In this document: in pieces, positions 1-64,000 of the stretch | Numbering within the stretch: position 1 is the stretch's first letter | Layout of the letters: every line of letters starts with the position of its first letter | Source: Rhizobium lentis | Lineage (GTDB): Bacteria > Pseudomonadota > Alphaproteobacteria > Rhizobiales > Rhizobiaceae | NCBI RefSeq assembly: GCF_017352135.1 | Contig: NZ_CP071456.1 | Span: forward strand, 186,001 to 250,000 | Direction of reading: 5' to 3' | DNA: 64,000 nt | Program-made: the position numbers and the translations under genes | The notes under the pieces: model-generated | The model's input: the letters and a program-made list of their open reading frames with translations, nothing else | Databases searched by the model: none | What the model was told of the DNA's origin: nothing

Positions 1-322
1 GTTTTGAATAAGTGTCGTCTTACGTTGACGGTGCTTTGACACTACACTGCACCGGCAGTTGCATATTCTTGGAATATCCGAACGTCCTTCGGAATGAACC
101 ATTGCTTATTTAGATATATGAATAGGACGCAATTGTCGTTATCGCCGCATCCAGAAAATTATCGGTCCGTCCATTTCTGCTCGCCAGGGAATATGATAGG
201 TAGCTTATGCACGTAAAGCTTTAGCCAATTCCGCTTTGTCGGATGGCTTTCGGTTCAGCCGCGAAACGAATGTTTGCTTCAGTTTCAACAGCCTGGATCG
301 GCTTATGCGCTGGAGGAATTGG
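1..322. other. Upstream region of AraC gene, no gene seen
   Basis: I see no coding region here. It contains two short perfect inverted repeats, atattc/gaatat (63-77) and tccgaa/ttcgga (77-93), which touch each other and could be regulator sites or a small hairpin. The right part leads into the AraC-family gene that starts at 323. Confidence 0.5.
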
Positions 323-1465
323 ATGGTTACGGAGTCTGGAGATGACCCCCCTGAGGGACGGCAATGGCCGGCCCATCTGGAGCGGCGGCGCTGGCCGCGC
401 GAACCGTCCCCACAGAAGGAACACCGGGTGGACGTTGCACCGGCACTGGTGCCCTTGCGATTTTCGACGCACGACCTGCCACCGCAAGAACAGTTCCAGT
501 CCTGGCGATCACATATGGCCCCGCTTGTGGATGTTCATTTGCCCGACGGAAAATCAGAAGGCGACGGTTTTCTTGCGGAACAGACCGGCTGGCAGCTTGG
601 CGATATCCTCATCGTTCAGCAGCGCGCGCAGGCATGCAGCTATATTCGCGATCAGGCCATGCTGCGATCGAGCCCAATCGATCACTGGAACGTCGGCGTA
701 CTGCGCAGCGGCCGTGCCTGGACCGAGGCCAATCGGCATGTAACTGAGACCGGCCCGGGTGAGATATTTTTCAGGTCGCTCGGCTATCCCTACCGCGGGC
801 GGATGACCGATTCAGTCGCGGTGCTCGTCTTCTTGCCCTATGAACTGTTGACCCGTGATGCGAGTCTTCTGCAGAACGCCAACAACATCGTCTTCTCCGG
901 TAGCCTGGCTGAATTGCTCGTTAGCTATATCAACGGCCTGGAAGCGAACCTGGGCAATCTGACACTGGAGGAGGTGCCGCGGATCATACGGACGATCGGC
1001 GATATGGTCGTTGCATGCGCTGCATCATCCACAAGTTTGGATCGCGGTCAGGAACAGACCAATACGGGGCTTATGGAGCGGGCGCATCGCTATATTCACC
1101 TCAATCTTCATTCAGATAGCTTGACGCCTGACGTCATGTGCCGTGCGCTGGGCATCTCACGGACGCGACTCTACCAATTGTTCGAAACGAGCGGGGGCGT
1201 CTTCAATTACATTCGCAAGCATCGATTGCTGCAGGCATATGCGGATCTTACGAACCCGGCCGACAACAGGCCGATCTCGGAGATTGCCGAGGCCGCCGGC
1301 TTCGACGTTGCAGCCAATTTCACACGCGCGTTCAGCCATGAATTCGGGCTCAGCCCGCGCGAAGTCCGAAAGACAACAGCCACTGAGCGCCCGGCCATCC
1401 CCGCACCACGCTCGATGCGACGTTTTGGAACAACCATCGGCGATTGGCTGACGTTCGCACGCTAA
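323..1465 (+). CDS. AraC-family transcriptional regulator
   Basis: A 380-residue DNA-binding regulator. The C-terminal third (about residues 250-350) carries the two helix-turn-helix units of the AraC/XylS family, including the segment ISEIAEAAGFDVAANFTRAF and the closing GLSPREVR. The N-terminal part resembles the AraC-binding-like domain of long AraC proteins, with no obvious sugar-binding cupin signature. I chose ATG 323 because GGAGG lies six bases upstream (312-316); an in-frame TTG at 236 would add 29 residues but has no ribosome binding site. It is followed by a gene on the opposite strand, so its target is unclear. The AhpD-like protein at 1629 and the dioxygenase at 2343 are candidates only by proximity. 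Confidence 0.85.
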   Translation: MVTESGDDPPEGRQWPAHLERRRWPREPSPQKEHRVDVAPALVPLRFSTHDLPPQEQFQSWRSHMAPLVDVHLPDGKSEGDGFLAEQTGWQLGDILIVQQRAQACSYIRDQAMLRSSPIDHWNVGVLRSGRAWTEANRHVTETGPGEIFFRSLGYPYRGRMTDSVAVLVFLPYELLTRDASLLQNANNIVFSGSLAELLVSYINGLEANLGNLTLEEVPRIIRTIGDMVVACAASSTSLDRGQEQTNTGLMERAHRYIHLNLHSDSLTPDVMCRALGISRTRLYQLFETSGGVFNYIRKHRLLQAYADLTNPADNRPISEIAEAAGFDVAANFTRAFSHEFGLSPREVRKTTATERPAIPAPRSMRRFGTTIGDWLTFAR

Positions 1466-1628
1466 TGTCGGAAAGCATCAAAAGCTATTGCTATTACTGG
1501 ATATTTTTCAAAAAATTAGGCAGCGGCGTTGCTTGACATTTTCAGGTTCCATAACACAGATTACGCCACAACCACAATCTGCCGTTGATTTTTGGCCTGC
1601 TGAAGTTGCAATGCCTCCTGCATATTTC

Positions 1629-2039
1629 CTAAGGTACCTCGAATTCCGGATCGGATGGAACCTGCATGGCGAGAGCGAGATGATTTGTCTGCGCAGCGAG
1701 CCCGATAATCGTTAGCAGTTCGCCATGTTGGGCATCGGTCATGCCGCGGGCTCGGGCGGCTGCGGTGTGGGATTGAATGCAGTACTGGCAGGCATTAGCG
1801 GTCGACACCGCTATGTAGATCATCTCCCGCGTTAGCGGATCGATGGCGCCGCCTTCGACCGTCATGACCGATTTGAGCGTCTCCCATACCCGCTTGAGAT
1901 TTGCCGGATCGTTTGCAAGAGCACGCCAGAAATTGTTGATGAAATCGGTCTTGCGTGTCGCTCTGATGTCATCGAACACGGCTTGCACGGCTGGAATGGC
2001 TGCGGCCTCTTGGTCCGACAGAAGCTTGACTGTTGCCAT
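1629..2039 (-). CDS. AhpD-like carboxymuconolactone decarboxylase family protein
   Basis: A 136-residue all-helical protein of the CMD/AhpD superfamily. The redox motif CxxC followed by H (CQYCIQSH) sits around residues 86-93, as in alkylhydroperoxidase AhpD-type proteins, which suggests peroxide reduction or a related thiol chemistry rather than true decarboxylation. The start is supported by AAAGGAA upstream on the minus strand. It is divergent from the AtsK-like dioxygenase, with a 303-base shared control region (2040-2342). The substrate cannot be read from sequence. Confidence 0.82.
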   Translation of the reverse strand: MATVKLLSDQEAAAIPAVQAVFDDIRATRKTDFINNFWRALANDPANLKRVWETLKSVMTVEGGAIDPLTREMIYIAVSTANACQYCIQSHTAAARARGMTDAQHGELLTIIGLAAQTNHLALAMQVPSDPEFEVP

Positions 2040-2342
2040 CGAAAGTTCCTTTCCGAGCGCCGATCAACGGCCTCAAAGCATGATTTTTCTCGGCGATCCC
2101 ATCCGCGAGGCGGAACATACGAAGAAATGACAAAGGCCGCCAGCCTCCCTCCCGGCGAGGAAATCGAAGACAGCTGTTTCAGGAAAACAGGCAAAATTAG
2201 AAATTATTGTCTACAGATTTTATAGATTATACGGTTCCATAAGCCCTGTCGACTTTCAGCGATGAGATTTCGAACGTCCGATGAACCTTTCTTTGGGCGC
2301 TGGCGACCTGCCGACTTCTTCCAATATCAACAGGAGATTTCC
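2040..2342. promoter_or_regulatory. Divergent intergenic region
   Basis: These 303 bases separate the AhpD-like gene (minus) from the dioxygenase (plus) and must hold both promoters. An AT-rich stretch at about 2195-2235 is the best candidate for the plus-strand promoter. I could not pick out a convincing -35/-10 pair or operator. An open frame extending back to 2262 is not needed because ATG 2343 has a good ribosome binding site. Confidence 0.4.
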
Positions 2343-3272
2343 ATGAGCAATCCGGTTCTCGTCAATCAGATCATTCCCGAGTCCGATGTCGTACCGCTGA
2401 CCGGCCGTGTCGGAGCCGAACTCAAAGGCATCCGCCTTGGCGGTGATCTTTCGGATGCAACGGTGGCAGCAATCAACCAGCTTCTTCTGAAACACAAGGT
2501 CATCTTCTTCCGCGATCAGGGACATCTGGACGATTCCGAGCAGGAAGCCTTCGCACGTCGGCTCGGCGATCTCGTGCCTCATCCAACCCAGGGGCCGGTC
2601 GCCGGCACGGCGTCCATCCTCAATCTCGATTCCAGCCGCGGCGGCGGCAGAGCGGACCAGTGGCACACCGACGTCACCTTCGTCGATGCCTATCCCAAAT
2701 TCTCCGTCCTTCGCGGCGTCGTCATTCCGCCGGCCGGCGGTGACACGATCTGGTCCAACACTCATGCCGCTTACGAAAGTCTGCCGGCGTCGCTCAAATT
2801 GCTGGCGGACAATCTATGGGCCATTCACAGCAATGCCTATGATTATGCCGCTGTGCGCCCTCGCGCCACCGCCGAAGAGAAGAAGCATTTCGAGGAAGTT
2901 TTCACGTCGACGATCTACGAGACCGAGCATCCGGTCGTGCGTGTCCATCCGGAAACCGGCGAAAGATCGCTGCTGCTCGGCAACTTCGTCCAGCGCCTTG
3001 TCGGCCTGTCAAAGAGCGATTCCGCGAAACTCTACGAGGTGTTCCAGTCCTACGTCACCGCTCCGGAAAATACCGTGCGCTGGCGCTGGAGAGCCGGCGA
3101 CGTCGCGATCTGGGACAATCGCGCCACCCAGCACTATGCCGTCAACGATTATGGCGACCAGCACCGCGTCGTGCGCCGCGCCACGGTAGACGGCGATGTT
3201 CCGGTCAGCATCGACGGCCGCCGCAGCATAACCCATGTCAAGGCTGCCAAGCCGCAGGCAAAGGCGGCGTGA
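2343..3272 (+). CDS. AtsK-like 2-oxoglutarate/Fe(II) sulfate-ester dioxygenase (TauD/TfdA family)
   Basis: A 309-residue cytoplasmic enzyme expected to hydroxylate an organosulfur compound (alkyl sulfate ester or sulfonate) using 2-oxoglutarate and O2, releasing sulfate or sulfite for sulfur nutrition. The iron ligands are visible as H108-x-D110 (WHTDVTF) and H264 (TQHYAVNDY), with R275 placed to bind 2-oxoglutarate. This spacing matches what I recall of Pseudomonas AtsK, so an alkylsulfatase-type substrate is more likely than taurine. The start ATG 2343 is preceded by AGGAGA. No transporter genes adjoin it, unlike ssu/tau operons. A perfect hairpin after the stop closes the gene. Confidence 0.85.
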   Translation: MSNPVLVNQIIPESDVVPLTGRVGAELKGIRLGGDLSDATVAAINQLLLKHKVIFFRDQGHLDDSEQEAFARRLGDLVPHPTQGPVAGTASILNLDSSRGGGRADQWHTDVTFVDAYPKFSVLRGVVIPPAGGDTIWSNTHAAYESLPASLKLLADNLWAIHSNAYDYAAVRPRATAEEKKHFEEVFTSTIYETEHPVVRVHPETGERSLLLGNFVQRLVGLSKSDSAKLYEVFQSYVTAPENTVRWRWRAGDVAIWDNRATQHYAVNDYGDQHRVVRRATVDGDVPVSIDGRRSITHVKAAKPQAKAA

Positions 3273-3293
3273 TTGCGAATAGATGAGTGTTGC

Positions 3294-3328
3294 CGGGTAC
3301 ATGAAGCTGGCAGAGCCTCATGTACCCG
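3294..3328. terminator. Bidirectional hairpin between convergent genes
   Basis: An 11-bp perfect stem (3294-3304 with 3318-3328) and a 13-nt loop lie 22 bases after the dioxygenase stop and ahead of the stop of the convergent ansB gene. There is no long T-run on either side, so efficiency is uncertain. Confidence 0.6.
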
Positions 3329-3388
3329 TTGACGTCCTAGCGGAGCGGATTGCGGAAGCGCCTGGTGCGGGCAAATGAGCCGCATGCC

Positions 3389-4816
3389 TTATGAGAAGGA
3401 AAGCTTTTCGCTCGGCCGGGTCAGGGTTTCCGGGCGCAGGATCGCATCGAGATGCTCCTTCTGCATCAGGCCGCGTTCGAGAAGGATTTCATAGACTCCC
3501 CGCCCCGAATGATGCGCTTCCAGCGCAACCTCCGTAGCGTTGCGATAGCCGATATAGGGATTCAACGCCGTCACGATGCCGATCGATTGCTCGACGGTCT
3601 GCCGCAGCCGCTCGCGGTTGGCGGTGATGCCTTGAATGCAATTCGCCTCGAGCGTCAGGCAGGCATTGGTCAGGTGGCTCAGGCTGCGATAGAGGCTGTA
3701 GAAGATCACCGGCTCAAAGGCGTTCAGCTGAAGCTGGCCCGCCTCGGCCGCCATGGTGATCGTCACGTCATTGCCGATCACCTCGAAAGCCACTTGGTTG
3801 ACGACTTCAGGGATCACCGGGTTGACCTTGCCCGGCATGATCGACGAGCCGGCCTGGCGGGCAGGCAGGTTGATCTCGTTCAGTCCGGCGCGCGGCCCCG
3901 AAGACAGAAGCCGCAGGTCGTTGCAGGTTTTGGACAGCTTGACCGCGACGCGCTTGAGGACGCCCGAAAGCTGCACGAAAGATCCGCAATCCTGCGTCGC
4001 CTCCACCAGATCAGGCGATGTCACCAGATCGACGCCGACGATTTCCGACAGGCGCTCGCGCACCAGCGCTGCATATTGGGGGTGGGCCGTGATGCCGGTG
4101 CCGATCGCCGTGGCGCCCAAGTTGATCTCGCGGATCAGCGAGACGGCTTCTAAGAGCCGCGCCTCGTCCTCCGCGAGCATCAGCGCATAGGTGCCGAATT
4201 CCTGCCCCAGCGTCATCGGCACGGCGTCCTGCAACTGGGTGCGGCCCATCTTGAGGACGTCGGCAAACTCGATCGCCTTGGCCTCGAACGACCGGCGCAG
4301 AACCGCCATGGCGTCGACCAGACGGTGGACGCCGATCCACGCGGCGAGCTTCAGGGCCGTCGGATAGACGTCGTTGGTGGATTGCGAGAGATTGACATGC
4401 TCGTTCGGATGCAGGTGCTGATAATCGCCTCGCCCGTATCCCAGGATTTCAAGCGCCCGGTTGGCAATCACTTCGTTGGCGTTCATGTTGGTCGAGGTGC
4501 CGGCGCCGCCCTGAATCAGATCGACGACGAAGTGGTCGTGCAGCGCGCCGTCGCGGATTTCGACACAGGCGGCGATGATGGCGTCGGCTCTTGCCCGATC
4601 CAGAAGGCCGAGGCTTGCATTGGCCTGCGCCGCCGCCTGCTTGATCGCAGCGAGCGACGCGATCAGGTCGGGCGATTCCCGCAGGGTCTGACCGGTGATC
4701 GGAAAATTCTCGACCGCACGCAGCGTATGCACGCCGTAATAGGCCGAGGCCGGCACGTCGCGATCGCCGATCAGGTCATGCTCGACGCGGATTTTCGCAA
4801 TATCGGAGATAGTCAT
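3389..4816 (-). CDS. ansB: Aspartate ammonia-lyase (aspartase)
   Basis: A 475-residue member of the aspartase/fumarase superfamily that deaminates L-aspartate to fumarate and ammonia. The superfamily signature GSSIMPGKVNP is at residues 323-333 on the mobile catalytic loop, and the conserved GGAGTSTNMN block (103-112) and HLHPNEHVNLSQSTND region (134-149) are present. Length is normal for aspartase. It is the third gene of an ansP-ansA-ansB unit, so aspartate released by the asparaginase feeds straight into it. This matches the R. etli asparagine operon. The ribosome binding site is weak. A perfect hairpin in the 100-base gap after ansA may lower ansB expression or protect the upstream message. 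Confidence 0.93.
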   Translation of the reverse strand: MTISDIAKIRVEHDLIGDRDVPASAYYGVHTLRAVENFPITGQTLRESPDLIASLAAIKQAAAQANASLGLLDRARADAIIAACVEIRDGALHDHFVVDLIQGGAGTSTNMNANEVIANRALEILGYGRGDYQHLHPNEHVNLSQSTNDVYPTALKLAAWIGVHRLVDAMAVLRRSFEAKAIEFADVLKMGRTQLQDAVPMTLGQEFGTYALMLAEDEARLLEAVSLIREINLGATAIGTGITAHPQYAALVRERLSEIVGVDLVTSPDLVEATQDCGSFVQLSGVLKRVAVKLSKTCNDLRLLSSGPRAGLNEINLPARQAGSSIMPGKVNPVIPEVVNQVAFEVIGNDVTITMAAEAGQLQLNAFEPVIFYSLYRSLSHLTNACLTLEANCIQGITANRERLRQTVEQSIGIVTALNPYIGYRNATEVALEAHHSGRGVYEILLERGLMQKEHLDAILRPETLTRPSEKLSFS

Positions 4817-4887
4817 GGCTGAACTTTCGAGAAAGCGGCGCTGCGGACCTGAACTGCGGTGGCAGGCCGGAAAAGATGATCGGTTCA

Positions 4888-4908
4888 GACGCGGCAGATT
4901 GCCGCGTC
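4888..4908 (-). terminator. Intercistronic hairpin between ansA and ansB
   Basis: A 9-bp perfect GC-rich stem with a three-base loop (GACGCGGCA / TGCCGCGTC) begins 8 bases after the ansA stop codon. With no T-run it is more likely an RNA-stability or partial termination element than a full terminator. Confidence 0.5.
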
Positions 4909-4916
4909 GTCAAGCG

Positions 4917-6020
4917 TCATTGTACCAAAGCCGCAGGACAGGTACGCTCCCCCTCCGGCTCGGATCCGCGCAGCTGGAACGGAAAGGACACGCCGCCGGT
5001 CGAGACACCCATGGTGTTCACGCGCTTGGGATGATGGAACGTTGCAAGCTCTCCGCGGAGTTCCGGCGAACCGATGCCGAGCTGCTCGAGGATTTCCGTC
5101 ACAACCGCGTAGAGGATTTCGATGTTGCCGTCCTCGACCTTGACCGAAATGCCGAGCGCCCCATCCGCTCCCAATCGCCTGGTGTCATGCGAGGCGCGCA
5201 CACCGATTGCATAGCTGGCATCGGCGCCGAGCTTGCCGATCAGCGCGCCGTCGAATGCCCGCATGAGCACCGTGCAGTAGCGCCCCTCACCCGCGACCAT
5301 TTCGGGGTGGCGGGCCATCGCCTGGAAAATGCGAGCGAGCGCTACGTCACGCGGCGACGACTCTTCACCCCCGTCGACTCCATCTGCTGCCGAAGCAAGC
5401 TTGGCATAGATGCGCGCCAGCCGATCCAGAGGAAAAGCGGGCGTCGGGAGATTGCATCCGTCGATCCCCCATTCGACATCCTGCGATTCCAGATCGCAGA
5501 GCTCGGCAACCGTGCGCTTCACCAGCACCTGCATCGGATGATCCGGCAGGTGGTATCCTTCCACGCCCGTTCCGATGGCCCGGGCGCCGGCGATCATTCC
5601 GACATGCTTTCCCGAACAGTTGCTGCAAACCGCGGTCGGCGTATAGTCCTGCTTGATCCAGGAGCGGTTCACCGTTTCCGACAAGGAAGGATGGCCGCCG
5701 CAGCGAAGATCGGCCTCCTCGGCCTCTATTTTCGACAGCATGGTCCGAGTCCGCGCGATATGGCGCTCTTCGCTGCTGTGGGACGCGCACATCAGCGCGA
5801 GATCCGCATCATCGAAACCGTAGCGCTCGACCCCATTCGTCTCCAGGATGGCAAGCGCCTGGGCCGGCTTGGCGGCAGACCGGGCAAGCGTCTGGCGCAT
5901 TGGGTTTCCCAGCGCGTACAGCAGCCTGCCTTCCGCATCGACGACCGCCGCGTGGACGCGGTGACGGTTCTCGACGATGCCGCCACGATAGGTGACGACG
6001 TAATCCTCACTCGGGATCAT
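4917..6020 (-). CDS. ansA: L-asparaginase, class 3 (R. etli ReAV type, PF06089)
   Basis: A 367-residue amidohydrolase that converts L-asparagine to aspartate and ammonia. It belongs to the class unrelated to the E. coli type I/II or plant-type enzymes and first described from R. etli. With the start used here, S48 and K51 (ARSAAKP) form the SxxK pair, and C135/K138 (CSNCSGK) plus the later DGCNLP and GEGRYCT cysteines coincide with the active and zinc sites known for ReAV. An upstream ATG at 6032 would add four residues, but GGAGAGAG then lies inside the coding sequence at the right distance for ATG 6020. Length equals that of ReAV as I recall it. It lies downstream of the permease, so uptake and hydrolysis are coupled. 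Confidence 0.93.
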   Translation of the reverse strand: MIPSEDYVVTYRGGIVENRHRVHAAVVDAEGRLLYALGNPMRQTLARSAAKPAQALAILETNGVERYGFDDADLALMCASHSSEERHIARTRTMLSKIEAEEADLRCGGHPSLSETVNRSWIKQDYTPTAVCSNCSGKHVGMIAGARAIGTGVEGYHLPDHPMQVLVKRTVAELCDLESQDVEWGIDGCNLPTPAFPLDRLARIYAKLASAADGVDGGEESSPRDVALARIFQAMARHPEMVAGEGRYCTVLMRAFDGALIGKLGADASYAIGVRASHDTRRLGADGALGISVKVEDGNIEILYAVVTEILEQLGIGSPELRGELATFHHPKRVNTMGVSTGGVSFPFQLRGSEPEGERTCPAALVQ

Positions 6021-6040
6021 TTCTCTCTCCATTGATGCGC

Positions 6041-6068
6041 TGCCCCGGCGGCTTTCGGCCCCGGGGCA
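6041..6068 (-). terminator. Intercistronic hairpin between ansP and ansA
   Basis: TGCCCCGG pairs perfectly with CCGGGGCA across a 12-base loop just after the ansP stop. It is the second such element in this operon and sits about 20 bases before the ansA start. A role in differential message stability is inferred. Confidence 0.45.
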
Positions 6069-6085
6069 AGCCTCTATCGCGCGGG

Positions 6086-7555
6086 TCAGGCCAGATCGAA
6101 GTCGCGATCGTCGCCTTGTTCGGCCGCTATCATGTGGATGCGCTCACGCATGAGAAGCCAGCCGACCACCAGCGCCGGAATGATCAGCAGCAGAGACGCG
6201 ACCGTGTAGGTGCCGACGGGATAATCGAGGGCCATCAGGATCACGACGACTGCCAGGAACCCGAGCGTCAGCAGGCCGGTATAGGGCGCGCCGAACATCC
6301 GGAATTCAGGCCGTGCAAGCTTGCCCTGACGCGACAGGTGCCACAGCTTGAGCTGGCACAGGACGATGACGCCCCACGCCGCAATGATCCCAAGCGCGGC
6401 GACATTCAGCCCGATCTCGAAAGCCTCTGCCGGCACGACGGCGTTCAGTACGACGCCGAAGGCGGTCACGACAGCCGTCACCGCGATGCCGCCATAGGGC
6501 ACGCCGGATCTGTTCATTTTCGCCAGGGCGGCCGGCGCCGAGCCGGAGATCGCCATGGAATGCAGGATACGGCCGGTCGAATAGAGACCCGCATTGAGGG
6601 ACGACAGGACCGCGGTCAGCACAACGAGATTCATGACGACGTCGGCGCCCTCAACGCCGATCTTGCCGAAGAAGGTCACGAACGGGCTTTCGCCGCCCTT
6701 ATAGGCCGTATAGGGCAGCAACAGCGACAGCAGCAGAACCGAGCCGACATAAAAGACCACCAGGCGCAGCACGACTGTCCGGATCGCGCGCGGCATGACC
6801 TTGCGCGCATTTTCGGTTTCGCCTGCGGCAGTGCCGATCAGCTCGATCGAGGCATAGGCGAAAACCACGCCCTGGATCACGACCAGCGCCGGCAGGATTC
6901 CATTCGGGAACATGCCGCCGAAATCGACGATCGTATTCAGGCCCGGAACGTGGCCGTCGATCGGCGTTCCGGTGACGACGAAATAAATCCCGACGACCAG
7001 GAAGACGATCAGGGCGAGAACCTTGACGAGACTGAACCAGAATTCCAATTCGCCGAAGACCTTCACCGACAGAAGGTTCATGGCGAGGACGAGAACCAGC
7101 GCCGCCAACGCAAAGACCCACTGATCGATCATGGCGATCCACGGGACATAGGCCTTGAAGAAATTCATGTAGAGGGCGACAGCGGTGACGTCGGCAACCG
7201 CCGTCATCGCCCAGGTCAGCCAATAGAGCCAGCCGACCGCGAAGGCGAGCTTTTCGCCGTAGAATTCACGGGCATAGGAGACGAACGAGCCGGACGTCGG
7301 GCGATGCACGATGAGCTCGCCCAGCGCCCGCAGAACGAGAAATGCAAAGAAGCCGCACAAGGCATAAACCAGCACCAGCGCCGGACCGGCCGCGGCAAGC
7401 CGCCCGCCCGCGCCAAGGAACAGGCCGGTGCCGATTGCTCCGCCGATGGCGATCATCTGGATCTGCCGCGGCTTCAGCGCCTTTTTGTAGCCGAGGTCCT
7501 CCTCGGCATAAATCTGGCCGTCGGCCTCGGTTCTGCTGGATTCCATCACTGTCAT
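6086..7555 (-). CDS. ansP: L-asparagine permease (APC superfamily)
   Basis: A 489-residue inner-membrane amino acid transporter with about twelve hydrophobic segments. The N-terminal family signature around [17 protein letters not shown] (near residues 35-52) is the substrate-binding glycine-rich break in TM1 of the amino-acid permease (AAT) family. Closest in type to AnsP/GabP. The start ATG 7555 has GGGAGGAG upstream. It is the first gene of the ansP-ansA-ansB unit and so defines the locus as asparagine uptake and catabolism. A GTCTGAC palindrome upstream (7634-7640) is a candidate operator for the neighbouring GntR proteins. Confidence 0.9.
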
Positions 7556-7633
7556 TTCTCCTCCCTATCCACGGTCGGCGGCTCCCGGCCGCCGCCGCGC
7601 AGCTTTCCGTAAAAGATGTTAATCTGCTATGCG

Positions 7634-7640
7634 GTCTGAC
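7634..7640. promoter_or_regulatory. Candidate GntR/FadR-type operator upstream of ansP
   Basis: GGTCTGACA contains the palindrome GTC-T-GAC. FCD-domain GntR regulators commonly bind TNGTCNGACNA-like sites, and two such regulators are encoded immediately upstream. The assignment is inferred from one site. Confidence 0.4.
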
Positions 7641-7720
7641 AGGTTGGCAATTAAATGGAAAAATGCCGTGCAGTCAAGGATTTTTCAATCGATGGATTCC
7701 GGGAAAGTATGGCGCTGATC

Positions 7721-7824
7721 TAGAGCAATTCCAGCAAAAGCGTGTAACGGTTTTGCGTCCAGAATTGCGTGAAAACAAAGAGATAGAGCATTTCCGTGAT
7801 TCGAAGAAAAGCGGAAATGCTCTA
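7721..7824 (-). repeat. Rhizobial palindromic intergenic repeat (copy 1)
   Basis: About 104 bases starting TAGAGCAATTCCAGCAAAAG. The left part is imperfectly palindromic, and the right part is a 12-bp perfect stem (7785-7796 with 7812-7823). A second copy of the left part lies inverted at 49061-49130. The right end supplies the TAG stop codon of the GntR gene at 7822 and the stem could act as its terminator. Confidence 0.8.
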
Positions 7825-8529
7825 ACGCGGCTCGGCGCCGATGATGCGACTGACCGCCGCCTCGACCTTTTTCAGATGAAGTTCCATCGCCGCCTGAGCC
7901 TCGACATCCGAGCCTTTTCGGATGGCGTCGACGATCGCTCGGTGTTCTCCGTTGGACTCCTGACGCCGCGGCCCCAGGGCGGTCAGCAGCCCGGACTGCT
8001 GGGCCATCGCCTCGCGGACGTCGTCGACGATATCGCGGAACACCGCGTTCTTGGACGCCTCAGCGATCAGCCCGTGAAAATCCGAATCAAGCCGCACCCA
8101 GGCCTCGGTATTCTCTTCCTGCTCCATCCGGTCGCAAAGTCTGAGCAGCCGGGACAGTTCGTCGTCGGTTCGCCGCAGAGCTGCCCAGCCGGCGGCGGAC
8201 ACCTCGACGTAGGGCCGCGCTTCCATCAGATCCCGCGCCGAATAATCGCCGTAGCTGATATCGCCGTCGCCGGCCCCGGCGAGCACATATGTTCCGCTCC
8301 CGGTCCGCGTCTCCGTCAGCCCCAGAATCTGCAGCGAGCGCAGCGCTTCCCGCACGATCGGGCGGCTCACCCCATATTTTCCTGCCAGCTTGGCTTCCGA
8401 CGGAAGCTTCGAACCGGCAGCAAACCGGCCGGAGAGAATGAGATTGCGCAGCTCCTCGAAGACCAGTTCCGAGGCGCTTTTTCGACTGATAACCGCAGGG
8501 TCGGAAAGCCAGCTTTCCAGATCGTTCAT
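7822..8529 (-). CDS. GntR/FadR-family regulator (FCD domain), ans-locus regulator 1
   Basis: A 235-residue repressor-type protein: winged helix at about residues 12-80 (LPSEAKLAGKYGVSRPIVREALRSLQ is the recognition region) followed by an FCD effector domain with the metal-binding pattern DxxFH...H...H (DSDFHGLI, then NGEHRAIV and AAMELHLKK). The start ATG 8529 was chosen because it aligns exactly with the paralogue upstream. A longer start at 8562 lacks a ribosome binding site. It lies 266 bases upstream of ansP on the same strand, so it or its paralogue is the probable AnsR-type regulator responding to asparagine or aspartate. Its stop codon is inside a dispersed repeat. Confidence 0.85.
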   Translation of the reverse strand: MNDLESWLSDPAVISRKSASELVFEELRNLILSGRFAAGSKLPSEAKLAGKYGVSRPIVREALRSLQILGLTETRTGSGTYVLAGAGDGDISYGDYSARDLMEARPYVEVSAAGWAALRRTDDELSRLLRLCDRMEQEENTEAWVRLDSDFHGLIAEASKNAVFRDIVDDVREAMAQQSGLLTALGPRRQESNGEHRAIVDAIRKGSDVEAQAAMELHLKKVEAAVSRIIGAEPR

Positions 8530-8580
8530 CGCTTTGCTTTCGATCGCCGCGCATCCGGACATTCGGGCGCAGATCTGAAA

Positions 8581-9300
8581 TCACACCTTCAGCGCAGTTC
8601 GTCTTTCATCGGCAATGCCGATGATGGACCGCTTCACCTCCAGCAGGTGCTCCGCCATGGCTGCACGCGCCTCCCCCTCCCTGCCCGCGGCAATGGCCTC
8701 CAGAATGCGGCGGTGCTCCGCATTGGACGCTTTGCGGCGCCCGCGAACATGCTCCACGAGTTCGGATTGCGTCGAAAGCGCGCCGCGAACATCGGCAACG
8801 ACTTTCCTGAAGATCGCGTTGCCCGAGGCCTGCGCGATTTCTCCGTGGAACTCGGCGTCCATCCGCACCCATTTCTGGACATCCTCTTCCTCCTCCATCC
8901 GATCGCACAAGGATGTCAGGACGGCCAGCTGTTCGCCCGAACGGCGCGATGCCGCCCAACCGGCAGCCGGGATTTCGATGCAGGGCCGCGCTTCCATCAG
9001 GTCGCGGGCGGAATAGGCACCTTCGCCGAGCTGCCGCGCCGGGCTCTCCGAGACGACGTAGGTGCCCCGGCCGGTTCTGGTTTGCGTGAAGCCCAGCGTC
9101 TGCAGCGAGCGAAGCGCTTCACGCACGATCGCACGGCTGATGCCGTAACCTTCGGCCAGTTGCAGCTCCGAGGGAAGGCGGGTGCCGAGAGCCAGCTTCC
9201 GATCCACAATGGCCGTGCGGATATCTTCGAAGACCGCTTCGGCGGCGTTTCTTCGGCCGATTTCTTTCCTGTCCGATAGCCATGAATCCATATCCCGCAT
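8581..9300 (-). CDS. GntR/FadR-family regulator (FCD domain), ans-locus regulator 2
   Basis: A 239-residue paralogue of the preceding gene. By eye roughly half of the residues are identical along the whole length, including the block SARDLMEARP and the winged-helix segment IVREALRSLQ. FCD metal ligands are retained (DAEFHGEI, NAEHRRIL, MAEHLLEV). The start ATG 9300 matches that of the paralogue (M-x-D-x-x-SWLSD in both). The two genes are 51 bases apart in the same direction, indicating tandem duplication. Whether they act on the same operator, as a heterodimer, or have split roles (ans versus the neighbouring catabolic operon) cannot be decided from sequence. Confidence 0.85.
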   Translation of the reverse strand: MRDMDSWLSDRKEIGRRNAAEAVFEDIRTAIVDRKLALGTRLPSELQLAEGYGISRAIVREALRSLQTLGFTQTRTGRGTYVVSESPARQLGEGAYSARDLMEARPCIEIPAAGWAASRRSGEQLAVLTSLCDRMEEEEDVQKWVRMDAEFHGEIAQASGNAIFRKVVADVRGALSTQSELVEHVRGRRKASNAEHRRILEAIAAGREGEARAAMAEHLLEVKRSIIGIADERRTALKV

Positions 9301-9396
9301 CGAAGGACGATGCGTACAATCGATAGAGCTGTCAAGCAACCGAACAGGCTGGTCGCGACGGCGCCGGCCGCCTTCCGCATCTTTGGTAAAGGCGGC

Positions 9397-10218
9397 CTAC
9401 CAGAGTTTCATGTGGCGGTTGACGTCCTTGTAAAGCAGATAGCGGAACCGGCCGGGGCCGCCGGCGTAACATGCCTGCGGGCAGAAGGCGCGTAGCCACA
9501 TGAAATCGCCCGCCTCGACCTCGACCCAGTCCTCGTTCAGGCGATAGACCGCTCTGCCTTCCAACACATAGAGACCGTGTTCCATGACATGGGTTTCCAT
9601 GAAGGGGATCACCGCGCCCGGCTCCAGGGTCACGATATTGACGTGCATGTCGTAGCGCACGTCAGCCGGATCGATGAAGCGGGTCGTACCCCAGCGGCCA
9701 TCGGTGTCGGGCATGGGCCGGATGGGATGATCATCCTCATGCGTGACGATCGCCGGCGGCGGCTCCAGCCCCTCGACCTCCTGAAACGCCTTTCTGATCC
9801 AGTGGAAGATCACAGCACTCGAACCGTCGTTCTTGAGGCGCCAGCCCGAGCCGGCCGGAATATAGACAAAGGAACCGGCGCGCAGCGCGTGGCTGACGCC
9901 GTCGAGCTCCACCGTCATGCCGCCTTCGACGACGAAGAGCACCGCTTCGGCCCGCTTGTCGGGCTCCGGCCGGTCGCTTCCGCCGCCCGGCTGAACCTCC
10001 ATCACATATTGCGAAAAAGTTTCGGAGAAGCCGGAGAGCGGACGAGAGAGAACCCATGCCCGTGTTCCCGTCCAATGCGGAAGGACACTGCTGACGATAT
10101 CGCTCATGACGCCGCGGGGAATGACCGCGTAGGCCGTGGTGAAAACGGCCTTGCTGGAAAGCAGCTGGGTCTGCGGCGGCAAACCGCCGAGCTTCGAATA
10201 ATATTCTGTCTTGTTCAT
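9397..10218 (-). CDS. allE: AllE-like bicupin, (S)-ureidoglycine aminohydrolase family
   Basis: A 273-residue double-cupin enzyme. The family converts (S)-ureidoglycine to (S)-ureidoglycolate and ammonia in allantoin breakdown. The manganese ligands of the C-terminal cupin are visible as E208, H210 and H214 (FMETHVMEHG) with Q248 (FCPQACYAGG). The closing KDVNRHM is also typical. The start ATG 10218 is preceded by GGAAG. An earlier ATG at 10281 would add 21 low-quality residues. It follows the ABC ATPase gene by 91 bases on the same strand, so it is probably the last gene of the transporter/SelA-like/RidA operon. No other allantoin genes are present, so its substrate here may differ from ureidoglycine. 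Confidence 0.8.
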   Translation of the reverse strand: MNKTEYYSKLGGLPPQTQLLSSKAVFTTAYAVIPRGVMSDIVSSVLPHWTGTRAWVLSRPLSGFSETFSQYVMEVQPGGGSDRPEPDKRAEAVLFVVEGGMTVELDGVSHALRAGSFVYIPAGSGWRLKNDGSSAVIFHWIRKAFQEVEGLEPPPAIVTHEDDHPIRPMPDTDGRWGTTRFIDPADVRYDMHVNIVTLEPGAVIPFMETHVMEHGLYVLEGRAVYRLNEDWVEVEAGDFMWLRAFCPQACYAGGPGRFRYLLYKDVNRHMKLW

Positions 10219-10309
10219 CGGTCCGGACTTCCAAGCATTTGTTTCTGCGTTTGCTTTATGCCCCGCGGCCGCGATAGGCAACTCCCATCAGCCTCGCCCG
10301 GACCCGTCA

Positions 10310-12145
10310 TTAGCGACCGGCCATGACCAGATGGCCCGGCCCGACTTCACGATAAGCGGTGGCCGGAGGACGATAGTCGATCGGCCGCATCGGGCTTCTG
10401 ATTTCGTCGTTTGCCACCATGCGTTTTTCGTGACGTCGGTCCGGATCCGGCACCGGTACGGCGGCGATGAGTTTCTTCGTATAGGGGTGCTGCGGATTTT
10501 CGAAGACGGCGGCGCGCGGGCCGATCTCAACGATCTCGCCGAGATACATCACCGCAACGCGGTGGCTGACGCGCTCGACCACCGCCATATCATGCGAGAT
10601 GAACAGAAAGGCGAGATTGAGGCTCTGCTGCAGGTCGAGCATCAGGTTGATGACCTGCGCCTTGATCGAAACGTCGAGCGCCGAAACGCTTTCGTCGGCG
10701 ACGATGACCTTCGGCTGCAGGGCGAGCGCCCGGGCGATGCAGATGCGCTGGCGCTGGCCGCCGGAAAATTCATGCGGATAACGCCCGGCCATGTCAGCGG
10801 AAAGGCCGACCTTGACCAGCAGATCGGCAACGACGTCCCTGGCCTGTTTCGCCGTGCCCATCCTGTGCTCGAGATAGGGTTCGGCAATCGCAGCACCCAC
10901 CGTCATGCGCGGATTGAGGCTGGCGAAGGGATCCTGGAAGATCATCTGCACGGATTTGCGCATCTCGCGCAGATCCTTCTTGTCGAGCCCGAGCACCTCC
11001 CTGCCCTCGACGAGAACGGATCCTGCTTGCGGCTCGATGAGACGCATGATGGCGCGCCCCGTCGTCGATTTGCCGCAGCCGGATTCGCCGACGAGCGACA
11101 GCGTCTCGCCGGCATTGAGATCGAAAGAGACGTTTTCGACCGCATGCACGCGGCTGGTCAGCCGGCCGAAAAGGCCGGAATGGATGTCGAAGCGCTTGGT
11201 GAGGTTCCTCACCTGAAGAACAGGTGTTGCCGCGACCGTATCGGCAGCCTCGGCGGGAACGTCCGATTGCCCCGTCGCCGTGTTGACCACGGGAAAGCGC
11301 AACGGCCGCTGCCGACCCCGCATGGAGCCGAGCACCGGCACGGCCGATAGCAGCGCTCTCGTATAGGGGTGTTTGCCACGGTGAAAAATATCGGCGGTGG
11401 GCCCGCTTTCGACCTGTTCGCCGCGATACATCACGACCGTCCGATCGGCGATCTCGGCGACGACGCCCATGTCGTGGGTGATGAACAGAACGGAGGTCCC
11501 CTCCTCTTCCTGCAGCAGCTTGATGAGGTCGAGGATTTGGCCCTGGATCGTCACGTCGAGCGCCGTCGTGGGCTCGTCGGCGATCAGGAGCTTCGGCCGG
11601 CTGGCGAGCGCCATGGCGATCATCACCCGCTGGCGCATGCCGCCGGAAAAACGATGCGGATATTCGTCGAAGCGCGAGGCGGCCGAGGGGATACGGACCT
11701 TTTCCAGCAGCCTGATCGTCTCGGCCCTGGCATCGGCCTTGCTCATAGTGGAATGGCAGAGCAGCGCTTCGGAGATCTGATCGCCGATGGTGAAGAGCGG
11801 ATTGAGCGAGGTCATCGGCTCCTGGAAGATCATCGCCACCTCATTGCCGCGCACGTGCCGCATCGCATGTTCCGGCAGGGCCAGCAGGTCGCGGCCGCCG
11901 AGCATGACGCGGCCCTCGATGCGGCTCGTCTCCGCCTGCAGCAGCCGCATGATCGACAGCGAGGTGACGCTCTTGCCCGAGCCGGATTCGCCGACGATCG
12001 CCACCGTTTCGGCGGGTGCCACCGTGAACGAGACGTCGCGCACGACAGGTTTCCAGGCGCTGTCGACCAGGAAGGACGTCGTCAGTTTCTCGACGGAAAG
12101 AACGGCGGCGGTCGTTTCGATCGGTTGGGCTTGAACGCTTGCCAT
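10310..12145 (-). CDS. Fused peptide-type ABC transporter ATPase (DppD-DppF fusion)
   Basis: A 611-residue protein with two complete nucleotide-binding domains in one chain. Walker A motifs are GESGSGKS (52-59) and GESGCGKS (353-360), and the ABC signatures are FSGGMRQR (167-174) and FSGGQRQR (460-467). Each domain ends in the oligopeptide/dipeptide C-terminal extension ([12 protein letters not shown] and [12 protein letters not shown]). It energises the permease pair at 14054 and 14923 with the binding protein at 16090. Fusion of the two ATPases is common in alphaproteobacterial Dpp/Gsi-like systems. It lies 18 bases after the SelA-like gene, in one operon. Confidence 0.92.
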
Positions 12146-12163
12146 ATCGGCTCCTCTTGCGGC

Positions 12164-13360
12164 TTAATCCGGCCAGCGCAGCAATCCATCGAAGCGATGC
12201 CGGCTGCGGTTTTCGATCGGGGTGGCGATGATCTCGTTGGAGGCGCGCGCCTTGTCGAGTTCCTCAGCGAGACGGCTTGCGACGATGACCTCCTGGCCCG
12301 GATGCAGGTTGCACGGGTCGAGATAGAAATATCGGTGCTCCACCTCATGATCGCGCACGATGATCGGCGGACTGCCCTTGGCGAGCCTATCGGCCAGATC
12401 CCAGGCGGTGATATGCGTCTCTGAGGGATCGACGATGAGCCGCAGCCGATCAAGCGGATTGTTGGTCGGGTCGGGCTCGATCAGCGCGGTGACGCCCGGA
12501 CGGCCCTCGAGCGTCCTCTTCCAAAGGTTGAGATAAGTGGTTTCGCGTTCCCGGATGCCGGCATGGTCGCGGCGCTCCCAGGCTTCCAGCGCCGCCATGA
12601 CGCCGAATATGCTCTCCTTGCCGACCTTCATGCCGCGGCCAATGCCCATATTCTGCAGGAAGGCGTGGCGCACCAGTTCCTTGCTGCCGGCAACGATGCC
12701 CGAGGTCGGGCCGCCGAGAAACTTGTGGCCGGAATAGAGCGCGATATCGGCCCCCTGCTCCAGGAAGATGCGCAGATCGTATTCCGAAGCCGCATCGACG
12801 ATGACGGGCACGCCCCTGGCATGGGCGATCTCGACGAATTCCTGGAGATTCAGAAGACCGTAATCGACGACATGATGGGAAACGACGTAGACGGCAGCGG
12901 CCGTCTTGTCGGTGATCGCCTTTTCCATGTGGAAACGATGTGTAGAGGTCGCCTGTCCCACAAGCACGACCTTGCCGCCGGCAAGCCGGATCGCCTGGTC
13001 GACCGGTGCGCCGTAACTGACCACATGGCCCATCTGCACCAGCACTTCGTTCTTCTCCAGCACGGCGTCCGGCAGCTTCTCGATCGCCAGCAGATTGTCG
13101 CCGGTAATTGCACCGGCCACGGCGAGCGAAATGCCGGCCGAGCAGGAGGCGGTGACGAAACCCGCCTCGCCGCCAGTCAGCCGGGCAATGACGCTGCTTG
13201 CCTTGCGCTGCAGGTCGTTGATCTCGACGAAGTGCGGAAGGATCGCTGCCATCGCCTCGATCGCCTCCGGAACGACAATCGAGGCGCCGAGGCTAGTCAT
13301 CGTGCCGGACACGTTGATGACGGGGCGAAGGCCGAGCGAAGGTCTGATATCATCGGGCAT
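12164..13360 (-). CDS. SelA-like PLP-dependent enzyme (probable ammonia-lyase/aminotransferase-fold protein)
   Basis: A 398-residue fold-type I PLP enzyme of the group annotated as L-seryl-tRNA(Sec) selenium transferase-like. The PLP lysine is K213 in [10 protein letters not shown], and D189 (VIVDAASE) should contact the cofactor ring nitrogen. A true SelA is longer and works with selC/selB, none of which is here. Members in catabolic operons act on amino sugar acids or amino acids (for example D-glucosaminate-6-phosphate ammonia-lyase). ATG 13360 has GGAG six bases upstream. An ATG at 13408 would add 16 residues. It sits between RidA-like and ABC ATPase genes, which suggests it makes an enamine/imine that RidA clears. 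Confidence 0.82.
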
Positions 13361-13492
13361 GAAGATCTCCGGAAGTCTGGGACGAAGGGCAGAACATGGT
13401 GCGGTCATGCGGCAGTGTCGAGCAGCCGGAGGAAGGACGCCTGATAAAAAGGAAAAAAGTCATCCGCAGACCACTCCAACACGCAAACACGT

Positions 13493-13990
13493 TCAGCCAT
13501 GCAAGGCGACGATGGCCTCGATCTCGACGGTGATGTTGCCGGGCAACGAGGCGAAGCCGACGGCCGAGCGGGCATGTTCGCCGGCCGCGCCGAAGACGGC
13601 GATCAACAGATCCGAGCAGCCGTTGATGACGCTCGGATGATCCTCGAAGTCGGGCACGGCGTTGACCATGCCGAGCAGCTTGACCACCCGCCTGACGCGG
13701 GAGAGATTGCCGAGCGCCTCATGCATGACGGCAAGCAGATTGATGCCGGTCAGCCGCGCATGCCGGTAGGCCTCCTCGACACCGACGCCGCCGCCGACCT
13801 TGCCGGCATGCAGGAAGCCATCGGCCTCGCGCGGCCCCTGGCCTGAGAGATAGAGCAGGTTGCCTTCCACCACATGCGTCACGAAATTGGCAATCGGCGG
13901 CGGTGGCGGCGGCAGCGTTATGCCGAGGGCGGCTAACCGTTGGTAAGGCGAGTTCTCGACCTTGCCGGCGGCGGCGGGGAACTGATTCAC
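13493..13990 (-). CDS. RidA/YjgF-family protein (enamine/imine deaminase-like)
   Basis: A 165-residue member of the Rid superfamily, longer than classical RidA (about 130) because of an N-terminal segment with a run of prolines. The substrate-pocket arginine lies in HARSAVGFASLPGN and the acidic residue in VEIEAI near the C-terminus. RidA hydrolyses reactive enamines/imines released by PLP enzymes. The PLP enzyme gene follows directly, so the pairing makes biochemical sense. I chose GTG 13990 because AGGAG is five bases upstream. ATG 14005 has no ribosome binding site and would place AGGAG inside the gene. Confidence 0.8.
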   Translation of the reverse strand: MNQFPAAAGKVENSPYQRLAALGITLPPPPPPIANFVTHVVEGNLLYLSGQGPREADGFLHAGKVGGGVGVEEAYRHARLTGINLLAVMHEALGNLSRVRRVVKLLGMVNAVPDFEDHPSVINGCSDLLIAVFGAAGEHARSAVGFASLPGNITVEIEAIVALHG

Positions 13991-14053
13991 GCGAACTCCT
14001 GTCATGCGAATTTCGATTGGCGGATTTGGATTGGCCGACCGCTGGTCGGTGGA

Positions 14054-14923
14054 TTAAAGGTCCTTGCGAAGTCTCGGGTCGAGCATGTCTCTCAGGCCGT
14101 CGCCGACCATCTGCAGCGACAGCACCGAGAGGACGATCGCCACTCCGGGGAAAAGCGTCATCCAGTCGGCCTGGCCGATATATTGCCGGCCGGCGGCGAT
14201 CATCGTTCCCCAGGTCGGGATTTCGGGGCTGACGCCGAGGCCGAGGAAGGAGAGACCGGCTTCGGCAAGCATGGCGCTGGCGAAGAGGAAGGTCGCCTGC
14301 ACCAGGATCGGCGACAGCAGATTGCGCAGCACGTGCCGCGTCATGATGTGGAAGGTCGAGATGCCGAGCGCCCTCGCCGCCTCGACATAGGGCAGTTCGC
14401 GAATGACAAGCGTCGAGGCGCGGACGATACGGGCAAGGCGCGGCGAGTAGACGATCGACAGCGCGATGATCACGGTCGTCAAGGACGGGCCGAGGGCGGC
14501 GACGAGCGCGATCGCCAGCAGAATATCCGGGAATGCCATCATTGCATCGATCAGCCGGGCGATCGGTGTATCGAGCTTCTGGAAAAACCCGGCAAGCAGG
14601 CCGAGCGTCACGCCGATCAGCGCCGAGAGCGCGACGACCGCCGCACCGACGAGCAGCGACAGGCGGCCGGCAAAGATCGTGCGCGAAAAGACGTCGCGGC
14701 CGAACTCGTCGGTGCCGAAGAAGAAGATCTCGCTCGGCGGCTTCAGCCGGTTGACGATCGAAAGCTTGGACGGCGAATAGGGCGCGACCACGGGGGCGAA
14801 CACCGCCAACAGCACGAAGGTCGTCAGGATCAGTGCGCCGAAGGCGACCGTCCTGCGCTTCATCAGGCGGCGGACGAACTTGCCGCTCTCGCTTTCGGCG
14901 GGCTTGATTGCAATATCGGCCAT
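14054..14923 (-). CDS. Peptide-type ABC transporter permease (DppC-like)
   Basis: A 289-residue inner-membrane subunit with an N-terminal cytoplasmic stretch, one early membrane helix (ALILTTFVLLAVFAPVVAPY) and the binding-protein-dependent transport domain near residues 90-280. The EAA loop (EAARALGISTFHIMTRHVLRN) is clear and would dock on the fused ATPase. The start codon overlaps the stop of the upstream permease gene by one base, showing translational coupling. Confidence 0.92.
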   Translation of the reverse strand: MADIAIKPAESESGKFVRRLMKRRTVAFGALILTTFVLLAVFAPVVAPYSPSKLSIVNRLKPPSEIFFFGTDEFGRDVFSRTIFAGRLSLLVGAAVVALSALIGVTLGLLAGFFQKLDTPIARLIDAMMAFPDILLAIALVAALGPSLTTVIIALSIVYSPRLARIVRASTLVIRELPYVEAARALGISTFHIMTRHVLRNLLSPILVQATFLFASAMLAEAGLSFLGLGVSPEIPTWGTMIAAGRQYIGQADWMTLFPGVAIVLSVLSLQMVGDGLRDMLDPRLRKDL

Positions 14924-15864
14924 CAGTAGCGCACCCTCGGATCGACCAGCAGGTAGAGCATGTCGATCGCAAAATTGATCAGCACGTAGAGGGCGGCGAT
15001 GACGAGCAGTGCCCCCTGGATGACGGGATAGTCGCGGCGCAGCACCGCCGAGACGACGAGATTGCCGACCCCGGGCAAGCCGAAGACGGTCTCGGTGACA
15101 ACCGCACCCGAGATCAGCACGGCGGCGGTCAGGCCGAGCACGGTCAGGATCGGGATCAGCGCATTCTTCAGTGCATGCTTGAGGATGACCTTGCGCTCGA
15201 TCAGCCCCTTGGCGCGCGCGGTGCGGATATAGTCGTCGCCGAGCACATCGAGCATCGAGGCGCGGGTAAAGCGCAGGATCAGCGCCGAAGAGACGATACC
15301 GAGCGCGAAGGCCGGCAGCGTCAGGTGATACATCCGGTCCGCAAAGGTCGAGCCCGGCCCGCCATAACCCGAGACTGGGAAGAGGTTGAGCCGGACGGCG
15401 AAGAACTGCATCAGGATGAGGCCGAGCCAGAAGCTTGGAATGCTGGCGGCGAACATGGCGAGCGTCGTGGCCGCCTGGTCAATGAAGGAACCACGTCGAT
15501 AGGCGGCATAGATGCCGATCGGCAGGGCGATGATGCTGGCGATGGCAAGCGAAAACAGCGTCAGGAAGAAGGTCGGTTCGGCCCGATCGACAAGTGCTGC
15601 GGTGACCGGCATGTTGAGGAAGATCGACTGGCCGAGATCGCCCTTCAGCAACTGGCCTATATAATAGGCATATTGCAGCCCGAGCGATTGATCGAGGCCG
15701 AGCCGGGCCCGGAGATCGGCAATATCCTGCGGCGTCGCATCTGGCCCGAGCATGACGGCGGCCGGATCGCCCGGCGTCACGCGCACGATGACGAAGACGA
15801 TCGTGACGACCAGAAACATCACGACGATCATGCCGAACAGGCGCTGGAGGATGTAGCGTATCAT
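14923..15864 (-). CDS. Peptide-type ABC transporter permease (DppB-like)
   Basis: A 313-residue inner-membrane subunit with about six membrane helices. The N-terminal segment MIRYILQRLFGMIVVMFLVV is typical of DppB/OppB proteins, and the EAA motif region (TARAKGLIERKVILKHALKNALIP) is present. It partners the DppC-like permease, with which it overlaps by one base. Between it and the binding-protein gene lies a 225-base gap filled by a palindromic repeat element, which may uncouple the amounts of binding protein and membrane subunits. Confidence 0.92.
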   Translation of the reverse strand: MIRYILQRLFGMIVVMFLVVTIVFVIVRVTPGDPAAVMLGPDATPQDIADLRARLGLDQSLGLQYAYYIGQLLKGDLGQSIFLNMPVTAALVDRAEPTFFLTLFSLAIASIIALPIGIYAAYRRGSFIDQAATTLAMFAASIPSFWLGLILMQFFAVRLNLFPVSGYGGPGSTFADRMYHLTLPAFALGIVSSALILRFTRASMLDVLGDDYIRTARAKGLIERKVILKHALKNALIPILTVLGLTAAVLISGAVVTETVFGLPGVGNLVVSAVLRRDYPVIQGALLVIAALYVLINFAIDMLYLLVDPRVRY

Positions 15865-15924
15865 CCGAACCTTGCTCCTGTTGTTGATGCATGGAGCACC
15901 GTCGCGGACCTCGCCCTCCCTCTT

Positions 15925-16060
15925 CCCTCATTCCTGTGATCGTCACAGGAATCCAGCGCGCCCAAGTCCTTGGGCGCGAAAGAAGCTTCCACTGGATAAG
16001 GGTCATTCACGGCGCAGACGCGCCGTGGCTGGATTCCTGTGACGAGCACAGGAATGAGGG
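15925..16060. repeat. RIME-like mosaic of palindromes
   Basis: About 136 bases made of four hairpins: a 10-bp perfect stem with 3-nt loop (15930-15952), GCGCCCAAG/CTTGGGCGC (about 15958-15977), ACGGCGC/GCGCCGT (about 16008-16026) and a 9-bp stem (16033-16055). The outer hairpins are themselves inverted copies of each other (CCCTCATTCCTGTG at both ends). This looks like the rhizobium-specific intergenic mosaic elements. It sits inside an operon, after the binding-protein gene. Confidence 0.75.
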
Positions 16061-16089
16061 AGAGAGAGGCGGCCACAGGAATCACTCCA

Positions 16090-17616
16090 TCACTTCTTGA
16101 TCGAGGCATTCCAGAAATACGGCCAGGGAGCCGGATCGACGCCTTCGAGCTTGACCGATTTCGCCGAGACGGCGTTGAAATCGCCGATCTTCATGAAGGG
16201 CGCGTCTGCATAAACGGCCTTCTGGACATCGGCCCAGAGCGCCACGCGCTTCTTCGGATCGACTTCGGACGTGAAGGCGTCGACGGCGGCCTTGCGGGCC
16301 GGCGTATCCCACCAGCCGGGCGAACTCGTCGACAGCGAGCCGATGAGCGCCGGCTCCGGCAGGAAGGGGCTGTGGGTGATGTAGATGTCCCAGAGCTTCG
16401 GATCGGTGCGGCGCTGCGTCAGCGTCGCCCAATCCACGACCTGCATGTCGACGGTGAAGCCGGCAAGCTTCAGATATTCGGCGGCGACCTGCGCCATCTT
16501 GTAGTGGAACTCGTACTGACGGCTGGTCAGGATGCGGATCGGCTCGCCGTTGTAGCCGGCCTTCTTGGCGGCAGCCGCCGCCCCTTCCGGATCGGCGACA
16601 TTATAGGCACCCTCGACGCCGGCATCCGTCGACCAGGCAAAGGACTTCGGATAGATGGCGCCGTCGAGCGCATAAAAATCCTTGCTGCCGAAAGCCGCCG
16701 CCAGCATGTCTTCCATGCTGAGCGCCTGGCGGATCGCCTTGCGCACCTCGACGTTTGCAGCAGCACCTTCCTTGGTGTTGAAGACGAAAACCGGATAGCC
16801 GAAGGGCTTCAGCATGACCGGCTGCGAGGCGGTCGATGCCTTCAGTTTGTCGTAGGATTCGACCGGGATCGAGTCGACATAATCATACTGGCCGGAAATG
16901 GCGGCCTCGACGCGGGTGTTCGGGTCCGGCACCGGCACGAAGCGGATTTCATCGAGATATTGATGACGGGCGCCGCCATAACCATCGCTGTCGCCGCTGC
17001 GCGAGACATACCCGTCGAAGCGGACGAGCTGGATATACTGGTCGGCCTTGCGCTCCTTCAGCATATAGGGGCCGGTGCCGATGAATTCCTTCATCGGCTC
17101 GTCCTGCTTTTCGGACGGGATGATGATCGCCGCCGAATTGTTGAAGGCGAGCAGCGAGGTCAGCGGCGCATAGGGCTGCTTCAGGGTGATGGTAACCGTC
17201 GACGGATCGGTCGCCGCGATCTTGTCGATGAAGCCCGCCACCTGCTTGCCGCGCGAGGCGATCTTCATCCATCGGCCAAGCGAGGCGACGACATCCTCCG
17301 ACGTCATCTCTGTATTGTCGTGGAACTTGATGCCGGTCCTGAGCTTGATCGTATAGGTTTTGCCGTCGGCGCTGATCTCAGGCAGGCTCTCGGCCAGCAG
17401 CGGCGTGACATTCCAGCTCTTGTCGAAAGTATAGAGCGTTTCGAAAATATGCTGCGTGACGATGCCGACGAGATCGGCCGTCGACGACATCGGATCGAGC
17501 GTCGGCGGCTCGCCGATCGTCGCGACATTGATGACACCGCCCTTTTCCTGGGCAAGCAGCGTCGAAGGCAGGGCGACAAGGGCAGTGCCGAGAAGGAATG
17601 CGACCAATGTTTTCAT
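16090..17616 (-). CDS. Periplasmic substrate-binding protein, family 5 (Opp/Dpp type)
   Basis: A 508-residue secreted binding protein. The signal peptide is MKTLVAFLLGTALVALPSTLLAQ with cleavage near AQ-EK. The mature part has the SBP_bac_5 features, for example LAESLPEISADGKTYTIKLRTGIKFHD and the later VDSIPVESYDKLK. ATG 17616 has GGGAG upstream, while ATG 17643 would place nine residues ahead of the signal peptide. It is the first gene of the operon and its promoter (17668-17695) strongly resembles that of the amidohydrolase gene at 44569. Ligand class cannot be read: family 5 proteins bind peptides, but also opines, oligosaccharides and amino-acid derivatives. Confidence 0.92.
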   Translation of the reverse strand: MKTLVAFLLGTALVALPSTLLAQEKGGVINVATIGEPPTLDPMSSTADLVGIVTQHIFETLYTFDKSWNVTPLLAESLPEISADGKTYTIKLRTGIKFHDNTEMTSEDVVASLGRWMKIASRGKQVAGFIDKIAATDPSTVTITLKQPYAPLTSLLAFNNSAAIIIPSEKQDEPMKEFIGTGPYMLKERKADQYIQLVRFDGYVSRSGDSDGYGGARHQYLDEIRFVPVPDPNTRVEAAISGQYDYVDSIPVESYDKLKASTASQPVMLKPFGYPVFVFNTKEGAAANVEVRKAIRQALSMEDMLAAAFGSKDFYALDGAIYPKSFAWSTDAGVEGAYNVADPEGAAAAAKKAGYNGEPIRILTSRQYEFHYKMAQVAAEYLKLAGFTVDMQVVDWATLTQRRTDPKLWDIYITHSPFLPEPALIGSLSTSSPGWWDTPARKAAVDAFTSEVDPKKRVALWADVQKAVYADAPFMKIGDFNAVSAKSVKLEGVDPAPWPYFWNASIKK

Positions 17617-17637
17617 GATAAGGCTCCCAGCTGAGTT

Positions 17638-17648
17638 CCACAATTATG
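17638..17648 (-). promoter_or_regulatory. Candidate IclR operator 1 (CCACAATTATG)
   Basis: The same core, CCATAATTATG, occurs at the same distance (19 nt) from the -10 box of the amidohydrolase promoter, and CCATAATAATG occurs at the start of the IclR gene. Its position just downstream of the -10 fits a repressor site. Confidence 0.55.
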
Positions 17649-17667
17649 CAATTCATCTTTTTGTAAC

Positions 17668-17695
17668 AGAATAGGAGATGGAATTATCGTGTCAA
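17668..17695 (-). promoter_or_regulatory. Sigma70-type promoter of the SBP/SelA-like operon
   Basis: On the minus strand: TTGACA (17695-17690), a 16-nt spacer, then TATTCT (17673-17668). The sequence downstream (CTGTTACAAA, then CATAATTGTGG) is closely matched at the amidohydrolase promoter. The -35 box is a consensus match; the -10 box is moderate. Confidence 0.65.
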
Positions 17696-17837
17696 GCTGA
17701 GGCCGCGGATTATGTTATCGAACCACACCGGACAGGGCGCGAGATCACCGGCCGCGGCCGGCCACCCGCGCGGGATTGGGCATCATGGAGACGTAATGAA
17801 GGGGCAGCGCCCAGGACTTCAGGAAAGGGAGAATGAA

Positions 17838-18422
17838 ATGAATATCGACTTCAACCAGGGAAAATGGCTGAACGAGCCGGCCAGCTGGCACGCCGACGAC
17901 ACCGGCCTGACGATGACAACAGGCGAGAAGACCGATTTTTGGCGCGAAACCTATTACGGCTTCACCCGCGACAGCGGCCACTTCCTCGCCTTTCCCACCG
18001 GCGAGAGCTTCACCGCGCAGATCCGCATCCAGGGCGAATTCCGCACCCTCTACGACCAGGCCGGCCTGATGGTGCGCATTGACGAAAAACGCTGGGTGAA
18101 GACAGGCGTCGAATTCACCGACGGCGAACCCTTCCTCAGCACCGTCGTCACCGACGGCAGATCCGACTGGTCAGTGTCGCAGCCCTTCAAGGAATTGGAG
18201 GATTTCCGCATCCGCGTGACGGTGGCAAACGGCGCAATGCGCATCCAGGCCTCCCGCGACGGCAGCCATTGGCCGCTACTGCGGTTAGCGCCCTTCCCGG
18301 CTGCCGATCGCTATGAGGTGGGGCCGACAGCCTGTACGCCGGAGCGGAGTGGGTTGAGGGTGCGGTTTTCGGAGTTTTCGGTTGGGCCGGCGATTACGAC
18401 GGGGCTGCATGATTTGAGTTAG
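17838..18422 (+). CDS. DUF1349 domain protein
   Basis: A 194-residue protein of the DUF1349 family (concanavalin-like beta-sandwich, YesU-like). Motifs seen include KTDFWRETYYGF, YDQAGLMVRIDEKRWVKTGVEF and the FSEFSVGP ending. No signal peptide is seen, so it is probably cytoplasmic. I chose ATG 17838 because GGGAGA lies about six bases upstream; the frame stays open back to 17712 without a ribosome binding site. It is divergent from the transporter operon. The family has no settled function, but is often near carbohydrate genes. Confidence 0.8.
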   Translation: MNIDFNQGKWLNEPASWHADDTGLTMTTGEKTDFWRETYYGFTRDSGHFLAFPTGESFTAQIRIQGEFRTLYDQAGLMVRIDEKRWVKTGVEFTDGEPFLSTVVTDGRSDWSVSQPFKELEDFRIRVTVANGAMRIQASRDGSHWPLLRLAPFPAADRYEVGPTACTPERSGLRVRFSEFSVGPAITTGLHDLS

Positions 18423-18559
18423 GCAAAATGCCTTCAGGATTGCGCTGGGAAGGCCTCCAGCAATGTCCACGCCCAAGGGCAGCCGCTCCGAAATACCGGA
18501 ATACTCACTTTCGGAGTGACAGCCGCGCCCATCTCTGCGAAAAGAAACAGGATGAGAGA
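18423..18559. other. Leader region before the TPP riboswitch
   Basis: Holds a short hairpin right after the DUF1349 stop (AGGCA-AAA-TGCCT, 18421-18433) and an 8-bp stem CTCCGAAA/TTTCGGAG (18486-18493 with 18509-18516). The thi promoter should lie here, but I see no clear -35/-10 pair. Confidence 0.4.
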
Positions 18560-18631
18560 CAGGGGCGTTCGTCGACAGACGGGCTGAGAAGAACCCTTCG
18601 AACCTGAACCGGATAATGCCGGCGGAGGGAG
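18560..18631 (+). promoter_or_regulatory. TPP riboswitch (THI element)
   Basis: The conserved blocks of the thiamine pyrophosphate aptamer are present in order: GGGGCGT, GGGCTGAGAA, ACCCTTCGAACCTGA, CCGGATAATGCCGGCG and GGAGGGA. They precede thiM by about 57 bases. TPP binding should reduce expression of thiMED. The downstream sequence suggests control of ribosome access rather than an intrinsic terminator. Confidence 0.95.
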
Positions 18632-18637
18632 TCGCTC

Positions 18638-18687
18638 GGGGCACCGCGCTCAGGGGCCCCGCGCCTGCCCCGCCCGAAAGGGGCACC
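18638..18687 (+). promoter_or_regulatory. Putative expression platform of the thiM riboswitch
   Basis: GGGGCACC occurs twice, at 18638-18645 and at 18680-18687, where it contains the thiM ribosome binding site. TGCCCC at 18666-18671 can pair with either copy. Pairing with the second copy hides the ribosome binding site; pairing with the first leaves it free. This is a simple mutually exclusive switch. Confidence 0.6.
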
Positions 18688-19491
18688 ATGCAGAACAGAA
18701 CTACACCGGGCGCCATGCTGAAGGCGATGCGCGAAAAGCCGCCGCTCGTTCAGTGCATCACCAATTATGTTGCCATGAACATCGCGGCCAACGTGCTGCT
18801 GGCATCCGGCGCTTCGCCCGCCATGGTGCACGCCGCAGAAGAAGCCGGCGAATTCGCCGGCATCGCAAGCGCGCTGACCGTCAATATCGGCACGCTGTCG
18901 ACGCAATGGCTCGACGGCATGCAGGCGGCGGCGAAGGCCGCGGCATCCGCCGGAAAGCCCTGGGTCCTTGATCCGGTCGCCCACTATGCCACGGCCTTCC
19001 GCCGCAATGCGGTCGCCGATCTGCTGGCGCTCAAGCCGACGATCATCCGCGGCAACGCTTCCGAAATCATCGCACTTGCTGGCGGAGAAAGCCGCGGCCA
19101 AGGCGTCGACAGCCGCGATCCGGTCGATGAGGCGGAGGAGTCGGCGCGGCGGCTCGCCGAGCGGCAGCAGGCGATCGTCGCCGTCACCGGTGCGGTCGAT
19201 TTCGTTACCGATGGCCAAAGGGCCGTCCGCGTCCATGGCGGATCGGTCCTGATGCCGCGGGTCACGGCGCTTGGCTGCTCGCTCACCTGCCTCGTCGGTG
19301 CCTTCGCCGCCACAGTGCCGGAGGATATGTTCGGGGCGACAGTCGCCGCGCTTGCGACCTTCGCGGTCGCCGGGGAGGATGCCGCACTCGGAGCGGCCGG
19401 CCCCGGCTCCTTTTCCTGGCGTTTCCTCGATGCGCTGTCGGCGCTCGACGCCGAAACGCTCGACGCCAGGGCAAGGATATCGGCCGCATGA
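18688..19491 (+). CDS. thiM: Hydroxyethylthiazole kinase
   Basis: A 267-residue ribokinase-like enzyme that phosphorylates the thiazole moiety (THZ) for thiamine salvage. Typical segments are PLVQCITNYVAMNIAANVLLASGASPAM near the N-terminus and the anion-hole region VTALGCSLTCLVGAF, where C is the catalytic-base position of this family. Length is normal. ATG 18688 follows AAAGGGGCACC. It is the first gene of thiMED and overlaps thiE by four bases. Confidence 0.95.
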   Translation: MQNRTTPGAMLKAMREKPPLVQCITNYVAMNIAANVLLASGASPAMVHAAEEAGEFAGIASALTVNIGTLSTQWLDGMQAAAKAAASAGKPWVLDPVAHYATAFRRNAVADLLALKPTIIRGNASEIIALAGGESRGQGVDSRDPVDEAEESARRLAERQQAIVAVTGAVDFVTDGQRAVRVHGGSVLMPRVTALGCSLTCLVGAFAATVPEDMFGATVAALATFAVAGEDAALGAAGPGSFSWRFLDALSALDAETLDARARISAA

Positions 19492-20123
19492 AGGCGTTCG
19501 ACCTCTCGCTCTATCTCGTTCTCGACCCTGATCTCTGCGCCGGGATCGGCATGGTCGAGACCGCACGCCTTGCCGTTGCCGGCGGCGCGACGATGGTGCA
19601 ATTGCGTGACAAACAGGCCGGCACAGCCCGTATGATCGAGACGGGCCGCGCCTTGAGAGCGGCGCTCGATGGCACCGGCGCGCTCCTCATCGTCAACGAC
19701 GATGCCGAGGCGGCCATCGCCATCGGCGCCGATGGCCTGCATATAGGCCAGGAGGACATGGATGCGCGCACCGCGCGAGGGATGATCGGACCCGAGATGA
19801 TCCTCGGCCTCTCGGTGGAAACAGCGCCGCTTGCGGCCGCCGTCGACCCTGATCTCGTCGATTACACCGGCGTCGGACCGGTGTTTGCGACACCGACCAA
19901 GGCCGACCACAAGCAGCCGATCGGCTTTGACGGTCTTGCAAGGCTGGTGAAGGCCTCGCCGGTGCCGTCGGTCGCTATCGGCGGTCTCAAGGCGGACCAT
20001 GTGGCCGAGGTATTTGCAGCAGGCGCCAGGGGGCTTGCCGTCGTCTCCGCCATCGCGGGCACGCCAGACCCCGAGGCGGCCACGCGCCGCATCGCCGCAG
20101 AAATCCGAAAGGTGCGTCCATGA
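19488..20123 (+). CDS. thiE: Thiamine phosphate synthase
   Basis: A 211-residue TIM-barrel enzyme that joins HMP pyrophosphate and thiazole phosphate to give thiamine monophosphate. Conserved pieces are MVQLRDKQAG (residues about 36-45), LLIVNDDAEAAIAIGADGLHIGQED and the glycine-rich phosphate loop VAIGGL. The start ATG overlaps the thiM stop by four bases (ATGA), and it overlaps thiD in the same way, so the three enzymes are translationally coupled. Confidence 0.95.
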   Translation: MKAFDLSLYLVLDPDLCAGIGMVETARLAVAGGATMVQLRDKQAGTARMIETGRALRAALDGTGALLIVNDDAEAAIAIGADGLHIGQEDMDARTARGMIGPEMILGLSVETAPLAAAVDPDLVDYTGVGPVFATPTKADHKQPIGFDGLARLVKASPVPSVAIGGLKADHVAEVFAAGARGLAVVSAIAGTPDPEAATRRIAAEIRKVRP

Positions 20124-20926
20124 TCCGCAACGTCCTCTCCATCGCCGGCTCCGACCCCTCGGGCGGCGCCGGCATCCAGGCCGACCTCAAGGCCTTTTCC
20201 GCCCGCGGCGTCTATGGCATGGCGGTGCTGACGGCGCTGACGGCGCAGAACACGCAAGGTGTGACCGGCGTGCATCTGGTGCCGCCGCAATTCGTCGCCG
20301 ACCAGATCAATGCCGTCTTTGCCGATGTGCGCGTCGATGCCGTCAAGATCGGCATGATCGCCAATGCCGGCATCGCCGAGGCTGTTGCCGCAGCGCTTGG
20401 CGATCGGCGCGGCATCATCGTTCTCGATCCGGTGATGATCGCCAAGGGCGGCGCCGCCCTGCTCGCGCCCGAGGCGGTCGACGTGCTGACCCGGCGGCTG
20501 CTGCCGCTCGCGACGCTTCTGACCCCGAACCTGCCGGAAGCCGCCGCCCTGCTGCGTTTTCCAGTCGCAACAAACCGCGCGGAGATGGCCGCCCAGGCCG
20601 AGCGGCTGCGCGCCCTCGGGCCGGCTGCCGTGCTGGTCAAGGGCGGACATCTCGACGGCGACGAGAGCCCCGACGTGCTTGCCACCGCCGACGGCCTCTA
20701 CTGGTTCGAAGCCCGACGCGTGCCGACCAAGAACACCCACGGCACCGGCTGCACGCTGTCCAGCGCGCTGGCGGCCGAACTTGCCAAGGGCGCCTCGACC
20801 GATGAGGCAGTCTCGATCGCCAAGGACTATCTCGCCGGCGCGGTCGCAAGCGCCGGAAAGCTCAGCGTCGGCTCCGGCCACGGTCCGGTTCAGCATTTCC
20901 ACGCGCTTTGGAAAGAGTCCCAATAG
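20120..20926 (+). CDS. thiD: Hydroxymethylpyrimidine / phosphomethylpyrimidine kinase
   Basis: A 268-residue ribokinase-fold enzyme that phosphorylates HMP and HMP-P. The N-terminal IAGSDPSGGAGIQADLKAF, the central VLDPVMIAKGG and the C-terminal anion hole NTHGTGCTLSSALA are all canonical. With ThiM and ThiE it completes salvage of both thiamine halves, with no de novo genes (thiC, thiG) nearby. It is closed by a strong hairpin terminator at 20950-20993. Confidence 0.95.
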   Translation: MIRNVLSIAGSDPSGGAGIQADLKAFSARGVYGMAVLTALTAQNTQGVTGVHLVPPQFVADQINAVFADVRVDAVKIGMIANAGIAEAVAAALGDRRGIIVLDPVMIAKGGAALLAPEAVDVLTRRLLPLATLLTPNLPEAAALLRFPVATNRAEMAAQAERLRALGPAAVLVKGGHLDGDESPDVLATADGLYWFEARRVPTKNTHGTGCTLSSALAAELAKGASTDEAVSIAKDYLAGAVASAGKLSVGSGHGPVQHFHALWKESQ

Positions 20927-20949
20927 GCGCTGGCATCGGCGAATAGATG

Positions 20950-20993
20950 CCAATGAAAAACGGCCCGGTTCTCCCGGGCCGTTTTGCATTGGA
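20950..20993. terminator. Strong terminator after thiD
   Basis: An 8-bp core stem CGGCCCGG/CCGGGCCG (20961-20968 with 20974-20981) is extended by AAAA/TTTT and by CCAATG/CATTGG flanks. A T-run follows on the plus strand and an A-run precedes, so it should work in both directions. Confidence 0.9.
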
Positions 20994-21141
20994 CCAATAC
21001 CCCAAGTCGAAGCTGCACGAGAACGGCAGGCGCCGCGCCGCATCTGAAAATCCCTGTTGACAAGCCCTCTGAGATGGCGAAGTCTATGACATTAAAAGGG
21101 GATATATTCCGCAATAAGGGAACATTTGGAGATAGACAGGG

Positions 21142-21621
21142 ATGCCAGACCTGCTTGTGAGCTTATATTCAAACAGGCTCGCGGAACTGAAAGAGCGGGC
21201 CGACGTCGTCGGCGCCTCCATCCGTCCGGCTCTCCCTCCGGAACTGCATCTCGTCGTCGCCTGGATTCGCGAACGGTTCAGCGAAAACTGGGCGAGTGAA
21301 GTTTCTGTCGCCTTCTCCCGCCAGCCCGTTGCCTGCCTGATCGCTGTCGAAGGCGGCGAACTGCTCGGTTTTGCCTGCTACGACACAACGGCCCGCGGCT
21401 TCTTCGGTCCGACCGGCGTCGATCCGGAAGCACGCGGCAGGGGCCTCGGCCTCGCCCTCTTTTCCGCCTGCCTCCAGACCATGAAGGCGCTCGGCCATGC
21501 CTATGCCTTCATCGGCGATGCCGGCCCCGTCGATTTCTACGCGAGCACCGCAGGCGCGATCGCCATCCCTGCCCCCGACAAGGGCATTTACCAAGGCATG
21601 CTGAGAAGCGCGCCGAAATGA
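21142..21621 (+). CDS. GNAT-family N-acetyltransferase
   Basis: A 159-residue acetyl-CoA-dependent acetyltransferase. The acetyl-CoA pyrophosphate loop is in motif A, GPTGVDPEARGRGLGLALFSA (about residues 93-113), preceded by the beta-bulge strand LLGFACYDTTARGFF. It is the first gene of a likely operon with a NagZ-like hydrolase (24 bases downstream) and an oligopeptide-type transporter, so an amino sugar or peptide could be its substrate, but this is only context. The ribosome binding site is imperfect. Confidence 0.82.
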   Translation: MPDLLVSLYSNRLAELKERADVVGASIRPALPPELHLVVAWIRERFSENWASEVSVAFSRQPVACLIAVEGGELLGFACYDTTARGFFGPTGVDPEARGRGLGLALFSACLQTMKALGHAYAFIGDAGPVDFYASTAGAIAIPAPDKGIYQGMLRSAPK

Positions 21622-21645
21622 CCCTCTGATACCGGAGTTACAGAA

Positions 21646-22668
21646 TTGTCCTCGACCCCGCTCGCCCTATTCGTCGGCCTCCCAAACCCTGTCATTTCGG
21701 ATGACGAATTCGCGCTCTTTCGCGACACCAACCCGCTCGGCCTCTTCGTCGGCCGGCGTAACCAGCGTGAGCCGGAGCAGACGAAGCGGCTGATCGACCG
21801 CTTCCGCGAAGCCGTCGGCCGAGAGGATGCGCCTGTTTTCACCGACCAGGAGGGCGGCCGCGTTCAGCATCTCGATGCCGGCCCCTGGCCGCTCTTCCGC
21901 AGCTTCGGCCAATTCGCCGAGCTTGCCCGCCGCGATTTCGATCTCGGGAAAAAAGCACTGCGCCTTTCCTCCCAGGCCATGGGCGCGATGATGACGGAAC
22001 TCGGCCTTTCCAGCGGCTGCTCGCCCGTTCTCGATCTCGTCTTCGAGACGACGAGCGCGGTCATCGGCGCCCGCTCCTTCGGCCCCGATCCCGATGTCAT
22101 CGCTGCCCTCGGCCGGGAGGTGGTCGACGGCCTGCTCGAGACCGGCAACATGCCCGTCATGAAGCATATTCCCGGCCATGGCCGCGCCACGCTCGATTCC
22201 CACAAGGAACGACCGGTCGTCGATGCCAGCCGTGAGACGCTCGCCGCCACCGATTTCAAGCCTTTCCTAGCACTGAAGGATACGCCCTGGGCGATGGTCG
22301 CCCACGTTGTTTACTCCGCCTACGACGCCGAGCTGCCGGCCTCCGTCTCGCCTGTCATGCACGAGGTGATCCGCAAGGAGATGGGTTACGAGGGCGTGCT
22401 GATCTCCGACTGCATCTTCATGGAGTCGCTTGCCGGCACGCTGCCGGAGCGGGTCGCCCAAGTGCTCGACGCGGGCTTCGACATCGCCCTCCACAGCCAC
22501 GGCGACGTCAGCGAAAGCGAAGCCGCCGCCAAGGCCGCCCGCCCGCTGACGGACGCCGCGCTGAAGCGTATCGCCGCCGGCAAGGCCCGGCTCGGCAATC
22601 TCAAGATCGACGTCCGCGCCGCCCATGCCGAGGTCGAAGACATGTTTGCCAGCGTGCCGGTCGCCTGA
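21646..22668 (+). CDS. Glycoside hydrolase family 3 protein (NagZ-like beta-N-acetylhexosaminidase)
   Basis: A 340-residue single-domain GH3 protein without a signal peptide. The NagZ hallmark KHIPGHGRA is present (about residues 168-176), together with the substrate-binding FTDQEGGRVQHL and the nucleophile region LISDCIFMESL, where D is the expected catalytic aspartate. The start is TTG 21646 with GGAG eight bases upstream. Followed at 43 bases by a binding-protein gene, so the unit may import and cleave beta-N-acetylhexosamine-containing glycans, such as chitobiose or muropeptides, in the cytoplasm. The housekeeping NagZ may be elsewhere. Confidence 0.85.
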   Translation: MSSTPLALFVGLPNPVISDDEFALFRDTNPLGLFVGRRNQREPEQTKRLIDRFREAVGREDAPVFTDQEGGRVQHLDAGPWPLFRSFGQFAELARRDFDLGKKALRLSSQAMGAMMTELGLSSGCSPVLDLVFETTSAVIGARSFGPDPDVIAALGREVVDGLLETGNMPVMKHIPGHGRATLDSHKERPVVDASRETLAATDFKPFLALKDTPWAMVAHVVYSAYDAELPASVSPVMHEVIRKEMGYEGVLISDCIFMESLAGTLPERVAQVLDAGFDIALHSHGDVSESEAAAKAARPLTDAALKRIAAGKARLGNLKIDVRAAHAEVEDMFASVPVA

Positions 22669-22710
22669 CCGGCAGATCATTTTCACGCATAAGAAAAAGG
22701 GGAATGGAAC

Positions 22711-24357
22711 ATGAAAAAATATCTACTTGCAGCCGCAGCACTGACGCTGCTTTCGGGATCCGCCATGGCGCAGACGATCCTGACGGCGAATATCGAACCG
22801 GCGACGACCTGGGTTCGCAACTTCAACCCGTTCAACCAGACCTCGGCGCGCCAGTCGACGCTCGACTTCATCTACGAGCCGCTCGTCATCTTCAATCGCT
22901 TCGACAGCAACAAGCCGGTCTATCGCCTGGCCGAAAGCTTCAAGCTCTCCGACGATCTGAAGAGCATCGAGTTCAAGCTGCGCCCGAACCTGAAATGGTC
23001 GGATGGCAAGCCGTTGACCGCAGCCGACGTCAAGTTCACCTATGACTACCTGAAGAAATTCCCGGCGCTCGACTTCGTCAGCATCTGGACCTTCGTCACC
23101 GATGTGCAGGCGGTCGACGGCCAGACGGTGCGCTTCACGCTCGCCAATCCGAGCTCACTTGCCGCCGAGCAGATCTCGCAGCTGCCGATCGTTCCGGAAC
23201 ACATCTGGAAGGATGTCGCCGATCCCGTCACTTTCGCCAACGAGAACCCGGTCGGCAGCGGCCCGTTGACCGAGGTGCCGCGCTTCACCGGCCAGACCTA
23301 TGACCAGTGCCGCAACCCGAACTACTGGGACAACGCGCATCTGAAGGTCGACTGCATTCGCTTTCCACAGCTTGCCGACAACAATCAGATCCTGACGGCG
23401 ACGGCCGACGGCACGCTAGATTGGGGTGTCTCCTTCATTCCGGATATCGACAATGTCTATGTCTCCAAGGACCCGGCGCATTTCCACTACTGGTATTCGC
23501 CGAGCAGCATGGTCGCCTTCCTGTTCAACCTGGAAACGGCGAACGAAAACAACAAGAAGGCCTTCAACGATGTGAAGTTCCGCCGCGCCGTCGGCATGGC
23601 GCTCGATCGCAAGACGATGATCGACGTCGCCGGCTACGGCTATCCGACGCTGAACGAAGACCCCGGCCTGATGGGCGAGCTCTACAAGAGCTGGGCGGAT
23701 CCGTCCGTCAAGGCCGATTTCGGCAAGTTCGCGACCTATGACGCCGACGCGGCCAAGGCACTGCTCGACGAGGCCGGCTACAAGGACAAGGACGGCGACG
23801 GCTTCCGCGACAATCCCGACGGGAGCAAGATCGCCTTCTCGATCATCGTTCCGAACTCCTGGACGGACTGGGTCGATACCGTCAACATCGCCGTCGAAGG
23901 CATGCAGGCGGTCGGCATCGACGCCAAGATCGAAACGCCCGAGGAAGCCGTCTGGACCGGCAACCTCATCGGCGGCAAGTTCGATGCGGCGATCAACAGC
24001 CTGCCGGCTTCGGCTTCGCCCTATTATCCCTACAAGCGCGCCTTCAGCGCTTCGGACAAGGGCAAGACCCGCTTCACGGCGCAGCGCTGGTTCAATCCTG
24101 ATGTCGAGAAGCTCGTCACCGAGTTCACCCATACCGCCGACCTTGCCAAGCAGAAGGAAGCGATGAACAGGGCGCAGCGCATCGTCGCCGAAAACATGCC
24201 GATGATTCCGGTCTTCAACAATCCGAACTGGTATCAGTACAACACCAAACGCTTCACCGGCTGGTCGACCAAGGAGAACCCGTTCGTCAACCCGTCGATC
24301 TCGCGCACCAATCCGGCGCGCCTCTTGAACCTGCTCGCTCTCGAGCCCGTCAAGTAA
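22711..24357 (+). CDS. Periplasmic substrate-binding protein, family 5 (second Opp/Dpp-type system)
   Basis: A 548-residue secreted protein with signal peptide MKKYLLAAAALTLLSGSAMAQ. SBP_bac_5 features include LAESFKLSDDLKSIEFKLRPNLKWSDGKPLTAADVKFTYDY and NPVGSGPL. It is longer than typical DppA, closer to family members that bind oligosaccharides. GGGGAATGGAAC precedes the ATG. The next gene starts after a 110-base gap that holds a nested palindromic element. Confidence 0.92.
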   Translation: MKKYLLAAAALTLLSGSAMAQTILTANIEPATTWVRNFNPFNQTSARQSTLDFIYEPLVIFNRFDSNKPVYRLAESFKLSDDLKSIEFKLRPNLKWSDGKPLTAADVKFTYDYLKKFPALDFVSIWTFVTDVQAVDGQTVRFTLANPSSLAAEQISQLPIVPEHIWKDVADPVTFANENPVGSGPLTEVPRFTGQTYDQCRNPNYWDNAHLKVDCIRFPQLADNNQILTATADGTLDWGVSFIPDIDNVYVSKDPAHFHYWYSPSSMVAFLFNLETANENNKKAFNDVKFRRAVGMALDRKTMIDVAGYGYPTLNEDPGLMGELYKSWADPSVKADFGKFATYDADAAKALLDEAGYKDKDGDGFRDNPDGSKIAFSIIVPNSWTDWVDTVNIAVEGMQAVGIDAKIETPEEAVWTGNLIGGKFDAAINSLPASASPYYPYKRAFSASDKGKTRFTAQRWFNPDVEKLVTEFTHTADLAKQKEAMNRAQRIVAENMPMIPVFNNPNWYQYNTKRFTGWSTKENPFVNPSISRTNPARLLNLLALEPVK

Positions 24358-24370
24358 GCATCATGATCTC

Positions 24371-24450
24371 GGGAGTGGCGTCGAAGCATGATGCCGAAAA
24401 CTGTTAGCGGTTTTCGGAAGACATCATGCTCATCCAGAAACGCCACTCCC
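24371..24450. repeat. Nested palindromic intergenic element
   Basis: Three inverted repeats are stacked in one 80-base element: GGGAGTGGCG (24371-24380) with CGCCACTCCC (24441-24450), AGCATGATG with CATCATGCT (24385-24393 with 24422-24430) and CCGAAAA with TTTTCGG (24394-24400 with 24411-24417). It folds into one long interrupted hairpin between the binding-protein and permease genes and resembles dispersed repeats known from rhizobial genomes. Confidence 0.75.
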
Positions 24451-24467
24451 GTCACGACGGAGTTCCC

Positions 24468-25445
24468 ATGGCTTTCCTGCTTCGCCGCCTGGTCTTCTAT
24501 ATGGCGGCCTTCATCGCCGCAGCGACGATCAATTTCTTCCTGCCCCGGCTGATGCCGGGCGACCCGGTGCAGATCATGTTTTCGAGCGCCGGCACCGAAC
24601 TGCCGCCGGAAAGCCTGCAGGCGCTGAAGCTCACCTTCGGCTTCGTCGACGGCCCGCTCTGGCAGCAATATCTCACCTATCTCGGCAGCATCTTCACCGG
24701 CGATCTCGGCCGCTCGATCAAATATTTCCCGCTGCCGGTTACCTCGGTGCTCGGCCATGCTCTCGTCTGGACCGTCGGCCTGATGGGAACGGCAACGATC
24801 GTCAGCTTCGCGCTCGGCACCTTTCTCGGCATCGTCGCTGCCTGGCGGCGCGGCAGCAGGTTCGATGTCATCGTTTCCGTCGGCGCGATCTTCGCGACCT
24901 CGGTCCCAGCCGTCGTCACCTCGCTGATCGTGCTCTTCATCTTCGGTTTCACGCTCGGCTGGTTCCCGAACGGTTATGCCGCCGACCCGTCACTCGATCC
25001 GGCCTTCAGCCTGCACTATATCGGCAGCGTCGCCTATCACGGCATCCTGCCGATGGTAACCCTCTGCACCGTGCTGATCGGCGGCTTCACCGTCACCATG
25101 CGCAACAACATGATCAATCTGCTCGGCGAGGACTATATCGTCATGGCCCGCGCAAAGGGTCTGTCCGACCGGCATGTGATGCTCTGGTATGCGGCGCGCA
25201 ATGCCCTGCTGCCGACCGTCTCCAGCCTTGCCATCGCCATCGGCACCATCCTCGGCGGCTCGCTGGTGACGGAGGTCGTCTACAACTATCCCGGCCTCGG
25301 CAACATTCTTTACCAGGCGATCCTCGCCCGCGATTACCCGGTCATCCAAGGCCAGCTCCTCATCATGACAGCGACCATGCTGATCGCCAATTTCATCGTC
25401 GACGTCAGCTATGTCATGCTCGACCCGCGGCTGAAGGGAGCATGA
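24468..25445 (+). CDS. Peptide-type ABC transporter permease (DppB-like), second system
   Basis: A 325-residue inner-membrane subunit with about six helices. Begins MAFLLRRLVFYMAAFIAAATINFFLPRLMPGDP, typical of OppB/DppB, and carries the EAA loop MARAKGLSDRHVMLWYAARNALLPTVS. I chose ATG 24468 because GGAG lies just upstream and an ATG at 24426 falls inside the palindromic repeat. The C-terminus DPRLKGA is typical. It is followed one base later by the DppC-like gene. Confidence 0.92.
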   Translation: MAFLLRRLVFYMAAFIAAATINFFLPRLMPGDPVQIMFSSAGTELPPESLQALKLTFGFVDGPLWQQYLTYLGSIFTGDLGRSIKYFPLPVTSVLGHALVWTVGLMGTATIVSFALGTFLGIVAAWRRGSRFDVIVSVGAIFATSVPAVVTSLIVLFIFGFTLGWFPNGYAADPSLDPAFSLHYIGSVAYHGILPMVTLCTVLIGGFTVTMRNNMINLLGEDYIVMARAKGLSDRHVMLWYAARNALLPTVSSLAIAIGTILGGSLVTEVVYNYPGLGNILYQAILARDYPVIQGQLLIMTATMLIANFIVDVSYVMLDPRLKGA

Positions 25446-25446
25446 A

Positions 25447-26325
25447 ATGAAAGCCCTGCTTCGAAACCGCAAGGCGCTCAGCGGCCTCGTCATCATCGCT
25501 TTCATCGTCATCGTCGCGATCGCGGCGCCGTTGCTGACGCAGTACGATCCCGCCGCCCGCACCGGCCGGCCGCACCAGCCACCATCGCTCGACCATCTGC
25601 TCGGCACGACCCGCATCGGCCAGGATGTCTTCGCCCGGCTGCTTTACGGCGCCCGCACCTCGCTTGCCGTCGGCTTCGGCGCCGGGCTGCTGATCACGCT
25701 TGTCGGCACCGCGCTCGGCATCATTTCCGGCTATCGCGGCGGCAAGACCGACGAGATCATCAGCTTCTTCACCAACATGGTGCTTGTTGTTCCCAACCTG
25801 CCGCTGCTGCTGGTCCTTGCCGCCTTCATCGGCCAGGCAAGCCCTCTCGTCATCGCCCTCATCCTCGGCGCCACTTCCTGGGCTTGGGGCGCACGCGTCA
25901 CCCGCGCCGAGACGCTCTCCGTCAAGCAGAAGGATTTCGTCAAATCCGCCGAGATGATGGGCGAGCCGCAATGGCGCATCATGTCCTTCGAGATCTTTCC
26001 CAACCTGATTTCGATCGTCGGCATCAATTTCATCGGCAGCGTCATTTTCGCAATCATCACCGAGGCGACGCTGGAGTTTCTCGGCCTCGGCGATCCCAAG
26101 GCGGTTTCCTGGGGCACGATGCTCTATAATGCGCAGAAGGCTTCGGCCCTCTCGGTCGGCGCCTGGTGGGATATTCTCACGCCCTGCTTCGCGCTCGCCT
26201 TCCTCGGCATCGGCATGTCGCTCCTGAATTTCGCCGTCGACGAGATCGCCAATCCACGTCTGCGCACCGGCAATCATCTGAAGCGCTGGTCGCTGCTCGT
26301 CCGTTCCGGGGAGGGCCGCCTGTGA
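25447..26325 (+). CDS. Peptide-type ABC transporter permease (DppC-like), second system
   Basis: A 292-residue inner-membrane subunit. It has the N-terminal helix LSGLVIIAFIVIVAIAAPLLTQYDP, the motif GTTRIGQDVFARLLYGARTSL and an EAA loop (KSAEMMGEPQWRIMSFEIFPN). GGAG precedes ATG 25447. Its stop overlaps the GTG start of the next ATPase gene by four bases. Confidence 0.92.
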   Translation: MKALLRNRKALSGLVIIAFIVIVAIAAPLLTQYDPAARTGRPHQPPSLDHLLGTTRIGQDVFARLLYGARTSLAVGFGAGLLITLVGTALGIISGYRGGKTDEIISFFTNMVLVVPNLPLLLVLAAFIGQASPLVIALILGATSWAWGARVTRAETLSVKQKDFVKSAEMMGEPQWRIMSFEIFPNLISIVGINFIGSVIFAIITEATLEFLGLGDPKAVSWGTMLYNAQKASALSVGAWWDILTPCFALAFLGIGMSLLNFAVDEIANPRLRTGNHLKRWSLLVRSGEGRL

Positions 26326-27125
26326 CGCAGCCGCTGCTTTCGGTGAGGAATCTTACCATCGACTATATCGGCGAGGAGAAGGATTTCCGCGCCGTCGACG
26401 ATGTCAGCTTCGACGTCGCACCCGGCGAAGTCTTCGGCCTTGCCGGCGAATCCGGCTGTGGCAAGAGCACCATCGCCTTCGCCATCAGCCGGCTACACAA
26501 GCCGCCGGCGCTGATCCGTAGGGACAGTCGCATCCTGCTCGACGGACGCGACGTGCTCGGCCTCGACCGGCAGGCGCTCGCCGCGTTCCGCTGGCGCGAA
26601 GTCGCCATGGTTTTCCAGAGCGCGATGAACTCGCTGAACCCCGTGCTGCGCATCGAGAGGCAGTTCTACGACGTGCTGCGCGCCCATAAGAATGTGAGCC
26701 GCGCGGAAGCCCGCGAGCGCACCGCCGAGATGCTGAGACTGGTCGACATCGCGCCGGACCGCATGCGCGACTATCCGCACCAGTTTTCCGGCGGCATGCG
26801 CCAGCGCATCGTCATCGCCATCTGCATGGCGCTCGATCCGAAACTCGTCGTCATGGACGAGCCGACGACGGCGCTCGACGTCGTCGTTCAGCGCGAGATT
26901 CTGCAGCGCATCAACGAACTGCGCCGCAGTTTCGGCTTCTCCGTCCTGTTCATCACCCACGATCTCGGGCTGATGGTGCAATTCTGCGACCGCATCGGCA
27001 TCATGCTCGCAGGCAAGCTCGTCGAACAGAACGGTGCCGAGGCGATCTACCGGACGCCGAAGCACGCCTACACGAAGAAGCTCTGGGCCTCCTTTCCCTC
27101 GCTTCACGGAGGCGTGCTGCTATGA
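26322..27125 (+). CDS. Peptide-type ABC transporter ATPase (DppD-like), second system
   Basis: A 267-residue nucleotide-binding subunit with Walker A GESGCGKS (about residues 45-52), signature FSGGMRQR and Walker [13 protein letters not shown]. The start is GTG 26322, overlapping the permease stop (GTGA) with GGGGAGG upstream. Longer starts would overlap the permease deeply. The usual oligopeptide C-terminal zinc-cysteine tail is reduced: the chain ends soon after [14 protein letters not shown]. It overlaps the second ATPase gene by four bases. Confidence 0.92.
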
Positions 27126-28021
27126 GCAATGCCATCCTCGCCCTGGACAAGGTGACGAAGACCTTCGGCCATGGCGCATCAGCCGTTCATGCTGCCCGCT
27201 CGATCTCGTTTTCGCTGCATGCCGGCCGGGCATTGGCGCTCGTCGGCGAATCCGGCAGCGGCAAGACCACCTGCGCCCGCATGGCGATGCGCGAATATCA
27301 GCCGACATCGGGGCAGATCCTCTTTAAAGGCCGTCCGGTGGAAGGGGCGAGAGCAGAGGAGATCGCTCGCTATCGCCGCTCGGTGCAGATGATCTTCCAG
27401 GACCCTTTCGCCTCGCTCAACCCGGCGCATACCATCGCCCATCATCTCAGGCGACCGCTGAAGCTGCACCGGCCGGAGATCAAGGGAAGCGATATCGACG
27501 TCACAATCCGCGGAATGCTGCAGCGCGTCAGGCTCGATCCCGATCTCGTCGCTCCTAAATATCCCCACGAGCTCTCCGGCGGCCAGCGCCAGCGCGTGAA
27601 CATCGCCCGCGCCCTTGCCGTCAAGCCGGAGGTGATCGTGGCGGACGAACCGACCTCAATGCTCGACGTCTCGGTGCGCCTCGGGGTGCTCAACCTGTTG
27701 AACGAAATGAAGCAGGAGATGAATCTCGGGCTGCTCTACATCACCCATGACATCGCCACCGCGCGCTATGTCGCGGAGGACATCGCGGTGATGTATGCCG
27801 GCCAGATCGTCGAATGGGGCAGCACCGCCAGCGTGATCGACAATCCGCTGCACCCCTATACAAGACTGCTGCTTTCGGCCGTGCCCGATCCCGATGTCCG
27901 CTTCGACGATCCGAAGGCACGCCTCAGGCCCGATGAGGTCGACGACGTCCGCCGCCGTTCCGCCGCACCGCAGGACAATATCGTCGAAGTGGAACCGGAT
28001 CATTTCATGCGGATGATCTAA
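27122..28021 (+). CDS. Peptide-type ABC transporter ATPase (DppF-like), second system
   Basis: A 299-residue nucleotide-binding subunit with Walker A GESGSGKT, signature LSGGQRQR and Walker B VIVADEPTSMLD. The oligopeptide family C-terminal HPYTRLLLSAVPDPD is present. It completes a five-gene transporter of separate subunits, in contrast to the fused ATPase of the system at 10-17 kb. The operon appears to end here. Confidence 0.92.
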   Translation: MSNAILALDKVTKTFGHGASAVHAARSISFSLHAGRALALVGESGSGKTTCARMAMREYQPTSGQILFKGRPVEGARAEEIARYRRSVQMIFQDPFASLNPAHTIAHHLRRPLKLHRPEIKGSDIDVTIRGMLQRVRLDPDLVAPKYPHELSGGQRQRVNIARALAVKPEVIVADEPTSMLDVSVRLGVLNLLNEMKQEMNLGLLYITHDIATARYVAEDIAVMYAGQIVEWGSTASVIDNPLHPYTRLLLSAVPDPDVRFDDPKARLRPDEVDDVRRRSAAPQDNIVEVEPDHFMRMI

Positions 28022-28091
28022 GGCCGGTTTGCTGGCTTCGCCCCTCGCCCTATGCTAGGGGACGATCCCTTTCATGTGAGGCGAAACCGTC

Positions 28092-28769
28092 ATGCTGCCC
28101 TGGATCCAGCTCGATTCCGCGACCATTCCCGGCGAAGGCGGCGAACTCAGGCTGAAGCAGCGCGGCAGCGAATTCTCGATCATGCTCGGCGCCAACGAGT
28201 TGATGAACAGCCGCCTCAGCGGTTCGGAGGAAGCGCTGGCGACCCTGTCCTGGGAACGGATCAGGACGCATCAGAAACCGGGGATCTTGATCGGCGGGCT
28301 TGGCATGGGCTTTACCCTGCGCGCCGCCCTTGCCGTCCTTCCCGAGGATGCCGGCGTCACCGTCGCCGAACTGGTGCCGGCTGTTATCGCCTGGGCGCGC
28401 GGGCCGATGGCGGAGGTCTTCAAGGGCTGCCTCGACGACCCACGCGTCGGCATCCATCAGGGCGATGTCGGCGAGGCGATCCGCGCCGGCAAGGTCGCCT
28501 ATGACGCGATCCTGCTCGATGTCGACAACGGCCCGGACGGGCTGACCCGCAAATCCAATGATCGGCTCTATGATTTCGCCGGCCTGCGCGCCGCCCGCGA
28601 CGCGTTGCGCCCCGGCGGCGTGCTCGCCGTCTGGTCATCCGGTCCCGATCCGGATTTCACCCGCCGTCTCAAGGATAGCGGCTTTGCCGTCGACGTCGTC
28701 AATACCCGCGCCAACCGCAAGCGCGGCGCCCGCCACGTGATCTGGCTGGCCGTCAAACCGGCCCGCTGA
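28092..28769 (+). CDS. Spermidine synthase-like SAM-dependent methyltransferase-fold protein
   Basis: A 225-residue Rossmann-fold protein. The nucleotide-binding loop reads ILIGGLGMGFTLRAAL (about residues 64-79), with an acidic strand end in VTVAELVP and a catalytic-type YDAILLDVDNGPDG. This pattern is that of spermine/spermidine synthase-like proteins, but the family's polyamine-binding motifs are incomplete, so it may be a methyltransferase of unknown target. It stands alone: a 70-base gap separates it from the transporter and it converges with the aldolase gene 7 bases away. Confidence 0.7.
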   Translation: MLPWIQLDSATIPGEGGELRLKQRGSEFSIMLGANELMNSRLSGSEEALATLSWERIRTHQKPGILIGGLGMGFTLRAALAVLPEDAGVTVAELVPAVIAWARGPMAEVFKGCLDDPRVGIHQGDVGEAIRAGKVAYDAILLDVDNGPDGLTRKSNDRLYDFAGLRAARDALRPGGVLAVWSSGPDPDFTRRLKDSGFAVDVVNTRANRKRGARHVIWLAVKPAR

Positions 28770-28776
28770 GACGAGC

Positions 28777-29571
28777 TCAACCGCCGGAAGCGATCCTGCG
28801 GGCGGCGTTGATCGCCCGGCGGGCGCCGGCGCGCAATTGCACGGTCTCGGCGCCGGCGATGACCAGATCGAAGCCGAATTTCAAGAGCTCGCCGGCCCGC
28901 TCGCCGTCGCCGGCATAGGCGCAGGCGAATTTGCCGTGGTCCCGGCACCGCGCGACCGCATGCTGCATCGCGCTGTCGATCTCGGCAGCGTTCGGCGCCA
29001 CCTGGTCGCCGTTCGACAGCGCAATCGAAAGGTCAGCGGGGCCGACGAAAATGCCGTCGATACCGGTGACGCCAAGAATGCCGTCGATCGCATCGAGGGC
29101 AGCGCGGGTCTCGACCATGGCAATGGCGACGGTGAGCTCGTTGGCGCTCTTGAGATAGGCGTCAGCCGAGAGACCAGTATGGTTCAGCGCCAAAGACGGC
29201 CCCCAGCTGCGCTCGCCGAGCGGCGGATATTTCGTCGTCCTGACCAGCGCTCTCGCATCTTCGGCCGAATTGATCATCGGCGCGATGATGCCGGAGGCGC
29301 CGGCATCGAGCAGTCGCGAGGCGGAGGCGAAATCGCCGACGGGAATGCGCGCGATGGCCGGCTTGCCCGCAAGGCGCGCCTGAGCAACCGCGTTTGCAGC
29401 CGACGGCATATCCCACATACCGTGCTGCATATCGAGCACGACGGCATCGAAAGCTTCTTGCGCCAGATGGTTGACGAGCATGGCGTCGGGGATGCCGACC
29501 CAGGCGGAAATCATGCCGCCCTGGTGCTTCCTCATCCGGTCGGCAAAGCCATCGATTTCAGCTGCGCTCAT
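28777..29571 (-). CDS. HpcH/HpaI-family class II aldolase
   Basis: A 264-residue TIM-barrel aldolase of the 2-oxo-acid (pyruvate) type. Expected residues are R75 (AIARIP), H50 in VVLDMQHG, the metal-binding E in IAMVETRAAL and the D in IFVGPADLS. Family reactions are reversible cleavage of 4-hydroxy-2-oxo acids to pyruvate and an aldehyde. GAGGAGA lies before ATG 29571; an earlier start at 29637 adds 22 residues without support. No pathway partners are adjacent, so the substrate is unknown. Confidence 0.85.
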   Translation of the reverse strand: MSAAEIDGFADRMRKHQGGMISAWVGIPDAMLVNHLAQEAFDAVVLDMQHGMWDMPSAANAVAQARLAGKPAIARIPVGDFASASRLLDAGASGIIAPMINSAEDARALVRTTKYPPLGERSWGPSLALNHTGLSADAYLKSANELTVAIAMVETRAALDAIDGILGVTGIDGIFVGPADLSIALSNGDQVAPNAAEIDSAMQHAVARCRDHGKFACAYAGDGERAGELLKFGFDLVIAGAETVQLRAGARRAINAARRIASGG

Positions 29572-29633
29572 GCCATTCTCCTCATTTCGACAGGCCGTCA
29601 ACGGCCGGATTGTTGCCAAACGGCAGCAGCAAT

Positions 29634-29834
29634 TCATCCTCGGCGGCGCAGCCGCGAGAGGATGACCATCACCACGATGCCCGCCGCGGCCAGAATGGCG
29701 CCCCAGAGCATCCAGATTTTTTGAGCGATCATGAAACTGGACGCCGGATAGGGAAAATAGCCGCTTCCCTGCCCGATCCAGATCAGGCCGAGCAAGACCA
29801 TGAGCAGTCCTATGACATATCCGACCGTTCGCAT
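29634..29834 (-). CDS. Small two-helix membrane protein
   Basis: A 66-residue hydrophobic protein with two predicted membrane spans (about residues 4-22 and 37-58) and a basic tail RLRRRG, suggesting the C-terminus is cytoplasmic. I do not recognise a family. It lies 62 bases upstream of the aldolase gene in the same direction and may share its transcript. Confidence 0.6.
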   Translation of the reverse strand: MRTVGYVIGLLMVLLGLIWIGQGSGYFPYPASSFMIAQKIWMLWGAILAAAGIVVMVILSRLRRRG

Positions 29835-29924
29835 GCTTCAGCCACCTCGCGCTCGATTCGGCCCCACAATGTCGATCGCTATCGCCGATGACAAGGCTTC
29901 TCCTGAGGAGAACTGCAACCGCCG

Positions 29925-30830
29925 CTAATCATTTTTCTTCACCTCATCCGCCAGCCAGGCGCTGAGCCTCTCGCTGTGAACGTTTGGAGACCGCGGCGGC
30001 ACCAGCCAATAACCGCGGTCGGGCGCCTCCAGCGGCGGGCCGGCTTCGACAAGCATGCGTGTCGAAAGAAGCGTATCGACGAGACTCATCCAGCCGATCG
30101 CCACGCCCTGCCCGCTCAGAGCAGCCTGGATAACCAGGGAGTAGGTATTGAAGCTGATATCGCCGCGGCCGGCATTGATGTCGCGCAGGACGGAGAATTC
30201 GGCAAAATAGCTGCGCCAGTCGAACCAGGGCGATGGCAGCGGCGCGTCGAGATGGAGCAGCCTTGCCTTGGCCAGTTCTCCTGGATCGTCGAAGGGACCG
30301 CTGCGATCGAGGAATCCACGCGTACAGACCGGCACCACTCTTTCCGGCAACAGAAGCGTGCCGACTGCTGCGAATTCCGCCCGCGTACCGAAAACCACCG
30401 CCACATCGGCCTCGTCGCGAAACCCGGCCGCAAGCCTCTGCGTCGCAACGATCTGCATGTCCGTTTCCGGATGCAGATGGCGAAAGTTCTCCATGCGCGG
30501 GATCAGCCAAAGAGCCGAGAAAGCATAATCGGTTCTGAGCCTGACGATCGGTGTTTGGGCCTCGGCCCGGAAACTGCGGGCGAGCGCATCGATCTCGCCG
30601 ACCGCTTTGGCGGTTACCGCGAGAAGCCGCTCGCCTTCAGCGGTCAGTTCGACCCCACGATGCTGGCGGCGCAGCAGGCTGACACCGAACTGTTCTTCCA
30701 GCCGGCGAATCTGGTAGCTGACGGCGGGCTGAGTCAGCCCGAGAAGCGTTGCAGCCGCGGAAAAACTGCCCAATCGCGCGACTTCAACGAAAAGGCGCAT
30801 CCATCCAAGCTCAGGCGGGCGTTCCGACAT
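29925..30830 (-). CDS. LysR-family regulator, divergent from choline sulfatase
   Basis: A 301-residue regulator. The winged helix is at residues 8-66 (LGSFSAAATLLGLTQPAVSYQIRRLEEQFG) and the rest is a periplasmic-binding-like effector domain. AAAGGAA precedes the ATG. It is transcribed away from betC across a 95-base control region, the classical LysR arrangement, so it most likely regulates choline sulfatase in response to choline-O-sulfate or sulfur status. Confidence 0.88.
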   Translation of the reverse strand: MSERPPELGWMRLFVEVARLGSFSAAATLLGLTQPAVSYQIRRLEEQFGVSLLRRQHRGVELTAEGERLLAVTAKAVGEIDALARSFRAEAQTPIVRLRTDYAFSALWLIPRMENFRHLHPETDMQIVATQRLAAGFRDEADVAVVFGTRAEFAAVGTLLLPERVVPVCTRGFLDRSGPFDDPGELAKARLLHLDAPLPSPWFDWRSYFAEFSVLRDINAGRGDISFNTYSLVIQAALSGQGVAIGWMSLVDTLLSTRMLVEAGPPLEAPDRGYWLVPPRSPNVHSERLSAWLADEVKKND

Positions 30831-30925
30831 AAAAATTCCTTTAGGCAGCCATCGAAAAAAGCCGCCTTTACAGGCGATATAATAGGCGCTTCAATAAAAT
30901 CCTCAAATAGCAAAAGGCAACTCAC
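30831..30925. promoter_or_regulatory. Divergent LysR / betC control region
   Basis: Contains a CGCCT-TTAC-AGGCG inverted repeat (30863-30876) and another AGGCG at 30884, near an AT-rich stretch. These are candidates for the LysR binding region. No promoter hexamers can be fixed with confidence. Confidence 0.4.
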
Positions 30926-32440
30926 ATGGCGCGCCCCAATATCCTTATCCTGATGGTAGATCAGCTGAATGGGACCCTCTTTCCCGACGGCCCCGCCGAT
31001 TTCCTTCACGCGCCGCATCTGAAATCCTTGGCCGAGCGCTCCGTGCGTTTTGCCAACACCTATACGGCAAGCCCGCTCTGCGCACCGGCGCGGGCCTCCT
31101 TCATGTCCGGACAACTGCCGAGCCGGACGCGCGTCTACGACAATGCCGCCGAATTCGCCTCCGACATCCCGACCTATGCGCATCATTTACGCGCCGCCGG
31201 TTACCAGACAGCACTTTCCGGCAAGATGCATTTCGTCGGCCCCGACCAGTTGCACGGTTTCGAGGAGCGCCTGACGACGGACATTTACCCGGCCGATTTC
31301 GGCTGGACGCCCGACTATACCAAGCCCGGCGAGCGCATAGACTGGTGGTATCACAATCTCGGTTCGGTGACGGGTGCCGGCGTTGCCGAGATCACCAACC
31401 AGATGGAATATGACGACGAGGTCGCCTATCACGCCACGCGCAAGCTCTACGATCTCTCGCGTGGCCATGACGAGCGCCCCTGGTGCCTCACCGTCAGCTT
31501 CACCCACCCGCACGACCCCTATGTCGCGCGCCGCAAATTCTGGGACCTTTATGAGGATTGCCCGGCTCTTGAGCCGGCGGTTGCGCCGATCGCCTATGAT
31601 CGGCAGGACCCGCACTCGCAGCGCCTGATGAAAGCCTGCGACCACGATGCTTTCGACATCAACCGCGAACAGATCCGGCGGGCCAGGCGCGGCTATTTTG
31701 CCAATATCTCCTATGTCGACGAAAAGATCGGTGAGATTCTCGGCGTCCTGGAACGCAGCCGCATGGCCGACAACACGATCATCCTCTTCGTGTCCGACCA
31801 TGGCGACATGCTCGGCGATCGCGGTCTCTGGTTCAAGATGAACTTCTTCGAAGGATCAGCCCGCGTTCCGCTGATGATCGCAGCACCTGGCTGGACGCCG
31901 AGGCGTATCGACCAGCCAGTCTCCACCCTCGACGTCACGCCGACACTCGCCGGCCTCGTCGGGATCGATATCGCCGCGTTGAAACCCTGGACCGAGGGTG
32001 AGGATCTCGCGGCGCTTGCCGGAGGCACCGGCAGCCGCGGCCCCGTGCCGATGGAATATGCCGCCGAGGGTTCCGAAGCGCCGCTCGTCTGCCTCCGGGA
32101 CGGGCGCTACAAGCTGTCGCTCTGCGAGAAAGACCCTCCGATGCTGTTCGATCTCGAGGCCGACCCCTGCGAAATGCACAATCTGGCAAGCGATCCCTCG
32201 CATGCGGAAATCTTGGCGCGTCTCACCGAACAGGCACGTCGCCGATGGAACCTCGCGGATTTCGATGCGGCCGTGCGCGAAAGTCAGGCGCGTCGCTGGG
32301 TGGTTTATGCGGCTCTCCGTAACGGCGCCTATTATCCCTGGGACTACCAGCCGCTGCAGAAAGCCTCTGAGCGCTACATGCGCAATCACATGGATCTGAA
32401 TGTGCTGGAGGAAAGCCAGAGGTTTCCCCGCCAGGAATAG
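30926..32440 (+). CDS. betC: Choline-sulfatase
   Basis: A 504-residue type I sulfatase that hydrolyses choline-O-sulfate to choline and sulfate. The formylglycine site is C52 in SPLCAPARASFMSG (CxPxR), and metal ligands appear as D12 in LMVDQLNG and in FVSDHGDMLGDRG. The C-terminal domain with WNLADFDAAVRESQARR and YPWDYQPLQKASERYMRN is the oligomerisation tail of choline sulfatases. In Sinorhizobium betC is part of betICBA. Here it is alone with a divergent LysR gene, so sulfur supply may be its main role. Confidence 0.93.
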   Translation: MARPNILILMVDQLNGTLFPDGPADFLHAPHLKSLAERSVRFANTYTASPLCAPARASFMSGQLPSRTRVYDNAAEFASDIPTYAHHLRAAGYQTALSGKMHFVGPDQLHGFEERLTTDIYPADFGWTPDYTKPGERIDWWYHNLGSVTGAGVAEITNQMEYDDEVAYHATRKLYDLSRGHDERPWCLTVSFTHPHDPYVARRKFWDLYEDCPALEPAVAPIAYDRQDPHSQRLMKACDHDAFDINREQIRRARRGYFANISYVDEKIGEILGVLERSRMADNTIILFVSDHGDMLGDRGLWFKMNFFEGSARVPLMIAAPGWTPRRIDQPVSTLDVTPTLAGLVGIDIAALKPWTEGEDLAALAGGTGSRGPVPMEYAAEGSEAPLVCLRDGRYKLSLCEKDPPMLFDLEADPCEMHNLASDPSHAEILARLTEQARRRWNLADFDAAVRESQARRWVVYAALRNGAYYPWDYQPLQKASERYMRNHMDLNVLEESQRFPRQE

Positions 32441-32446
32441 GCGTGA

Positions 32447-33310
32447 TTAACCTGTCTTTCGCGCCGGCGCCTCGCGCAGGAAACCCTCGATGAACTGCTT
32501 TTGCAGCAGAATGCCGTCCCATTCGTCGGGGAAGAAGGGCGAGTCATAGATCAGCGTGAAAGGCCCGGCGTAACCGGCCCTCTCGCACATCTCCAGGCAC
32601 CTGCGGTAATCGTCACCATCGAGACCGGCGGCGCCATATTCGGCTTTGGCGTGGCAGATCTCCGCCCGGCGCATGATATCGGCGAGACCTTCATACTTCG
32701 CCGGTGCCGACCAATTGCCGAGGTCGCCGTTGAGCCCGACCTTGCCGTCCAACCGGTCCAGCAGCCAGTTCATCTCCACCGGCGACGGCAGCAGGTCGAA
32801 CCAGTTCTCGACAACGACGCGCACACCGCTGCCTTCCGCCTTGTCGGCCAACCAGTTCAGATGGCGGGCAGCGCGAGCTAGGTTTTCCTCCGTCGGCTTC
32901 TGCTTGCCGGCAATGACCCGCATCCGCTCGGCTCCGAGGGCAGCGGCTATGTCGATCCAACGCGCCATCCATTCGACATCGCGTTCGGCCGTCTCGGGAT
33001 GGCTCGGGTCACCGTCCTCGACGAGCAGTGTCTGGAACAGCACATTCGACGCCGCCATTGCGTCGCGCAGCTCGTTGAGGTAGCCAGTTTCGAGACTCGG
33101 CAGATGGAAGGAACAGATCTCCAGCCGGTGGATGCCGCGCGCCGCGAGCGCGGCCGGGACGTCGATCAGCGCCGCGGCACCGGGGCCATAGGGTTCTTTG
33201 GGCGCAGCGCTTTTGCCGGGATCAGGGCTGTAGGCATGAACGGCCCCGAGCAGCCGGTGCAGTGACCATGTCGAAACCGCGAAGCGTCCGTTCTGCAAAA
33301 GCTGCTGCAT
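32447..33310 (-). CDS. Sugar phosphate isomerase/epimerase-like TIM-barrel protein
   Basis: A 287-residue xylose-isomerase-like (AP endonuclease 2 superfamily) protein. Metal-site segments are HRLEICSFHL, VVVENWFDLL, LNGDLGNW and the ICHAKAEYG region, consistent with a divalent-cation TIM barrel. GGAGGAAGG precedes ATG 33310. It lies 64 bases downstream of an amidase gene in the same direction, so the two may form a small operon. It converges on betC with a six-base gap. Substrate unknown. Confidence 0.8.
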   Translation of the reverse strand: MQQLLQNGRFAVSTWSLHRLLGAVHAYSPDPGKSAAPKEPYGPGAAALIDVPAALAARGIHRLEICSFHLPSLETGYLNELRDAMAASNVLFQTLLVEDGDPSHPETAERDVEWMARWIDIAAALGAERMRVIAGKQKPTEENLARAARHLNWLADKAEGSGVRVVVENWFDLLPSPVEMNWLLDRLDGKVGLNGDLGNWSAPAKYEGLADIMRRAEICHAKAEYGAAGLDGDDYRRCLEMCERAGYAGPFTLIYDSPFFPDEWDGILLQKQFIEGFLREAPARKTG

Positions 33311-33374
33311 GTACCTTCCTCCAGGATCTCCTCGTCCCACCAATGGCAACAAAAGCCCGGTGTTTCAATTGCCG

Positions 33375-34745
33375 TCAGGCGAAATCGCCGCGGATCACTG
33401 CTTCGGCGGCGAGTGCTGCCCCCAGCAGCGCCTCGTCGCGATGGGCGGTCGCCGAAAGCAGCAGGCCGACTGGCATGCCGGCCTCGGCCGTGCCGCAGGG
33501 AATGGAAACGCCGCACCAGTCGAGAAAATTGCCGAGCGCTGTGTTGCGCAGCGTCTTGTTGTTGGTGGCGAAGAAGAGCTCATCGTCGCGCTCCAGCGGG
33601 CTGATCGGCGGAGCGACATGGGCAACTGTCGGAAAGACGATGAGGCGGTTGCCGACCAGGCGATCGACGTCGGCGATCAACCGGCTGCGCGCCTCCAGGA
33701 TCGCGATATAATCGGGCAGCGTCGTCCTGCTTCCAAGGCGGGTGCGCATGACGACGCGTTGGTCCATGCGGTCTGCGTCCGGTCCCGCCAGGCGCTCGTG
33801 GTGAAGGGCGAATGCCTCCGCTGTCACCAGCGGGCCGTATCTCGTCATCAGATCGAAAATCTCGTTGAACGCTGGGATGACGGTGCGGGATACCTGGGCG
33901 CCGGCGCTTTGAAGGCGTTGCAACGCCGCCTCGAACGCGGCGACGACACCCGCTTCCGCTGCGTCGAAAACGATATTTTCGGGCACAAGCAACTCCAGCC
34001 CCGGCGGCGCACGCTCGACGACGCCGGGCGCCGTCAAGCCCCGCATCCCCGCATCGATCCAGACTGCGTCCCTGACGCTGCGGCAGAGCGGTCCCAGTGA
34101 ATCGAGACTCTTTGCCAGCGGATAGACGCCCTCCATCGCATGACGGCCGCGTGTCGCCTTGTAGCCGACGATCCCGTTGAAGGCAGCGGGAATGCGCACT
34201 GAGCCACCGGTATCCGTGCCCATCGCGACCGGCACCAGCCCGGCCGCGACCGCGACACCGGCGCCGGAGGATGAGCCGCCGGGAATACGCGGGAGATCCA
34301 TACCGCGCGGATTGACCGGCGTGCCGTAATGCGGATTGATGCCCAGTCCGGAAAAGGCAAATTCGCTCATATTGGTGCGGCCTATGGCGACCATGCCCGC
34401 CTGCCTGAGAAGACCGACGACCGCCGCATCGCGGCTGGCGGGCGCGTCGGCGGCCAGGACGACGGAGCCTGCCGTCGTCGGCAGCCCTTCAATGTCGAAA
34501 AGATCCTTCCAGGCGATCGGAATGCCGTCCAGCAAACCGAGCGAGCGCCCTTCCCGCAAACGTTTCGAGGAGGCGCGCGCCTCCTCCATCCCCCGGCCTT
34601 CGAGCAAGGTGGTGAAGATCGTCTTGTCGCCGCAATTCGCGATGGATTCAAACACCGCCTCGGCCACGTCGACGGGATCGGCGGCGCCGCCTTGAATGAG
34701 GACGGAAAGCTGGGCGACCGACATCGCGCCGAAGGATTTGCTCAT
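33375..34745 (-). CDS. Amidase (amidase signature family)
   Basis: A 456-residue amidase-signature enzyme. The Ser-cisSer-Lys triad is visible as K80 (IAWKDLFD), the serine cluster at 158-160 (GGSSSGAG) and the nucleophile S182 (GTDTGGSVRIPA). It hydrolyses an amide to acid and ammonia. The substrate is unknown. GatA function is unlikely because no gatB/gatC adjoin and the chain is shorter. Probably co-transcribed with the isomerase-like gene. Confidence 0.88.
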   Translation of the reverse strand: MSKSFGAMSVAQLSVLIQGGAADPVDVAEAVFESIANCGDKTIFTTLLEGRGMEEARASSKRLREGRSLGLLDGIPIAWKDLFDIEGLPTTAGSVVLAADAPASRDAAVVGLLRQAGMVAIGRTNMSEFAFSGLGINPHYGTPVNPRGMDLPRIPGGSSSGAGVAVAAGLVPVAMGTDTGGSVRIPAAFNGIVGYKATRGRHAMEGVYPLAKSLDSLGPLCRSVRDAVWIDAGMRGLTAPGVVERAPPGLELLVPENIVFDAAEAGVVAAFEAALQRLQSAGAQVSRTVIPAFNEIFDLMTRYGPLVTAEAFALHHERLAGPDADRMDQRVVMRTRLGSRTTLPDYIAILEARSRLIADVDRLVGNRLIVFPTVAHVAPPISPLERDDELFFATNNKTLRNTALGNFLDWCGVSIPCGTAEAGMPVGLLLSATAHRDEALLGAALAAEAVIRGDFA

Positions 34746-34978
34746 GGGGTGGTCCTGATGAGAGATGCGGTCAATGACTAACCCGGATCATTCCGGCGAG
34801 CCAGAGCTTCACGATATTTTGCGTTTATTGGTACGAATTTTTGAACACTGAGTTTGAATATTGCCCCTTCAATTGCCACGATTGAAGACACACATACATG
34901 CACGCATGCCGAGCCGACCCGACATGAGGGTGAGGGTTTACTCTTCGACCGGCCGCATGTGTTGCAGGAGTAATTAGA
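34746..34978. other. Divergent intergenic region, no gene seen
   Basis: A 233-base region between the amidase gene (minus) and a small membrane protein gene (plus). It includes an AT-rich part (34810-34860) and alternating CATACATGCACGCATG sequence (34895 on). I see no convincing promoter hexamers, ORF or hairpin. Confidence 0.35.
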
Positions 34979-35293
34979 ATGACAGATTGTGAAACTTTAA
35001 GCCGTCGCCAGGACATGGTGACTCTCCATGTGAAAGAGGATGAAACTGCCGGTTCAGGCGAGCGCGACTATGTGGACCATGTCACGGCCCAGAAACTTTC
35101 GGGTTTCGAGCGCATCGTGGTGGTCGCAGCGCTGGTTGTCTTGAGCTTTGCAGGTTTTGCCGCATATTCTACCGGTAATACCGATCCGATAACGACGTCG
35201 GCCATTGCGGCCGGGGCAGGCGACAACGCGCCGCATCAGCAGCCTTACGGCCATTGCCGCGACAGCAGTCCCTATGCTGAGCGGGTCTGCTGA
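34979..35293 (+). CDS. Small single-span membrane protein, unknown function
   Basis: A 104-residue protein with a charged N-terminal half (about 45 residues), one membrane span (IVVVAALVVLSFAGFAAYS, about residues 46-64) and a short tail ending in YAERVC. The orientation is probably N-in, placing two cysteines of the tail in the periplasm. AGGAG lies about ten bases before the ATG. I do not recognise a family. It looks like lineage-specific small proteins of Rhizobiales. Confidence 0.6.
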   Translation: MTDCETLSRRQDMVTLHVKEDETAGSGERDYVDHVTAQKLSGFERIVVVAALVVLSFAGFAAYSTGNTDPITTSAIAAGAGDNAPHQQPYGHCRDSSPYAERVC

Positions 35294-35403
35294 CAGCAAG
35301 CCGGTTCCCCCGGGCGAGATAGCTCGCCCAGGGAGGCGCTTCTTCGCTGGGCATGGAGACCTCTGGCTCAGGCTGCATCGACAGCAGACAAAGGGAAAGG
35401 ACC

Positions 35404-35841
35404 ATGGCCGGCGATATCGATTACAATCTGGACCGTTTCATCGACGCTCAAAACGGCGTCTACGAGCAGGCGCTTTCGGAGCTGGAGGCCGGACGTAAGA
35501 CATCTCATTGGATGTGGTTCATCTTCCCGCAGATCGCTGGTCTCGGTACCTCGGCGATGGCGGAAAAATATGCCATCCGCTCGGCCGGCGAAGCCGCCGC
35601 CTATCTCGCCCATCCCATTCTCTCAAACCGGCTGCTGCGCTGCATTGAGGCGATGTTATCGGTCGACGGCCGATCGGCGCACGAGATCCTCGGCTCGCCC
35701 GATGACCGCAAGCTGCGCTCATCGATGACTTTGTTCGCGGCGATCAGCGAGCACGGCTCGCCCTTCCACCAGGCGATTGAGCGCTTCTATCAGGGAAAAT
35801 TCGACGAGCGGACGATGGAGATTCTCAACGCCAGGGACTAA
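35404..35841 (+). CDS. DUF1810 family protein
   Basis: A 145-residue soluble helical protein of the DUF1810 family. Diagnostic segments are YNLDRFIDAQNGVYEQALSEL, SHWMWFIFPQIAGLG and the mid-region YLAHPILSNRL. ATG 35404 has AAAGGA upstream. The frame continues back to 35353 without support. The family is widespread but without a settled biochemical role. Its end overlaps the stop of the convergent small gene at 35838 by four bases. Confidence 0.82.
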   Translation: MAGDIDYNLDRFIDAQNGVYEQALSELEAGRKTSHWMWFIFPQIAGLGTSAMAEKYAIRSAGEAAAYLAHPILSNRLLRCIEAMLSVDGRSAHEILGSPDDRKLRSSMTLFAAISEHGSPFHQAIERFYQGKFDERTMEILNARD

Positions 35842-36044
35842 CCCGAAAAGGCTTTAGATCTAGACGTTCCATTCTCCAGTGCGGCGATCTCCTCGGAGAC
35901 CTCACTCAATCGCTGACGAAGGTCGCTATCGGTGCCGTCATCGACCTCTTCCTCGCCGAAACAGTAGCGTGCATCGTGAAGCTCCAGCTTGGCTTCGAGC
36001 TCGGCGCGTTTGGCATATAGGCGCTTGAGATAGACGTAGTTCAT
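35838..36044 (-). CDS. Small predicted coiled-coil protein
   Basis: A 68-residue charged protein, mostly helical with heptad-like patterns (KRLYAKRAELEAKLELHDARY and LRQRLSEVSEEIAALEN). GGAG is about eight bases before ATG 36044. No family recognised. It overlaps the DUF1810 stop by four bases in convergent orientation. Confidence 0.5.
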   Translation of the reverse strand: MNYVYLKRLYAKRAELEAKLELHDARYCFGEEEVDDGTDSDLRQRLSEVSEEIAALENGTSRSKAFSG

Positions 36045-36111
36045 CTCCCGGTCTCCACATCGCCTTCCGGTGATGGAAAAACGGCATGGTGGTGGTAAGG
36101 TTCCCGAGAGA

Positions 36112-36735
36112 TTAGGTGAATGAAGCGATCGCTGCTCTGCAAGCCTTGGCGAAATGACCGCAACAGCCGGCAGCCCCCATCGCCTGGCGACTGACGCGCG
36201 CCCCTTCGAGAAGCAGCGTCAGCGTATCGGCAAGAAGTTCGGCTTCGCGCGCGCCGGCCGCCGAACAGAGCGCGGCGAGGCGATCGCGCTGTTCGGCCTT
36301 GTGCCGCTCGATCATTCCGTGGGCAGGATGGCCTTCCCCCTTGAGTTCGATGGCGGCATTGGCGAGATCGCAGCCAGCGGGCTCGCCGTTCAGACATTGC
36401 GCCCGCATCTCCACCCAGGCATCCAGCTGGGCGCGGGGATCGCCAGGATGAGCAGCATCCAGATCGCGCCAGATGGCGTCCGCCTTTTCGGAAGCGCGAC
36501 GCAGCGTCTCGCAGACGAGCTCGTCCTTCGAACCGAAATGCCGGTAAAGCGTCATCTTGTTGGTCAACGCGGCATCGGCGATGGCATCGACGCCGATGCC
36601 GCGAATGCCGTGCTCGCGGAAAAGCTCCGAGGCGGTCGAGACGATGCGCTCCCGCGGAGGGACGCGATCTTCTGAAACGGCTGCGGAGATTTCATTCGAA
36701 GTTTCTGATTTTTTTGCGGACGAGGTCCTTGACAT
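36112..36735 (-). CDS. TetR-family regulator
   Basis: A 207-residue repressor. The N-terminal helix-turn-helix is at about residues 30-75 (RERIVSTASELFREHGIRGIGVDAIADAALTNKMTLYRHFGSKDELV). The rest is a helical ligand domain. I used ATG 36735; a TTG three bases earlier is possible. Its promoter region contains three palindromes (36743-36780) that also face the small divergent gene at 36862, so autoregulation with control of that gene is likely. Confidence 0.87.
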   Translation of the reverse strand: MSRTSSAKKSETSNEISAAVSEDRVPPRERIVSTASELFREHGIRGIGVDAIADAALTNKMTLYRHFGSKDELVCETLRRASEKADAIWRDLDAAHPGDPRAQLDAWVEMRAQCLNGEPAGCDLANAAIELKGEGHPAHGMIERHKAEQRDRLAALCSAAGAREAELLADTLTLLLEGARVSRQAMGAAGCCGHFAKACRAAIASFT

Positions 36736-36742
36736 CAATGTG

Positions 36743-36780
36743 ACCGATCGGTAACAACTGCATTGTTACTTACCGGTAAC
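36743..36780. promoter_or_regulatory. Cluster of palindromes, probable TetR operators
   Basis: ACCGATCGGT (36743-36752), a 19-bp perfect palindrome with arms GTAACAA/TTGTTAC (36751-36769) and TTACCGGTAA (36770-36779) adjoin or overlap. They start 8 bases upstream of the TetR start codon. Confidence 0.6.
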
Positions 36781-36861
36781 ACCACGGACCGCCAAAGTCA
36801 ATGCCGAGGGCTGGCGGGGAAAGTGGAACACGGGCGACCGCCCACGAAAGGAGGACAAGCC

Positions 36862-37077
36862 ATGAGAAAGACCAGAGACGACCTGACGATATCCGAAGCC
36901 CTTCGCGACCCCCTGATCGCCATGGTGTTGCGCGCCGATGGCGTGAAGCTTGAAGATTTCAAGCAGCTCCTGGAGACGGCCGCCGGCAAACACGAACCGC
37001 GCCCGACGCCCGTCGGCAAGATGATCGGGGCGCTCGCGAGCCGCGCCAATCTGCCCGCTATACCTTGCTTCGGCTGA
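36862..37077 (+). CDS. Small hypothetical protein divergent from TetR gene
   Basis: A 71-residue protein with the sequence LRDPLIAMVLRADGVKLEDFKQLLETAA in its middle; the composition is basic and helical with no signal or membrane span. A strong ribosome binding site (GGAGGA) precedes ATG 36862. It looks like the short rhizobial proteins with an 'ALRDPLI..VLRADG' core that lie beside other small genes. No function known to me. It probably shares control with the TetR gene. Confidence 0.6.
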   Translation: MRKTRDDLTISEALRDPLIAMVLRADGVKLEDFKQLLETAAGKHEPRPTPVGKMIGALASRANLPAIPCFG

Positions 37078-37129
37078 AAAGCCGCCTGAACACCGGGGGA
37101 TCTCTCCCTGCCCCCGACAAGGGCTGTCG

Positions 37130-37657
37130 TCATAAAGAGGCGGCGGCCCTTGCTGCTTGATCGTAGTGGCCAGAAAGCGCTCTGAGCGTTGCCGCCACGG
37201 CCGATGTCGCCGCCGGATCGAGCCCTAGCCCTTTGACCGAATCCACCAGCAGCGCCTCACGCACCGCCCGGTATCTGAGGCAGGTTTGAATACCCTTCTC
37301 GGTGGCGGCAATCAGCTTCTCCTTGCCTGCCCGCGCGCTTTTCACGAGGCCGCGCTTTTCCAGCTTCTTAAGCGCATAAATCACCAGATGCGTATCCTCG
37401 ACGCCGAGTACGCTGCAAAGATCGCCGAGCCGTTTCGGCCGCTGCCGGTGCGCCACCGAATGCAGCACCAGCACGTCGATCGCCGCGCATCCGGGCTCGC
37501 CCGCCCCCGTCATGCAGCGGACCATCCAGCGATCGAAGGCGTTGCCGGCCAGGATGAGGCCGAATTCCAGCTCCGAAAGGGCCGGAAGCGCGCCATCGGC
37601 GAGATGGGCGGAGGAGACGATCGGCCCGATCTCCGGCTGTCGGCGCGCATCTGCCAT
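37130..37657 (-). CDS. MarR-like winged-helix regulator, divergent from oxoprolinase
   Basis: A 175-residue regulator. The winged helix is in the middle (RPKRLGDLCSVLGVEDTHLVIYALKKLEKRGLVKSARAGKEKLIAATEKG), with helices on both sides for dimerisation, as in MarR-type proteins. GGAGGAATTGG precedes ATG 37657, favouring it over ATG 37696. It faces the hydantoinase/oxoprolinase gene across 88 bases that contain a 26-bp imperfect palindrome, so it is the likely local regulator. Confidence 0.82.
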   Translation of the reverse strand: MADARRQPEIGPIVSSAHLADGALPALSELEFGLILAGNAFDRWMVRCMTGAGEPGCAAIDVLVLHSVAHRQRPKRLGDLCSVLGVEDTHLVIYALKKLEKRGLVKSARAGKEKLIAATEKGIQTCLRYRAVREALLVDSVKGLGLDPAATSAVAATLRALSGHYDQAARAAASL

Positions 37658-37689
37658 TCCAATTCCTCCGCGATCAACGTGGTTCAACG

Positions 37690-37715
37690 TTGACATTTTA
37701 TCGATAAATCGTCAA
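37690..37715. promoter_or_regulatory. Probable operator between MarR-like gene and oxoprolinase gene
   Basis: A 12-bp perfect palindrome TTTATCGATAAA (37697-37708) is framed by TTGAC (37690-37694) and GTCAA (37711-37715), which are also symmetric about its centre. It lies between the two divergent start codons. Confidence 0.65.
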
Positions 37716-37745
37716 TAAATTTTCAGTTCAACAGGGGACCGCGCG

Positions 37746-40700
37746 ATGAGCAGACAGTGGGATTTCTGGATCGATCGCGGCGGTACCTTCACTGATATCG
37801 TCGCCCGGCGGCCCGACGGTTCGCTCATCGCCCACAAGCTTCTCTCGGAAAATCCCGAAGCCTATCGCGACCCGGCCGTGTACGGCATTCGCGAACTCCT
37901 CGGCCTGAAGCCTGACGAGGCGATCCCTTCCGAGCTCATCGGCGCCGTGAAGATGGGGACGACGGTCGCCACCAACGCCCTTCTGGAACGCAAGGGTGAT
38001 CCGACCCTGCTCGTAACGACCAAGGGTTTCCGGGACGCGCTGGAGATCGGCTACCAGGCCCGGGCTGATATTTTCGCCAAGAAGATCGTCAAACCGGAGC
38101 TGCTCTATGCCGACGTGATCGAGGCCGACGAGCGCGTGCTGGCCGACGGAACGGTGGAACGGCCGCTCTCCGAAGGCGATCTGCGGCACGCGCTGCAGGC
38201 CGCCTATGCCAGCGGCCTGCGCGCCGTCGCCATCGTTTTCATGCATGCCTACCGCTATCCCCTGCACGAGCAGCAAGCCGCCGTCATCGCGCGCGACATC
38301 GGTTTCACGCAGGTCTCGCCGTCGCATGTCGTCTCCCCGCTGATCAAGCTCGTCGGCCGCGGCGACACTGCCGTCGTCGACGCCTATCTGTCCCCGGTTC
38401 TCCGGCGCTATGTCGATCAGGTCGCTGCCGAGCTCGGCGCCGTGGACGGGAAGGGCCCTAAGCTGATGTTCATGCAGTCATCGGGCGGGCTGACCGACGC
38501 GCATCTCTTCCAGGGGAAGGACGCGATCCTCTCCGGGCCTGCCGGCGGGGTGGTCGGCGCGGTCGAGGTCTCGCGCATCGCCGGGTTCGACAGGATGATC
38601 GGCTTCGACATGGGCGGCACCTCGACCGACGTTTCGCATTATGACGGAGAGCTGGAACGCGCTTTCGAGACCGAAGTCGCCGGCGTGCGCATGCGCGCGC
38701 CGATGATGAAGATCCATACCGTCGCCGCCGGCGGCGGCTCTATTCTGAGCTATGACGGTTCGCGCTTCCGCGTCGGCCCGGAATCGGCCGGCGCCACGCC
38801 CGGCCCGAAATCCTATCGTCGCGGCGGGCCGCTCGCCGTCACCGACGCCAATATCATGACGGGCAAGCTGTTGCCGGAATTCTTCCCTGAAATCTTCGGG
38901 CCGGAGCAGGATCAGCCGCTCGATGCCGAGGCAGTGCGCGCCGCCTTTGCCGAGATGGCGCAGACGATTGGCGGCGGGCGAACCGCGGAAGACGTCGCCG
39001 ACGGCTTTCTCGCCATCGCCGTCGAGAACATGGCCAATGCCATCAAGAAGATCTCCGTCCAGCGCGGCTACGACGTTTCCAATTACGCGCTCACCTGCTT
39101 CGGCGGCGCCGGCGGCCAGCATGCCTGCCTCGTCGCCGACAGCCTCGGCATGAAGACGGTGCTGATCCACCCCTTCTCCGGCATCCTCTCAGCCTATGGC
39201 ATGGGTCTCGCCGATATCCGCGCCACCCGCCAGCGGGCGGTGCTGACGGAACTCTCCGCCGCCTTGACGAGCATCGGCGACGTCAGGGCCGGACTGGAGG
39301 CAGAGGTGCGCGCAGAATTGATGCTGCAGGGCGTCGAAGCGGATGACATGGAGGTCGTCACCCGACTTCACCTGCAATATAAGGGCACCGACACGGCCCT
39401 GCCCGTCGCCTTCGGACCTGAGGAGGAGATTGCGCAAGCTTTTGCCATCGCTCATAAGAAGCAGTTCGGTTTCATTTTCGATGACCGGCCTGTTGTCGTC
39501 GACTCAATTGAAGTCGAGGGCATCGGCGGCGGCGCCGATATCGAAGAGACGGATGTACCGGCGCCAACCTTCGCGCCGGAAGCGCTTCGCACGACCCGCT
39601 TCTATTCCGGCGGAACGTGGCACGAGGCCGGTATTTTCAGACGCGATGCGCTGAAGCCGGGCGCGATCGTCAAAGGCCCTGCCCTGATCATCGAAGCGCA
39701 TCAGACGATCGTCGTCGAGGCCGGCTGGCAGGCGCGGCTTACCGGCCATGACCATATCGTTCTCACCCGCGAGATCGCGCTTTCCCGCAATGCCGCAATC
39801 GGCACCAGTGCCGATCCCGTCATGCTCGAAGTCTTCAACAACCTCTTCATGGCGATCGCCGAGCAGATGGGCGTGACGCTCCAGAACACCGCCCATTCGG
39901 TCAATATCAAGGAGCGGCTCGATTTCTCCTGCGCTGTCTTCGACCGCACCGGCGCGCTCGTCGCCAATGCGCCGCATATGCCGGTGCATCTCGGCTCCAT
40001 GGACCGCTCGGTCGAAACGATCATCCGCCTCAACGAGGGCCGCATTCGTCCAGGCGACGTCTTCGCGCTCAACGCGCCCTATAATGGCGGCACGCATCTG
40101 CCCGACATTACCGTCGTCACGCCCGTTTTCGACGATGCGGGAGAAACCATCCTCTTTTACGTTGCCTCACGCGGTCATCATGCCGATATCGGCGGCAAGG
40201 CGCCGGGTTCGATGACGCCGCGGGCGACGAAGGTCGATGAAGAAGGCGTGCTGATCGATAATTTCCTGCTGGTCGACAAGGGGCGTTTCCGGGAAGCCGA
40301 ATTCGCGGCCATGCTGACAAACCATGCTTATCCCGCCCGCAATCCGGCCCAGAACCTTGCCGACGTGAAGGCGCAGATCGCGGCCAACGAAAAGGGCGTT
40401 TGGGAACTGCGCAAGATGGTCGCCCATTTCGGGCTCGACGTTGTCGAAGCCTATATGGGCCATGTCCAGGACAATGCCGAGGAGAGCGTTCGCCGGGTGA
40501 TCGCCCGCTTGAGCGATAGCGAGTTCACCTACTCCACCGACCAGGGCGCCGTCATCAGGGTGAAGATCACCGTCGACAGACGGGCGCGCGAGGCGACCGT
40601 CGATTTCACCGGCACGAGCGCGCAGCAGCCGACCAATTTCAACGCACCGGAACCGGTGACGCGCGCCGCCGTGCTCTACGTCTTCCGTGTCATGGTCGAA

Positions 40701-41357
40701 CAGCCGATCCCGATGAACGCCGGTTGCCTGCGGCCGATCCGGATCATCGTGCCGGATGGTTCGATGCTGCGTCCGGCCTATCCCGCCGCCGTCGTCGCCG
40801 GCAATGTCGAGACCAGCCAGCATGTAACGAATGCGCTGTTCGGGGCGCTCGGGACGCTTGCGGCGGCCCAGGGCTCGATGAACAACCTGACCTTCGGCAA
40901 CGCCATCTATCAATATTACGAGACGATCTGCTCCGGCGGCCCCGCCGGTCTGCTCAATGACGGCACCGGCTTCAGCGGCGCCGACGGCGTGCATACGCAT
41001 ATGACCAATTCACGGCTGACCGATCCCGAAGTGCTGGAATTCCGCTTTCCCGTCGTACTGGAAGATTTCCATATCCGCCGCGGCTCCGGTGGCAAGGGGC
41101 AATACAGCGCCGGCGGCGGCACCAAACGCACCATCCGTTTTCGGGAAATGATGGATTGCAGCATCCTCTCTTCGCATCGAACGATCCGGCCGTTCGGCCT
41201 CTTCGGCGGGGAAGACGGACAATTGGGGAAAACCGAAGTGCGTCGCGCAGATGGCAGGCTCGAAAGGCTGGAGGGCTGCGACCAGGCAATGCTCGCCGCC
41301 GGCGACGCCGTGATCATCACGACGCCAACCGGCGGTGGCTACGGCAAGCCGCACTGA
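37746..41357 (+). CDS. Fused hydantoinase A/B, 5-oxoprolinase-type ATP-dependent amidohydrolase
   Basis: A 1203-residue cytoplasmic enzyme with HyuA (about residues 1-680) and HyuB (about 690-1200) in one chain, as in 5-oxoprolinases. The ATP-fold start [18 protein letters not shown] and the second phosphate loop [13 protein letters not shown] belong to the actin-like HyuA part. HyuB begins near [28 protein letters not shown] and ends [10 protein letters not shown]. Likely reactions are ATP-driven ring opening of 5-oxoproline or a hydantoin. The fused form favours 5-oxoprolinase. It stands alone under the divergent MarR-like regulator. Confidence 0.88.
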
Positions 41358-41445
41358 AACGCGTCGCATCAGACCTCGATCGACGCGCTTCCGCTCCTTG
41401 TCTTCATGCCTTTATCCCGAAACCGCCAATTCCGGGCGACATGCA

Positions 41446-42303
41446 TCAAAGGATCGGCTTGCCGCCGGTGACCGCGATTGTCGTGCCGGAGACATAACTC
41501 GACAAGGGATCGGCCAGCATCACATAAGCCGTGGCAAGCTCGGCCGGCTGGCCCGGCCGTTTCATCGGCACCTGCTTGCCGAAATTGCTGACACTGTCTT
41601 CCGGCAGCGTCGACGGAATAAGCGGCGTCCAGATCGGTCCCGGCGCCACGGCGTTGGCGCGAATGCCCTTCTCGGCCAGAAGCTGGGCCAGACCGGCGGT
41701 GAAATTCTGGATCGCGCCCTTCGTCGTCGCATAGGCGAGCAGCGTCGGGTTTGGATTGTCGGCGTTGATCGAGGCCGTATTGATGATGGCGCTGCCGGGC
41801 TTCATATGGGCAACGGCAGCCTTGGTCAGGTAGAACATCGCGTGAATATTGACCTTGAAGGTGAGCTCCCACTCCTCGTCGCTGATCTCGTCGATGCTCT
41901 TGAAGCTGGCCTGGTGCGCGGCATTATTGACAAGAATGTCGATGCCGCCGAGCTCCTTGACCGCGGTTTCGACGATCTGCCGGCAATGGGCCGGATCCTG
42001 AATGTCGCCACTGATGAGCACAGCCTTGCGGCCGGCCTGCTCGACGAGCCGCTTTGTCTCGTCGGCATCCTCGTCTTCGTCGAGGTAGGAGATCACCAGA
42101 TCGGCACCCTCCCTGGCATAGGCGATCGCTACCGCCCGGCCGATGCCGCTATCGCCGCCGGTGATGATCGCCCGTTTGCCCTTGAGGCGTTCGGATCCGC
42201 GATAGGTTTTTTCGCCATGATCGGGAACCGGATCCATCTGCGCGGTAAAACCCGGCATCGGCTGTTTCTGGGATGGGAACGGGGGTGTTGGGTAATTGGT
42301 CAT
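41446..42303 (-). CDS. Short-chain dehydrogenase/reductase (YhdG/glucose dehydrogenase-like)
   Basis: A 285-residue NAD(P)-dependent oxidoreductase with an N-terminal extension of about 40 residues (QKQPMPGFTAQMDPVPDHGEKTYRG) typical of general-stress SDRs. The cofactor loop is ITGGDSGIGRAVA, the NNA motif is LVNNAAHQ, and the catalytic residues are S (NTASINAD) and YATTK. The first of two adjacent ATGs (42306) is only two bases after AGGAGG; the second (42303) is better spaced. Likely a stress-related dehydrogenase of unknown substrate. Confidence 0.85.
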   Translation of the reverse strand: MTNYPTPPFPSQKQPMPGFTAQMDPVPDHGEKTYRGSERLKGKRAIITGGDSGIGRAVAIAYAREGADLVISYLDEDEDADETKRLVEQAGRKAVLISGDIQDPAHCRQIVETAVKELGGIDILVNNAAHQASFKSIDEISDEEWELTFKVNIHAMFYLTKAAVAHMKPGSAIINTASINADNPNPTLLAYATTKGAIQNFTAGLAQLLAEKGIRANAVAPGPIWTPLIPSTLPEDSVSNFGKQVPMKRPGQPAELATAYVMLADPLSSYVSGTTIAVTGGKPIL

Positions 42304-42391
42304 CATATCCTCCTGGGTTGAGGGGCAAACTCAAGCTGCGGCTTGTTGTTCCAGCGGCATTGCGACCAGGTGGCTTTCCACGCAAAAATGA

Positions 42392-42648
<257 letters not shown>

Positions 42649-42649
<1 letters not shown>

Positions 42650-42850
42650 TGCTTTATATCGACACATCAGTCCATGTCGCCGCATGGACGGTCGAAACCC
42701 GAACAGACGACCCGCCTACTGGTCACACTGGATAAGGGGCTGGCAAAAGCCCTGCAGCATCGTCGGCGCACATCACAGGTTGTTATGAAGTCGGCGATGT
42801 CGCTGGATGCGTGGATTCGTCGTCGCCTAATTTCCTTCACCGACGATTAA
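42649..42850 (+). pseudogene. Truncated, frameshifted VapC-type PIN toxin remnant
   Basis: Starts as a normal PIN toxin, MLYIDTSVHVAAWTVETRT, directly after the antitoxin (TGATG overlap). The reading frame stops at 42735. From 42716 in the +1 frame the sequence LLVTLDKGLAKAL resembles the C-terminal strand of VapC proteins and runs to a stop at 42850. The central PIN body, including the middle acidic residues, is missing, so an internal deletion has destroyed the toxin. Confidence 0.6.
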
Positions 42851-42888
42851 CCTACAAGATGTTGCGATTTGCCACAGCGCCCGCTGTC

Positions 42889-42907
42889 CCATAATAATGT
42901 AATATGG
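42889..42907. promoter_or_regulatory. Candidate IclR operator 3 (autoregulatory)
   Basis: A 19-bp imperfect palindrome, CCATAATAATGTAATATGG (7 of 9 arm positions symmetric), overlaps the first possible ATG of the IclR gene and lies 21 bases before the preferred start. It shares the CCAYAATWATG core with the sites at 17638 and 45878. Confidence 0.5.
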
Positions 42908-42927
42908 TCGCAGTGTTCATGAGGTAC

Positions 42928-43767
42928 ATGGAATTGGACGGAAAGACATTATCCGCAGTTTACTCCGAAGATGAGAGCCTTGCCGGCGACGCCGGTAGCA
43001 AGGGCGCGCGCCGCGCGCGCGTCAGCGGCATCGACCGTGCGCTTCAGGTGATCGATCATCTTTATGAGACAGGATCGCCCGCCGGCGTCTATGCGATCGC
43101 CAAGGCAGTGAAGGCGCCGCTGTCGACCGTTTACGTCATCGTCGACGATCTCGTCGAAAAGAACCTGCTGACGCGCCAGGCGGACGGATCGATCTGGCTC
43201 GGCGCCCGGCTCTACCATTATGGCCTTGCCTATGCCCGGTCGCTGGATTTCATGAGCATCGCCACCCACGAAATGCACGATCTCTGCCGCCAGGCCGGCG
43301 AAACCGTGCAGGTCTGCGGCCGCGACGGCGACTATATGCTGGTGCTTGCCATGGCCGACGGTCCGAGCCACTTCCAGGTGGCGTCGCGCGTCGGCACCCG
43401 CGTGCCGCTCAACTGGACCGCGTCCGGCCGCCTGCTCGTCGGCCACCTGCCCGAAGAGGAGCGCATCGAACTTTTCAGGCGCTGCGCCCGCTCGTCTCCT
43501 ACCGGCCGCGCCGAGATCGATCCACGCACTCTTTCGGAAGCCGCCGGCAAAGCCTTCGAATCGCGTCTGTCGATCCAGGCCGGCGAATCCGATTATGCGG
43601 TTGCCTGCATCGCCTCCCCGATCTGCGATCGCGACGGCCAGTGCGTCGCCACCATTTCCATCGTGCTGCCGGAGCAGAAGGCCTTCTCCGACGAGAACCA
43701 TTATACCGCCCATGTGCGCAGCTCGGCGGAGCGGATCGAAAAGCTGATGGGTTGGCGCAACCGCTGA
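42928..43767 (+). CDS. IclR-family regulator
   Basis: A 279-residue regulator. The winged helix is at about residues 25-90 (GIDRALQVIDHLYETGSPAGVYAIAKAVKAPLSTVYVIVDDLVEKNLL) followed by the IclR effector domain (SIATHEMHDLCRQAGETVQVC to VATISIVLP). ATG 42928 has GAGG five bases upstream; ATG 42904 would add eight residues. The nearest metabolic gene is the amidohydrolase at 44569, whose promoter carries an operator-like sequence resembling one at this gene and another at the transporter operon 25 kb away. I infer that it controls all three. Confidence 0.87.
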   Translation: MELDGKTLSAVYSEDESLAGDAGSKGARRARVSGIDRALQVIDHLYETGSPAGVYAIAKAVKAPLSTVYVIVDDLVEKNLLTRQADGSIWLGARLYHYGLAYARSLDFMSIATHEMHDLCRQAGETVQVCGRDGDYMLVLAMADGPSHFQVASRVGTRVPLNWTASGRLLVGHLPEEERIELFRRCARSSPTGRAEIDPRTLSEAAGKAFESRLSIQAGESDYAVACIASPICDRDGQCVATISIVLPEQKAFSDENHYTAHVRSSAERIEKLMGWRNR

Positions 43768-43852
43768 CACTGGCTCGGACCCTCTAAAGGTTGCCTTTTG
43801 ACTGCATCGCAGCTATATTGACGTCATTGACAGCATTTGGGATGATCTGAAC

Positions 43853-44107
43853 ATGGCCGTTCTGACAGTTCGAAACGTGCCCGATGAAGTGCATCGCGCA
43901 TTGCGTGTCCGGGCGGCGATGCATGGCCGCAGCACCGAGGCGGAAGTTCGCGAAATCCTGGAAAGTGCCGTAAAGCCCGAGCAGCGCATTCGCATGGGGG
44001 ACGCTTTGGCTGAACTCGGTCGGCAATTGGGGCTGACCAATGATGATCTCGAGGTGCTCGATCAGCTGCGCGAAAGGGCGCCGGCGGAGCCCTTGAGGTT
44101 TGAATGA
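43853..44107 (+). CDS. FitA/Arc-like ribbon-helix-helix antitoxin
   Basis: An 84-residue antitoxin. The N-terminal MAVLTVRNVPDEVHRALRVRAAMHGRSTEAEVREILESA is the ribbon-helix-helix DNA-binding domain of the FitA type. The C-terminal part should wrap around the PIN toxin. Its stop overlaps the toxin start by four bases (ATGA). A TGACGTCA palindrome (43819-43826) upstream is a possible operator. Confidence 0.85.
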   Translation: MAVLTVRNVPDEVHRALRVRAAMHGRSTEAEVREILESAVKPEQRIRMGDALAELGRQLGLTNDDLEVLDQLRERAPAEPLRFE

Positions 44108-44544
44108 TCGTACTCGATACGAATGTGCTTTCCGAGACGATGAAACCGACGCCCAGTTCGGCTGTGCGCGCGTGGCTCAATGAGCAAGCCGCGGAAACCC
44201 TCTATTTGTCGAGTGTGACCTTGGCCGAATTGATGTTCGGCATCGGCGCGGACGGTCGACGCAAAGCGGCGCTGACGGAGATGCTTGGCGGCTTACTAGC
44301 ACTCTTTGGGGATCGGGTATTGCCATTCGACGCCGGAGCGGCCCGGCATTATGCCGACCTTGCCGTCAGAGCTAGAATGAACGGCAAAGGCTTCCCGACG
44401 CCGGACGGATATATCGCCGCCATCGCCGCTTCCAAGGGCTTTACTGTCGCGACACGCGATATGGGCCCGTTCGAGGCGGCAGGACTGACTGTCGTAAATC
44501 CCTGGAACCATCGATCATCCGAGGCCTCTCGGGAGAATTTATGA
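44104..44544 (+). CDS. FitB/VapC-type PIN-domain toxin
   Basis: A 146-residue PIN ribonuclease. The acidic site is complete: D5 (IVLDTNVLSE), E42 (TLAELMFG), D101 (TPDGYIAAIA) and D119 (ATRDMGPF). It should be held inactive by the overlapping antitoxin. With a second, ruined TA pair 1.3 kb upstream, this stretch looks like an accessory insertion between the IclR gene and its presumed target. Confidence 0.87.
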   Translation: MIVLDTNVLSETMKPTPSSAVRAWLNEQAAETLYLSSVTLAELMFGIGADGRRKAALTEMLGGLLALFGDRVLPFDAGAARHYADLAVRARMNGKGFPTPDGYIAAIAASKGFTVATRDMGPFEAAGLTVVNPWNHRSSEASRENL

Positions 44545-44568
44545 TCGAACCCCGCCTCGCGGCGGATT

Positions 44569-45777
44569 CTACCTGTAGGAATAGCCGTGGCTGTGGCGCA
44601 CCAGCTTGCGCGCCCGCGGCACGTAGCGGCTGGCGGCGACGGCCTCGGCACCCATCACCGCATAGCGCGGCTCGAACAGCTTTTTGAGGACCGAGACATC
44701 GCCGTTCGAATCCGTCGCCTCGAGCTCGGACTCAACGAGGTCGAAAACGGTGAATTCGGCTTGCGCGCCGACCGCAAGCCGGTCCTCCATCGACAGCTTG
44801 ATGACCGATGCCGGCGCATGGGTGACGGCCTCCACCACCTTGTCGAAGGGCATGCCGACGCTCAACAGCTTCGACATCGTCGTCGCCAGATCCCAGACGG
44901 GGAAGTTCATCGAATGGCCATGCAGGTCGGTCGAGATCGAAAACGGCAGCAGCCCGCGAGCGATTGCCGCTTCGGCGACCTTGAAGGAGAAGGAGGCGCC
45001 GCCATGGCCGATATCGAGGCGGATGCCTTCCCTGGCGCACCGCTCGGCCAGATAGAAGAGATCTTCGTCCTCCATGATGCTCGAACCGGCCTTGCCGTTG
45101 AAGCAGTGCGTGACGACATCGCCGGGGCCGAGGATTTCGAGCACTTCGTCATAGAGCGCCGGCGGCTCGCCGACATGCACCATCATCGGCACTTTCAGAA
45201 TCTTGGCGATCTTCTTGCCGAGCTTAACGGGGGTGACGCCCCAGGAACCGGTAATGACGTGGCTGGCGCGCACCTTGATGCCGACGATGTGCTCGCTGTT
45301 TTCGGCATAGACTTCGAGGATGCGGTCGAGATCGATATCTCTAATATCCCTGAGTTCCGCGACGCGGTTGCAGGCGACGAGACCGATCGAGCCGAGATTC
45401 AGGAAGGCCTTGATGCGCTCGCGCGAGGGCTCGATGATATATTCGCGGAAGCCATGGAAATTCGCCTCGCCGGCCGAACCAGCATCGACCAGGGTGGTGA
45501 CGCCGCGCTCGAGACCGCATTCGGAAGGCCGGATGGAAATATCGGTGCCGCCGTGCCAGATGTGCACATGCAGATCGATCCAGCCGGGCGAGACGAAGGC
45601 GCCCTTGCCGTCGATGCGCGTCACCTCATCGGAAACCGCCAGCGACGGCCCGATCCCGGCAATCCTGCCCTCGGAATTGACGAGAATGTCGATCACCCCG
45701 TCGCCCGCCCCGGAACCGAAAGCCATCGGCTTAACGTTAGTGAGCAGAAGCGGCTTCTTCGCCTGGTCGCCGTACAT
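44569..45777 (-). CDS. Amidohydrolase/deacetylase-type metallohydrolase (COG3964-like)
   Basis: A 402-residue amidohydrolase-superfamily TIM barrel. The binuclear metal site is visible: H70 and H72 (DLHVHIW), K168 as the probable carboxylated lysine (VGIKVRASH), H201 (VHVGEPP), H224 (VVTHCFNG) and D284 (STDLHGHS). The group is often found with SelA-like PLP enzymes in catabolic operons, and one such enzyme is encoded at 12164 under a matching promoter. Probable role: removing an acyl or carbamoyl group from an amino acid-type substrate. AAAGGAAAG precedes ATG 45777. An in-frame start at 45873 would extend into the promoter/operator region. Confidence 0.85.
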   Translation of the reverse strand: MYGDQAKKPLLLTNVKPMAFGSGAGDGVIDILVNSEGRIAGIGPSLAVSDEVTRIDGKGAFVSPGWIDLHVHIWHGGTDISIRPSECGLERGVTTLVDAGSAGEANFHGFREYIIEPSRERIKAFLNLGSIGLVACNRVAELRDIRDIDLDRILEVYAENSEHIVGIKVRASHVITGSWGVTPVKLGKKIAKILKVPMMVHVGEPPALYDEVLEILGPGDVVTHCFNGKAGSSIMEDEDLFYLAERCAREGIRLDIGHGGASFSFKVAEAAIARGLLPFSISTDLHGHSMNFPVWDLATTMSKLLSVGMPFDKVVEAVTHAPASVIKLSMEDRLAVGAQAEFTVFDLVESELEATDSNGDVSVLKKLFEPRYAVMGAEAVAASRYVPRARKLVRHSHGYSYR

Positions 45778-45877
45778 AAAATGCTTTCCTTTCGAAGTCT
45801 CGAGCCGGGATCGCTCTCGGTCATCGTCTGCGGTCATTATGGAAGGCTGGGAACCAGAAACGGCGATTACCATTAAT

Positions 45878-45888
45878 CCATAATTATG
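45878..45888 (-). promoter_or_regulatory. Candidate IclR operator 2 (CCATAATTATG)
   Basis: Contains the perfect palindrome CATAATTATG (45879-45888). It lies 19 nt downstream of the -10 box, exactly the spacing found at the SBP operon promoter (operator 17638-17648). Confidence 0.55.
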
Positions 45889-45907
45889 ATATATAAATCT
45901 TTATAAT

Positions 45908-45935
45908 AGAATAAAGTGGCAGGTAGCGCTGTCAA
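45908..45935 (-). promoter_or_regulatory. Sigma70-type promoter of the amidohydrolase gene
   Basis: On the minus strand: TTGACA (45935-45930), 16 nt, TATTCT (45913-45908). Hexamers, spacer length and distance to the operator are the same as at 17668-17695. Between the -10 and operator the two regions also share CTRTTAYAAA. Confidence 0.65.
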
Positions 45936-46032
45936 GAAAAATGCAGCTGCTGTGCCACGCGAAACAGCACTGCCGCCCTTCCTTTTCCGAGGCGCACCAC
46001 CGTGAAAGACTGTGGGAAATCAGCCGTTCGTT

Positions 46033-46902
46033 TCAATCCCGAAGGATCGAATAATCGAGCCGTTCGAGCCTATCGGGATCGGCGAAGGCGTCGATCGCCG
46101 CGATCCGGCCATCGGCGATGGTGAACGCCGCCACGACGCGGATCTGACCCGCGATGCGCACGACGAAGCCGAGCTCGCCCTCGACGATGGCGACTTGCGC
46201 CGCCTGCGCCCGCCCCTTGAACAATTCGGCCACTTGGGCAGCTCCGCGCCTCCCGCCAAAGGCCCCGTATCGAGCCGCTGTCGCATCCGGCCGGAAGACG
46301 ACATCGGGAGCGAGCACTGCGATCAGCGCTTCCACATCGCCGTTGCGCGATGCGGTCAGAAAGGCCTCGGCGATCCTCCGCTTGCCGCCGAGATCGACCT
46401 CCGGCGCTTCGTCCATGCCCTGCACCCGGCGGCGGGCGCGGCTTGCGAGCTGCCGGGTGGCGGCGGACGAACGACCTATGATGGATGCGATCTCGTCGAA
46501 CGGCAGATCGAACATGTCGTGCAGCACGAAGGCGACACGTTCGGCCGGTGCCAGAGTCTGCAGCACGACGAGCAGCGCCAGGCCGATCGAATCGGCAAAG
46601 GCGGCCTCTCGCTCCGGATCCTTGGCGGGATCGGCAATCGCTGCATGGACAGGCATTTCCAGCGGCTCCTCGCGCCGGGTCTTGCGAGCCCGCAGCATGT
46701 CGAGGCAGATGCGGGCGATCACGGTGGTGAGCCAGCCGCCGAGATTGTCGACCGCTGTCGTATCGGTGCGGTTGAGGCGCAGCCAGGTCTCCTGAACGGC
46801 ATCCTCGGCCTCGCTGCGCGAACCAAGCATGCGGTAGGCTGCGGCCCTCAGATGCGCCCGGTTCGCCTCGAATTCATCGGCCAGCCATTTTTTCTCGTTC
46901 AC
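46033..46902 (-). CDS. ECF41-group RNA polymerase sigma factor with SnoaL-like C-terminal domain
   Basis: A 289-residue sigma factor. Sigma2 is at about residues 5-75 (LRAAAYRMLGSRSEAEDAVQETWLRL) and sigma4 at about 105-165 (LAPAERVAFVLHDMFDLPFDEIASIIGRSSAATRQLASRARRRV). The last 110 residues form the SnoaL/NTF2-like extension that regulates this group in place of an anti-sigma factor. The start is GTG 46902 with GGAGGA eight bases upstream; a nearer GTG at 46908 is too close. Divergent from a CMD-family gene with a perfect ECF41 promoter motif in between, the defining genomic context of the group. Confidence 0.9.
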   Translation of the reverse strand: MNEKKWLADEFEANRAHLRAAAYRMLGSRSEAEDAVQETWLRLNRTDTTAVDNLGGWLTTVIARICLDMLRARKTRREEPLEMPVHAAIADPAKDPEREAAFADSIGLALLVVLQTLAPAERVAFVLHDMFDLPFDEIASIIGRSSAATRQLASRARRRVQGMDEAPEVDLGGKRRIAEAFLTASRNGDVEALIAVLAPDVVFRPDATAARYGAFGGRRGAAQVAELFKGRAQAAQVAIVEGELGFVVRIAGQIRVVAAFTIADGRIAAIDAFADPDRLERLDYSILRD

Positions 46903-46929
46903 TGTCACATTCCTCCGCTGCGTTGCGTC
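46903..46929 (+). promoter_or_regulatory. ECF41-type promoter (TGTCACA-N16-CGTC)
   Basis: TGTCACA at 46903-46909, then exactly 16 nt, then CGTC at 46926-46929, reading toward the CMD gene at 47010. This is the motif described for ECF41 sigma factors as I recall it. It begins next to the GTG start of the sigma gene itself. Confidence 0.8.
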
Positions 46930-47009
46930 AAGACCATGACGAATGAAACCCGGCCGGTGTGACAGTGCCGGCGGATCGTCGAACGCAAAACGCATCAAGG
47001 AGACATATC

Positions 47010-47468
47010 ATGCAAGAGAGAATGGGAAATCCCGCCCTCGTCCTCCCCGCAGCCATGCAGGCACTCAATGCCCTCAGCAAGGTGCCGACCGAAACAGGCC
47101 TTTCGCCCAAGCTGCTCGAACTCGTCAATCTGCGCGCCAGCCAGATCAACGGCTGCAGCGTCTGCATCGATGGTCATTGGCGCATTGCCCGCAAACATGG
47201 TGAGACGGATGAGCGCCTTTTTGCCGTCGCGGGCTGGCGCGATGCCCCCTATTATAGCGATGCCGAGCGGGCAGCCCTTGCCTTGACCGAGGCGGTGACC
47301 CGCACCAGCGACCGCGCCGACCCCGTGCCCGACGACATCTGGGACGAGGCGACCCGACATTATGACGGCCGGACGCTTGCCGCTCTCGTCATCGCCATCG
47401 CCAATATCAATGTCTGGAACCGGCTGAACATCGCAACCCGCCAGATCGCCGGCGCCTGGAAACCGTAA
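47010..47468 (+). CDS. CMD/AhpD-family protein, presumed target of the ECF41 sigma factor
   Basis: A 152-residue helical protein with the redox motif CSVCIDGH (about residues 49-56) of the AhpD-like family. AAGGAGA is seven bases before ATG 47010. Carboxymuconolactone decarboxylase-like proteins, oxidoreductases or epimerases are the known partners of ECF41 sigma factors. The role may be removal of peroxides or quinone-type stress compounds, but the family is not settled. It is distinct from the AhpD-like protein at 1629. Confidence 0.87.
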   Translation: MQERMGNPALVLPAAMQALNALSKVPTETGLSPKLLELVNLRASQINGCSVCIDGHWRIARKHGETDERLFAVAGWRDAPYYSDAERAALALTEAVTRTSDRADPVPDDIWDEATRHYDGRTLAALVIAIANINVWNRLNIATRQIAGAWKP

Positions 47469-47478
47469 AGTCGGCTGT

Positions 47479-47504
47479 CGGCAGCGCGTTGCGCTGCGCT
47501 GCCG
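47479..47504. terminator. Hairpin between CMD gene and rhaI
   Basis: CGGCAGCGC (47479-47487) pairs with GCGCTGCCG (47496-47504) across eight bases, between two convergent genes. No T-run is obvious. Confidence 0.55.
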
Positions 47505-47532
47505 CAGCCACGCGATCACTCGGGTTGACAGC

Positions 47533-48825
47533 TCAAATGATGCCGCCGCCGCCGGCAAAGGAGGCCGGACGCTCGGCCGCAACCTTTTTCCGGTAGCCAC
47601 TGGCGCGATAGGCGGCAATCGGGTCGATCGCGCCGCCGGCCCGGCGACGGGCCTCGGCAAGGATCGGCTCGACATCGGCGCGGTAAGCGCGCTTCAGCGT
47701 TTCCGACGCCATCAGCGCATCATTCTCATCCTGGTAGCCTTCGAGCGCCTTGCGGTCGACGAGCAGCGCCTGCGCATAAGCGCGGCGGATTTCGTTGGCG
47801 CTGTTGATCAGGCTCTCGATCGGGTCGGTCACATTGTGCGACTGGTCGATCATATGGGCCGGGTTAAAGTCATTGACGCCGCGCTGCTCGGCATCGACCA
47901 GCTCGTTGAAGACGAGGAACAGCCGGTAGGGATCGATCACGCCGGCGTCGAGATCGTCGTCGCCGTATTTCGAATCGTTGAAGTGGAAGCCGCCGAGCTT
48001 GCCGAACTGGATCAGGCGGGCGACGATCATCTCGATATTGGTGTTCGGGGCATGATGACCGAGATCGACGAGGCAATAGGCCTTGGGGCCGAGCGTCTGG
48101 GCGATCAGATAGTTGGTGCCCCAATCCTGCACGACCGTCGAATAGAAGGCCGGCTCGTACATCTTGTGCTCGGAGAAGAGCTTCCAATCATCGGGCAAGG
48201 CTTTGTAAATGTCAGCCATCGCGCCGAGATAACGCTCGAACGCCTTGGTGAAATTGCTCTGGCCAGGGAAATTGGAGCCATCGCCGATCCAGACGGTGAG
48301 TGCCTTGGAGCCGATCGCCTTGCCGATCTCGATGCATTCGAGATTGTGCTCGACTGCTTGGGCGCGCGTCGCCGCATCGGTATGGCTGAGCGAGCCATAT
48401 TTGTAGGAGTGGGCCTGGCCCGGCGCATCGGAAAAGGTGTTCGAATTCATGGCGTCGAAGCCGAGGCCGAGCGCATCGCCCTTGGCCTTCAACTCCCGCG
48501 CATCCGCCTTGTCCCAGGGAATGTGCAGCGAGACATTCGGCGTTGCCTGCGTCAGCTGATTGATGACGGCGCAATCGTCGAGCTTGTCGAAGACGCCACG
48601 CGGTTCGCCGGTACCCGGAAAGCGGGCGAAACGCGTGCCGCCGGTACCGACACCCCAGGAAGGAACGGCGACGAAGAACTCCGCCACCTTGCGTGTCACC
48701 GCCTCAATATCGACGCCGCGGCGATCAAGCGTCGCACCCAACGCGTCGTAATCGGCTTTCAGCGCCGCCGCCCGCTTTTCATTTTCACTCGCGATCAGAT
48801 CTTGCGCGATCCTGAATTCAGCCAT
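47533..48825 (-). CDS. rhaI: L-rhamnose isomerase
   Basis: A 430-residue TIM-barrel isomerase converting L-rhamnose to L-rhamnulose, of the type found in rhizobia (not the short E. coli RhaA). Recognisable segments are FVAVPSWGVGTGGTRFARFPG near the N-terminus, LTVWIGDGSNFPGQ, LVDLGHHAPNTNIE and GGFHFNDSKYGDDDLDAG with metal-binding histidine and aspartates. In R. leguminosarum rhaI is needed for rhamnose catabolism together with rhaD and the rhaRSTPQUK operon. Here it is separated from rhaD by a 303-base gap holding a pmp3-like gene on the other strand and a repeat, so a separate promoter is possible. Confidence 0.92.
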   Translation of the reverse strand: MAEFRIAQDLIASENEKRAAALKADYDALGATLDRRGVDIEAVTRKVAEFFVAVPSWGVGTGGTRFARFPGTGEPRGVFDKLDDCAVINQLTQATPNVSLHIPWDKADARELKAKGDALGLGFDAMNSNTFSDAPGQAHSYKYGSLSHTDAATRAQAVEHNLECIEIGKAIGSKALTVWIGDGSNFPGQSNFTKAFERYLGAMADIYKALPDDWKLFSEHKMYEPAFYSTVVQDWGTNYLIAQTLGPKAYCLVDLGHHAPNTNIEMIVARLIQFGKLGGFHFNDSKYGDDDLDAGVIDPYRLFLVFNELVDAEQRGVNDFNPAHMIDQSHNVTDPIESLINSANEIRRAYAQALLVDRKALEGYQDENDALMASETLKRAYRADVEPILAEARRRAGGAIDPIAAYRASGYRKKVAAERPASFAGGGGII

Positions 48826-48904
48826 TGTTTCCTCCCACGTCGCGAACCACAGACCCGTGGTTTGCGTTCTAACGCTTACATGTCTTCAAAACTCAGGAGC
48901 TACG

Positions 48905-49063
48905 ATGGACGTTATCCGCATTCTTCTTGCGATCATCCTGCCGCCCCTTGGCGTATTTCTGCAGGTCGGGATCGGCCTGCATTTCTGGCTCAACATATTG
49001 CTGACGCTTTGCGGCTATGTGCCGGGGATCGTCCACGCAATATGGGTGATCCTCCGGAAGTAG
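48905..49063 (+). CDS. Pmp3/UPF0057 (YqaE-like) small membrane protein
   Basis: A 52-residue proteolipid with two membrane spans, typical of the Pmp3/YqaE family: IRILLAIILPPLGVFLQVGIGLHFWLNILLTLCGYVPGIVHAIWVI. The PPLGVF turn and the GxxPGIxHAxW end are diagnostic. GGAG lies five bases before ATG 48905. Family members affect membrane potential and salt or cold tolerance. It lies opposite to and between rhaD and rhaI, so any rhaDI read-through transcript would be antisense to it. Confidence 0.88.
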   Translation: MDVIRILLAIILPPLGVFLQVGIGLHFWLNILLTLCGYVPGIVHAIWVILRK

Positions 49064-49130
49064 CTCTGCCTATTTGCTTTACGCAATTCCGGATGCAAAA
49101 CCGCTGCACACTTTTGCTGGAATTGCTCTA
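49061..49130 (+). repeat. Rhizobial palindromic intergenic repeat (copy 2, inverted)
   Basis: Read on the minus strand this begins TAGAGCAATTCCAGCAAAAG, identical for 20 bases to the copy at 7721 and similar for about 70. Its end provides the TAG stop codon of rhaD. The inner CAATTCC/GGAATTG arms are part of the palindrome. Confidence 0.8.
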
Positions 49131-51224
49131 GCGTGTAAAACTCTGAACGTTGCCGGCGTCGACGTTGATGATGTTGCTGGTCGACTTGGCCGACAGATCG
49201 GACGCCAGGAAATAGACCGCCTCGGCGATATCTTCCGGGAAGACGTTGAGCTTCAGCATCGACCGCTTGCGGTAATGTTCCTCGAGCTCGTCGACCTCGA
49301 TCTTCGAGGAAGCCGCGCGCTGTTCGCGCCACTCGCCGCTCCAGATCTTCGAGCCGCGCAGGACGGCATCGGGGTTGACGGTGTTGACGCGAATGCCGGC
49401 ATCTGCCCCTTCCAGCGCAAGGCAACGGGCGAGATGGATTTCGGCGGCCTTCGCCGTGCAATAGGCAGACGCGTTCGGCGAAGCGGCAAGACCGTTCTTC
49501 GATGCGATGAAGACGACATTTCCGCCGAGCGCCTGACGGCGGAACAGGCGGAAGGCCTCACGCGAGACGAGGAAATAACCGGTCGCCAGAATGTCGATAT
49601 TGCGGTTCCACGTCGAAAGTTCCGTCGTTTCAATCGGCGCCGACGAGGCGATCCCGGCATTCGAAATGAGGATATCGATGCCGCCGAATTCGACGCAGGA
49701 TTCTGCGAAGGACGCGACAACGGCATCTTCCTTGGTGACATCGAGCTTGGCGGTGCGCACGGCGTCCGAGCCGTACTTCTTCACGAACTCGGCCTCCGTC
49801 GATTCAAGTGCCGCCTGATCGATATCGGCGAGCACCACACAGGCGCCCTCGCCGACGAGGCGCGCCGCCGTCGCCCGGCCGATGCCGCCGGCGCCGCCGG
49901 TGACGAAGGCGACGCGGCCGGCAAGGCTCTTCGGCTTCGGCATGCGCTGGAGCTTCGCCTCTTCGAGCAGCCAATATTCGATGTCGAAGGCTTCCTGCTC
50001 CGGCAGGCCCTGATATTCCGAGACCGTAGAGGCGCCGCGCATGACGTTGATGGCGTTGACGTAGAATTCACTGGCGATGCGGGCCGTCGCCTTGTCGCGG
50101 GCGAAGGACAGCATGCCGACTCCCGGCACCAAAAAGATGACGGGATTGGCGTCGCGCATGGCGGGCGAATTGTCATGCCTGCAGTCGTTGTAATAGCGGG
50201 CGTAATCGTCCCGGTAATCTTCCAGCGCCTTGTCGAGACCGGCAACGATCGCATCGACATCCGGCTTGGCCGGATCGAATTCGACGATCAGCGGCCGGAT
50301 CTTGGTGCGCAGGAAATGGTCCGGGCAGCTGGTGCCGAGCGCGCCGAGCGGACGCAGGTTCTTCGAATTGACGAATTCCAGAACCGCATCCTGATCATCG
50401 AAATGGCCGAGCTTGCGCTCCTGCTTGCCGATGCGACCGCGAATTTCGGGCATCAGGCGGGCGGCGATCGCCCGGCGTTCGGCAACCGGCAGGCTCTGCA
50501 CGGCCGCGCCGCCGAAGATCGTCTTGCCCTCGGTCTGACCGGCGAACCATTCGATCGCCTTGTTGATGATATCGAGCGTCAGCTCGTAGCAGGCCTTGGC
50601 GTCGTTGGCCCAGGTGAAGAGACCATGGCTTTCGAGCACGACGCCCTTGGCACTCGGGTTGGCCTTGACGAAAGCTTCGAGATCGAGGCCGAGCTGGAAG
50701 CCGGGGCGGCGCCAAGGCAGCCAGCCGATCTCCTCACCGAAGATCTGCTTGGTCAGCTCCCTGGAATTCTTCGACGCGGCGATTGCGATGATCGCGTCGG
50801 GATGCATATGGTCGACATGGGTAAAAGGCACGAAACCGTGCAGCGGCGTGTCGATCGAGGCGGCGCGGGCATTCAGGTTGAAGGTGCAGTGCGGCAGGAA
50901 ACTGACCATGCGATCTTCATCCTCGACACCCTTGTAGATGCCCTTTAGCGCTTCCAGCTTGTCCTGATAGAGCGTCGCGAAGCCGTCGAGCTTGATGGTG
51001 CCGACGTCGCCGCCCGAGCCCTTGACCCAGAGGACCTTGACTTTCTCACCGGTCAGCGGATCGATTTCCATCACCTTGGCCGAAGTGTTGCCGCCGCCGT
51101 AATTGGTGATGCGCTTGTCGGCGCCGAGCAGATTGGAGCGATAGAGCAGCTTGCCGGGCTCATCGAGACGAGCCGCGTAACCATCATCCCACCGGTTTTC
51201 CAGAAGCCGGACGTTCGCCGCCAT
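49128..51224 (-). CDS. rhaD: Bifunctional rhamnulose-1-phosphate aldolase / L-lactaldehyde dehydrogenase (SDR)
   Basis: A 698-residue two-domain enzyme. The N-terminal class II aldolase part (about 1-400) has the zinc-site sequences HVDHMHPDA and VLESHGLFTW. The C-terminal SDR part (about 425-698) has VTGGAGGIGRATA, ISNAGIASS and the catalytic YCTAKAA. It would split rhamnulose-1-phosphate into DHAP and L-lactaldehyde and oxidise or reduce the latter. This fused RhaD is the form known from rhizobia. The stop codon lies in a dispersed repeat. Divergent from rhaR across a 196-base control region. Confidence 0.93.
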   Translation of the reverse strand: MAANVRLLENRWDDGYAARLDEPGKLLYRSNLLGADKRITNYGGGNTSAKVMEIDPLTGEKVKVLWVKGSGGDVGTIKLDGFATLYQDKLEALKGIYKGVEDEDRMVSFLPHCTFNLNARAASIDTPLHGFVPFTHVDHMHPDAIIAIAASKNSRELTKQIFGEEIGWLPWRRPGFQLGLDLEAFVKANPSAKGVVLESHGLFTWANDAKACYELTLDIINKAIEWFAGQTEGKTIFGGAAVQSLPVAERRAIAARLMPEIRGRIGKQERKLGHFDDQDAVLEFVNSKNLRPLGALGTSCPDHFLRTKIRPLIVEFDPAKPDVDAIVAGLDKALEDYRDDYARYYNDCRHDNSPAMRDANPVIFLVPGVGMLSFARDKATARIASEFYVNAINVMRGASTVSEYQGLPEQEAFDIEYWLLEEAKLQRMPKPKSLAGRVAFVTGGAGGIGRATAARLVGEGACVVLADIDQAALESTEAEFVKKYGSDAVRTAKLDVTKEDAVVASFAESCVEFGGIDILISNAGIASSAPIETTELSTWNRNIDILATGYFLVSREAFRLFRRQALGGNVVFIASKNGLAASPNASAYCTAKAAEIHLARCLALEGADAGIRVNTVNPDAVLRGSKIWSGEWREQRAASSKIEVDELEEHYRKRSMLKLNVFPEDIAEAVYFLASDLSAKSTSNIINVDAGNVQSFTR

Positions 51225-51303
51225 GTCATCCTCCCTACAGGCTTGTGTGGCGCCGCGATCAGCGCGCCCTTTCGCTCACGGTATCGCGCATCAAAAGTGC
51301 GCT

Positions 51304-51322
51304 TGTCAATCGAAAACGATCA
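51304..51322 (-). promoter_or_regulatory. RhaR operator block over the rhaD -35 box
   Basis: On the minus strand the 19 bases TGATCGTTTTCGATTGACA end in the TTGACA -35 box of rhaD. The block at 51358-51376 on the other strand differs at only two positions. A -10 of the type GATAC follows 17-18 bases later. Confidence 0.65.
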
Positions 51323-51357
51323 AATTCGATTATGCTGCATCGCAATATGAAATTTTA

Positions 51358-51376
51358 TGATCGTTTATGATTGACA
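51358..51376 (+). promoter_or_regulatory. RhaR operator block over the rhaR -35 box
   Basis: TGATCGTTTATGATTGACA, ending in the TTGACA -35 box of the rhaR operon; an AATAAA-like -10 follows 17 bases on. It is a near-perfect inverted copy (17 of 19) of the rhaD-side block, so one DeoR-type repressor can control both directions. Confidence 0.65.
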
Positions 51377-51420
51377 GTTTTTAACGGATAAGAAATAAAT
51401 ATGACAAGAGGAGGAGCCCG

Positions 51421-52233
51421 ATGCACGAACGCGAACGCCATCGCATCATCTTAAGCGCCGTTCAGGAAAAGTCCGTGGTGACCATCCAGGACATTTCCGA
51501 GCTCACGGAAGCCTCTGAAGCGACGATCCGGCGCGATATCGCGGCTCTGCATGTGCAGGGCAAGATCCGTCGTGTCCGCGGCGGCGCCGAGGCGGTGCAT
51601 CCGCCGCAGCTCGGCAATCTCGCTGGGCGGCCCTTCCGGGTTTCAGAATCAGTCAATATCGATAAAAAACGCGCAATCGCGCGCGCAGCGGTCGATCTCT
51701 GCGAGGCCGGCGACGCCATCATCATCAATGGCGGCACGACGACCTTCCAGATGGTGCATTACATGGCCGGCCACCGCATGCAGGTGATGACCAATTCTTT
51801 TGCCATCGCCGAACATCTGGTGAAGCATTCCAAGAATACGGTGACGGTACCTGGCGGCGCGATCTATCGCGAGCAAAGCCTTATCCTGTCGCCTTTCGAT
51901 AATGACGCGATCCGCAATTTCTATGCGCGGCGCATGTTCATCGGCGCGCAGGGCGTCGGTCCGCTCGGCATCATGGAGGCGGACGCGCTCATCATCCAGA
52001 GCGAGCAGAAGCTGATGCACCAGGCCGACGAGTTGGTCGTCATGGTCGATTCAAGCAAATTCAATCGCCGGTCGAGCCTCATTCTCTGCGCGCTCGATCG
52101 TGTTTCTATGGTCATCACCGATGACGGGATCTCGGAAGAAGCGGCTCGCATGGTCGAGAACGCCGGCGTTCGCCTCGTCGTCGCCAGCCCGGTGACCCAG
52201 CTTGTGAAGGAGGATTCCTCGTCGGTCGCATAA
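51421..52233 (+). CDS. rhaR: DeoR-family repressor of the rhamnose locus
   Basis: A 270-residue DeoR-type regulator: winged helix at about residues 4-58 (RERHRIILSAVQEKSVVTIQDISELTEASEATIRRDIAALHVQGKIRRVRGGAEAV) and a C-terminal sugar-phosphate sensor domain (GDAIIINGGTTTFQM, VVMVDSSKFNRRSSL). GAGGAG precedes the ATG. First gene of rhaRSTPQUK. In R. leguminosarum RhaR is a negative regulator. Confidence 0.92.
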   Translation: MHERERHRIILSAVQEKSVVTIQDISELTEASEATIRRDIAALHVQGKIRRVRGGAEAVHPPQLGNLAGRPFRVSESVNIDKKRAIARAAVDLCEAGDAIIINGGTTTFQMVHYMAGHRMQVMTNSFAIAEHLVKHSKNTVTVPGGAIYREQSLILSPFDNDAIRNFYARRMFIGAQGVGPLGIMEADALIIQSEQKLMHQADELVVMVDSSKFNRRSSLILCALDRVSMVITDDGISEEAARMVENAGVRLVVASPVTQLVKEDSSSVA

Positions 52234-52280
52234 GGCGCCGCCGGGGTGTGGAAGTCTAATCTTAATGGGAGGAAGTGAAC

Positions 52281-53276
52281 ATGAAACTCGCAAAGACACT
52301 TGCGCTCGGCGTAGCGCTCGCCGTCGCCATGATGGCCGGCACCGCCAGCGCCGAGGACATCAAGATCGGCCTGGTCGTCAAGTCGCTTGGCAACGGCTTC
52401 TTCGACGCCGCCAACAAGGGCGCCCAGGAAGCAGCCAAGGAGCTCGGCGGCGTGGAGGTAATCTACACCGGCCCAACCTCGACGACGGCCGAAGGCCAGA
52501 TCGAAGTCATCAACTCGCTGATTGCTCAGGGCGTCGATGCCATCGCCGTTTCGGCCAACGATCCCGACGCGCTCGTACCGGCACTGAAGAAGGCCACGCA
52601 GCGCGGCATCAAGGTGATCTCCTGGGATTCCGGCGTGGCACCCGAAGGCCGCATCCTGCAGCTCAACCCGTCTTCCAACGAGCTGATCGGCAAGATGTGC
52701 CTGACGCTCGCCAAGAATCATCTCGAAGGCGGCAAGGGCGATTTCGCCATCCTGTCGGCGACCACCACCTCGACCAACCAGAACATCTGGATCGACCAGA
52801 TGAAGAAGCAGCTCAAGGACTTCCCGGGTCTCAACCTCGTCACCACGGTCTACGGTGACGACCTCTCCGACAAGTCCTATCGCGAAGCCGAAGGCCTGCT
52901 GAAGTCGAACCCGAACGTCAAGGTCATCGTCGCTCCGACGACCGTCGGCGTTCTGGCCGCCTCCAAGGTCGTCGAGGACAAGGGCCTTATCGGCAAGGTC
53001 TACGTCACCGGTCTCGGCCTGCCGTCCGAAATGGCCGGCGCGATCAAGTCGGGCGCCACGAAGGAATTCGCCATCTGGAACCCGATCGACCTCGGCTACT
53101 CCGCAACGCAGATCGCCTATCGCCTCGTCAAGGGCGAAACCGATGGCAAGCCCGGCAGCGAAATCGAAGCCGGTCGCATGGGCAAGATCAAGGTCGGTGA
53201 CAACGGCGAAGCCGCCATGGCCGATCCCTTCGTCTATAATGCCTCGAACATCGACCAGTTCTCCAAGGTCTTCTGA
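52281..53276 (+). CDS. rhaS: Rhamnose ABC transporter, periplasmic binding protein
   Basis: A 331-residue type I (ribose-like) binding protein with signal peptide MKLAKTLALGVALAVAMMAGTASA. The mature part begins EDIKIGLVVKSLGNGFFDAANKGAQ, typical of CUT2 systems. GGGAGGA precedes ATG 52281; an in-frame GTG six bases earlier is less likely. An intercistronic hairpin follows, as is usual after abundant binding-protein genes. Confidence 0.93.
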   Translation: MKLAKTLALGVALAVAMMAGTASAEDIKIGLVVKSLGNGFFDAANKGAQEAAKELGGVEVIYTGPTSTTAEGQIEVINSLIAQGVDAIAVSANDPDALVPALKKATQRGIKVISWDSGVAPEGRILQLNPSSNELIGKMCLTLAKNHLEGGKGDFAILSATTTSTNQNIWIDQMKKQLKDFPGLNLVTTVYGDDLSDKSYREAEGLLKSNPNVKVIVAPTTVGVLAASKVVEDKGLIGKVYVTGLGLPSEMAGAIKSGATKEFAIWNPIDLGYSATQIAYRLVKGETDGKPGSEIEAGRMGKIKVGDNGEAAMADPFVYNASNIDQFSKVF

Positions 53277-53294
53277 CCCGGAGCATTAAAAGAG

Positions 53295-53318
53295 CCCGGC
53301 GGCTGTGCGGCCGCCGGG
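53295..53318 (+). terminator. Intercistronic hairpin between rhaS and rhaT
   Basis: CCCGGCGGC pairs with GCCGCCGGG (53295-53303 with 53310-53318) across a six-base loop, 18 bases after the rhaS stop. Probably stabilises the rhaS message or attenuates the downstream genes. Confidence 0.6.
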
Positions 53319-53347
53319 ATTTCCCATTCGACACTGGTGGAAATCTG

Positions 53348-54883
53348 ATGAACGCCGCCTTTCAACAACCCATCACGGACAGTAAAACCGGCGATGCGCC
53401 CGCCATTCTGGAAATGCGCGGCATCTCCCAGATCTTTCCCGGGGTGAAGGCGCTCGACAATGTCAGCATCGCGCTCCATTCCGGTACGGTGACGGCGCTG
53501 ATCGGCGAAAACGGCGCCGGCAAGTCGACGCTCGTCAAGATCCTGACCGGCATCTACAGGCCGAACGAGGGCGAGATACTCGTTGATGGCCTGCCGACGA
53601 GCTTTGCCAGCGCCCAGGCCGCAATCGATGCGGGCGTGACCGCCATCCATCAGGAAACCGTGCTGTTCGACGAGCTGACGGTTGCCGAAAACATCTTCCT
53701 CGGCCATGCGCCGCGCACGCGCTTTCGCACCATCGACTGGCAGGCGATGAACAGCCGCTCGAAGGCGTTGCTGACCGCGCTTGAAAGCAATATCGATCCG
53801 ACGATCCGGCTGAAGGACCTCTCGATCGCGCAGCGCCATCTGGTGGCGATTGCTCGCGCTTTGTCGATCGAGGCCCGCATCGTCATCATGGACGAGCCGA
53901 CGGCCGCCCTTTCCCGCAAGGAGATCGACGATCTCTTCCGCATCGTCCGGGGCCTGAAGGAACAGGGAAAGGCGATCCTCTTCATCAGCCACAAGTTCGA
54001 TGAGCTTTACGAAATCGCCGACGATTTCGTCGTCTTCCGCGACGGCCGCGCCGTCGGTCGGGGCAAGCTCAAGGAAACGCCGCAAGACGAGATCGTCCGC
54101 ATGATGGTCGGCCGCGACGTCGATAACGTCTTTCCGAAGATCGAGGTCGCCATCGGCGGTCCAGTGTTCGAAGTCGAAAAATACAGCCACCGCACCGAAT
54201 TCCGCGATATCTCGCTGACACTCCGCAAGGGCGAAATTCTCGGCATTTACGGCCTCATCGGCGCCGGACGTTCGGAGCTCGCGCAATCGCTCTTCGGCAT
54301 CACCAGGCCGCTCTCCGGCAGGCTGACGCTTGAGGGCCGGGAAATTTCGATCCATTCCCCGCATGATGCCATCAAGGCCGGCATCGTCTACGTGCCGGAA
54401 GAGCGCGGCCGCCACGGCCTGGCGCTGCCGATGCCGATCTATCAGAACATGACGTTGCCGTCGCTGGCGCGCACCTCGCGCAAGGGCTTTCTGCAGGCAG
54501 CGGAAGAATTCGCGCTCGCCCGCAAATATGCCGAGCGGCTGGATCTGCGCGCTGCCGCGCTCTCCGTGCCGGTCGGCACGCTGTCGGGCGGCAACCAGCA
54601 GAAGGTGGTCATCGGCAAGTGGCTCGCCACCATGCCCAAGGTCATCATCCTCGATGAGCCGACCAAGGGAATCGACATCGGCTCGAAGGCCGCCGTGCAT
54701 GGCTTCATCAGCGAGCTTGCCGCAGAGGGCCTTTCCATCATCATGATCTCTTCCGAACTGCCTGAGATCATCGGCATGTCGGACCGTGTGCTGGTCATGA
54801 AGGAAGGCCTGTCGGCCGGGCTCTTCGAGCGCGATCAGCTTTCGCCGGAAGCGCTGGTGCGCGCGGCGACCGGAAACGCATGA
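53348..54883 (+). CDS. rhaT: Rhamnose ABC transporter, ATPase (two-domain)
   Basis: A 511-residue CUT2-type ATPase with two nucleotide-binding domains. The N-terminal domain has Walker A GENGAGKS (53-60) and Walker B IVIMDEPTAAL, while its signature is degenerate (LSIAQRHL). The C-terminal domain has a degenerate Walker A (GLIGAGRSE) and an intact signature LSGGNQQK. That asymmetry is normal for RbsA/XylG-like proteins. It energises RhaP/RhaQ. Confidence 0.93.
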   Translation: MNAAFQQPITDSKTGDAPAILEMRGISQIFPGVKALDNVSIALHSGTVTALIGENGAGKSTLVKILTGIYRPNEGEILVDGLPTSFASAQAAIDAGVTAIHQETVLFDELTVAENIFLGHAPRTRFRTIDWQAMNSRSKALLTALESNIDPTIRLKDLSIAQRHLVAIARALSIEARIVIMDEPTAALSRKEIDDLFRIVRGLKEQGKAILFISHKFDELYEIADDFVVFRDGRAVGRGKLKETPQDEIVRMMVGRDVDNVFPKIEVAIGGPVFEVEKYSHRTEFRDISLTLRKGEILGIYGLIGAGRSELAQSLFGITRPLSGRLTLEGREISIHSPHDAIKAGIVYVPEERGRHGLALPMPIYQNMTLPSLARTSRKGFLQAAEEFALARKYAERLDLRAAALSVPVGTLSGGNQQKVVIGKWLATMPKVIILDEPTKGIDIGSKAAVHGFISELAAEGLSIIMISSELPEIIGMSDRVLVMKEGLSAGLFERDQLSPEALVRAATGNA

Positions 54884-54893
54884 GGTGATGGGC

Positions 54894-55895
54894 ATGGCCA
54901 GACTGATCAGAAAGCGTGAAACCCTGCTCTTTGCCATCATCGTCGTGATGATTGCCGTCTTCTCGACGCGGGCCGCCGATTTCGCCACGCCGGACAATCT
55001 CGCCGGCATCTTCAACGATACCGCGATCCTCATCATTCTGGCGCTTGCCCAGATGACGGTCATTCTGACCAAATCGATCGATCTTTCGGTGGCCGCCAAC
55101 CTTGCCTTTACCGGCATGGCGATTGCGATGATGAATGCCGCATTTCCGGGCCTACCATTGATCGTGCTGATCCTTGCCGCGGTCCTGATCGGCGCGGCTC
55201 TCGGCACCATCAACGGCTTCCTCGTCTGGCGCCTCGAAATCCCGCCGATCGTCGTGACGCTGGGCACGCTGACCATCTATCGCGGCATGGCCTTCGTGCT
55301 GTCGGGCGGAGCGTGGGTGAATGCGCACCAGATGACGCCGACCTTCCTCGCCGTTCCCCGCACGCCGATCCTCGGCCTGCCGGTGCTGAGCTGGGTCGCG
55401 GTCATCATCGTCGCGCTGATGTACATGCTGCTGCGCTACAGCCAGTTCGGCCGCTCCGCCTATGCGACCGGCGGCAATCCCACGGCTGCCGTCTATGCCG
55501 GCATCGATACGGGCCGCACCAAGTTCCTCGCCTTCGTGCTCTCGGGCGCGCTCGCCGGCCTTTCCAGCTATCTCTGGGTGTCGCGCTATGCCGTCGCCTA
55601 TGTCGACATTGCCAACGGCTTCGAGCTCGACAGCGTTGCGGCCTGCGTCATCGGCGGTATCTCCATTGCCGGCGGCGTCGGCTCGGTCGCCGGCACGGTG
55701 CTCGGTGCGCTCTTTCTCGGTGTCATCAAGAACGCCCTGCCGGTTATCGGCATCTCACCCTTCACCCAGATGGCGATCTCCGGAACCGTCATCATTCTCG
55801 CCGTCGCCTTCAACGCCCGGCGTGAGCGCAACCGGGGCCGCATCATCCTGCGCGACCGCGCCGCAGCCGAGATCAGTACGGAGGCCGCAGCATGA
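54894..55895 (+). CDS. rhaP: Rhamnose ABC transporter, permease 1
   Basis: A 333-residue CUT2-type permease with about nine membrane segments. It contains the conserved ILTKSIDLSVAANLAFTGMA and YATGGNPTAAVYAGID motifs and ends with a basic cytoplasmic tail. Start choice among GTG 54885, ATG 54888 and ATG 54894 is not certain; the last has GAGGTG at a good distance. It overlaps rhaQ by four bases. Confidence 0.9.
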   Translation: MARLIRKRETLLFAIIVVMIAVFSTRAADFATPDNLAGIFNDTAILIILALAQMTVILTKSIDLSVAANLAFTGMAIAMMNAAFPGLPLIVLILAAVLIGAALGTINGFLVWRLEIPPIVVTLGTLTIYRGMAFVLSGGAWVNAHQMTPTFLAVPRTPILGLPVLSWVAVIIVALMYMLLRYSQFGRSAYATGGNPTAAVYAGIDTGRTKFLAFVLSGALAGLSSYLWVSRYAVAYVDIANGFELDSVAACVIGGISIAGGVGSVAGTVLGALFLGVIKNALPVIGISPFTQMAISGTVIILAVAFNARRERNRGRIILRDRAAAEISTEAAA

Positions 55896-56899
55896 GCAAC
55901 CTATCCACGCACGAGAAGCGCGTCATCCCCGACCGTCTCGGTACGCCGTTGCGCCGTGTCGCCGCCAGCTGGGAGGTGCTGCTTTTCGGCGTCGCCGTCC
56001 TGATCTTCATCTTCAACTCCCTGGCCTCGCCTTATTTCCTCGATGCCTGGAACCTCTCGGACGCCACCTTCAACTTCACCGAAAAGGCGATGATCGCCTT
56101 TGCCATGGCGCTGCTCGTCATTTCGGGCGAGATCGACCTTTCGGTCGCCGCCATCATCGCCCTCGCCTCAACGGCGATGGGCGCGGCAGCACAGGCCGGC
56201 GTCGGCACGCCGGGCCTGGTGCTGATCGGCATCGCCACCGGCCTTGCCTGCGGCATCTTCAACGGCGTGCTCGTCTCGGTGCTGAAGCTGCCGTCGATCG
56301 TCGTCACCATTGGCACGATGAGCCTGTTCCGCGGCATTTCCTACATCGTGCTCGGCGACCAGGCCTACGGCAAATATCCCGCCGACTTCGCCTATTTCGG
56401 CCAGGGCTATGTCGTCTGGGTGTTCTCGTTCGAATTCGTGCTCTTCATCGTACTGGCGATCCTTTTCGCCATCCTGCTGCATGCGACGAATTTCGGCCGT
56501 CAGGTCTATGCGATCGGCAACAATGATTTCGCCGCCCGCTTCTCCGGCATCCCGGTCGAGCGCGTCAAATTCATTCTTTTCCTGCTGACCGGCGTCATGA
56601 GCGGCATTGCCGCCGTCTGCCTGACCTCGCGCCTCGGCTCGACCCGGCCGTCGATCGCTCAAGGCTGGGAACTCGAAGTCGTCACCATGGTCGTCCTCGG
56701 CGGCATCTCCATCCTCGGCGGCTCCGGCACGATCGGCGGCGTCGTCATCGCTGCCTTCGTCATGGGCCTCGTCACCTTCGGGCTCGGTCTCCTGAACGTG
56801 CCTGGCATCGTCATGTCGATCTTCATCGGCCTGCTTCTCATCATCACCATCGCCATTCCGATCATCGCCCGCCGCATCAAGCTCATGAGCTCCCGATGA
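55892..56899 (+). CDS. rhaQ: Rhamnose ABC transporter, permease 2
   Basis: A 335-residue CUT2-type permease. It has [23 protein letters not shown] and [22 protein letters not shown], the family's conserved loops. It forms the membrane pore with RhaP. The stop overlaps the rhaU start (ATGA). Confidence 0.92.
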
Positions 56900-57216
56900 C
56901 CTTAGAAAAACACGCCTTCAAGATGCAGCTCAATCCCGGCATGGAGGCCGAATACCGCAAGCGCCATGACGAGATCTGGCCGGAACTGGTCGATCTCCTG
57001 CACCAGTCCGGCGCCAGCGACTATTCCATCCATCTCGACCGCGAGAGCAACACGCTGTTCGGCGTGCTAACGCGGCGCGCCGATCACACGATGGCGAGCC
57101 TGCCGGACCATCCGGTCATGAAAAAATGGTGGACGCATATGGCTGATATCATGGCGACCAATCCGGATAATTCGCCTGTTCAAAGCGACCTCGTCACCGT
57201 CTTTCACATGCCATGA
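56896..57216 (+). CDS. rhaU: L-rhamnose mutarotase
   Basis: A 106-residue dimeric alpha/beta protein that interconverts the alpha and beta anomers of rhamnose. Family motifs: [27 protein letters not shown] with the active-site histidine, [18 protein letters not shown] and WWTHMADIM. RhaU was established as the rhamnose mutarotase in R. leguminosarum. It overlaps both neighbours by four bases. Confidence 0.95.
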
Positions 57217-58592
57217 ACTCCAGCTCCTATCGCCGCATCGCCGTCCTCGACATCGGCAAGACCAATGCCAAGGTGGTCGTGCTCGATAGCGAGACCGGCG
57301 CCGAAGCCGCCGTCCTGAAACGGCCGAACATTGCGATCAAAACCGGTCCCTATCCGCATTACGACATAGAGGCGCTCTGGTCCTTCGGGCTCGATGCGCT
57401 GAAGAGCCTTGCGCGGGAACCCGGTTTCGACGCCATTTCGATTACCACCCATGGCGCCGCCGCCGCACTCATCGGCGCGGACGGGGCGCTTGCCATGCCG
57501 GTCATCGATTACGAACACGAATATCCTGAGGTAATCCGCGACGCCTACACCGCGTTGCGGCCCTCCTTTGAAGAAACCTTCTCGCCGCGCCTCGCAATGG
57601 GTCTCAATATCGGCGCGCAGCTGCACTATCAGAAAAACGCCTTTCCCGAAGAATTCGCCACCGTGAGGGCCATTCTCACCTATGCGCAATATTGGGCGGC
57701 GCGGCTGACCGGTGTGGCCGCCAATGAACTGACCTCGCTCGGCTGTCATACCGACCTCTGGAACCCGGGACGCGGCACCTACTCCTCGCTCGTCGACAGG
57801 CTCGGCATTCGCGATCGGATGGCGCCGATCCGTTCGGCCTTCGATGTGCTCGGTCCTGTGCTGCCCGAGATCGCGGCCGAACTCGGTCTTTCGGCACCTG
57901 TGCCGGTCTATTGCGGCATCCATGATTCCAACGCCTCGCTGCTTCCGCACCTGGTCCGTCGCGAGGCACCCTTCGCCGTCGTTTCAACAGGCACCTGGGT
58001 GATCACTTTCGGCGTCGGCGGCGATCTCGGTCATCTCGATCCCAGCCGCGATGCGCTCGCCAATGTCGATGCCTATGGCCGCGCCGTCCCCTCCTCGCGT
58101 TTCATGGGCGGGCGGGAATTCGAAATTCTTTCGGCCGAGATCGGTCCGGTGAACGACGAAGCCGCCTGGGCCGAGATCGGTCCGGTGATTGCCAGGGGCA
58201 TGATGCTGCTGCCCAATGTCGCCCCCGGCTCCGGGCCCTTTCCCGGGAAGGCAAGCCGCTGGATCGGCGCGGAGGAAGCGGGCCGCGAGGCGCGTCATGC
58301 CAGCGCCTGCCTCTATCTCGCTCTGATGACCGATGCCTGTCTCGGACTGACCGGCGCCAAAGGTCTTGTCGTCGTCGAAGGACCGTTTGCCCTGAACGAG
58401 ACCTATCTGAAACTGCTTGCCGCGCTTGTCGGCCGCGAGGTGCTCGCCCTTCCCGGTTCGACCGGCACCAGCCAGGGCGCGGCCCTTCTCACCGGCATCC
58501 GGCCGGCATCAGGCGCAGAGACACATTTTCCGCCAGCCGATATCCCGGGACTGGCCGCCTACCGCAACCGCTGGTACGCGGCGATGGAATAG
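57213..58592 (+). CDS. rhaK: Rhamnulokinase / sugar kinase of the rhamnose locus
   Basis: A 459-residue FGGY-type carbohydrate kinase. The phosphate loop is [15 protein letters not shown] (about residues 8-22). The adenosine region includes [14 protein letters not shown] and [14 protein letters not shown], with the base-type aspartate in [15 protein letters not shown]. In R. leguminosarum RhaK is needed both for phosphorylation and for activity of the transporter. It ends the operon. Confidence 0.92.
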
Positions 58593-58669
58593 GTCTCTTC
58601 CCAAGAGCGGTCTTGTTCGCCCCGGCCTTGCGGTTAGTGTGCACCTCGAAAATCATTCGAGGAGACATC

Positions 58670-59428
58670 ATGACAGAGACATTCGATCCGCGTGGCCTTG
58701 CATCCTCGCTTCACAGCCTGCGCCGAGCCGCCAGGCAGGAGGAAACGAGCACCTTTTCGCTGCCGGCCGATCTGCATCAGGCGATGGAGGCGCAGAATTT
58801 TCTGGCAGCAGCGGACGGTATTTCCAGCAATGCCTGGAAGGTGACGGTCTCCCCGCAGGCCCAAGCCGTCACCGCCCCCTTGCACCCTTACGTCGAAGCC
58901 GTCTCGGGTGCCAACATTCCGTGGTATCCGGGTCTGAAATTCGAAACCGAGATCGCCGTCCGCCTCGGCAAGGATCTGCCGATCCGCTCAGGTGTGCCGT
59001 ACAATCGCGCCGAAGTTGTCGAGGCGATCTCCGCTGTCTATCTCGGCGCCGAACTGCTGGTCAGCGCCGTCAGGGAAAGCGGCGGCGTTTCGTTTCTACT
59101 GTTCCTCGCCGACCGCCTCGGCAACAGCGGCTACGTGCTCGGCCCGAAGCTGGACAATAGTGCCGTCGACACTGCCGGCGGCACGCCGCTCAAGGTCACC
59201 TATGCCGGTCGCACCATCTATGACGGTCCGGCGCGGCATCCAAAGGGTGATGTTCTCACCTGGCTCGTCGATTACGCCAATGATGGGCTGCGCCCTGAAA
59301 CATCGCTGAAGGCGGGTGCGCTCATCACGACAGGCACGTTGAGCGGCGCGATCGAACTGAGCGAACCCGGCGAGATCGACATCCTGCTCGGCGACAGCAG
59401 GCTGAGCTTCTCGGTGTCGCAGGCATGA
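58670..59428 (+). CDS. 2-keto-4-pentenoate hydratase/FAH-family protein
   Basis: A 252-residue protein of the hydratase/decarboxylase branch of the fumarylacetoacetate hydrolase superfamily. The metal-ligand region reads KFETEIAVRLGKDLP (E-x-E pattern) and the C-terminal TTGTLSGAIELSEPGEIDI is typical. GAGGAG precedes ATG 58670. It lies 77 bases after rhaK but belongs to no rhamnose step. It may act on a keto-acid from another pathway. Confidence 0.8.
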   Translation: MTETFDPRGLASSLHSLRRAARQEETSTFSLPADLHQAMEAQNFLAAADGISSNAWKVTVSPQAQAVTAPLHPYVEAVSGANIPWYPGLKFETEIAVRLGKDLPIRSGVPYNRAEVVEAISAVYLGAELLVSAVRESGGVSFLLFLADRLGNSGYVLGPKLDNSAVDTAGGTPLKVTYAGRTIYDGPARHPKGDVLTWLVDYANDGLRPETSLKAGALITTGTLSGAIELSEPGEIDILLGDSRLSFSVSQA

Positions 59429-59540
59429 TCTGACTGTAATTTTGGTCTCCGGATTGGTGATTGTCATCCGCTTCCGCCTATTGTAAATAAACTTGACTAT
59501 TAACTGAAGGTTTACTCTGGCGCGTGGCCGGAGGCGGAAA

Positions 59541-60431
59541 ATGAAAATGACGTTTCAACCGCGGATGCAGAACAAGATCCAGGGCTTTTCCGTCATGGGC
59601 GGCGTGCATCGCCGCCTGTGGAACGGCATCGTCGCCGATGTCTGGGATGTAGAATGCGCCTCTTATGCTGGCGGCTATTATGTCTCACAGGATCCGCGGC
59701 TCTTCATCATGCTCGACAAACGCGGACCGGGCAATTCGCGCATCAAGCTTTCGCCGAGAGCGCAAGGCGCCGTTCAGGACACGGAAAAACGGCCGATCTC
59801 CTACGTGCCGGCCGGCATGGAAGTCTGGGCCGAGCTGACCGACGTGCACTCGGTGCGCCATCTCGACCTGCATTTCGATGCCGGCACCATCAGCCGCCGG
59901 TTGACGGAGGATATCGACCCGCGCCGGCTGGAAAGTCCCCAGCTTCTGTTTTCCGATGAACGGGTCCTGGCGCTCGCGCAGCTTGTCGCTGCCGAATGCC
60001 TCAATCCGGAGCCGCTGCACGATCTCTATGGCGACGGCCTTGCCTTGGCGTTGATCATCGACGTACTGAAGCTTTCCAGGGCCGTGCCACGCAAACGCAG
60101 CAAACTCGCCGGCTGGCAGCTTCGCCGCGCCACCGACTTCATCGAAGAAAACTGCCTGCGCAATATCCGCCTCGAGGAACTCGCCGACCTGACCGGCCTC
60201 TCGCAATCGCATTTCAGCCATGCCTTCAAAGCCTCGACCGGCATCGCTCCCCATCAATGGCAGACCAATGCCCGGCTCGACAAAGCAAAGCGGCTGCTCA
60301 TCGAGAGCCAATATGCGCTGACGGCCATCGCCGCCGAAACCGGCTTTGCCGATCAGGCGCATTTTACCCGCGTCTTCCGCAAACATGTCGGCACCACGCC
60401 GGCAAGCTGGAAGAAGGCTCAAGTTGCCTGA
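59541..60431 (+). CDS. AraC-family regulator next to siderophore-receptor gene
   Basis: A 296-residue AraC protein. The C-terminal HTH pair is clear (IRLEELADLTGLSQSHFSHAFKASTGIAPHQWQ and LTAIAAETGFADQAHFTRVFRKHVGTTPASWKK). It lies upstream of and in line with the TonB receptor gene, as for AraC activators of siderophore uptake (for example RhrA or PchR types). A 10-bp perfect inverted repeat (60444-60478) between them is its likely binding site. I see no IRO box before this gene itself. Confidence 0.87.
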   Translation: MKMTFQPRMQNKIQGFSVMGGVHRRLWNGIVADVWDVECASYAGGYYVSQDPRLFIMLDKRGPGNSRIKLSPRAQGAVQDTEKRPISYVPAGMEVWAELTDVHSVRHLDLHFDAGTISRRLTEDIDPRRLESPQLLFSDERVLALAQLVAAECLNPEPLHDLYGDGLALALIIDVLKLSRAVPRKRSKLAGWQLRRATDFIEENCLRNIRLEELADLTGLSQSHFSHAFKASTGIAPHQWQTNARLDKAKRLLIESQYALTAIAAETGFADQAHFTRVFRKHVGTTPASWKKAQVA

Positions 60432-60438
60432 CGGCAAC
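60423..60438 (+). terminator. Small hairpin at the AraC stop codon
   Basis: GTTGCC (60423-60428) pairs with GGCAAC (60433-60438) around the TGA stop. It is short and has no T-run. Confidence 0.3.
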
Positions 60439-60443
60439 GCTCA

Positions 60444-60478
60444 TTGGGCAATTGTTTGCAATGCGGAGAATTGCCCAA
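60444..60478. promoter_or_regulatory. Inverted repeat upstream of TonB receptor, possible AraC site
   Basis: TTGGGCAATT (60444-60453) and AATTGCCCAA (60469-60478) are perfect complements separated by 15 bases, about one and a half helical turns. The spacing suits a protein dimer better than an RNA hairpin. Confidence 0.5.
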
Positions 60479-60523
60479 GAACGTTCAATTTTCGTCGATC
60501 GAGACAAGCCCACCCAATAAAAT

Positions 60524-60538
60524 TGAGTTAGGCACTCA
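60524..60538. promoter_or_regulatory. IRO-box-like site (TGA-N9-TCA), probable RirA operator
   Basis: TGA (60524-60526), nine bases, TCA (60536-60538), inside TTGAGTTAGGCACTCAT. It lies just after an AATAAAAT sequence that may be the -10 box. This is the core of the IRO motif linked to RirA control of iron-uptake genes in rhizobia. Confidence 0.6.
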
Positions 60539-60594
60539 TCTTATTCAAGGTTTCGCCGCGTGGTCAGCGTCGCGGCACGAGTGGGGTACAAGAC

Positions 60595-62754
60595 ATGCGT
60601 GGGCAGACCAGGGGTCCCATCTTCAAGACAAGTTTGTTGGCAGGCGTTGCGCTCGCCGGCCTGATGGCGGGCATCGCCTCGGCGCAGGACGCAACCTCGA
60701 CGGAGCTTGAGCCGATCGTCATCCAGGGCGGCAGCGACACCGCGACCAGTCCGGTCAAAGGTTATGTCGCCAAGAACTCCTCCACCGGCTCCAAGAGCGA
60801 CACTCCCCTTAATGAAATCCCGCAATCCGTTTCCGTCATCGGCACTGAGGAAATGGAAGACCGCGGCATCACCAACAAGATCGACGAGGCGCTGCTTTAT
60901 ACGCCTGGCGTCACATCGCAGCCCTTCGGCAACGACGGCGATACGGACTGGTTCTACATCCGCGGCTTCGACGCGACGCAGACTGGCGTCTTCTTCGACA
61001 ATCTGACACTCTTCAGCTACGGCTTCGGAGGCTTCCAGCTCGATCCCTTCATGCTGGAGCGCGTCGAGGTGCTCAAGGGTCCCGCCTCCGTACTTTACGG
61101 CGGATCAAACCCCGGCGGCATCGTCAACCTCGTTCGCAAGCGCCCGCTCGACGAGCCGCTCTTCTATACGGAGATCGGCATCAACAGCAACGGCAACGCC
61201 TTCACCGGTTTCGATGTCTCCGACAAGATCGGCTCCAGCGGAACGATGAGCTATCGCATCACCGGCAAGGTCGCCGGCGGCGACAACTATTCGGATTTTT
61301 CCGAGGATCTGCGCGGCTTCATCATGCCGCAGCTGACGATTTCGCCGGATGACAGCACGAGCTTCACCGTCTGGGGCTATCTCGCCGGCCTCGACCAGGT
61401 CCATACCGGCAACGGCTTCTTCCCCTATGTCGGCACGGTCGAGGACGCGCCTTTCGGCAAGATCGATCGCGACGCCTTCTATGGCGAGCCTGACATCGAT
61501 GACGGCAGCTATGTACAGAAGATGTTCGGCTACGAATTCGAGCATGAATTCGACAATGGCATCAAGTTCTCCCAGAACGCCCGCTACGGCCGGCTCGACA
61601 AGCATGAAGTCGGGCCCTACCTGAACGGCTGGGTCGGCGGCGTGCCGACAGGACCGGATTATCAGCTGGCGCGCATCGGCTTCGAAGGCCGCTCAGGCGT
61701 CGATACCTTCTCGATCGATAACCGGCTCGAAGGCGAGGCCGAAATCGGCGGCACCACGCATAACCTGCTCGTTGGGCTCGATTATACCTATTACCGCCTC
61801 GACAATTGGCAGTCCTGCTGCGGCTCCAATCCGATCAGCGCCACCGATCCCGTCTACGGCACGGCGCAAGGTGCCAATTTTGTCTATGCCGACAATGTCA
61901 TCACCAAGAACCAGATCGGCGTCTATGCCCAGGACCGTATCCATTTCGGTGATGGCTGGCTGCTGACGCTCAACGGTCGCTACGACTATGTCGACATCAA
62001 CCAGGATGCCGTGATCGGCACAACCTACAGCACCAACGACAGCGCCGTCAGCGGCCGTATCGGCCTTGCCTATGAACTCGACAATGGCCTGACGCCCTAT
62101 GTCAGCGCCGGTACGTTCTTCAATCCGCTGATCGGCACAGGCGTCTCGGGCGCGCTGAAGCCGGAGGAAGGCGAACAATTCGAAGGCGGCATCAAATATG
62201 AGCCGAGCTTCTTCGACGGTTCGCTGACCGCATCGGTCTTCCACATCACCAAGCGCAACAACACGGTCACCAATCCCGTGACCTTCGCCCAAAGCCAGCT
62301 CGGCGAGGTCGTTTCGCGCGGCGCCGAACTTGAAGGCAAGGTCAATATCAACGAGAACTGGAAGGTTCTGGCCTCGCTTGCCTATACGGACATGGAAGTA
62401 ATGGAAAACGAGGCCAATCCGGCTCTCGTCGGCAATTCGCCCTACATCGTGCCGAAGGTGACCGCCTCCCTGTGGATCGACTATACGCTGACGACAGGTG
62501 CCTTCGAGGGCATGAGCTTCGGCGCGGGTGTGCGCCATCAGGGCTGGTCCTGGGCCGATGAAGCCAATACCCAGAAGGTGCCGGCCGCCACCCTCGTCGA
62601 CGCCGCGATCCGCTACGACAGGCAAGACTGGGGCGCCTCGCTCAACGTCACGAACCTCTTCGACAAGGAATATGTCAAGGGTTGCAGCGCGCTGACCGTC
62701 TGCGGTTACGGCGATGCCCGCACCGTCACCTTCAAGCTCAGCAGGAAGTGGTAA
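60595..62754 (+). CDS. fhuA: TonB-dependent siderophore receptor (FhuA-like)
   Basis: A 719-residue outer-membrane receptor. Signal peptide about residues 1-30 (FKTSLLAGVALAGLMAGIASAQ), then a TonB-box-like LEPIVIQG, the plug domain (SDTPLNEIPQSVSVIGTEEMEDRGI to EVLKGPASVLYGGSNPGGIVNLVRKRP) and a beta-barrel ending in the outer-membrane signature KLSRKW with terminal aromatic residue. The order receptor-fhuC-fhuD points to ferric hydroxamates such as vicibactin or ferrichrome. The frame is intact throughout, of interest because a fhuA pseudogene has been described next to fhuDCB in one R. leguminosarum strain. Confidence 0.92.
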   Translation: MRGQTRGPIFKTSLLAGVALAGLMAGIASAQDATSTELEPIVIQGGSDTATSPVKGYVAKNSSTGSKSDTPLNEIPQSVSVIGTEEMEDRGITNKIDEALLYTPGVTSQPFGNDGDTDWFYIRGFDATQTGVFFDNLTLFSYGFGGFQLDPFMLERVEVLKGPASVLYGGSNPGGIVNLVRKRPLDEPLFYTEIGINSNGNAFTGFDVSDKIGSSGTMSYRITGKVAGGDNYSDFSEDLRGFIMPQLTISPDDSTSFTVWGYLAGLDQVHTGNGFFPYVGTVEDAPFGKIDRDAFYGEPDIDDGSYVQKMFGYEFEHEFDNGIKFSQNARYGRLDKHEVGPYLNGWVGGVPTGPDYQLARIGFEGRSGVDTFSIDNRLEGEAEIGGTTHNLLVGLDYTYYRLDNWQSCCGSNPISATDPVYGTAQGANFVYADNVITKNQIGVYAQDRIHFGDGWLLTLNGRYDYVDINQDAVIGTTYSTNDSAVSGRIGLAYELDNGLTPYVSAGTFFNPLIGTGVSGALKPEEGEQFEGGIKYEPSFFDGSLTASVFHITKRNNTVTNPVTFAQSQLGEVVSRGAELEGKVNINENWKVLASLAYTDMEVMENEANPALVGNSPYIVPKVTASLWIDYTLTTGAFEGMSFGAGVRHQGWSWADEANTQKVPAATLVDAAIRYDRQDWGASLNVTNLFDKEYVKGCSALTVCGYGDARTVTFKLSRKW

Positions 62755-62796
62755 GTTGACAATCTGAGTTTAGTTTTGCAGGAACCTGCTGGAGAA

Positions 62797-62814
62797 GGGA
62801 GGGCTTGCCCTCCC
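62797..62814 (+). terminator. Intercistronic hairpin between receptor gene and fhuC
   Basis: GGGAGGGC-TT-GCCCTCCC, an 8-bp perfect stem 43 bases after the receptor stop codon. It could attenuate read-through or protect the receptor message. Confidence 0.55.
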
Positions 62815-62847
62815 GGTCCCATTGCAGCGCCGAACCTGGAGCAGACC

Positions 62848-63627
62848 ATGCCTTCGCCTTTCCTTGCCCTGTCAGGAATAGACTATGCCATCGGGCCGAA
62901 ATCCATCCTCTCCGGCATTGACGTGACGCTCGAGCGCGGCCGCATTTACGGACTGGTGGGTCCAAACGGTTCAGGCAAGAGCACGCTTCTGAAGATCATC
63001 GCCCGCCAGATCACGCCAAAATCCGGCGCCGTCTCCTTCGGCGGCAAGCCGGCAAGCGACTGGGGCGCCCGGGAATTTGCCCGCCACGTCGCTTATATGC
63101 CGCAATTCACGCCGGCGACCGACGGGATGAGCGTTCGCGAACTGATCGCCCTCGGCCGTTTCCCCTGGCATGGCACGCTCGGCCGCTTTACCGCCACCGA
63201 CCGCAGGATGGTCGAGGAGGCGATCGTCCGCACCGAGCTCGAAGATTTTGCTGATCGCCTCGTCGCCGCCATGTCCGGCGGCGAGCGGCAACGCGCCTGG
63301 ATCGCCATGATGCTTGCTCAGGACGCCCGTTGCCTGCTGCTCGACGAACCGACTTCGGCGCTCGATCTCGCCCATCAGGCGAGCGTGCTATCGCTCGTGC
63401 AGGAGCTCAGCCACGAGCGCGGGCTGACCGTCGTCATCGTGTTGCACGATATCAATCTCGCCGCGCGCTACTGCGACGCGATCATCGCGCTCAATCGCGG
63501 CCGGATCACCGCCGAGGGCACGCCCGCCGAGATCATGCAGGCCGACAAGCTGCAATCGATCTTCGGCGTCGGCATGGGCGTCTTCCCGCATCCGGTTCGA
63601 AACGAGCCGGTCAGCTATCTGTTGTAG
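62848..63627 (+). CDS. fhuC: Ferric siderophore ABC transporter ATPase (FhuC-like)
   Basis: A 259-residue FecCD-type ATPase: Walker A GPNGSGKS (38-45), signature MSGGERQR, Walker B CLLLDEPTSALD and the switch histidine in VIVLHDINLAARYCD. GGAG precedes ATG 62848. It energises uptake of ferric siderophore delivered by the FhuD protein encoded next. The permease gene is expected beyond the window. Confidence 0.92.
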   Translation: MPSPFLALSGIDYAIGPKSILSGIDVTLERGRIYGLVGPNGSGKSTLLKIIARQITPKSGAVSFGGKPASDWGAREFARHVAYMPQFTPATDGMSVRELIALGRFPWHGTLGRFTATDRRMVEEAIVRTELEDFADRLVAAMSGGERQRAWIAMMLAQDARCLLLDEPTSALDLAHQASVLSLVQELSHERGLTVVIVLHDINLAARYCDAIIALNRGRITAEGTPAEIMQADKLQSIFGVGMGVFPHPVRNEPVSYLL

Positions 63628-63630
63628 GTC

Positions 63631-64000
63631 ATGGCTTTTCTGGCCTACTTCTCCCGCAGGCAGTTTCTGGCCGGTGCGGCGGCCTCGCTCTCCGCTCCCG
63701 CGTTGTCGCGGGCGGCGGGGAGCGTACGCGTCGCGACGCTCGACTGGGCGCTGCTCGAAACCCTGCTGGCAATCGGCGCCAACGTCGTTGCGGCAACGGA
63801 GCTGCGGCAATTCCGCGAGGCGGCCGTCACGCCTGAAGTGCCGGCGACGGTATCCGATCTGGGTTTGCGCGGCACGCCGAATTTCGAGGTGCTGCGGCTT
63901 GCGCGGCCGGACCTGATCTTCAATTCGAATTTCTATGCCTGGGCGGACGAACGTATTCGGCTGATTGCGCCGGTGGAAAGCCATGCGATCTACAAGCCCC
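63631..64000 (+). CDS. fhuD: Ferric siderophore-binding protein (FhuD-like), partial, runs off the end
   Basis: The first 123 residues of a type III periplasmic binding protein. A twin-arginine signal, SRRQFLAGAAA (residues 8-18), followed by SLSAPALSRA, marks Tat export. The mature part starts VRVATLDWALLETLLAIGANVVAATELRQF and reaches RPDLIFNSNFYAWADERI, the pattern of FhuD/FepB-like proteins. It starts three bases after the fhuC stop. The C-terminus is outside the window. Confidence 0.88.
   Translation, partial: MAFLAYFSRRQFLAGAAASLSAPALSRAAGSVRVATLDWALLETLLAIGANVVAATELRQFREAAVTPEVPATVSDLGLRGTPNFEVLRLARPDLIFNSNFYAWADERIRLIAPVESHAIYKP

Follow-up and report, generated by a model that had tools for sequence, protein, structure and literature searches.

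The IclR-family regulator encoded in a 64,000-nucleotide stretch of Rhizobium lentis DNA (the window) likely controls, as a local regulator, a single uptake-and-breakdown pathway whose genes are divided between two distant units, and the promoter design common to these units would go back to the promoter of one ancestral operon that was split; we hold this joint model with good confidence. At the SBP (solute-binding protein) and amidohydrolase promoters IclR is predicted to bind two palindromes in tandem, the first over the -10 box and start point and the second about 20 bp beyond it; at its own promoter it would bind only one. Judging from the operator position, it would most likely repress these units until the pathway substrate binds to it. 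The original prediction of such a regulon, which came from a motif spotted by eye, is supported overall by the sequence comparisons given here, and it becomes a testable regulon that unites the amidohydrolase with the transporter, the PLP enzyme and the Rid protein. The genes and sites concerned are the following.

10310..12145, minus strand: double ABC ATPase, GsiA-like (profile searches)
12164..13408, minus strand: SelA-like PLP enzyme, related to D-glucosaminate-6-phosphate ammonia lyase (profile and structure matches)
13493..14005, minus strand: Rid (YjgF) family protein (PF14588 and PF01042 above cut-off; PDB 3d01)
14054..14923, minus strand: permease C, permC (profile search)
14923..15864, minus strand: permease B, permB (profile search)
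16090..17616, minus strand: SBP, family 5 (PF00496)
17635..17652, minus strand: SBP-operon operator ATTGCATAATTGTGGAAC, 16/18 to the IclR group-1 consensus
17657..17671, minus strand: upstream tandem box of the SBP promoter, TTCTGTTACAAAAAG
17668..17695, minus strand: SBP-operon promoter, TTGACA-N16-TATTCT (sequence read)
42886..42903, plus strand: IclR-gene operator GTCCCATAATAATGTAAT, 15/18 to the group-1 consensus
42934..43767, plus strand: IclR-family regulator, probable TTG start (HTH_IclR and IclR_C above cut-off; conserved start region)
44569..45777, minus strand: COG3964-type amidohydrolase, 402 aa from the revised start (NF006689; PDB 2ogj)
45875..45892, minus strand: amidohydrolase operator ATATCATAATTATGGATT, 14/18 to the group-1 consensus
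45897..45911, minus strand: upstream tandem box of the amidohydrolase promoter, TTCTATTATAAAGAT, overlapping the -10 end, right half weak
45908..45935, minus strand: amidohydrolase promoter, TTGACA-N16-TATTCT, putative relic of the ancestral SBP promoter
46033..46998, minus strand: ECF-type sigma factor with SnoaL-like domain (Sigma70_r2 and Sigma70_r4_2 above cut-off), a synteny landmark

Re-reading of the minus strand at 17695-17668 and 45935-45908 gave TTGACA-N16-TATTCT at both promoters, and the CTRTTAYAAA stretch followed by the CCAYAATTATG core was present as claimed, the distance from the -10 box to the core being exactly 19 nt in both. Downstream of TATTCT the sequence is CTGTTACAAA at the SBP promoter and CTATTATAAA at the amidohydrolase promoter, with the operator cores CATAATTGTGG and CATAATTATGG, respectively, which correspond to CCAYAATTATG on the opposite strand. 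The 52 nt after TTGACA do align without a gap, as had been stated, but only 27 of the 52 positions are identical: from the -10 box onward 26/36 agree, in the spacer 1/16. Such a low identity and the unlike spacers would fit the convergence of two good sigma-70 promoters with no operator in common, an explanation that is highly improbable in view of the spacing among relatives: the 19-nt distance from the -10 box holds in 38/38 split-locus amidohydrolase rows and recurs in 56 of the 63 SBP rows (54 by script, L137 and L215 by eye). In the remaining seven SBP rows, where an anchoring effect of the script gave 22 with TATCAT taken as the -10 box, the site is spelled differently (CCGTAATAA type in six, another in L143). 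The third palindrome, CCATAATAATGTAATATGG, was found at 42889-42907 by the IclR gene, as predicted; its supposed overlap with the IclR coding start is improbable, because the site ends at 42903, short of TTG 42934, to which the conserved start region points.

The specificity of the motif was analysed with degenerate patterns. In the 6.42-Mb genome the exact CCAYAATTATG occurs twice, at the SBP and amidohydrolase sites, and with at most one mismatch it has 49 matches versus 13 for the reversed control. When TNNCATAATTATGKAAY, a pattern derived from the three window sites plus their relatives, was searched with at most two mismatches, the top three matches (one mismatch each) were these same three sites, and the total was 16 matches (two of the sites being counted on both strands) versus 3 for the control. 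Moreover, the composite -10/operator pattern has 27 matches in 61 genomes and its control has none; 17 are at SBP promoters, 10 are at amidohydrolase promoters, and all are 35 nt long, though five lengths were permitted. The motif is thus not scattered at many unrelated genes, since the composite is confined to the two promoters across the 61 genomes, which also speaks against convergence. In addition, its conservation upstream of the orthologues and its occurrence together with the IclR gene were confirmed in the loci of relatives. The exact composite pattern has no match in seven of the 24 IclR-bearing genomes of the genus (G003, G004, G013, G016, G018, G025 and G036).

IclR itself scores 27.3 bits for PF09339 (cut-off 22) and 89 bits for PF01614 (cut-off 24). 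The site by its gene is present at 0-1 mismatch in 80/80 named loci, as compared with 1/1600 mononucleotide shuffles; the standard form was not seen in G004 or at IclR orthologues of 60–64% identity. Family-wide, 19/19 loci with an IclR of 70–85% identity have adjoining PLP, Rid and amidohydrolase genes, and their sites show no mismatch in five loci, one in three, two in seven, three in three and four in one. The best site in the eight loci at 60–64% identity has 3–6 mismatches, and no amidohydrolase was found within 1.5 kb either side of IclR in these eight. As described by Suvorova and Gelfand 2021 (PMC8222616), a study covering 181 orthologous groups, group-1 IclR regulators have a GKTYCRYW3-4RYGRAMC-type palindrome as operator, tandem sites about 20 bp apart and transporter subunits among their targets. 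The system in the window resembles the group-1 systems described there in palindrome type, in its predicted transporter targets and possibly in a tandem spacing of about 20 bp. Unlike in those systems, its targets lie at loci far apart, and of the tandem boxes the upstream one is weak. This consensus is loose and its score by itself is a weak discriminator: on both strands of the window, 82 stretches score 14 on the 18 positions, 16 score 15 and four score 16. The tandem criterion (sites 18–22 nt apart and bound by a tetramer) is common in the IclR family, not universal. Over 100 of 101 promoter rows the offset of 20 bp gave the best average among offsets 12–26, by a small margin (11.2 at 20 versus 10.9 at 23 for SBP, 11.7 versus 10.9 for the amidohydrolase) and with a weak upstream box.

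Since the predicted binding by IclR rests on sequence, and the genome holds five further matches to the window IclR (the best at 30% identity), another regulator might bind the shared palindrome, with IclR as a mere passenger of the cluster. The 19 off-site matches of a shorter 14-mer in the 61 genomes, which include the GNAT operon of G003, would agree with this, though they are fewer than the roughly 33 of the reversed control, a total added up by hand. We nevertheless consider it improbable, as the site is kept at IclR's own promoter even in the 11 loci whose IclR gene lacks the other cluster genes, the composite is missing from all 13 genomes of the genus without an IclR orthologue, and the sites match the IclR-family consensus.

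Control by IclR is further favoured by gene order in relatives. A single cluster enclosing the IclR gene is found in 42 of the 80 named loci, which lends independent support to the earlier proposal that genes 28 kb apart form one pathway. Of the 37 genomes of the genus, the same 24 have orthologues (at least 73% identity) of the amidohydrolase, the PLP enzyme and IclR, and the other 13 have distant relatives only, a 62% PLP enzyme in G010 coming closest. We assume that the ancestral operon, an addition to the original prediction, had the order SBP-permB-permC-amidohydrolase-Rid together with PLP-ATPase, with IclR inside on the opposite strand. Of the resident cluster, by the rhamnose genes, this clade would have lost all but IclR and the amidohydrolase, and deletion of SBP-permB-permC would have fused the old SBP promoter to the amidohydrolase gene. 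A possible scar of this deletion lies in the amidohydrolase leader:

45787..45801, minus strand: putative permC-end scar GAGACTTCGAAAGGA, which also carries the AAAGGA ribosome-binding motif

The amidohydrolase promoter indeed looks like the old SBP promoter left in place. In four unsplit loci the ECF-type sigma gene, located upstream of the amidohydrolase promoter in the window, precedes the SBP promoter; in 26 of 27 split loci it precedes the amidohydrolase, 159–245 bp away. R. johnstonii 3841 is one of the strains with a locus of the split type. Furthermore, 14 of 27 split leaders contain a 12–19 nt exact match to the permC/amidohydrolase junction (shuffle maximum 10, n = 540), so that a trace of the deleted gene persists in about half of the split relatives; 14 nt are identical to this junction of unsplit relatives in the window leader, and the other 13 split leaders have no word of at least 12 nt in common with the permC end. 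Part of the permC-end word is a ribosome-binding site and could be kept by selection. The identical -35/-10 boxes and operator layout would also result if the amidohydrolase gene, once moved, had received a copy of the SBP promoter present in its own genome. This is quite improbable given the ECF synteny and the permC-end words, which indicate deletion in place, and given that in 11/11 split genomes the amidohydrolase promoter is nearer to a resident SBP promoter of unsplit relatives (30–37 of 41 positions) than to its own SBP promoter (24–29), a comparison of the best of four resident promoters with one own promoter that favours the resident ones. In G034 a state-B promoter is closer still to the amidohydrolase promoter.

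The transporter, Rid and PLP genes of the window would then have come with a second copy of the cluster, probably from another lineage and without IclR and the amidohydrolase. The trees of the transporter/PLP operon and of IclR conflict, suggesting transfer and reciprocal loss: uniting the window clade with its IclR sister group was rejected in the SBP+PLP+ATPase tree (AU p 0.014), and uniting it with R. rhizogenes, which was named as donor group only after the first trees had been inspected, was rejected in the IclR tree (AU p 0.016). These rejections argue against a duplication inside the genome as the origin of the second copy. Such a duplication is somewhat unlikely and keeps some weight, as the operon proteins group with R. 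rhizogenes at a support of 91/82, not starred, and the amidohydrolase tree, where this grouping was not rejected (p 0.18), favours neither history.

A candidate fourth target, also beyond the original prediction, was found between the two units:

21106..21123, plus strand: candidate operator ATTCCGCAATAAGGGAAC, 16/18 to the group-1 consensus, conserved in relatives
21142..28021, plus strand: candidate unit of GNAT, GH3 beta-N-acetylhexosaminidase-like protein, SBP5, two permeases and two ATPases

This GNAT-GH3-ABC operon is a probable additional target of IclR. If so, the regulon would combine two importers and Rid with three enzymes (one N-acetylhexosaminidase-like, one ammonia-lyase-like and a deacylase-type amidohydrolase), and its function may be to degrade N-acetylated amino sugar acids or compounds like them. 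Taken jointly, a regulon of two ancestries, the fourth target and this function make up a tentative proposal, to which we give somewhat less than an even chance. If it is true, one regulator runs a pathway built from a resident and a transferred cluster, of which the former kept the regulator and one enzyme and the latter the transporter and the remaining enzymes, and the operator present at both copies let the regulon survive. The regulon, which is not named in the titles or abstract openings of the papers found on its genes and on operon splitting, appears to be new and of a known type, with an unusual history. Operon break-up with partial replacement by transfer is a general phenomenon, which the erythritol loci in Rhizobiales (PMC3599248) have reportedly undergone. 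They likewise represent a catabolic cluster rearranged within the Rhizobiales; here, in contrast, a promoter relic and a gene-end word would record the deletion and the operator is retained at both halves, which would make a readable case of an operon broken up with its co-regulation kept.

As for the enzymes, the PLP enzyme is homologous to DgaE (PDB 7lc0) over residues 20–385 (258 bits), and its substrate probably differs from that of DgaE, because it scores under both the equivalog cut-off (NF047797, 301.8 vs 600) and the subfamily cut-off (TIGR01437, 323.5 vs 385.3). The double ATPase is under the cut-off of the glutathione importer GsiA (832.3 vs 1077). Rid scores 72.1 for PF14588 (cut-off 35) and 47.7 for PF01042 (cut-off 27.3), and is under the cut-off of the NCBIfam subfamily TIGR00004 (33.4 vs 106.25). 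The amidohydrolase exceeds the NF006689 equivalog cut-off (457.2 bits vs 371). ATG 45873 was considered as its start and is probably not the one used; ATG 45777 is favoured, because the alignments of relatives mostly begin nearby and AAAGGA precedes it. It matches the COG3964 amidohydrolase 2ogj across nearly its full length (770 bits), and differs from it in being linked by predicted regulation to a PLP enzyme, Rid and an ABC importer. This nearest solved relative, which we take to be Agrobacterium Atu3266, hydrolysing (R)-alpha-acetyl esters, was deposited as a dihydroorotase.

The predicted sites and their genes lie in the window as follows.

17695-17668, minus strand: first promoter, upstream of the SBP operon, which encodes a solute-binding protein (SBP) of family 5, two permeases (permB and permC), a Rid protein, a SelA-like PLP enzyme and a double ATPase
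21142-28021, plus strand: GNAT-GH3-ABC operon, with TTGACA and a palindrome (21106-21123) that scores 16/18 against the group-1 IclR consensus of PMC8222616
42934-43767, plus strand: regulator gene, with both IclR domains above the cut-off
45935-45908, minus strand: second promoter, leading to an amidohydrolase of the COG3964 type (PDB 2ogj hit at 770 bits; probable start ATG at 45777)
46033-46998, minus strand: gene upstream of the amidohydrolase promoter, for an ECF-type sigma factor with a SnoaL-like domain

Re-reading of the sequence bore out the original observation that both promoters read TTGACA-N16-TATTCT, and CTGTTACAAA and CTATTATAAA were seen after the -10 box at the respective promoters. 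The core, said to start 19 nt past the -10, does so at both, and the third palindrome is present at 42889-42907. The proposed 52-nt alignment runs without gaps, but its identity is just 27/52; the likeness begins at the -10 (26/36 identical), and the -35/-10 spacers differ (1/16 identical). In the 6.42-Mb genome, exact CCAYAATTATG has two matches, the SBP and amidohydrolase sites, and with one mismatch allowed it has 49, versus 13 for the reversed control. Moreover, a longer site pattern with up to two mismatches ranked the three window sites top in the whole genome, with one mismatch each, among 16 matches in total, two of which are the same sites on the opposite strand (control 3).

Across 61 genomes, the composite TATTCTNTTRYAA-N9..13-CATARYTRTG gave 27 matches, all 35 nt long: 17 lie at SBP promoters, the other 10 at amidohydrolase promoters, and none outside these promoters (control 0). 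It is absent in 7 of the 24 genomes with this IclR: in G003 the contig stops before the SBP gene, and in the remaining ones the sites or -10 boxes are altered. The 14-mer CATARYWRTGKAAY has 69 matches in the 61 genomes, at 23 IclR, 17 SBP and 10 amidohydrolase promoters and at 19 other places (reversed control, about 33, summed by hand), one of the 19 upstream of the G003 GNAT operon and six in genus genomes without this IclR. The 19-nt distance from the -10 to the core is kept in 56/63 SBP rows (54 distinct sequences) and 38/38 amidohydrolase rows (27 distinct), two sets that share some genomes, and the seven deviating SBP rows have a differently spelled site. The IclR gene's own site was found with 0-1 mismatch in all of the best 80 of the 296 loci of the named scan (mononucleotide shuffles, 1/1600). 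Furthermore, a family-wide draw of 247 genomes included 37 with IclR (E <=1e-80), 30 of which were taken as loci with 1.5 kb per side. At 70-85% IclR identity, the PLP, Rid and amidohydrolase genes adjoin in 19/19 loci, where the best site has 0 (5 loci), 1 (3), 2 (7), 3 (3) or 4 (1) mismatches; at 60-64%, the sites of the eight loci have 3-6 mismatches, mostly shuffle level, and the amidohydrolase was not found within 1.5 kb on either side in any of the eight. The predicted operator thus travels with this regulator subgroup.

According to PMC8222616, group-1 IclR sites read GKTYCRYW3-4RYGRAMC, and tandem IclR sites 18-22 nt apart occur in 94 orthologous groups. The SBP site agrees with this consensus at 16 of 18 positions, the amidohydrolase site at 14 and the IclR site at 15. 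It is loose enough that 82, 16 and 4 window stretches (both strands) score 14, 15 and 16, respectively. A second site fits best 20 bp upstream of the main one, with mean scores of 11.2 (SBP) and 11.7 (amidohydrolase) of 18 (100/101 rows), and the runner-up offset of 23 gives 10.9 of 18 in each promoter set; its left half at offset 20 scores 8.7 and 8.9 of 11, respectively (next best 7.7 and 7.5). Because this upstream tandem box overlaps the -10 end at both promoters, protein bound over the -10 and start region would block transcription, and we infer repression by IclR at these promoters.

The GNAT-GH3-ABC operon (region 21055-28021), which is the window's second ABC operon of family 5 and carries an IclR-type palindrome, is a candidate fourth target. 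Its promoter region shows no clear -10 box. Used as a query, its promoter DNA matched 15/61 genomes, 15/15 among the 24 with IclR, and the best sites there score 15-17 of 18 by the group-1 consensus, reading exactly ATTCCGYAATAACGGAAT in nine. GH3 orthologues (at least 83% identity) occur in 17/37 genus genomes, all within the 24 with this IclR (Fisher p 2e-5, which ignores relatedness); paralogues at 38-41% identity are widespread. A scan of the 61 genomes for the palindrome TTCCRYAATARYGGAA gave 15 matches: the GNAT operon accounts for 11 and the G013 SBP promoter for one (places compared by hand), and the other three, in G010, G031 and G050, have the different spelling TTCCGCAATAGCGGAA. In addition, the G003 GNAT operon carries ATTCCATAATTATGGAT, which contains the core seen at the amidohydrolase site in the window. 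Since the same two site spellings occur at the main targets and at the GNAT operon, the latter is a probable member of the IclR regulon.

The nearest solved structure to the SelA-like PLP enzyme is D-glucosaminate-6-phosphate ammonia lyase, and the Rid protein in other systems clears the enamine/imine formed by such lyases. An importer, a deacylase-type amidohydrolase, an ammonia-lyase-like PLP enzyme and Rid together suggest that the predicted pathway degrades an N-acylated D-amino acid or amino sugar acid; if the N-acetylhexosaminidase-like GH3 enzyme is added, N-acetylated amino sugar acids are attractive candidate substrates.

Among the 61 genomes searched, 24 of the 37 genus genomes have amidohydrolase orthologues (at least 74% identity), and the same 24 have orthologues of the PLP enzyme (at least 75%) and IclR (at least 73%); the other 13 have distant relatives only, for example a PLP enzyme at 62% identity in G010 and amidohydrolases at 35-38% in G002 and G035. 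The amidohydrolase is present in 109/148 genus genomes (E <=1e-100), in single copy in each. Within the best 80 of 296 loci, used for all arrangement counts, 42 have the joined, unsplit cluster, 27 are split like the window, with IclR beside the amidohydrolase only, and 11 (B type) have IclR but none of the other cluster genes in the stretch examined; in the B-type genomes G014, G027 and G033 the rest of the operon and the amidohydrolase lie at another genome place. 5-oxoprolinase/hydantoinase and SDR genes (37746-42306) adjoin IclR in 14/27 and 24/27 split loci (best 80 of 296), respectively, and unsplit relatives have PLP-ATPase in that place. A PIN-domain (toxin-like) gene (44104-44544) lies between IclR and the amidohydrolase in the window, an arrangement shared by a few of the split relatives (L155, L173, L175); other split relatives have only about 30 bp there.

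The simplest reading of the amidohydrolase promoter is an in-place deletion that joined it to the gene: SBP-permB-permC would have been lost in place, leaving the old SBP promoter to drive the amidohydrolase. In unsplit relatives the amidohydrolase starts a few bases past the permC end, e.g. GATCCAAGACTTCGAAAGGACC, and 14/27 split leaders (best 80 of 296 loci) match the permC end exactly over 12-19 nt, the other 13 over less, with a chance maximum of 10 in 540 shuffles. The window leader retains AGACTTCGAAAGGA within 45787-45801; as a ribosome-binding site forms part of the permC-end piece, selection may have helped retain it. In 26/27 split loci the same ECF gene lies upstream of the amidohydrolase match, with 159-245 bp between its end and the match, and it is also present in 11/11 IclR-only loci (both best 80 of 296). 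In the unsplit loci L190, L192, L193 and L195 it is followed by the SBP promoter, and three of these four have a rhamnose isomerase gene within view. In 11 genomes the amidohydrolase promoter is identical to the own-genome SBP promoter at 24-29/41 positions and to the best of four resident SBP promoters at 30-37/41, higher in 11/11, a best-of-four comparison that is biased upward; in G034 it is even closer to a B-type promoter. The ECF gene and rhamnose catabolism genes (46033-48825) adjoin the amidohydrolase, and rhaI is within the stretch examined in 7/42 unsplit clusters (best 80 of 296). In split leaders (L155-L185, L230) the operator lies about 10 to more than 100 nt from the probable start, and several have wholly lost the permC-end word.

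The transporter/PLP half gave a different tree from the regulator. With SBP, PLP and ATPase (38 rows, 1531 columns), the window clade groups with R. rhizogenes (91/82, not starred), apart from its IclR sister group, and joining it to that group is rejected (AU p 0.014). In the IclR tree the window clade pairs with the sister group (94/92), and the R. rhizogenes grouping is rejected (p 0.016); the amidohydrolase tree shows the same pairing weakly (76/97), and there the R. rhizogenes alternative is not rejected (p 0.18). These trees favour a history in which a second cluster was acquired and reciprocal loss came afterwards over simple duplication, and the conflict is suggestive because the donor group was chosen after the first FastTree trees had been seen. 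Paralogous PLP+Rid pairs (58-67% identity) at L146:6535-8222 (G036), L147:5962-7648 (G013) and L144:9425-11096 (G010) have another, different IclR gene (31-36% identity) within a few kb, which suggests a sister system.
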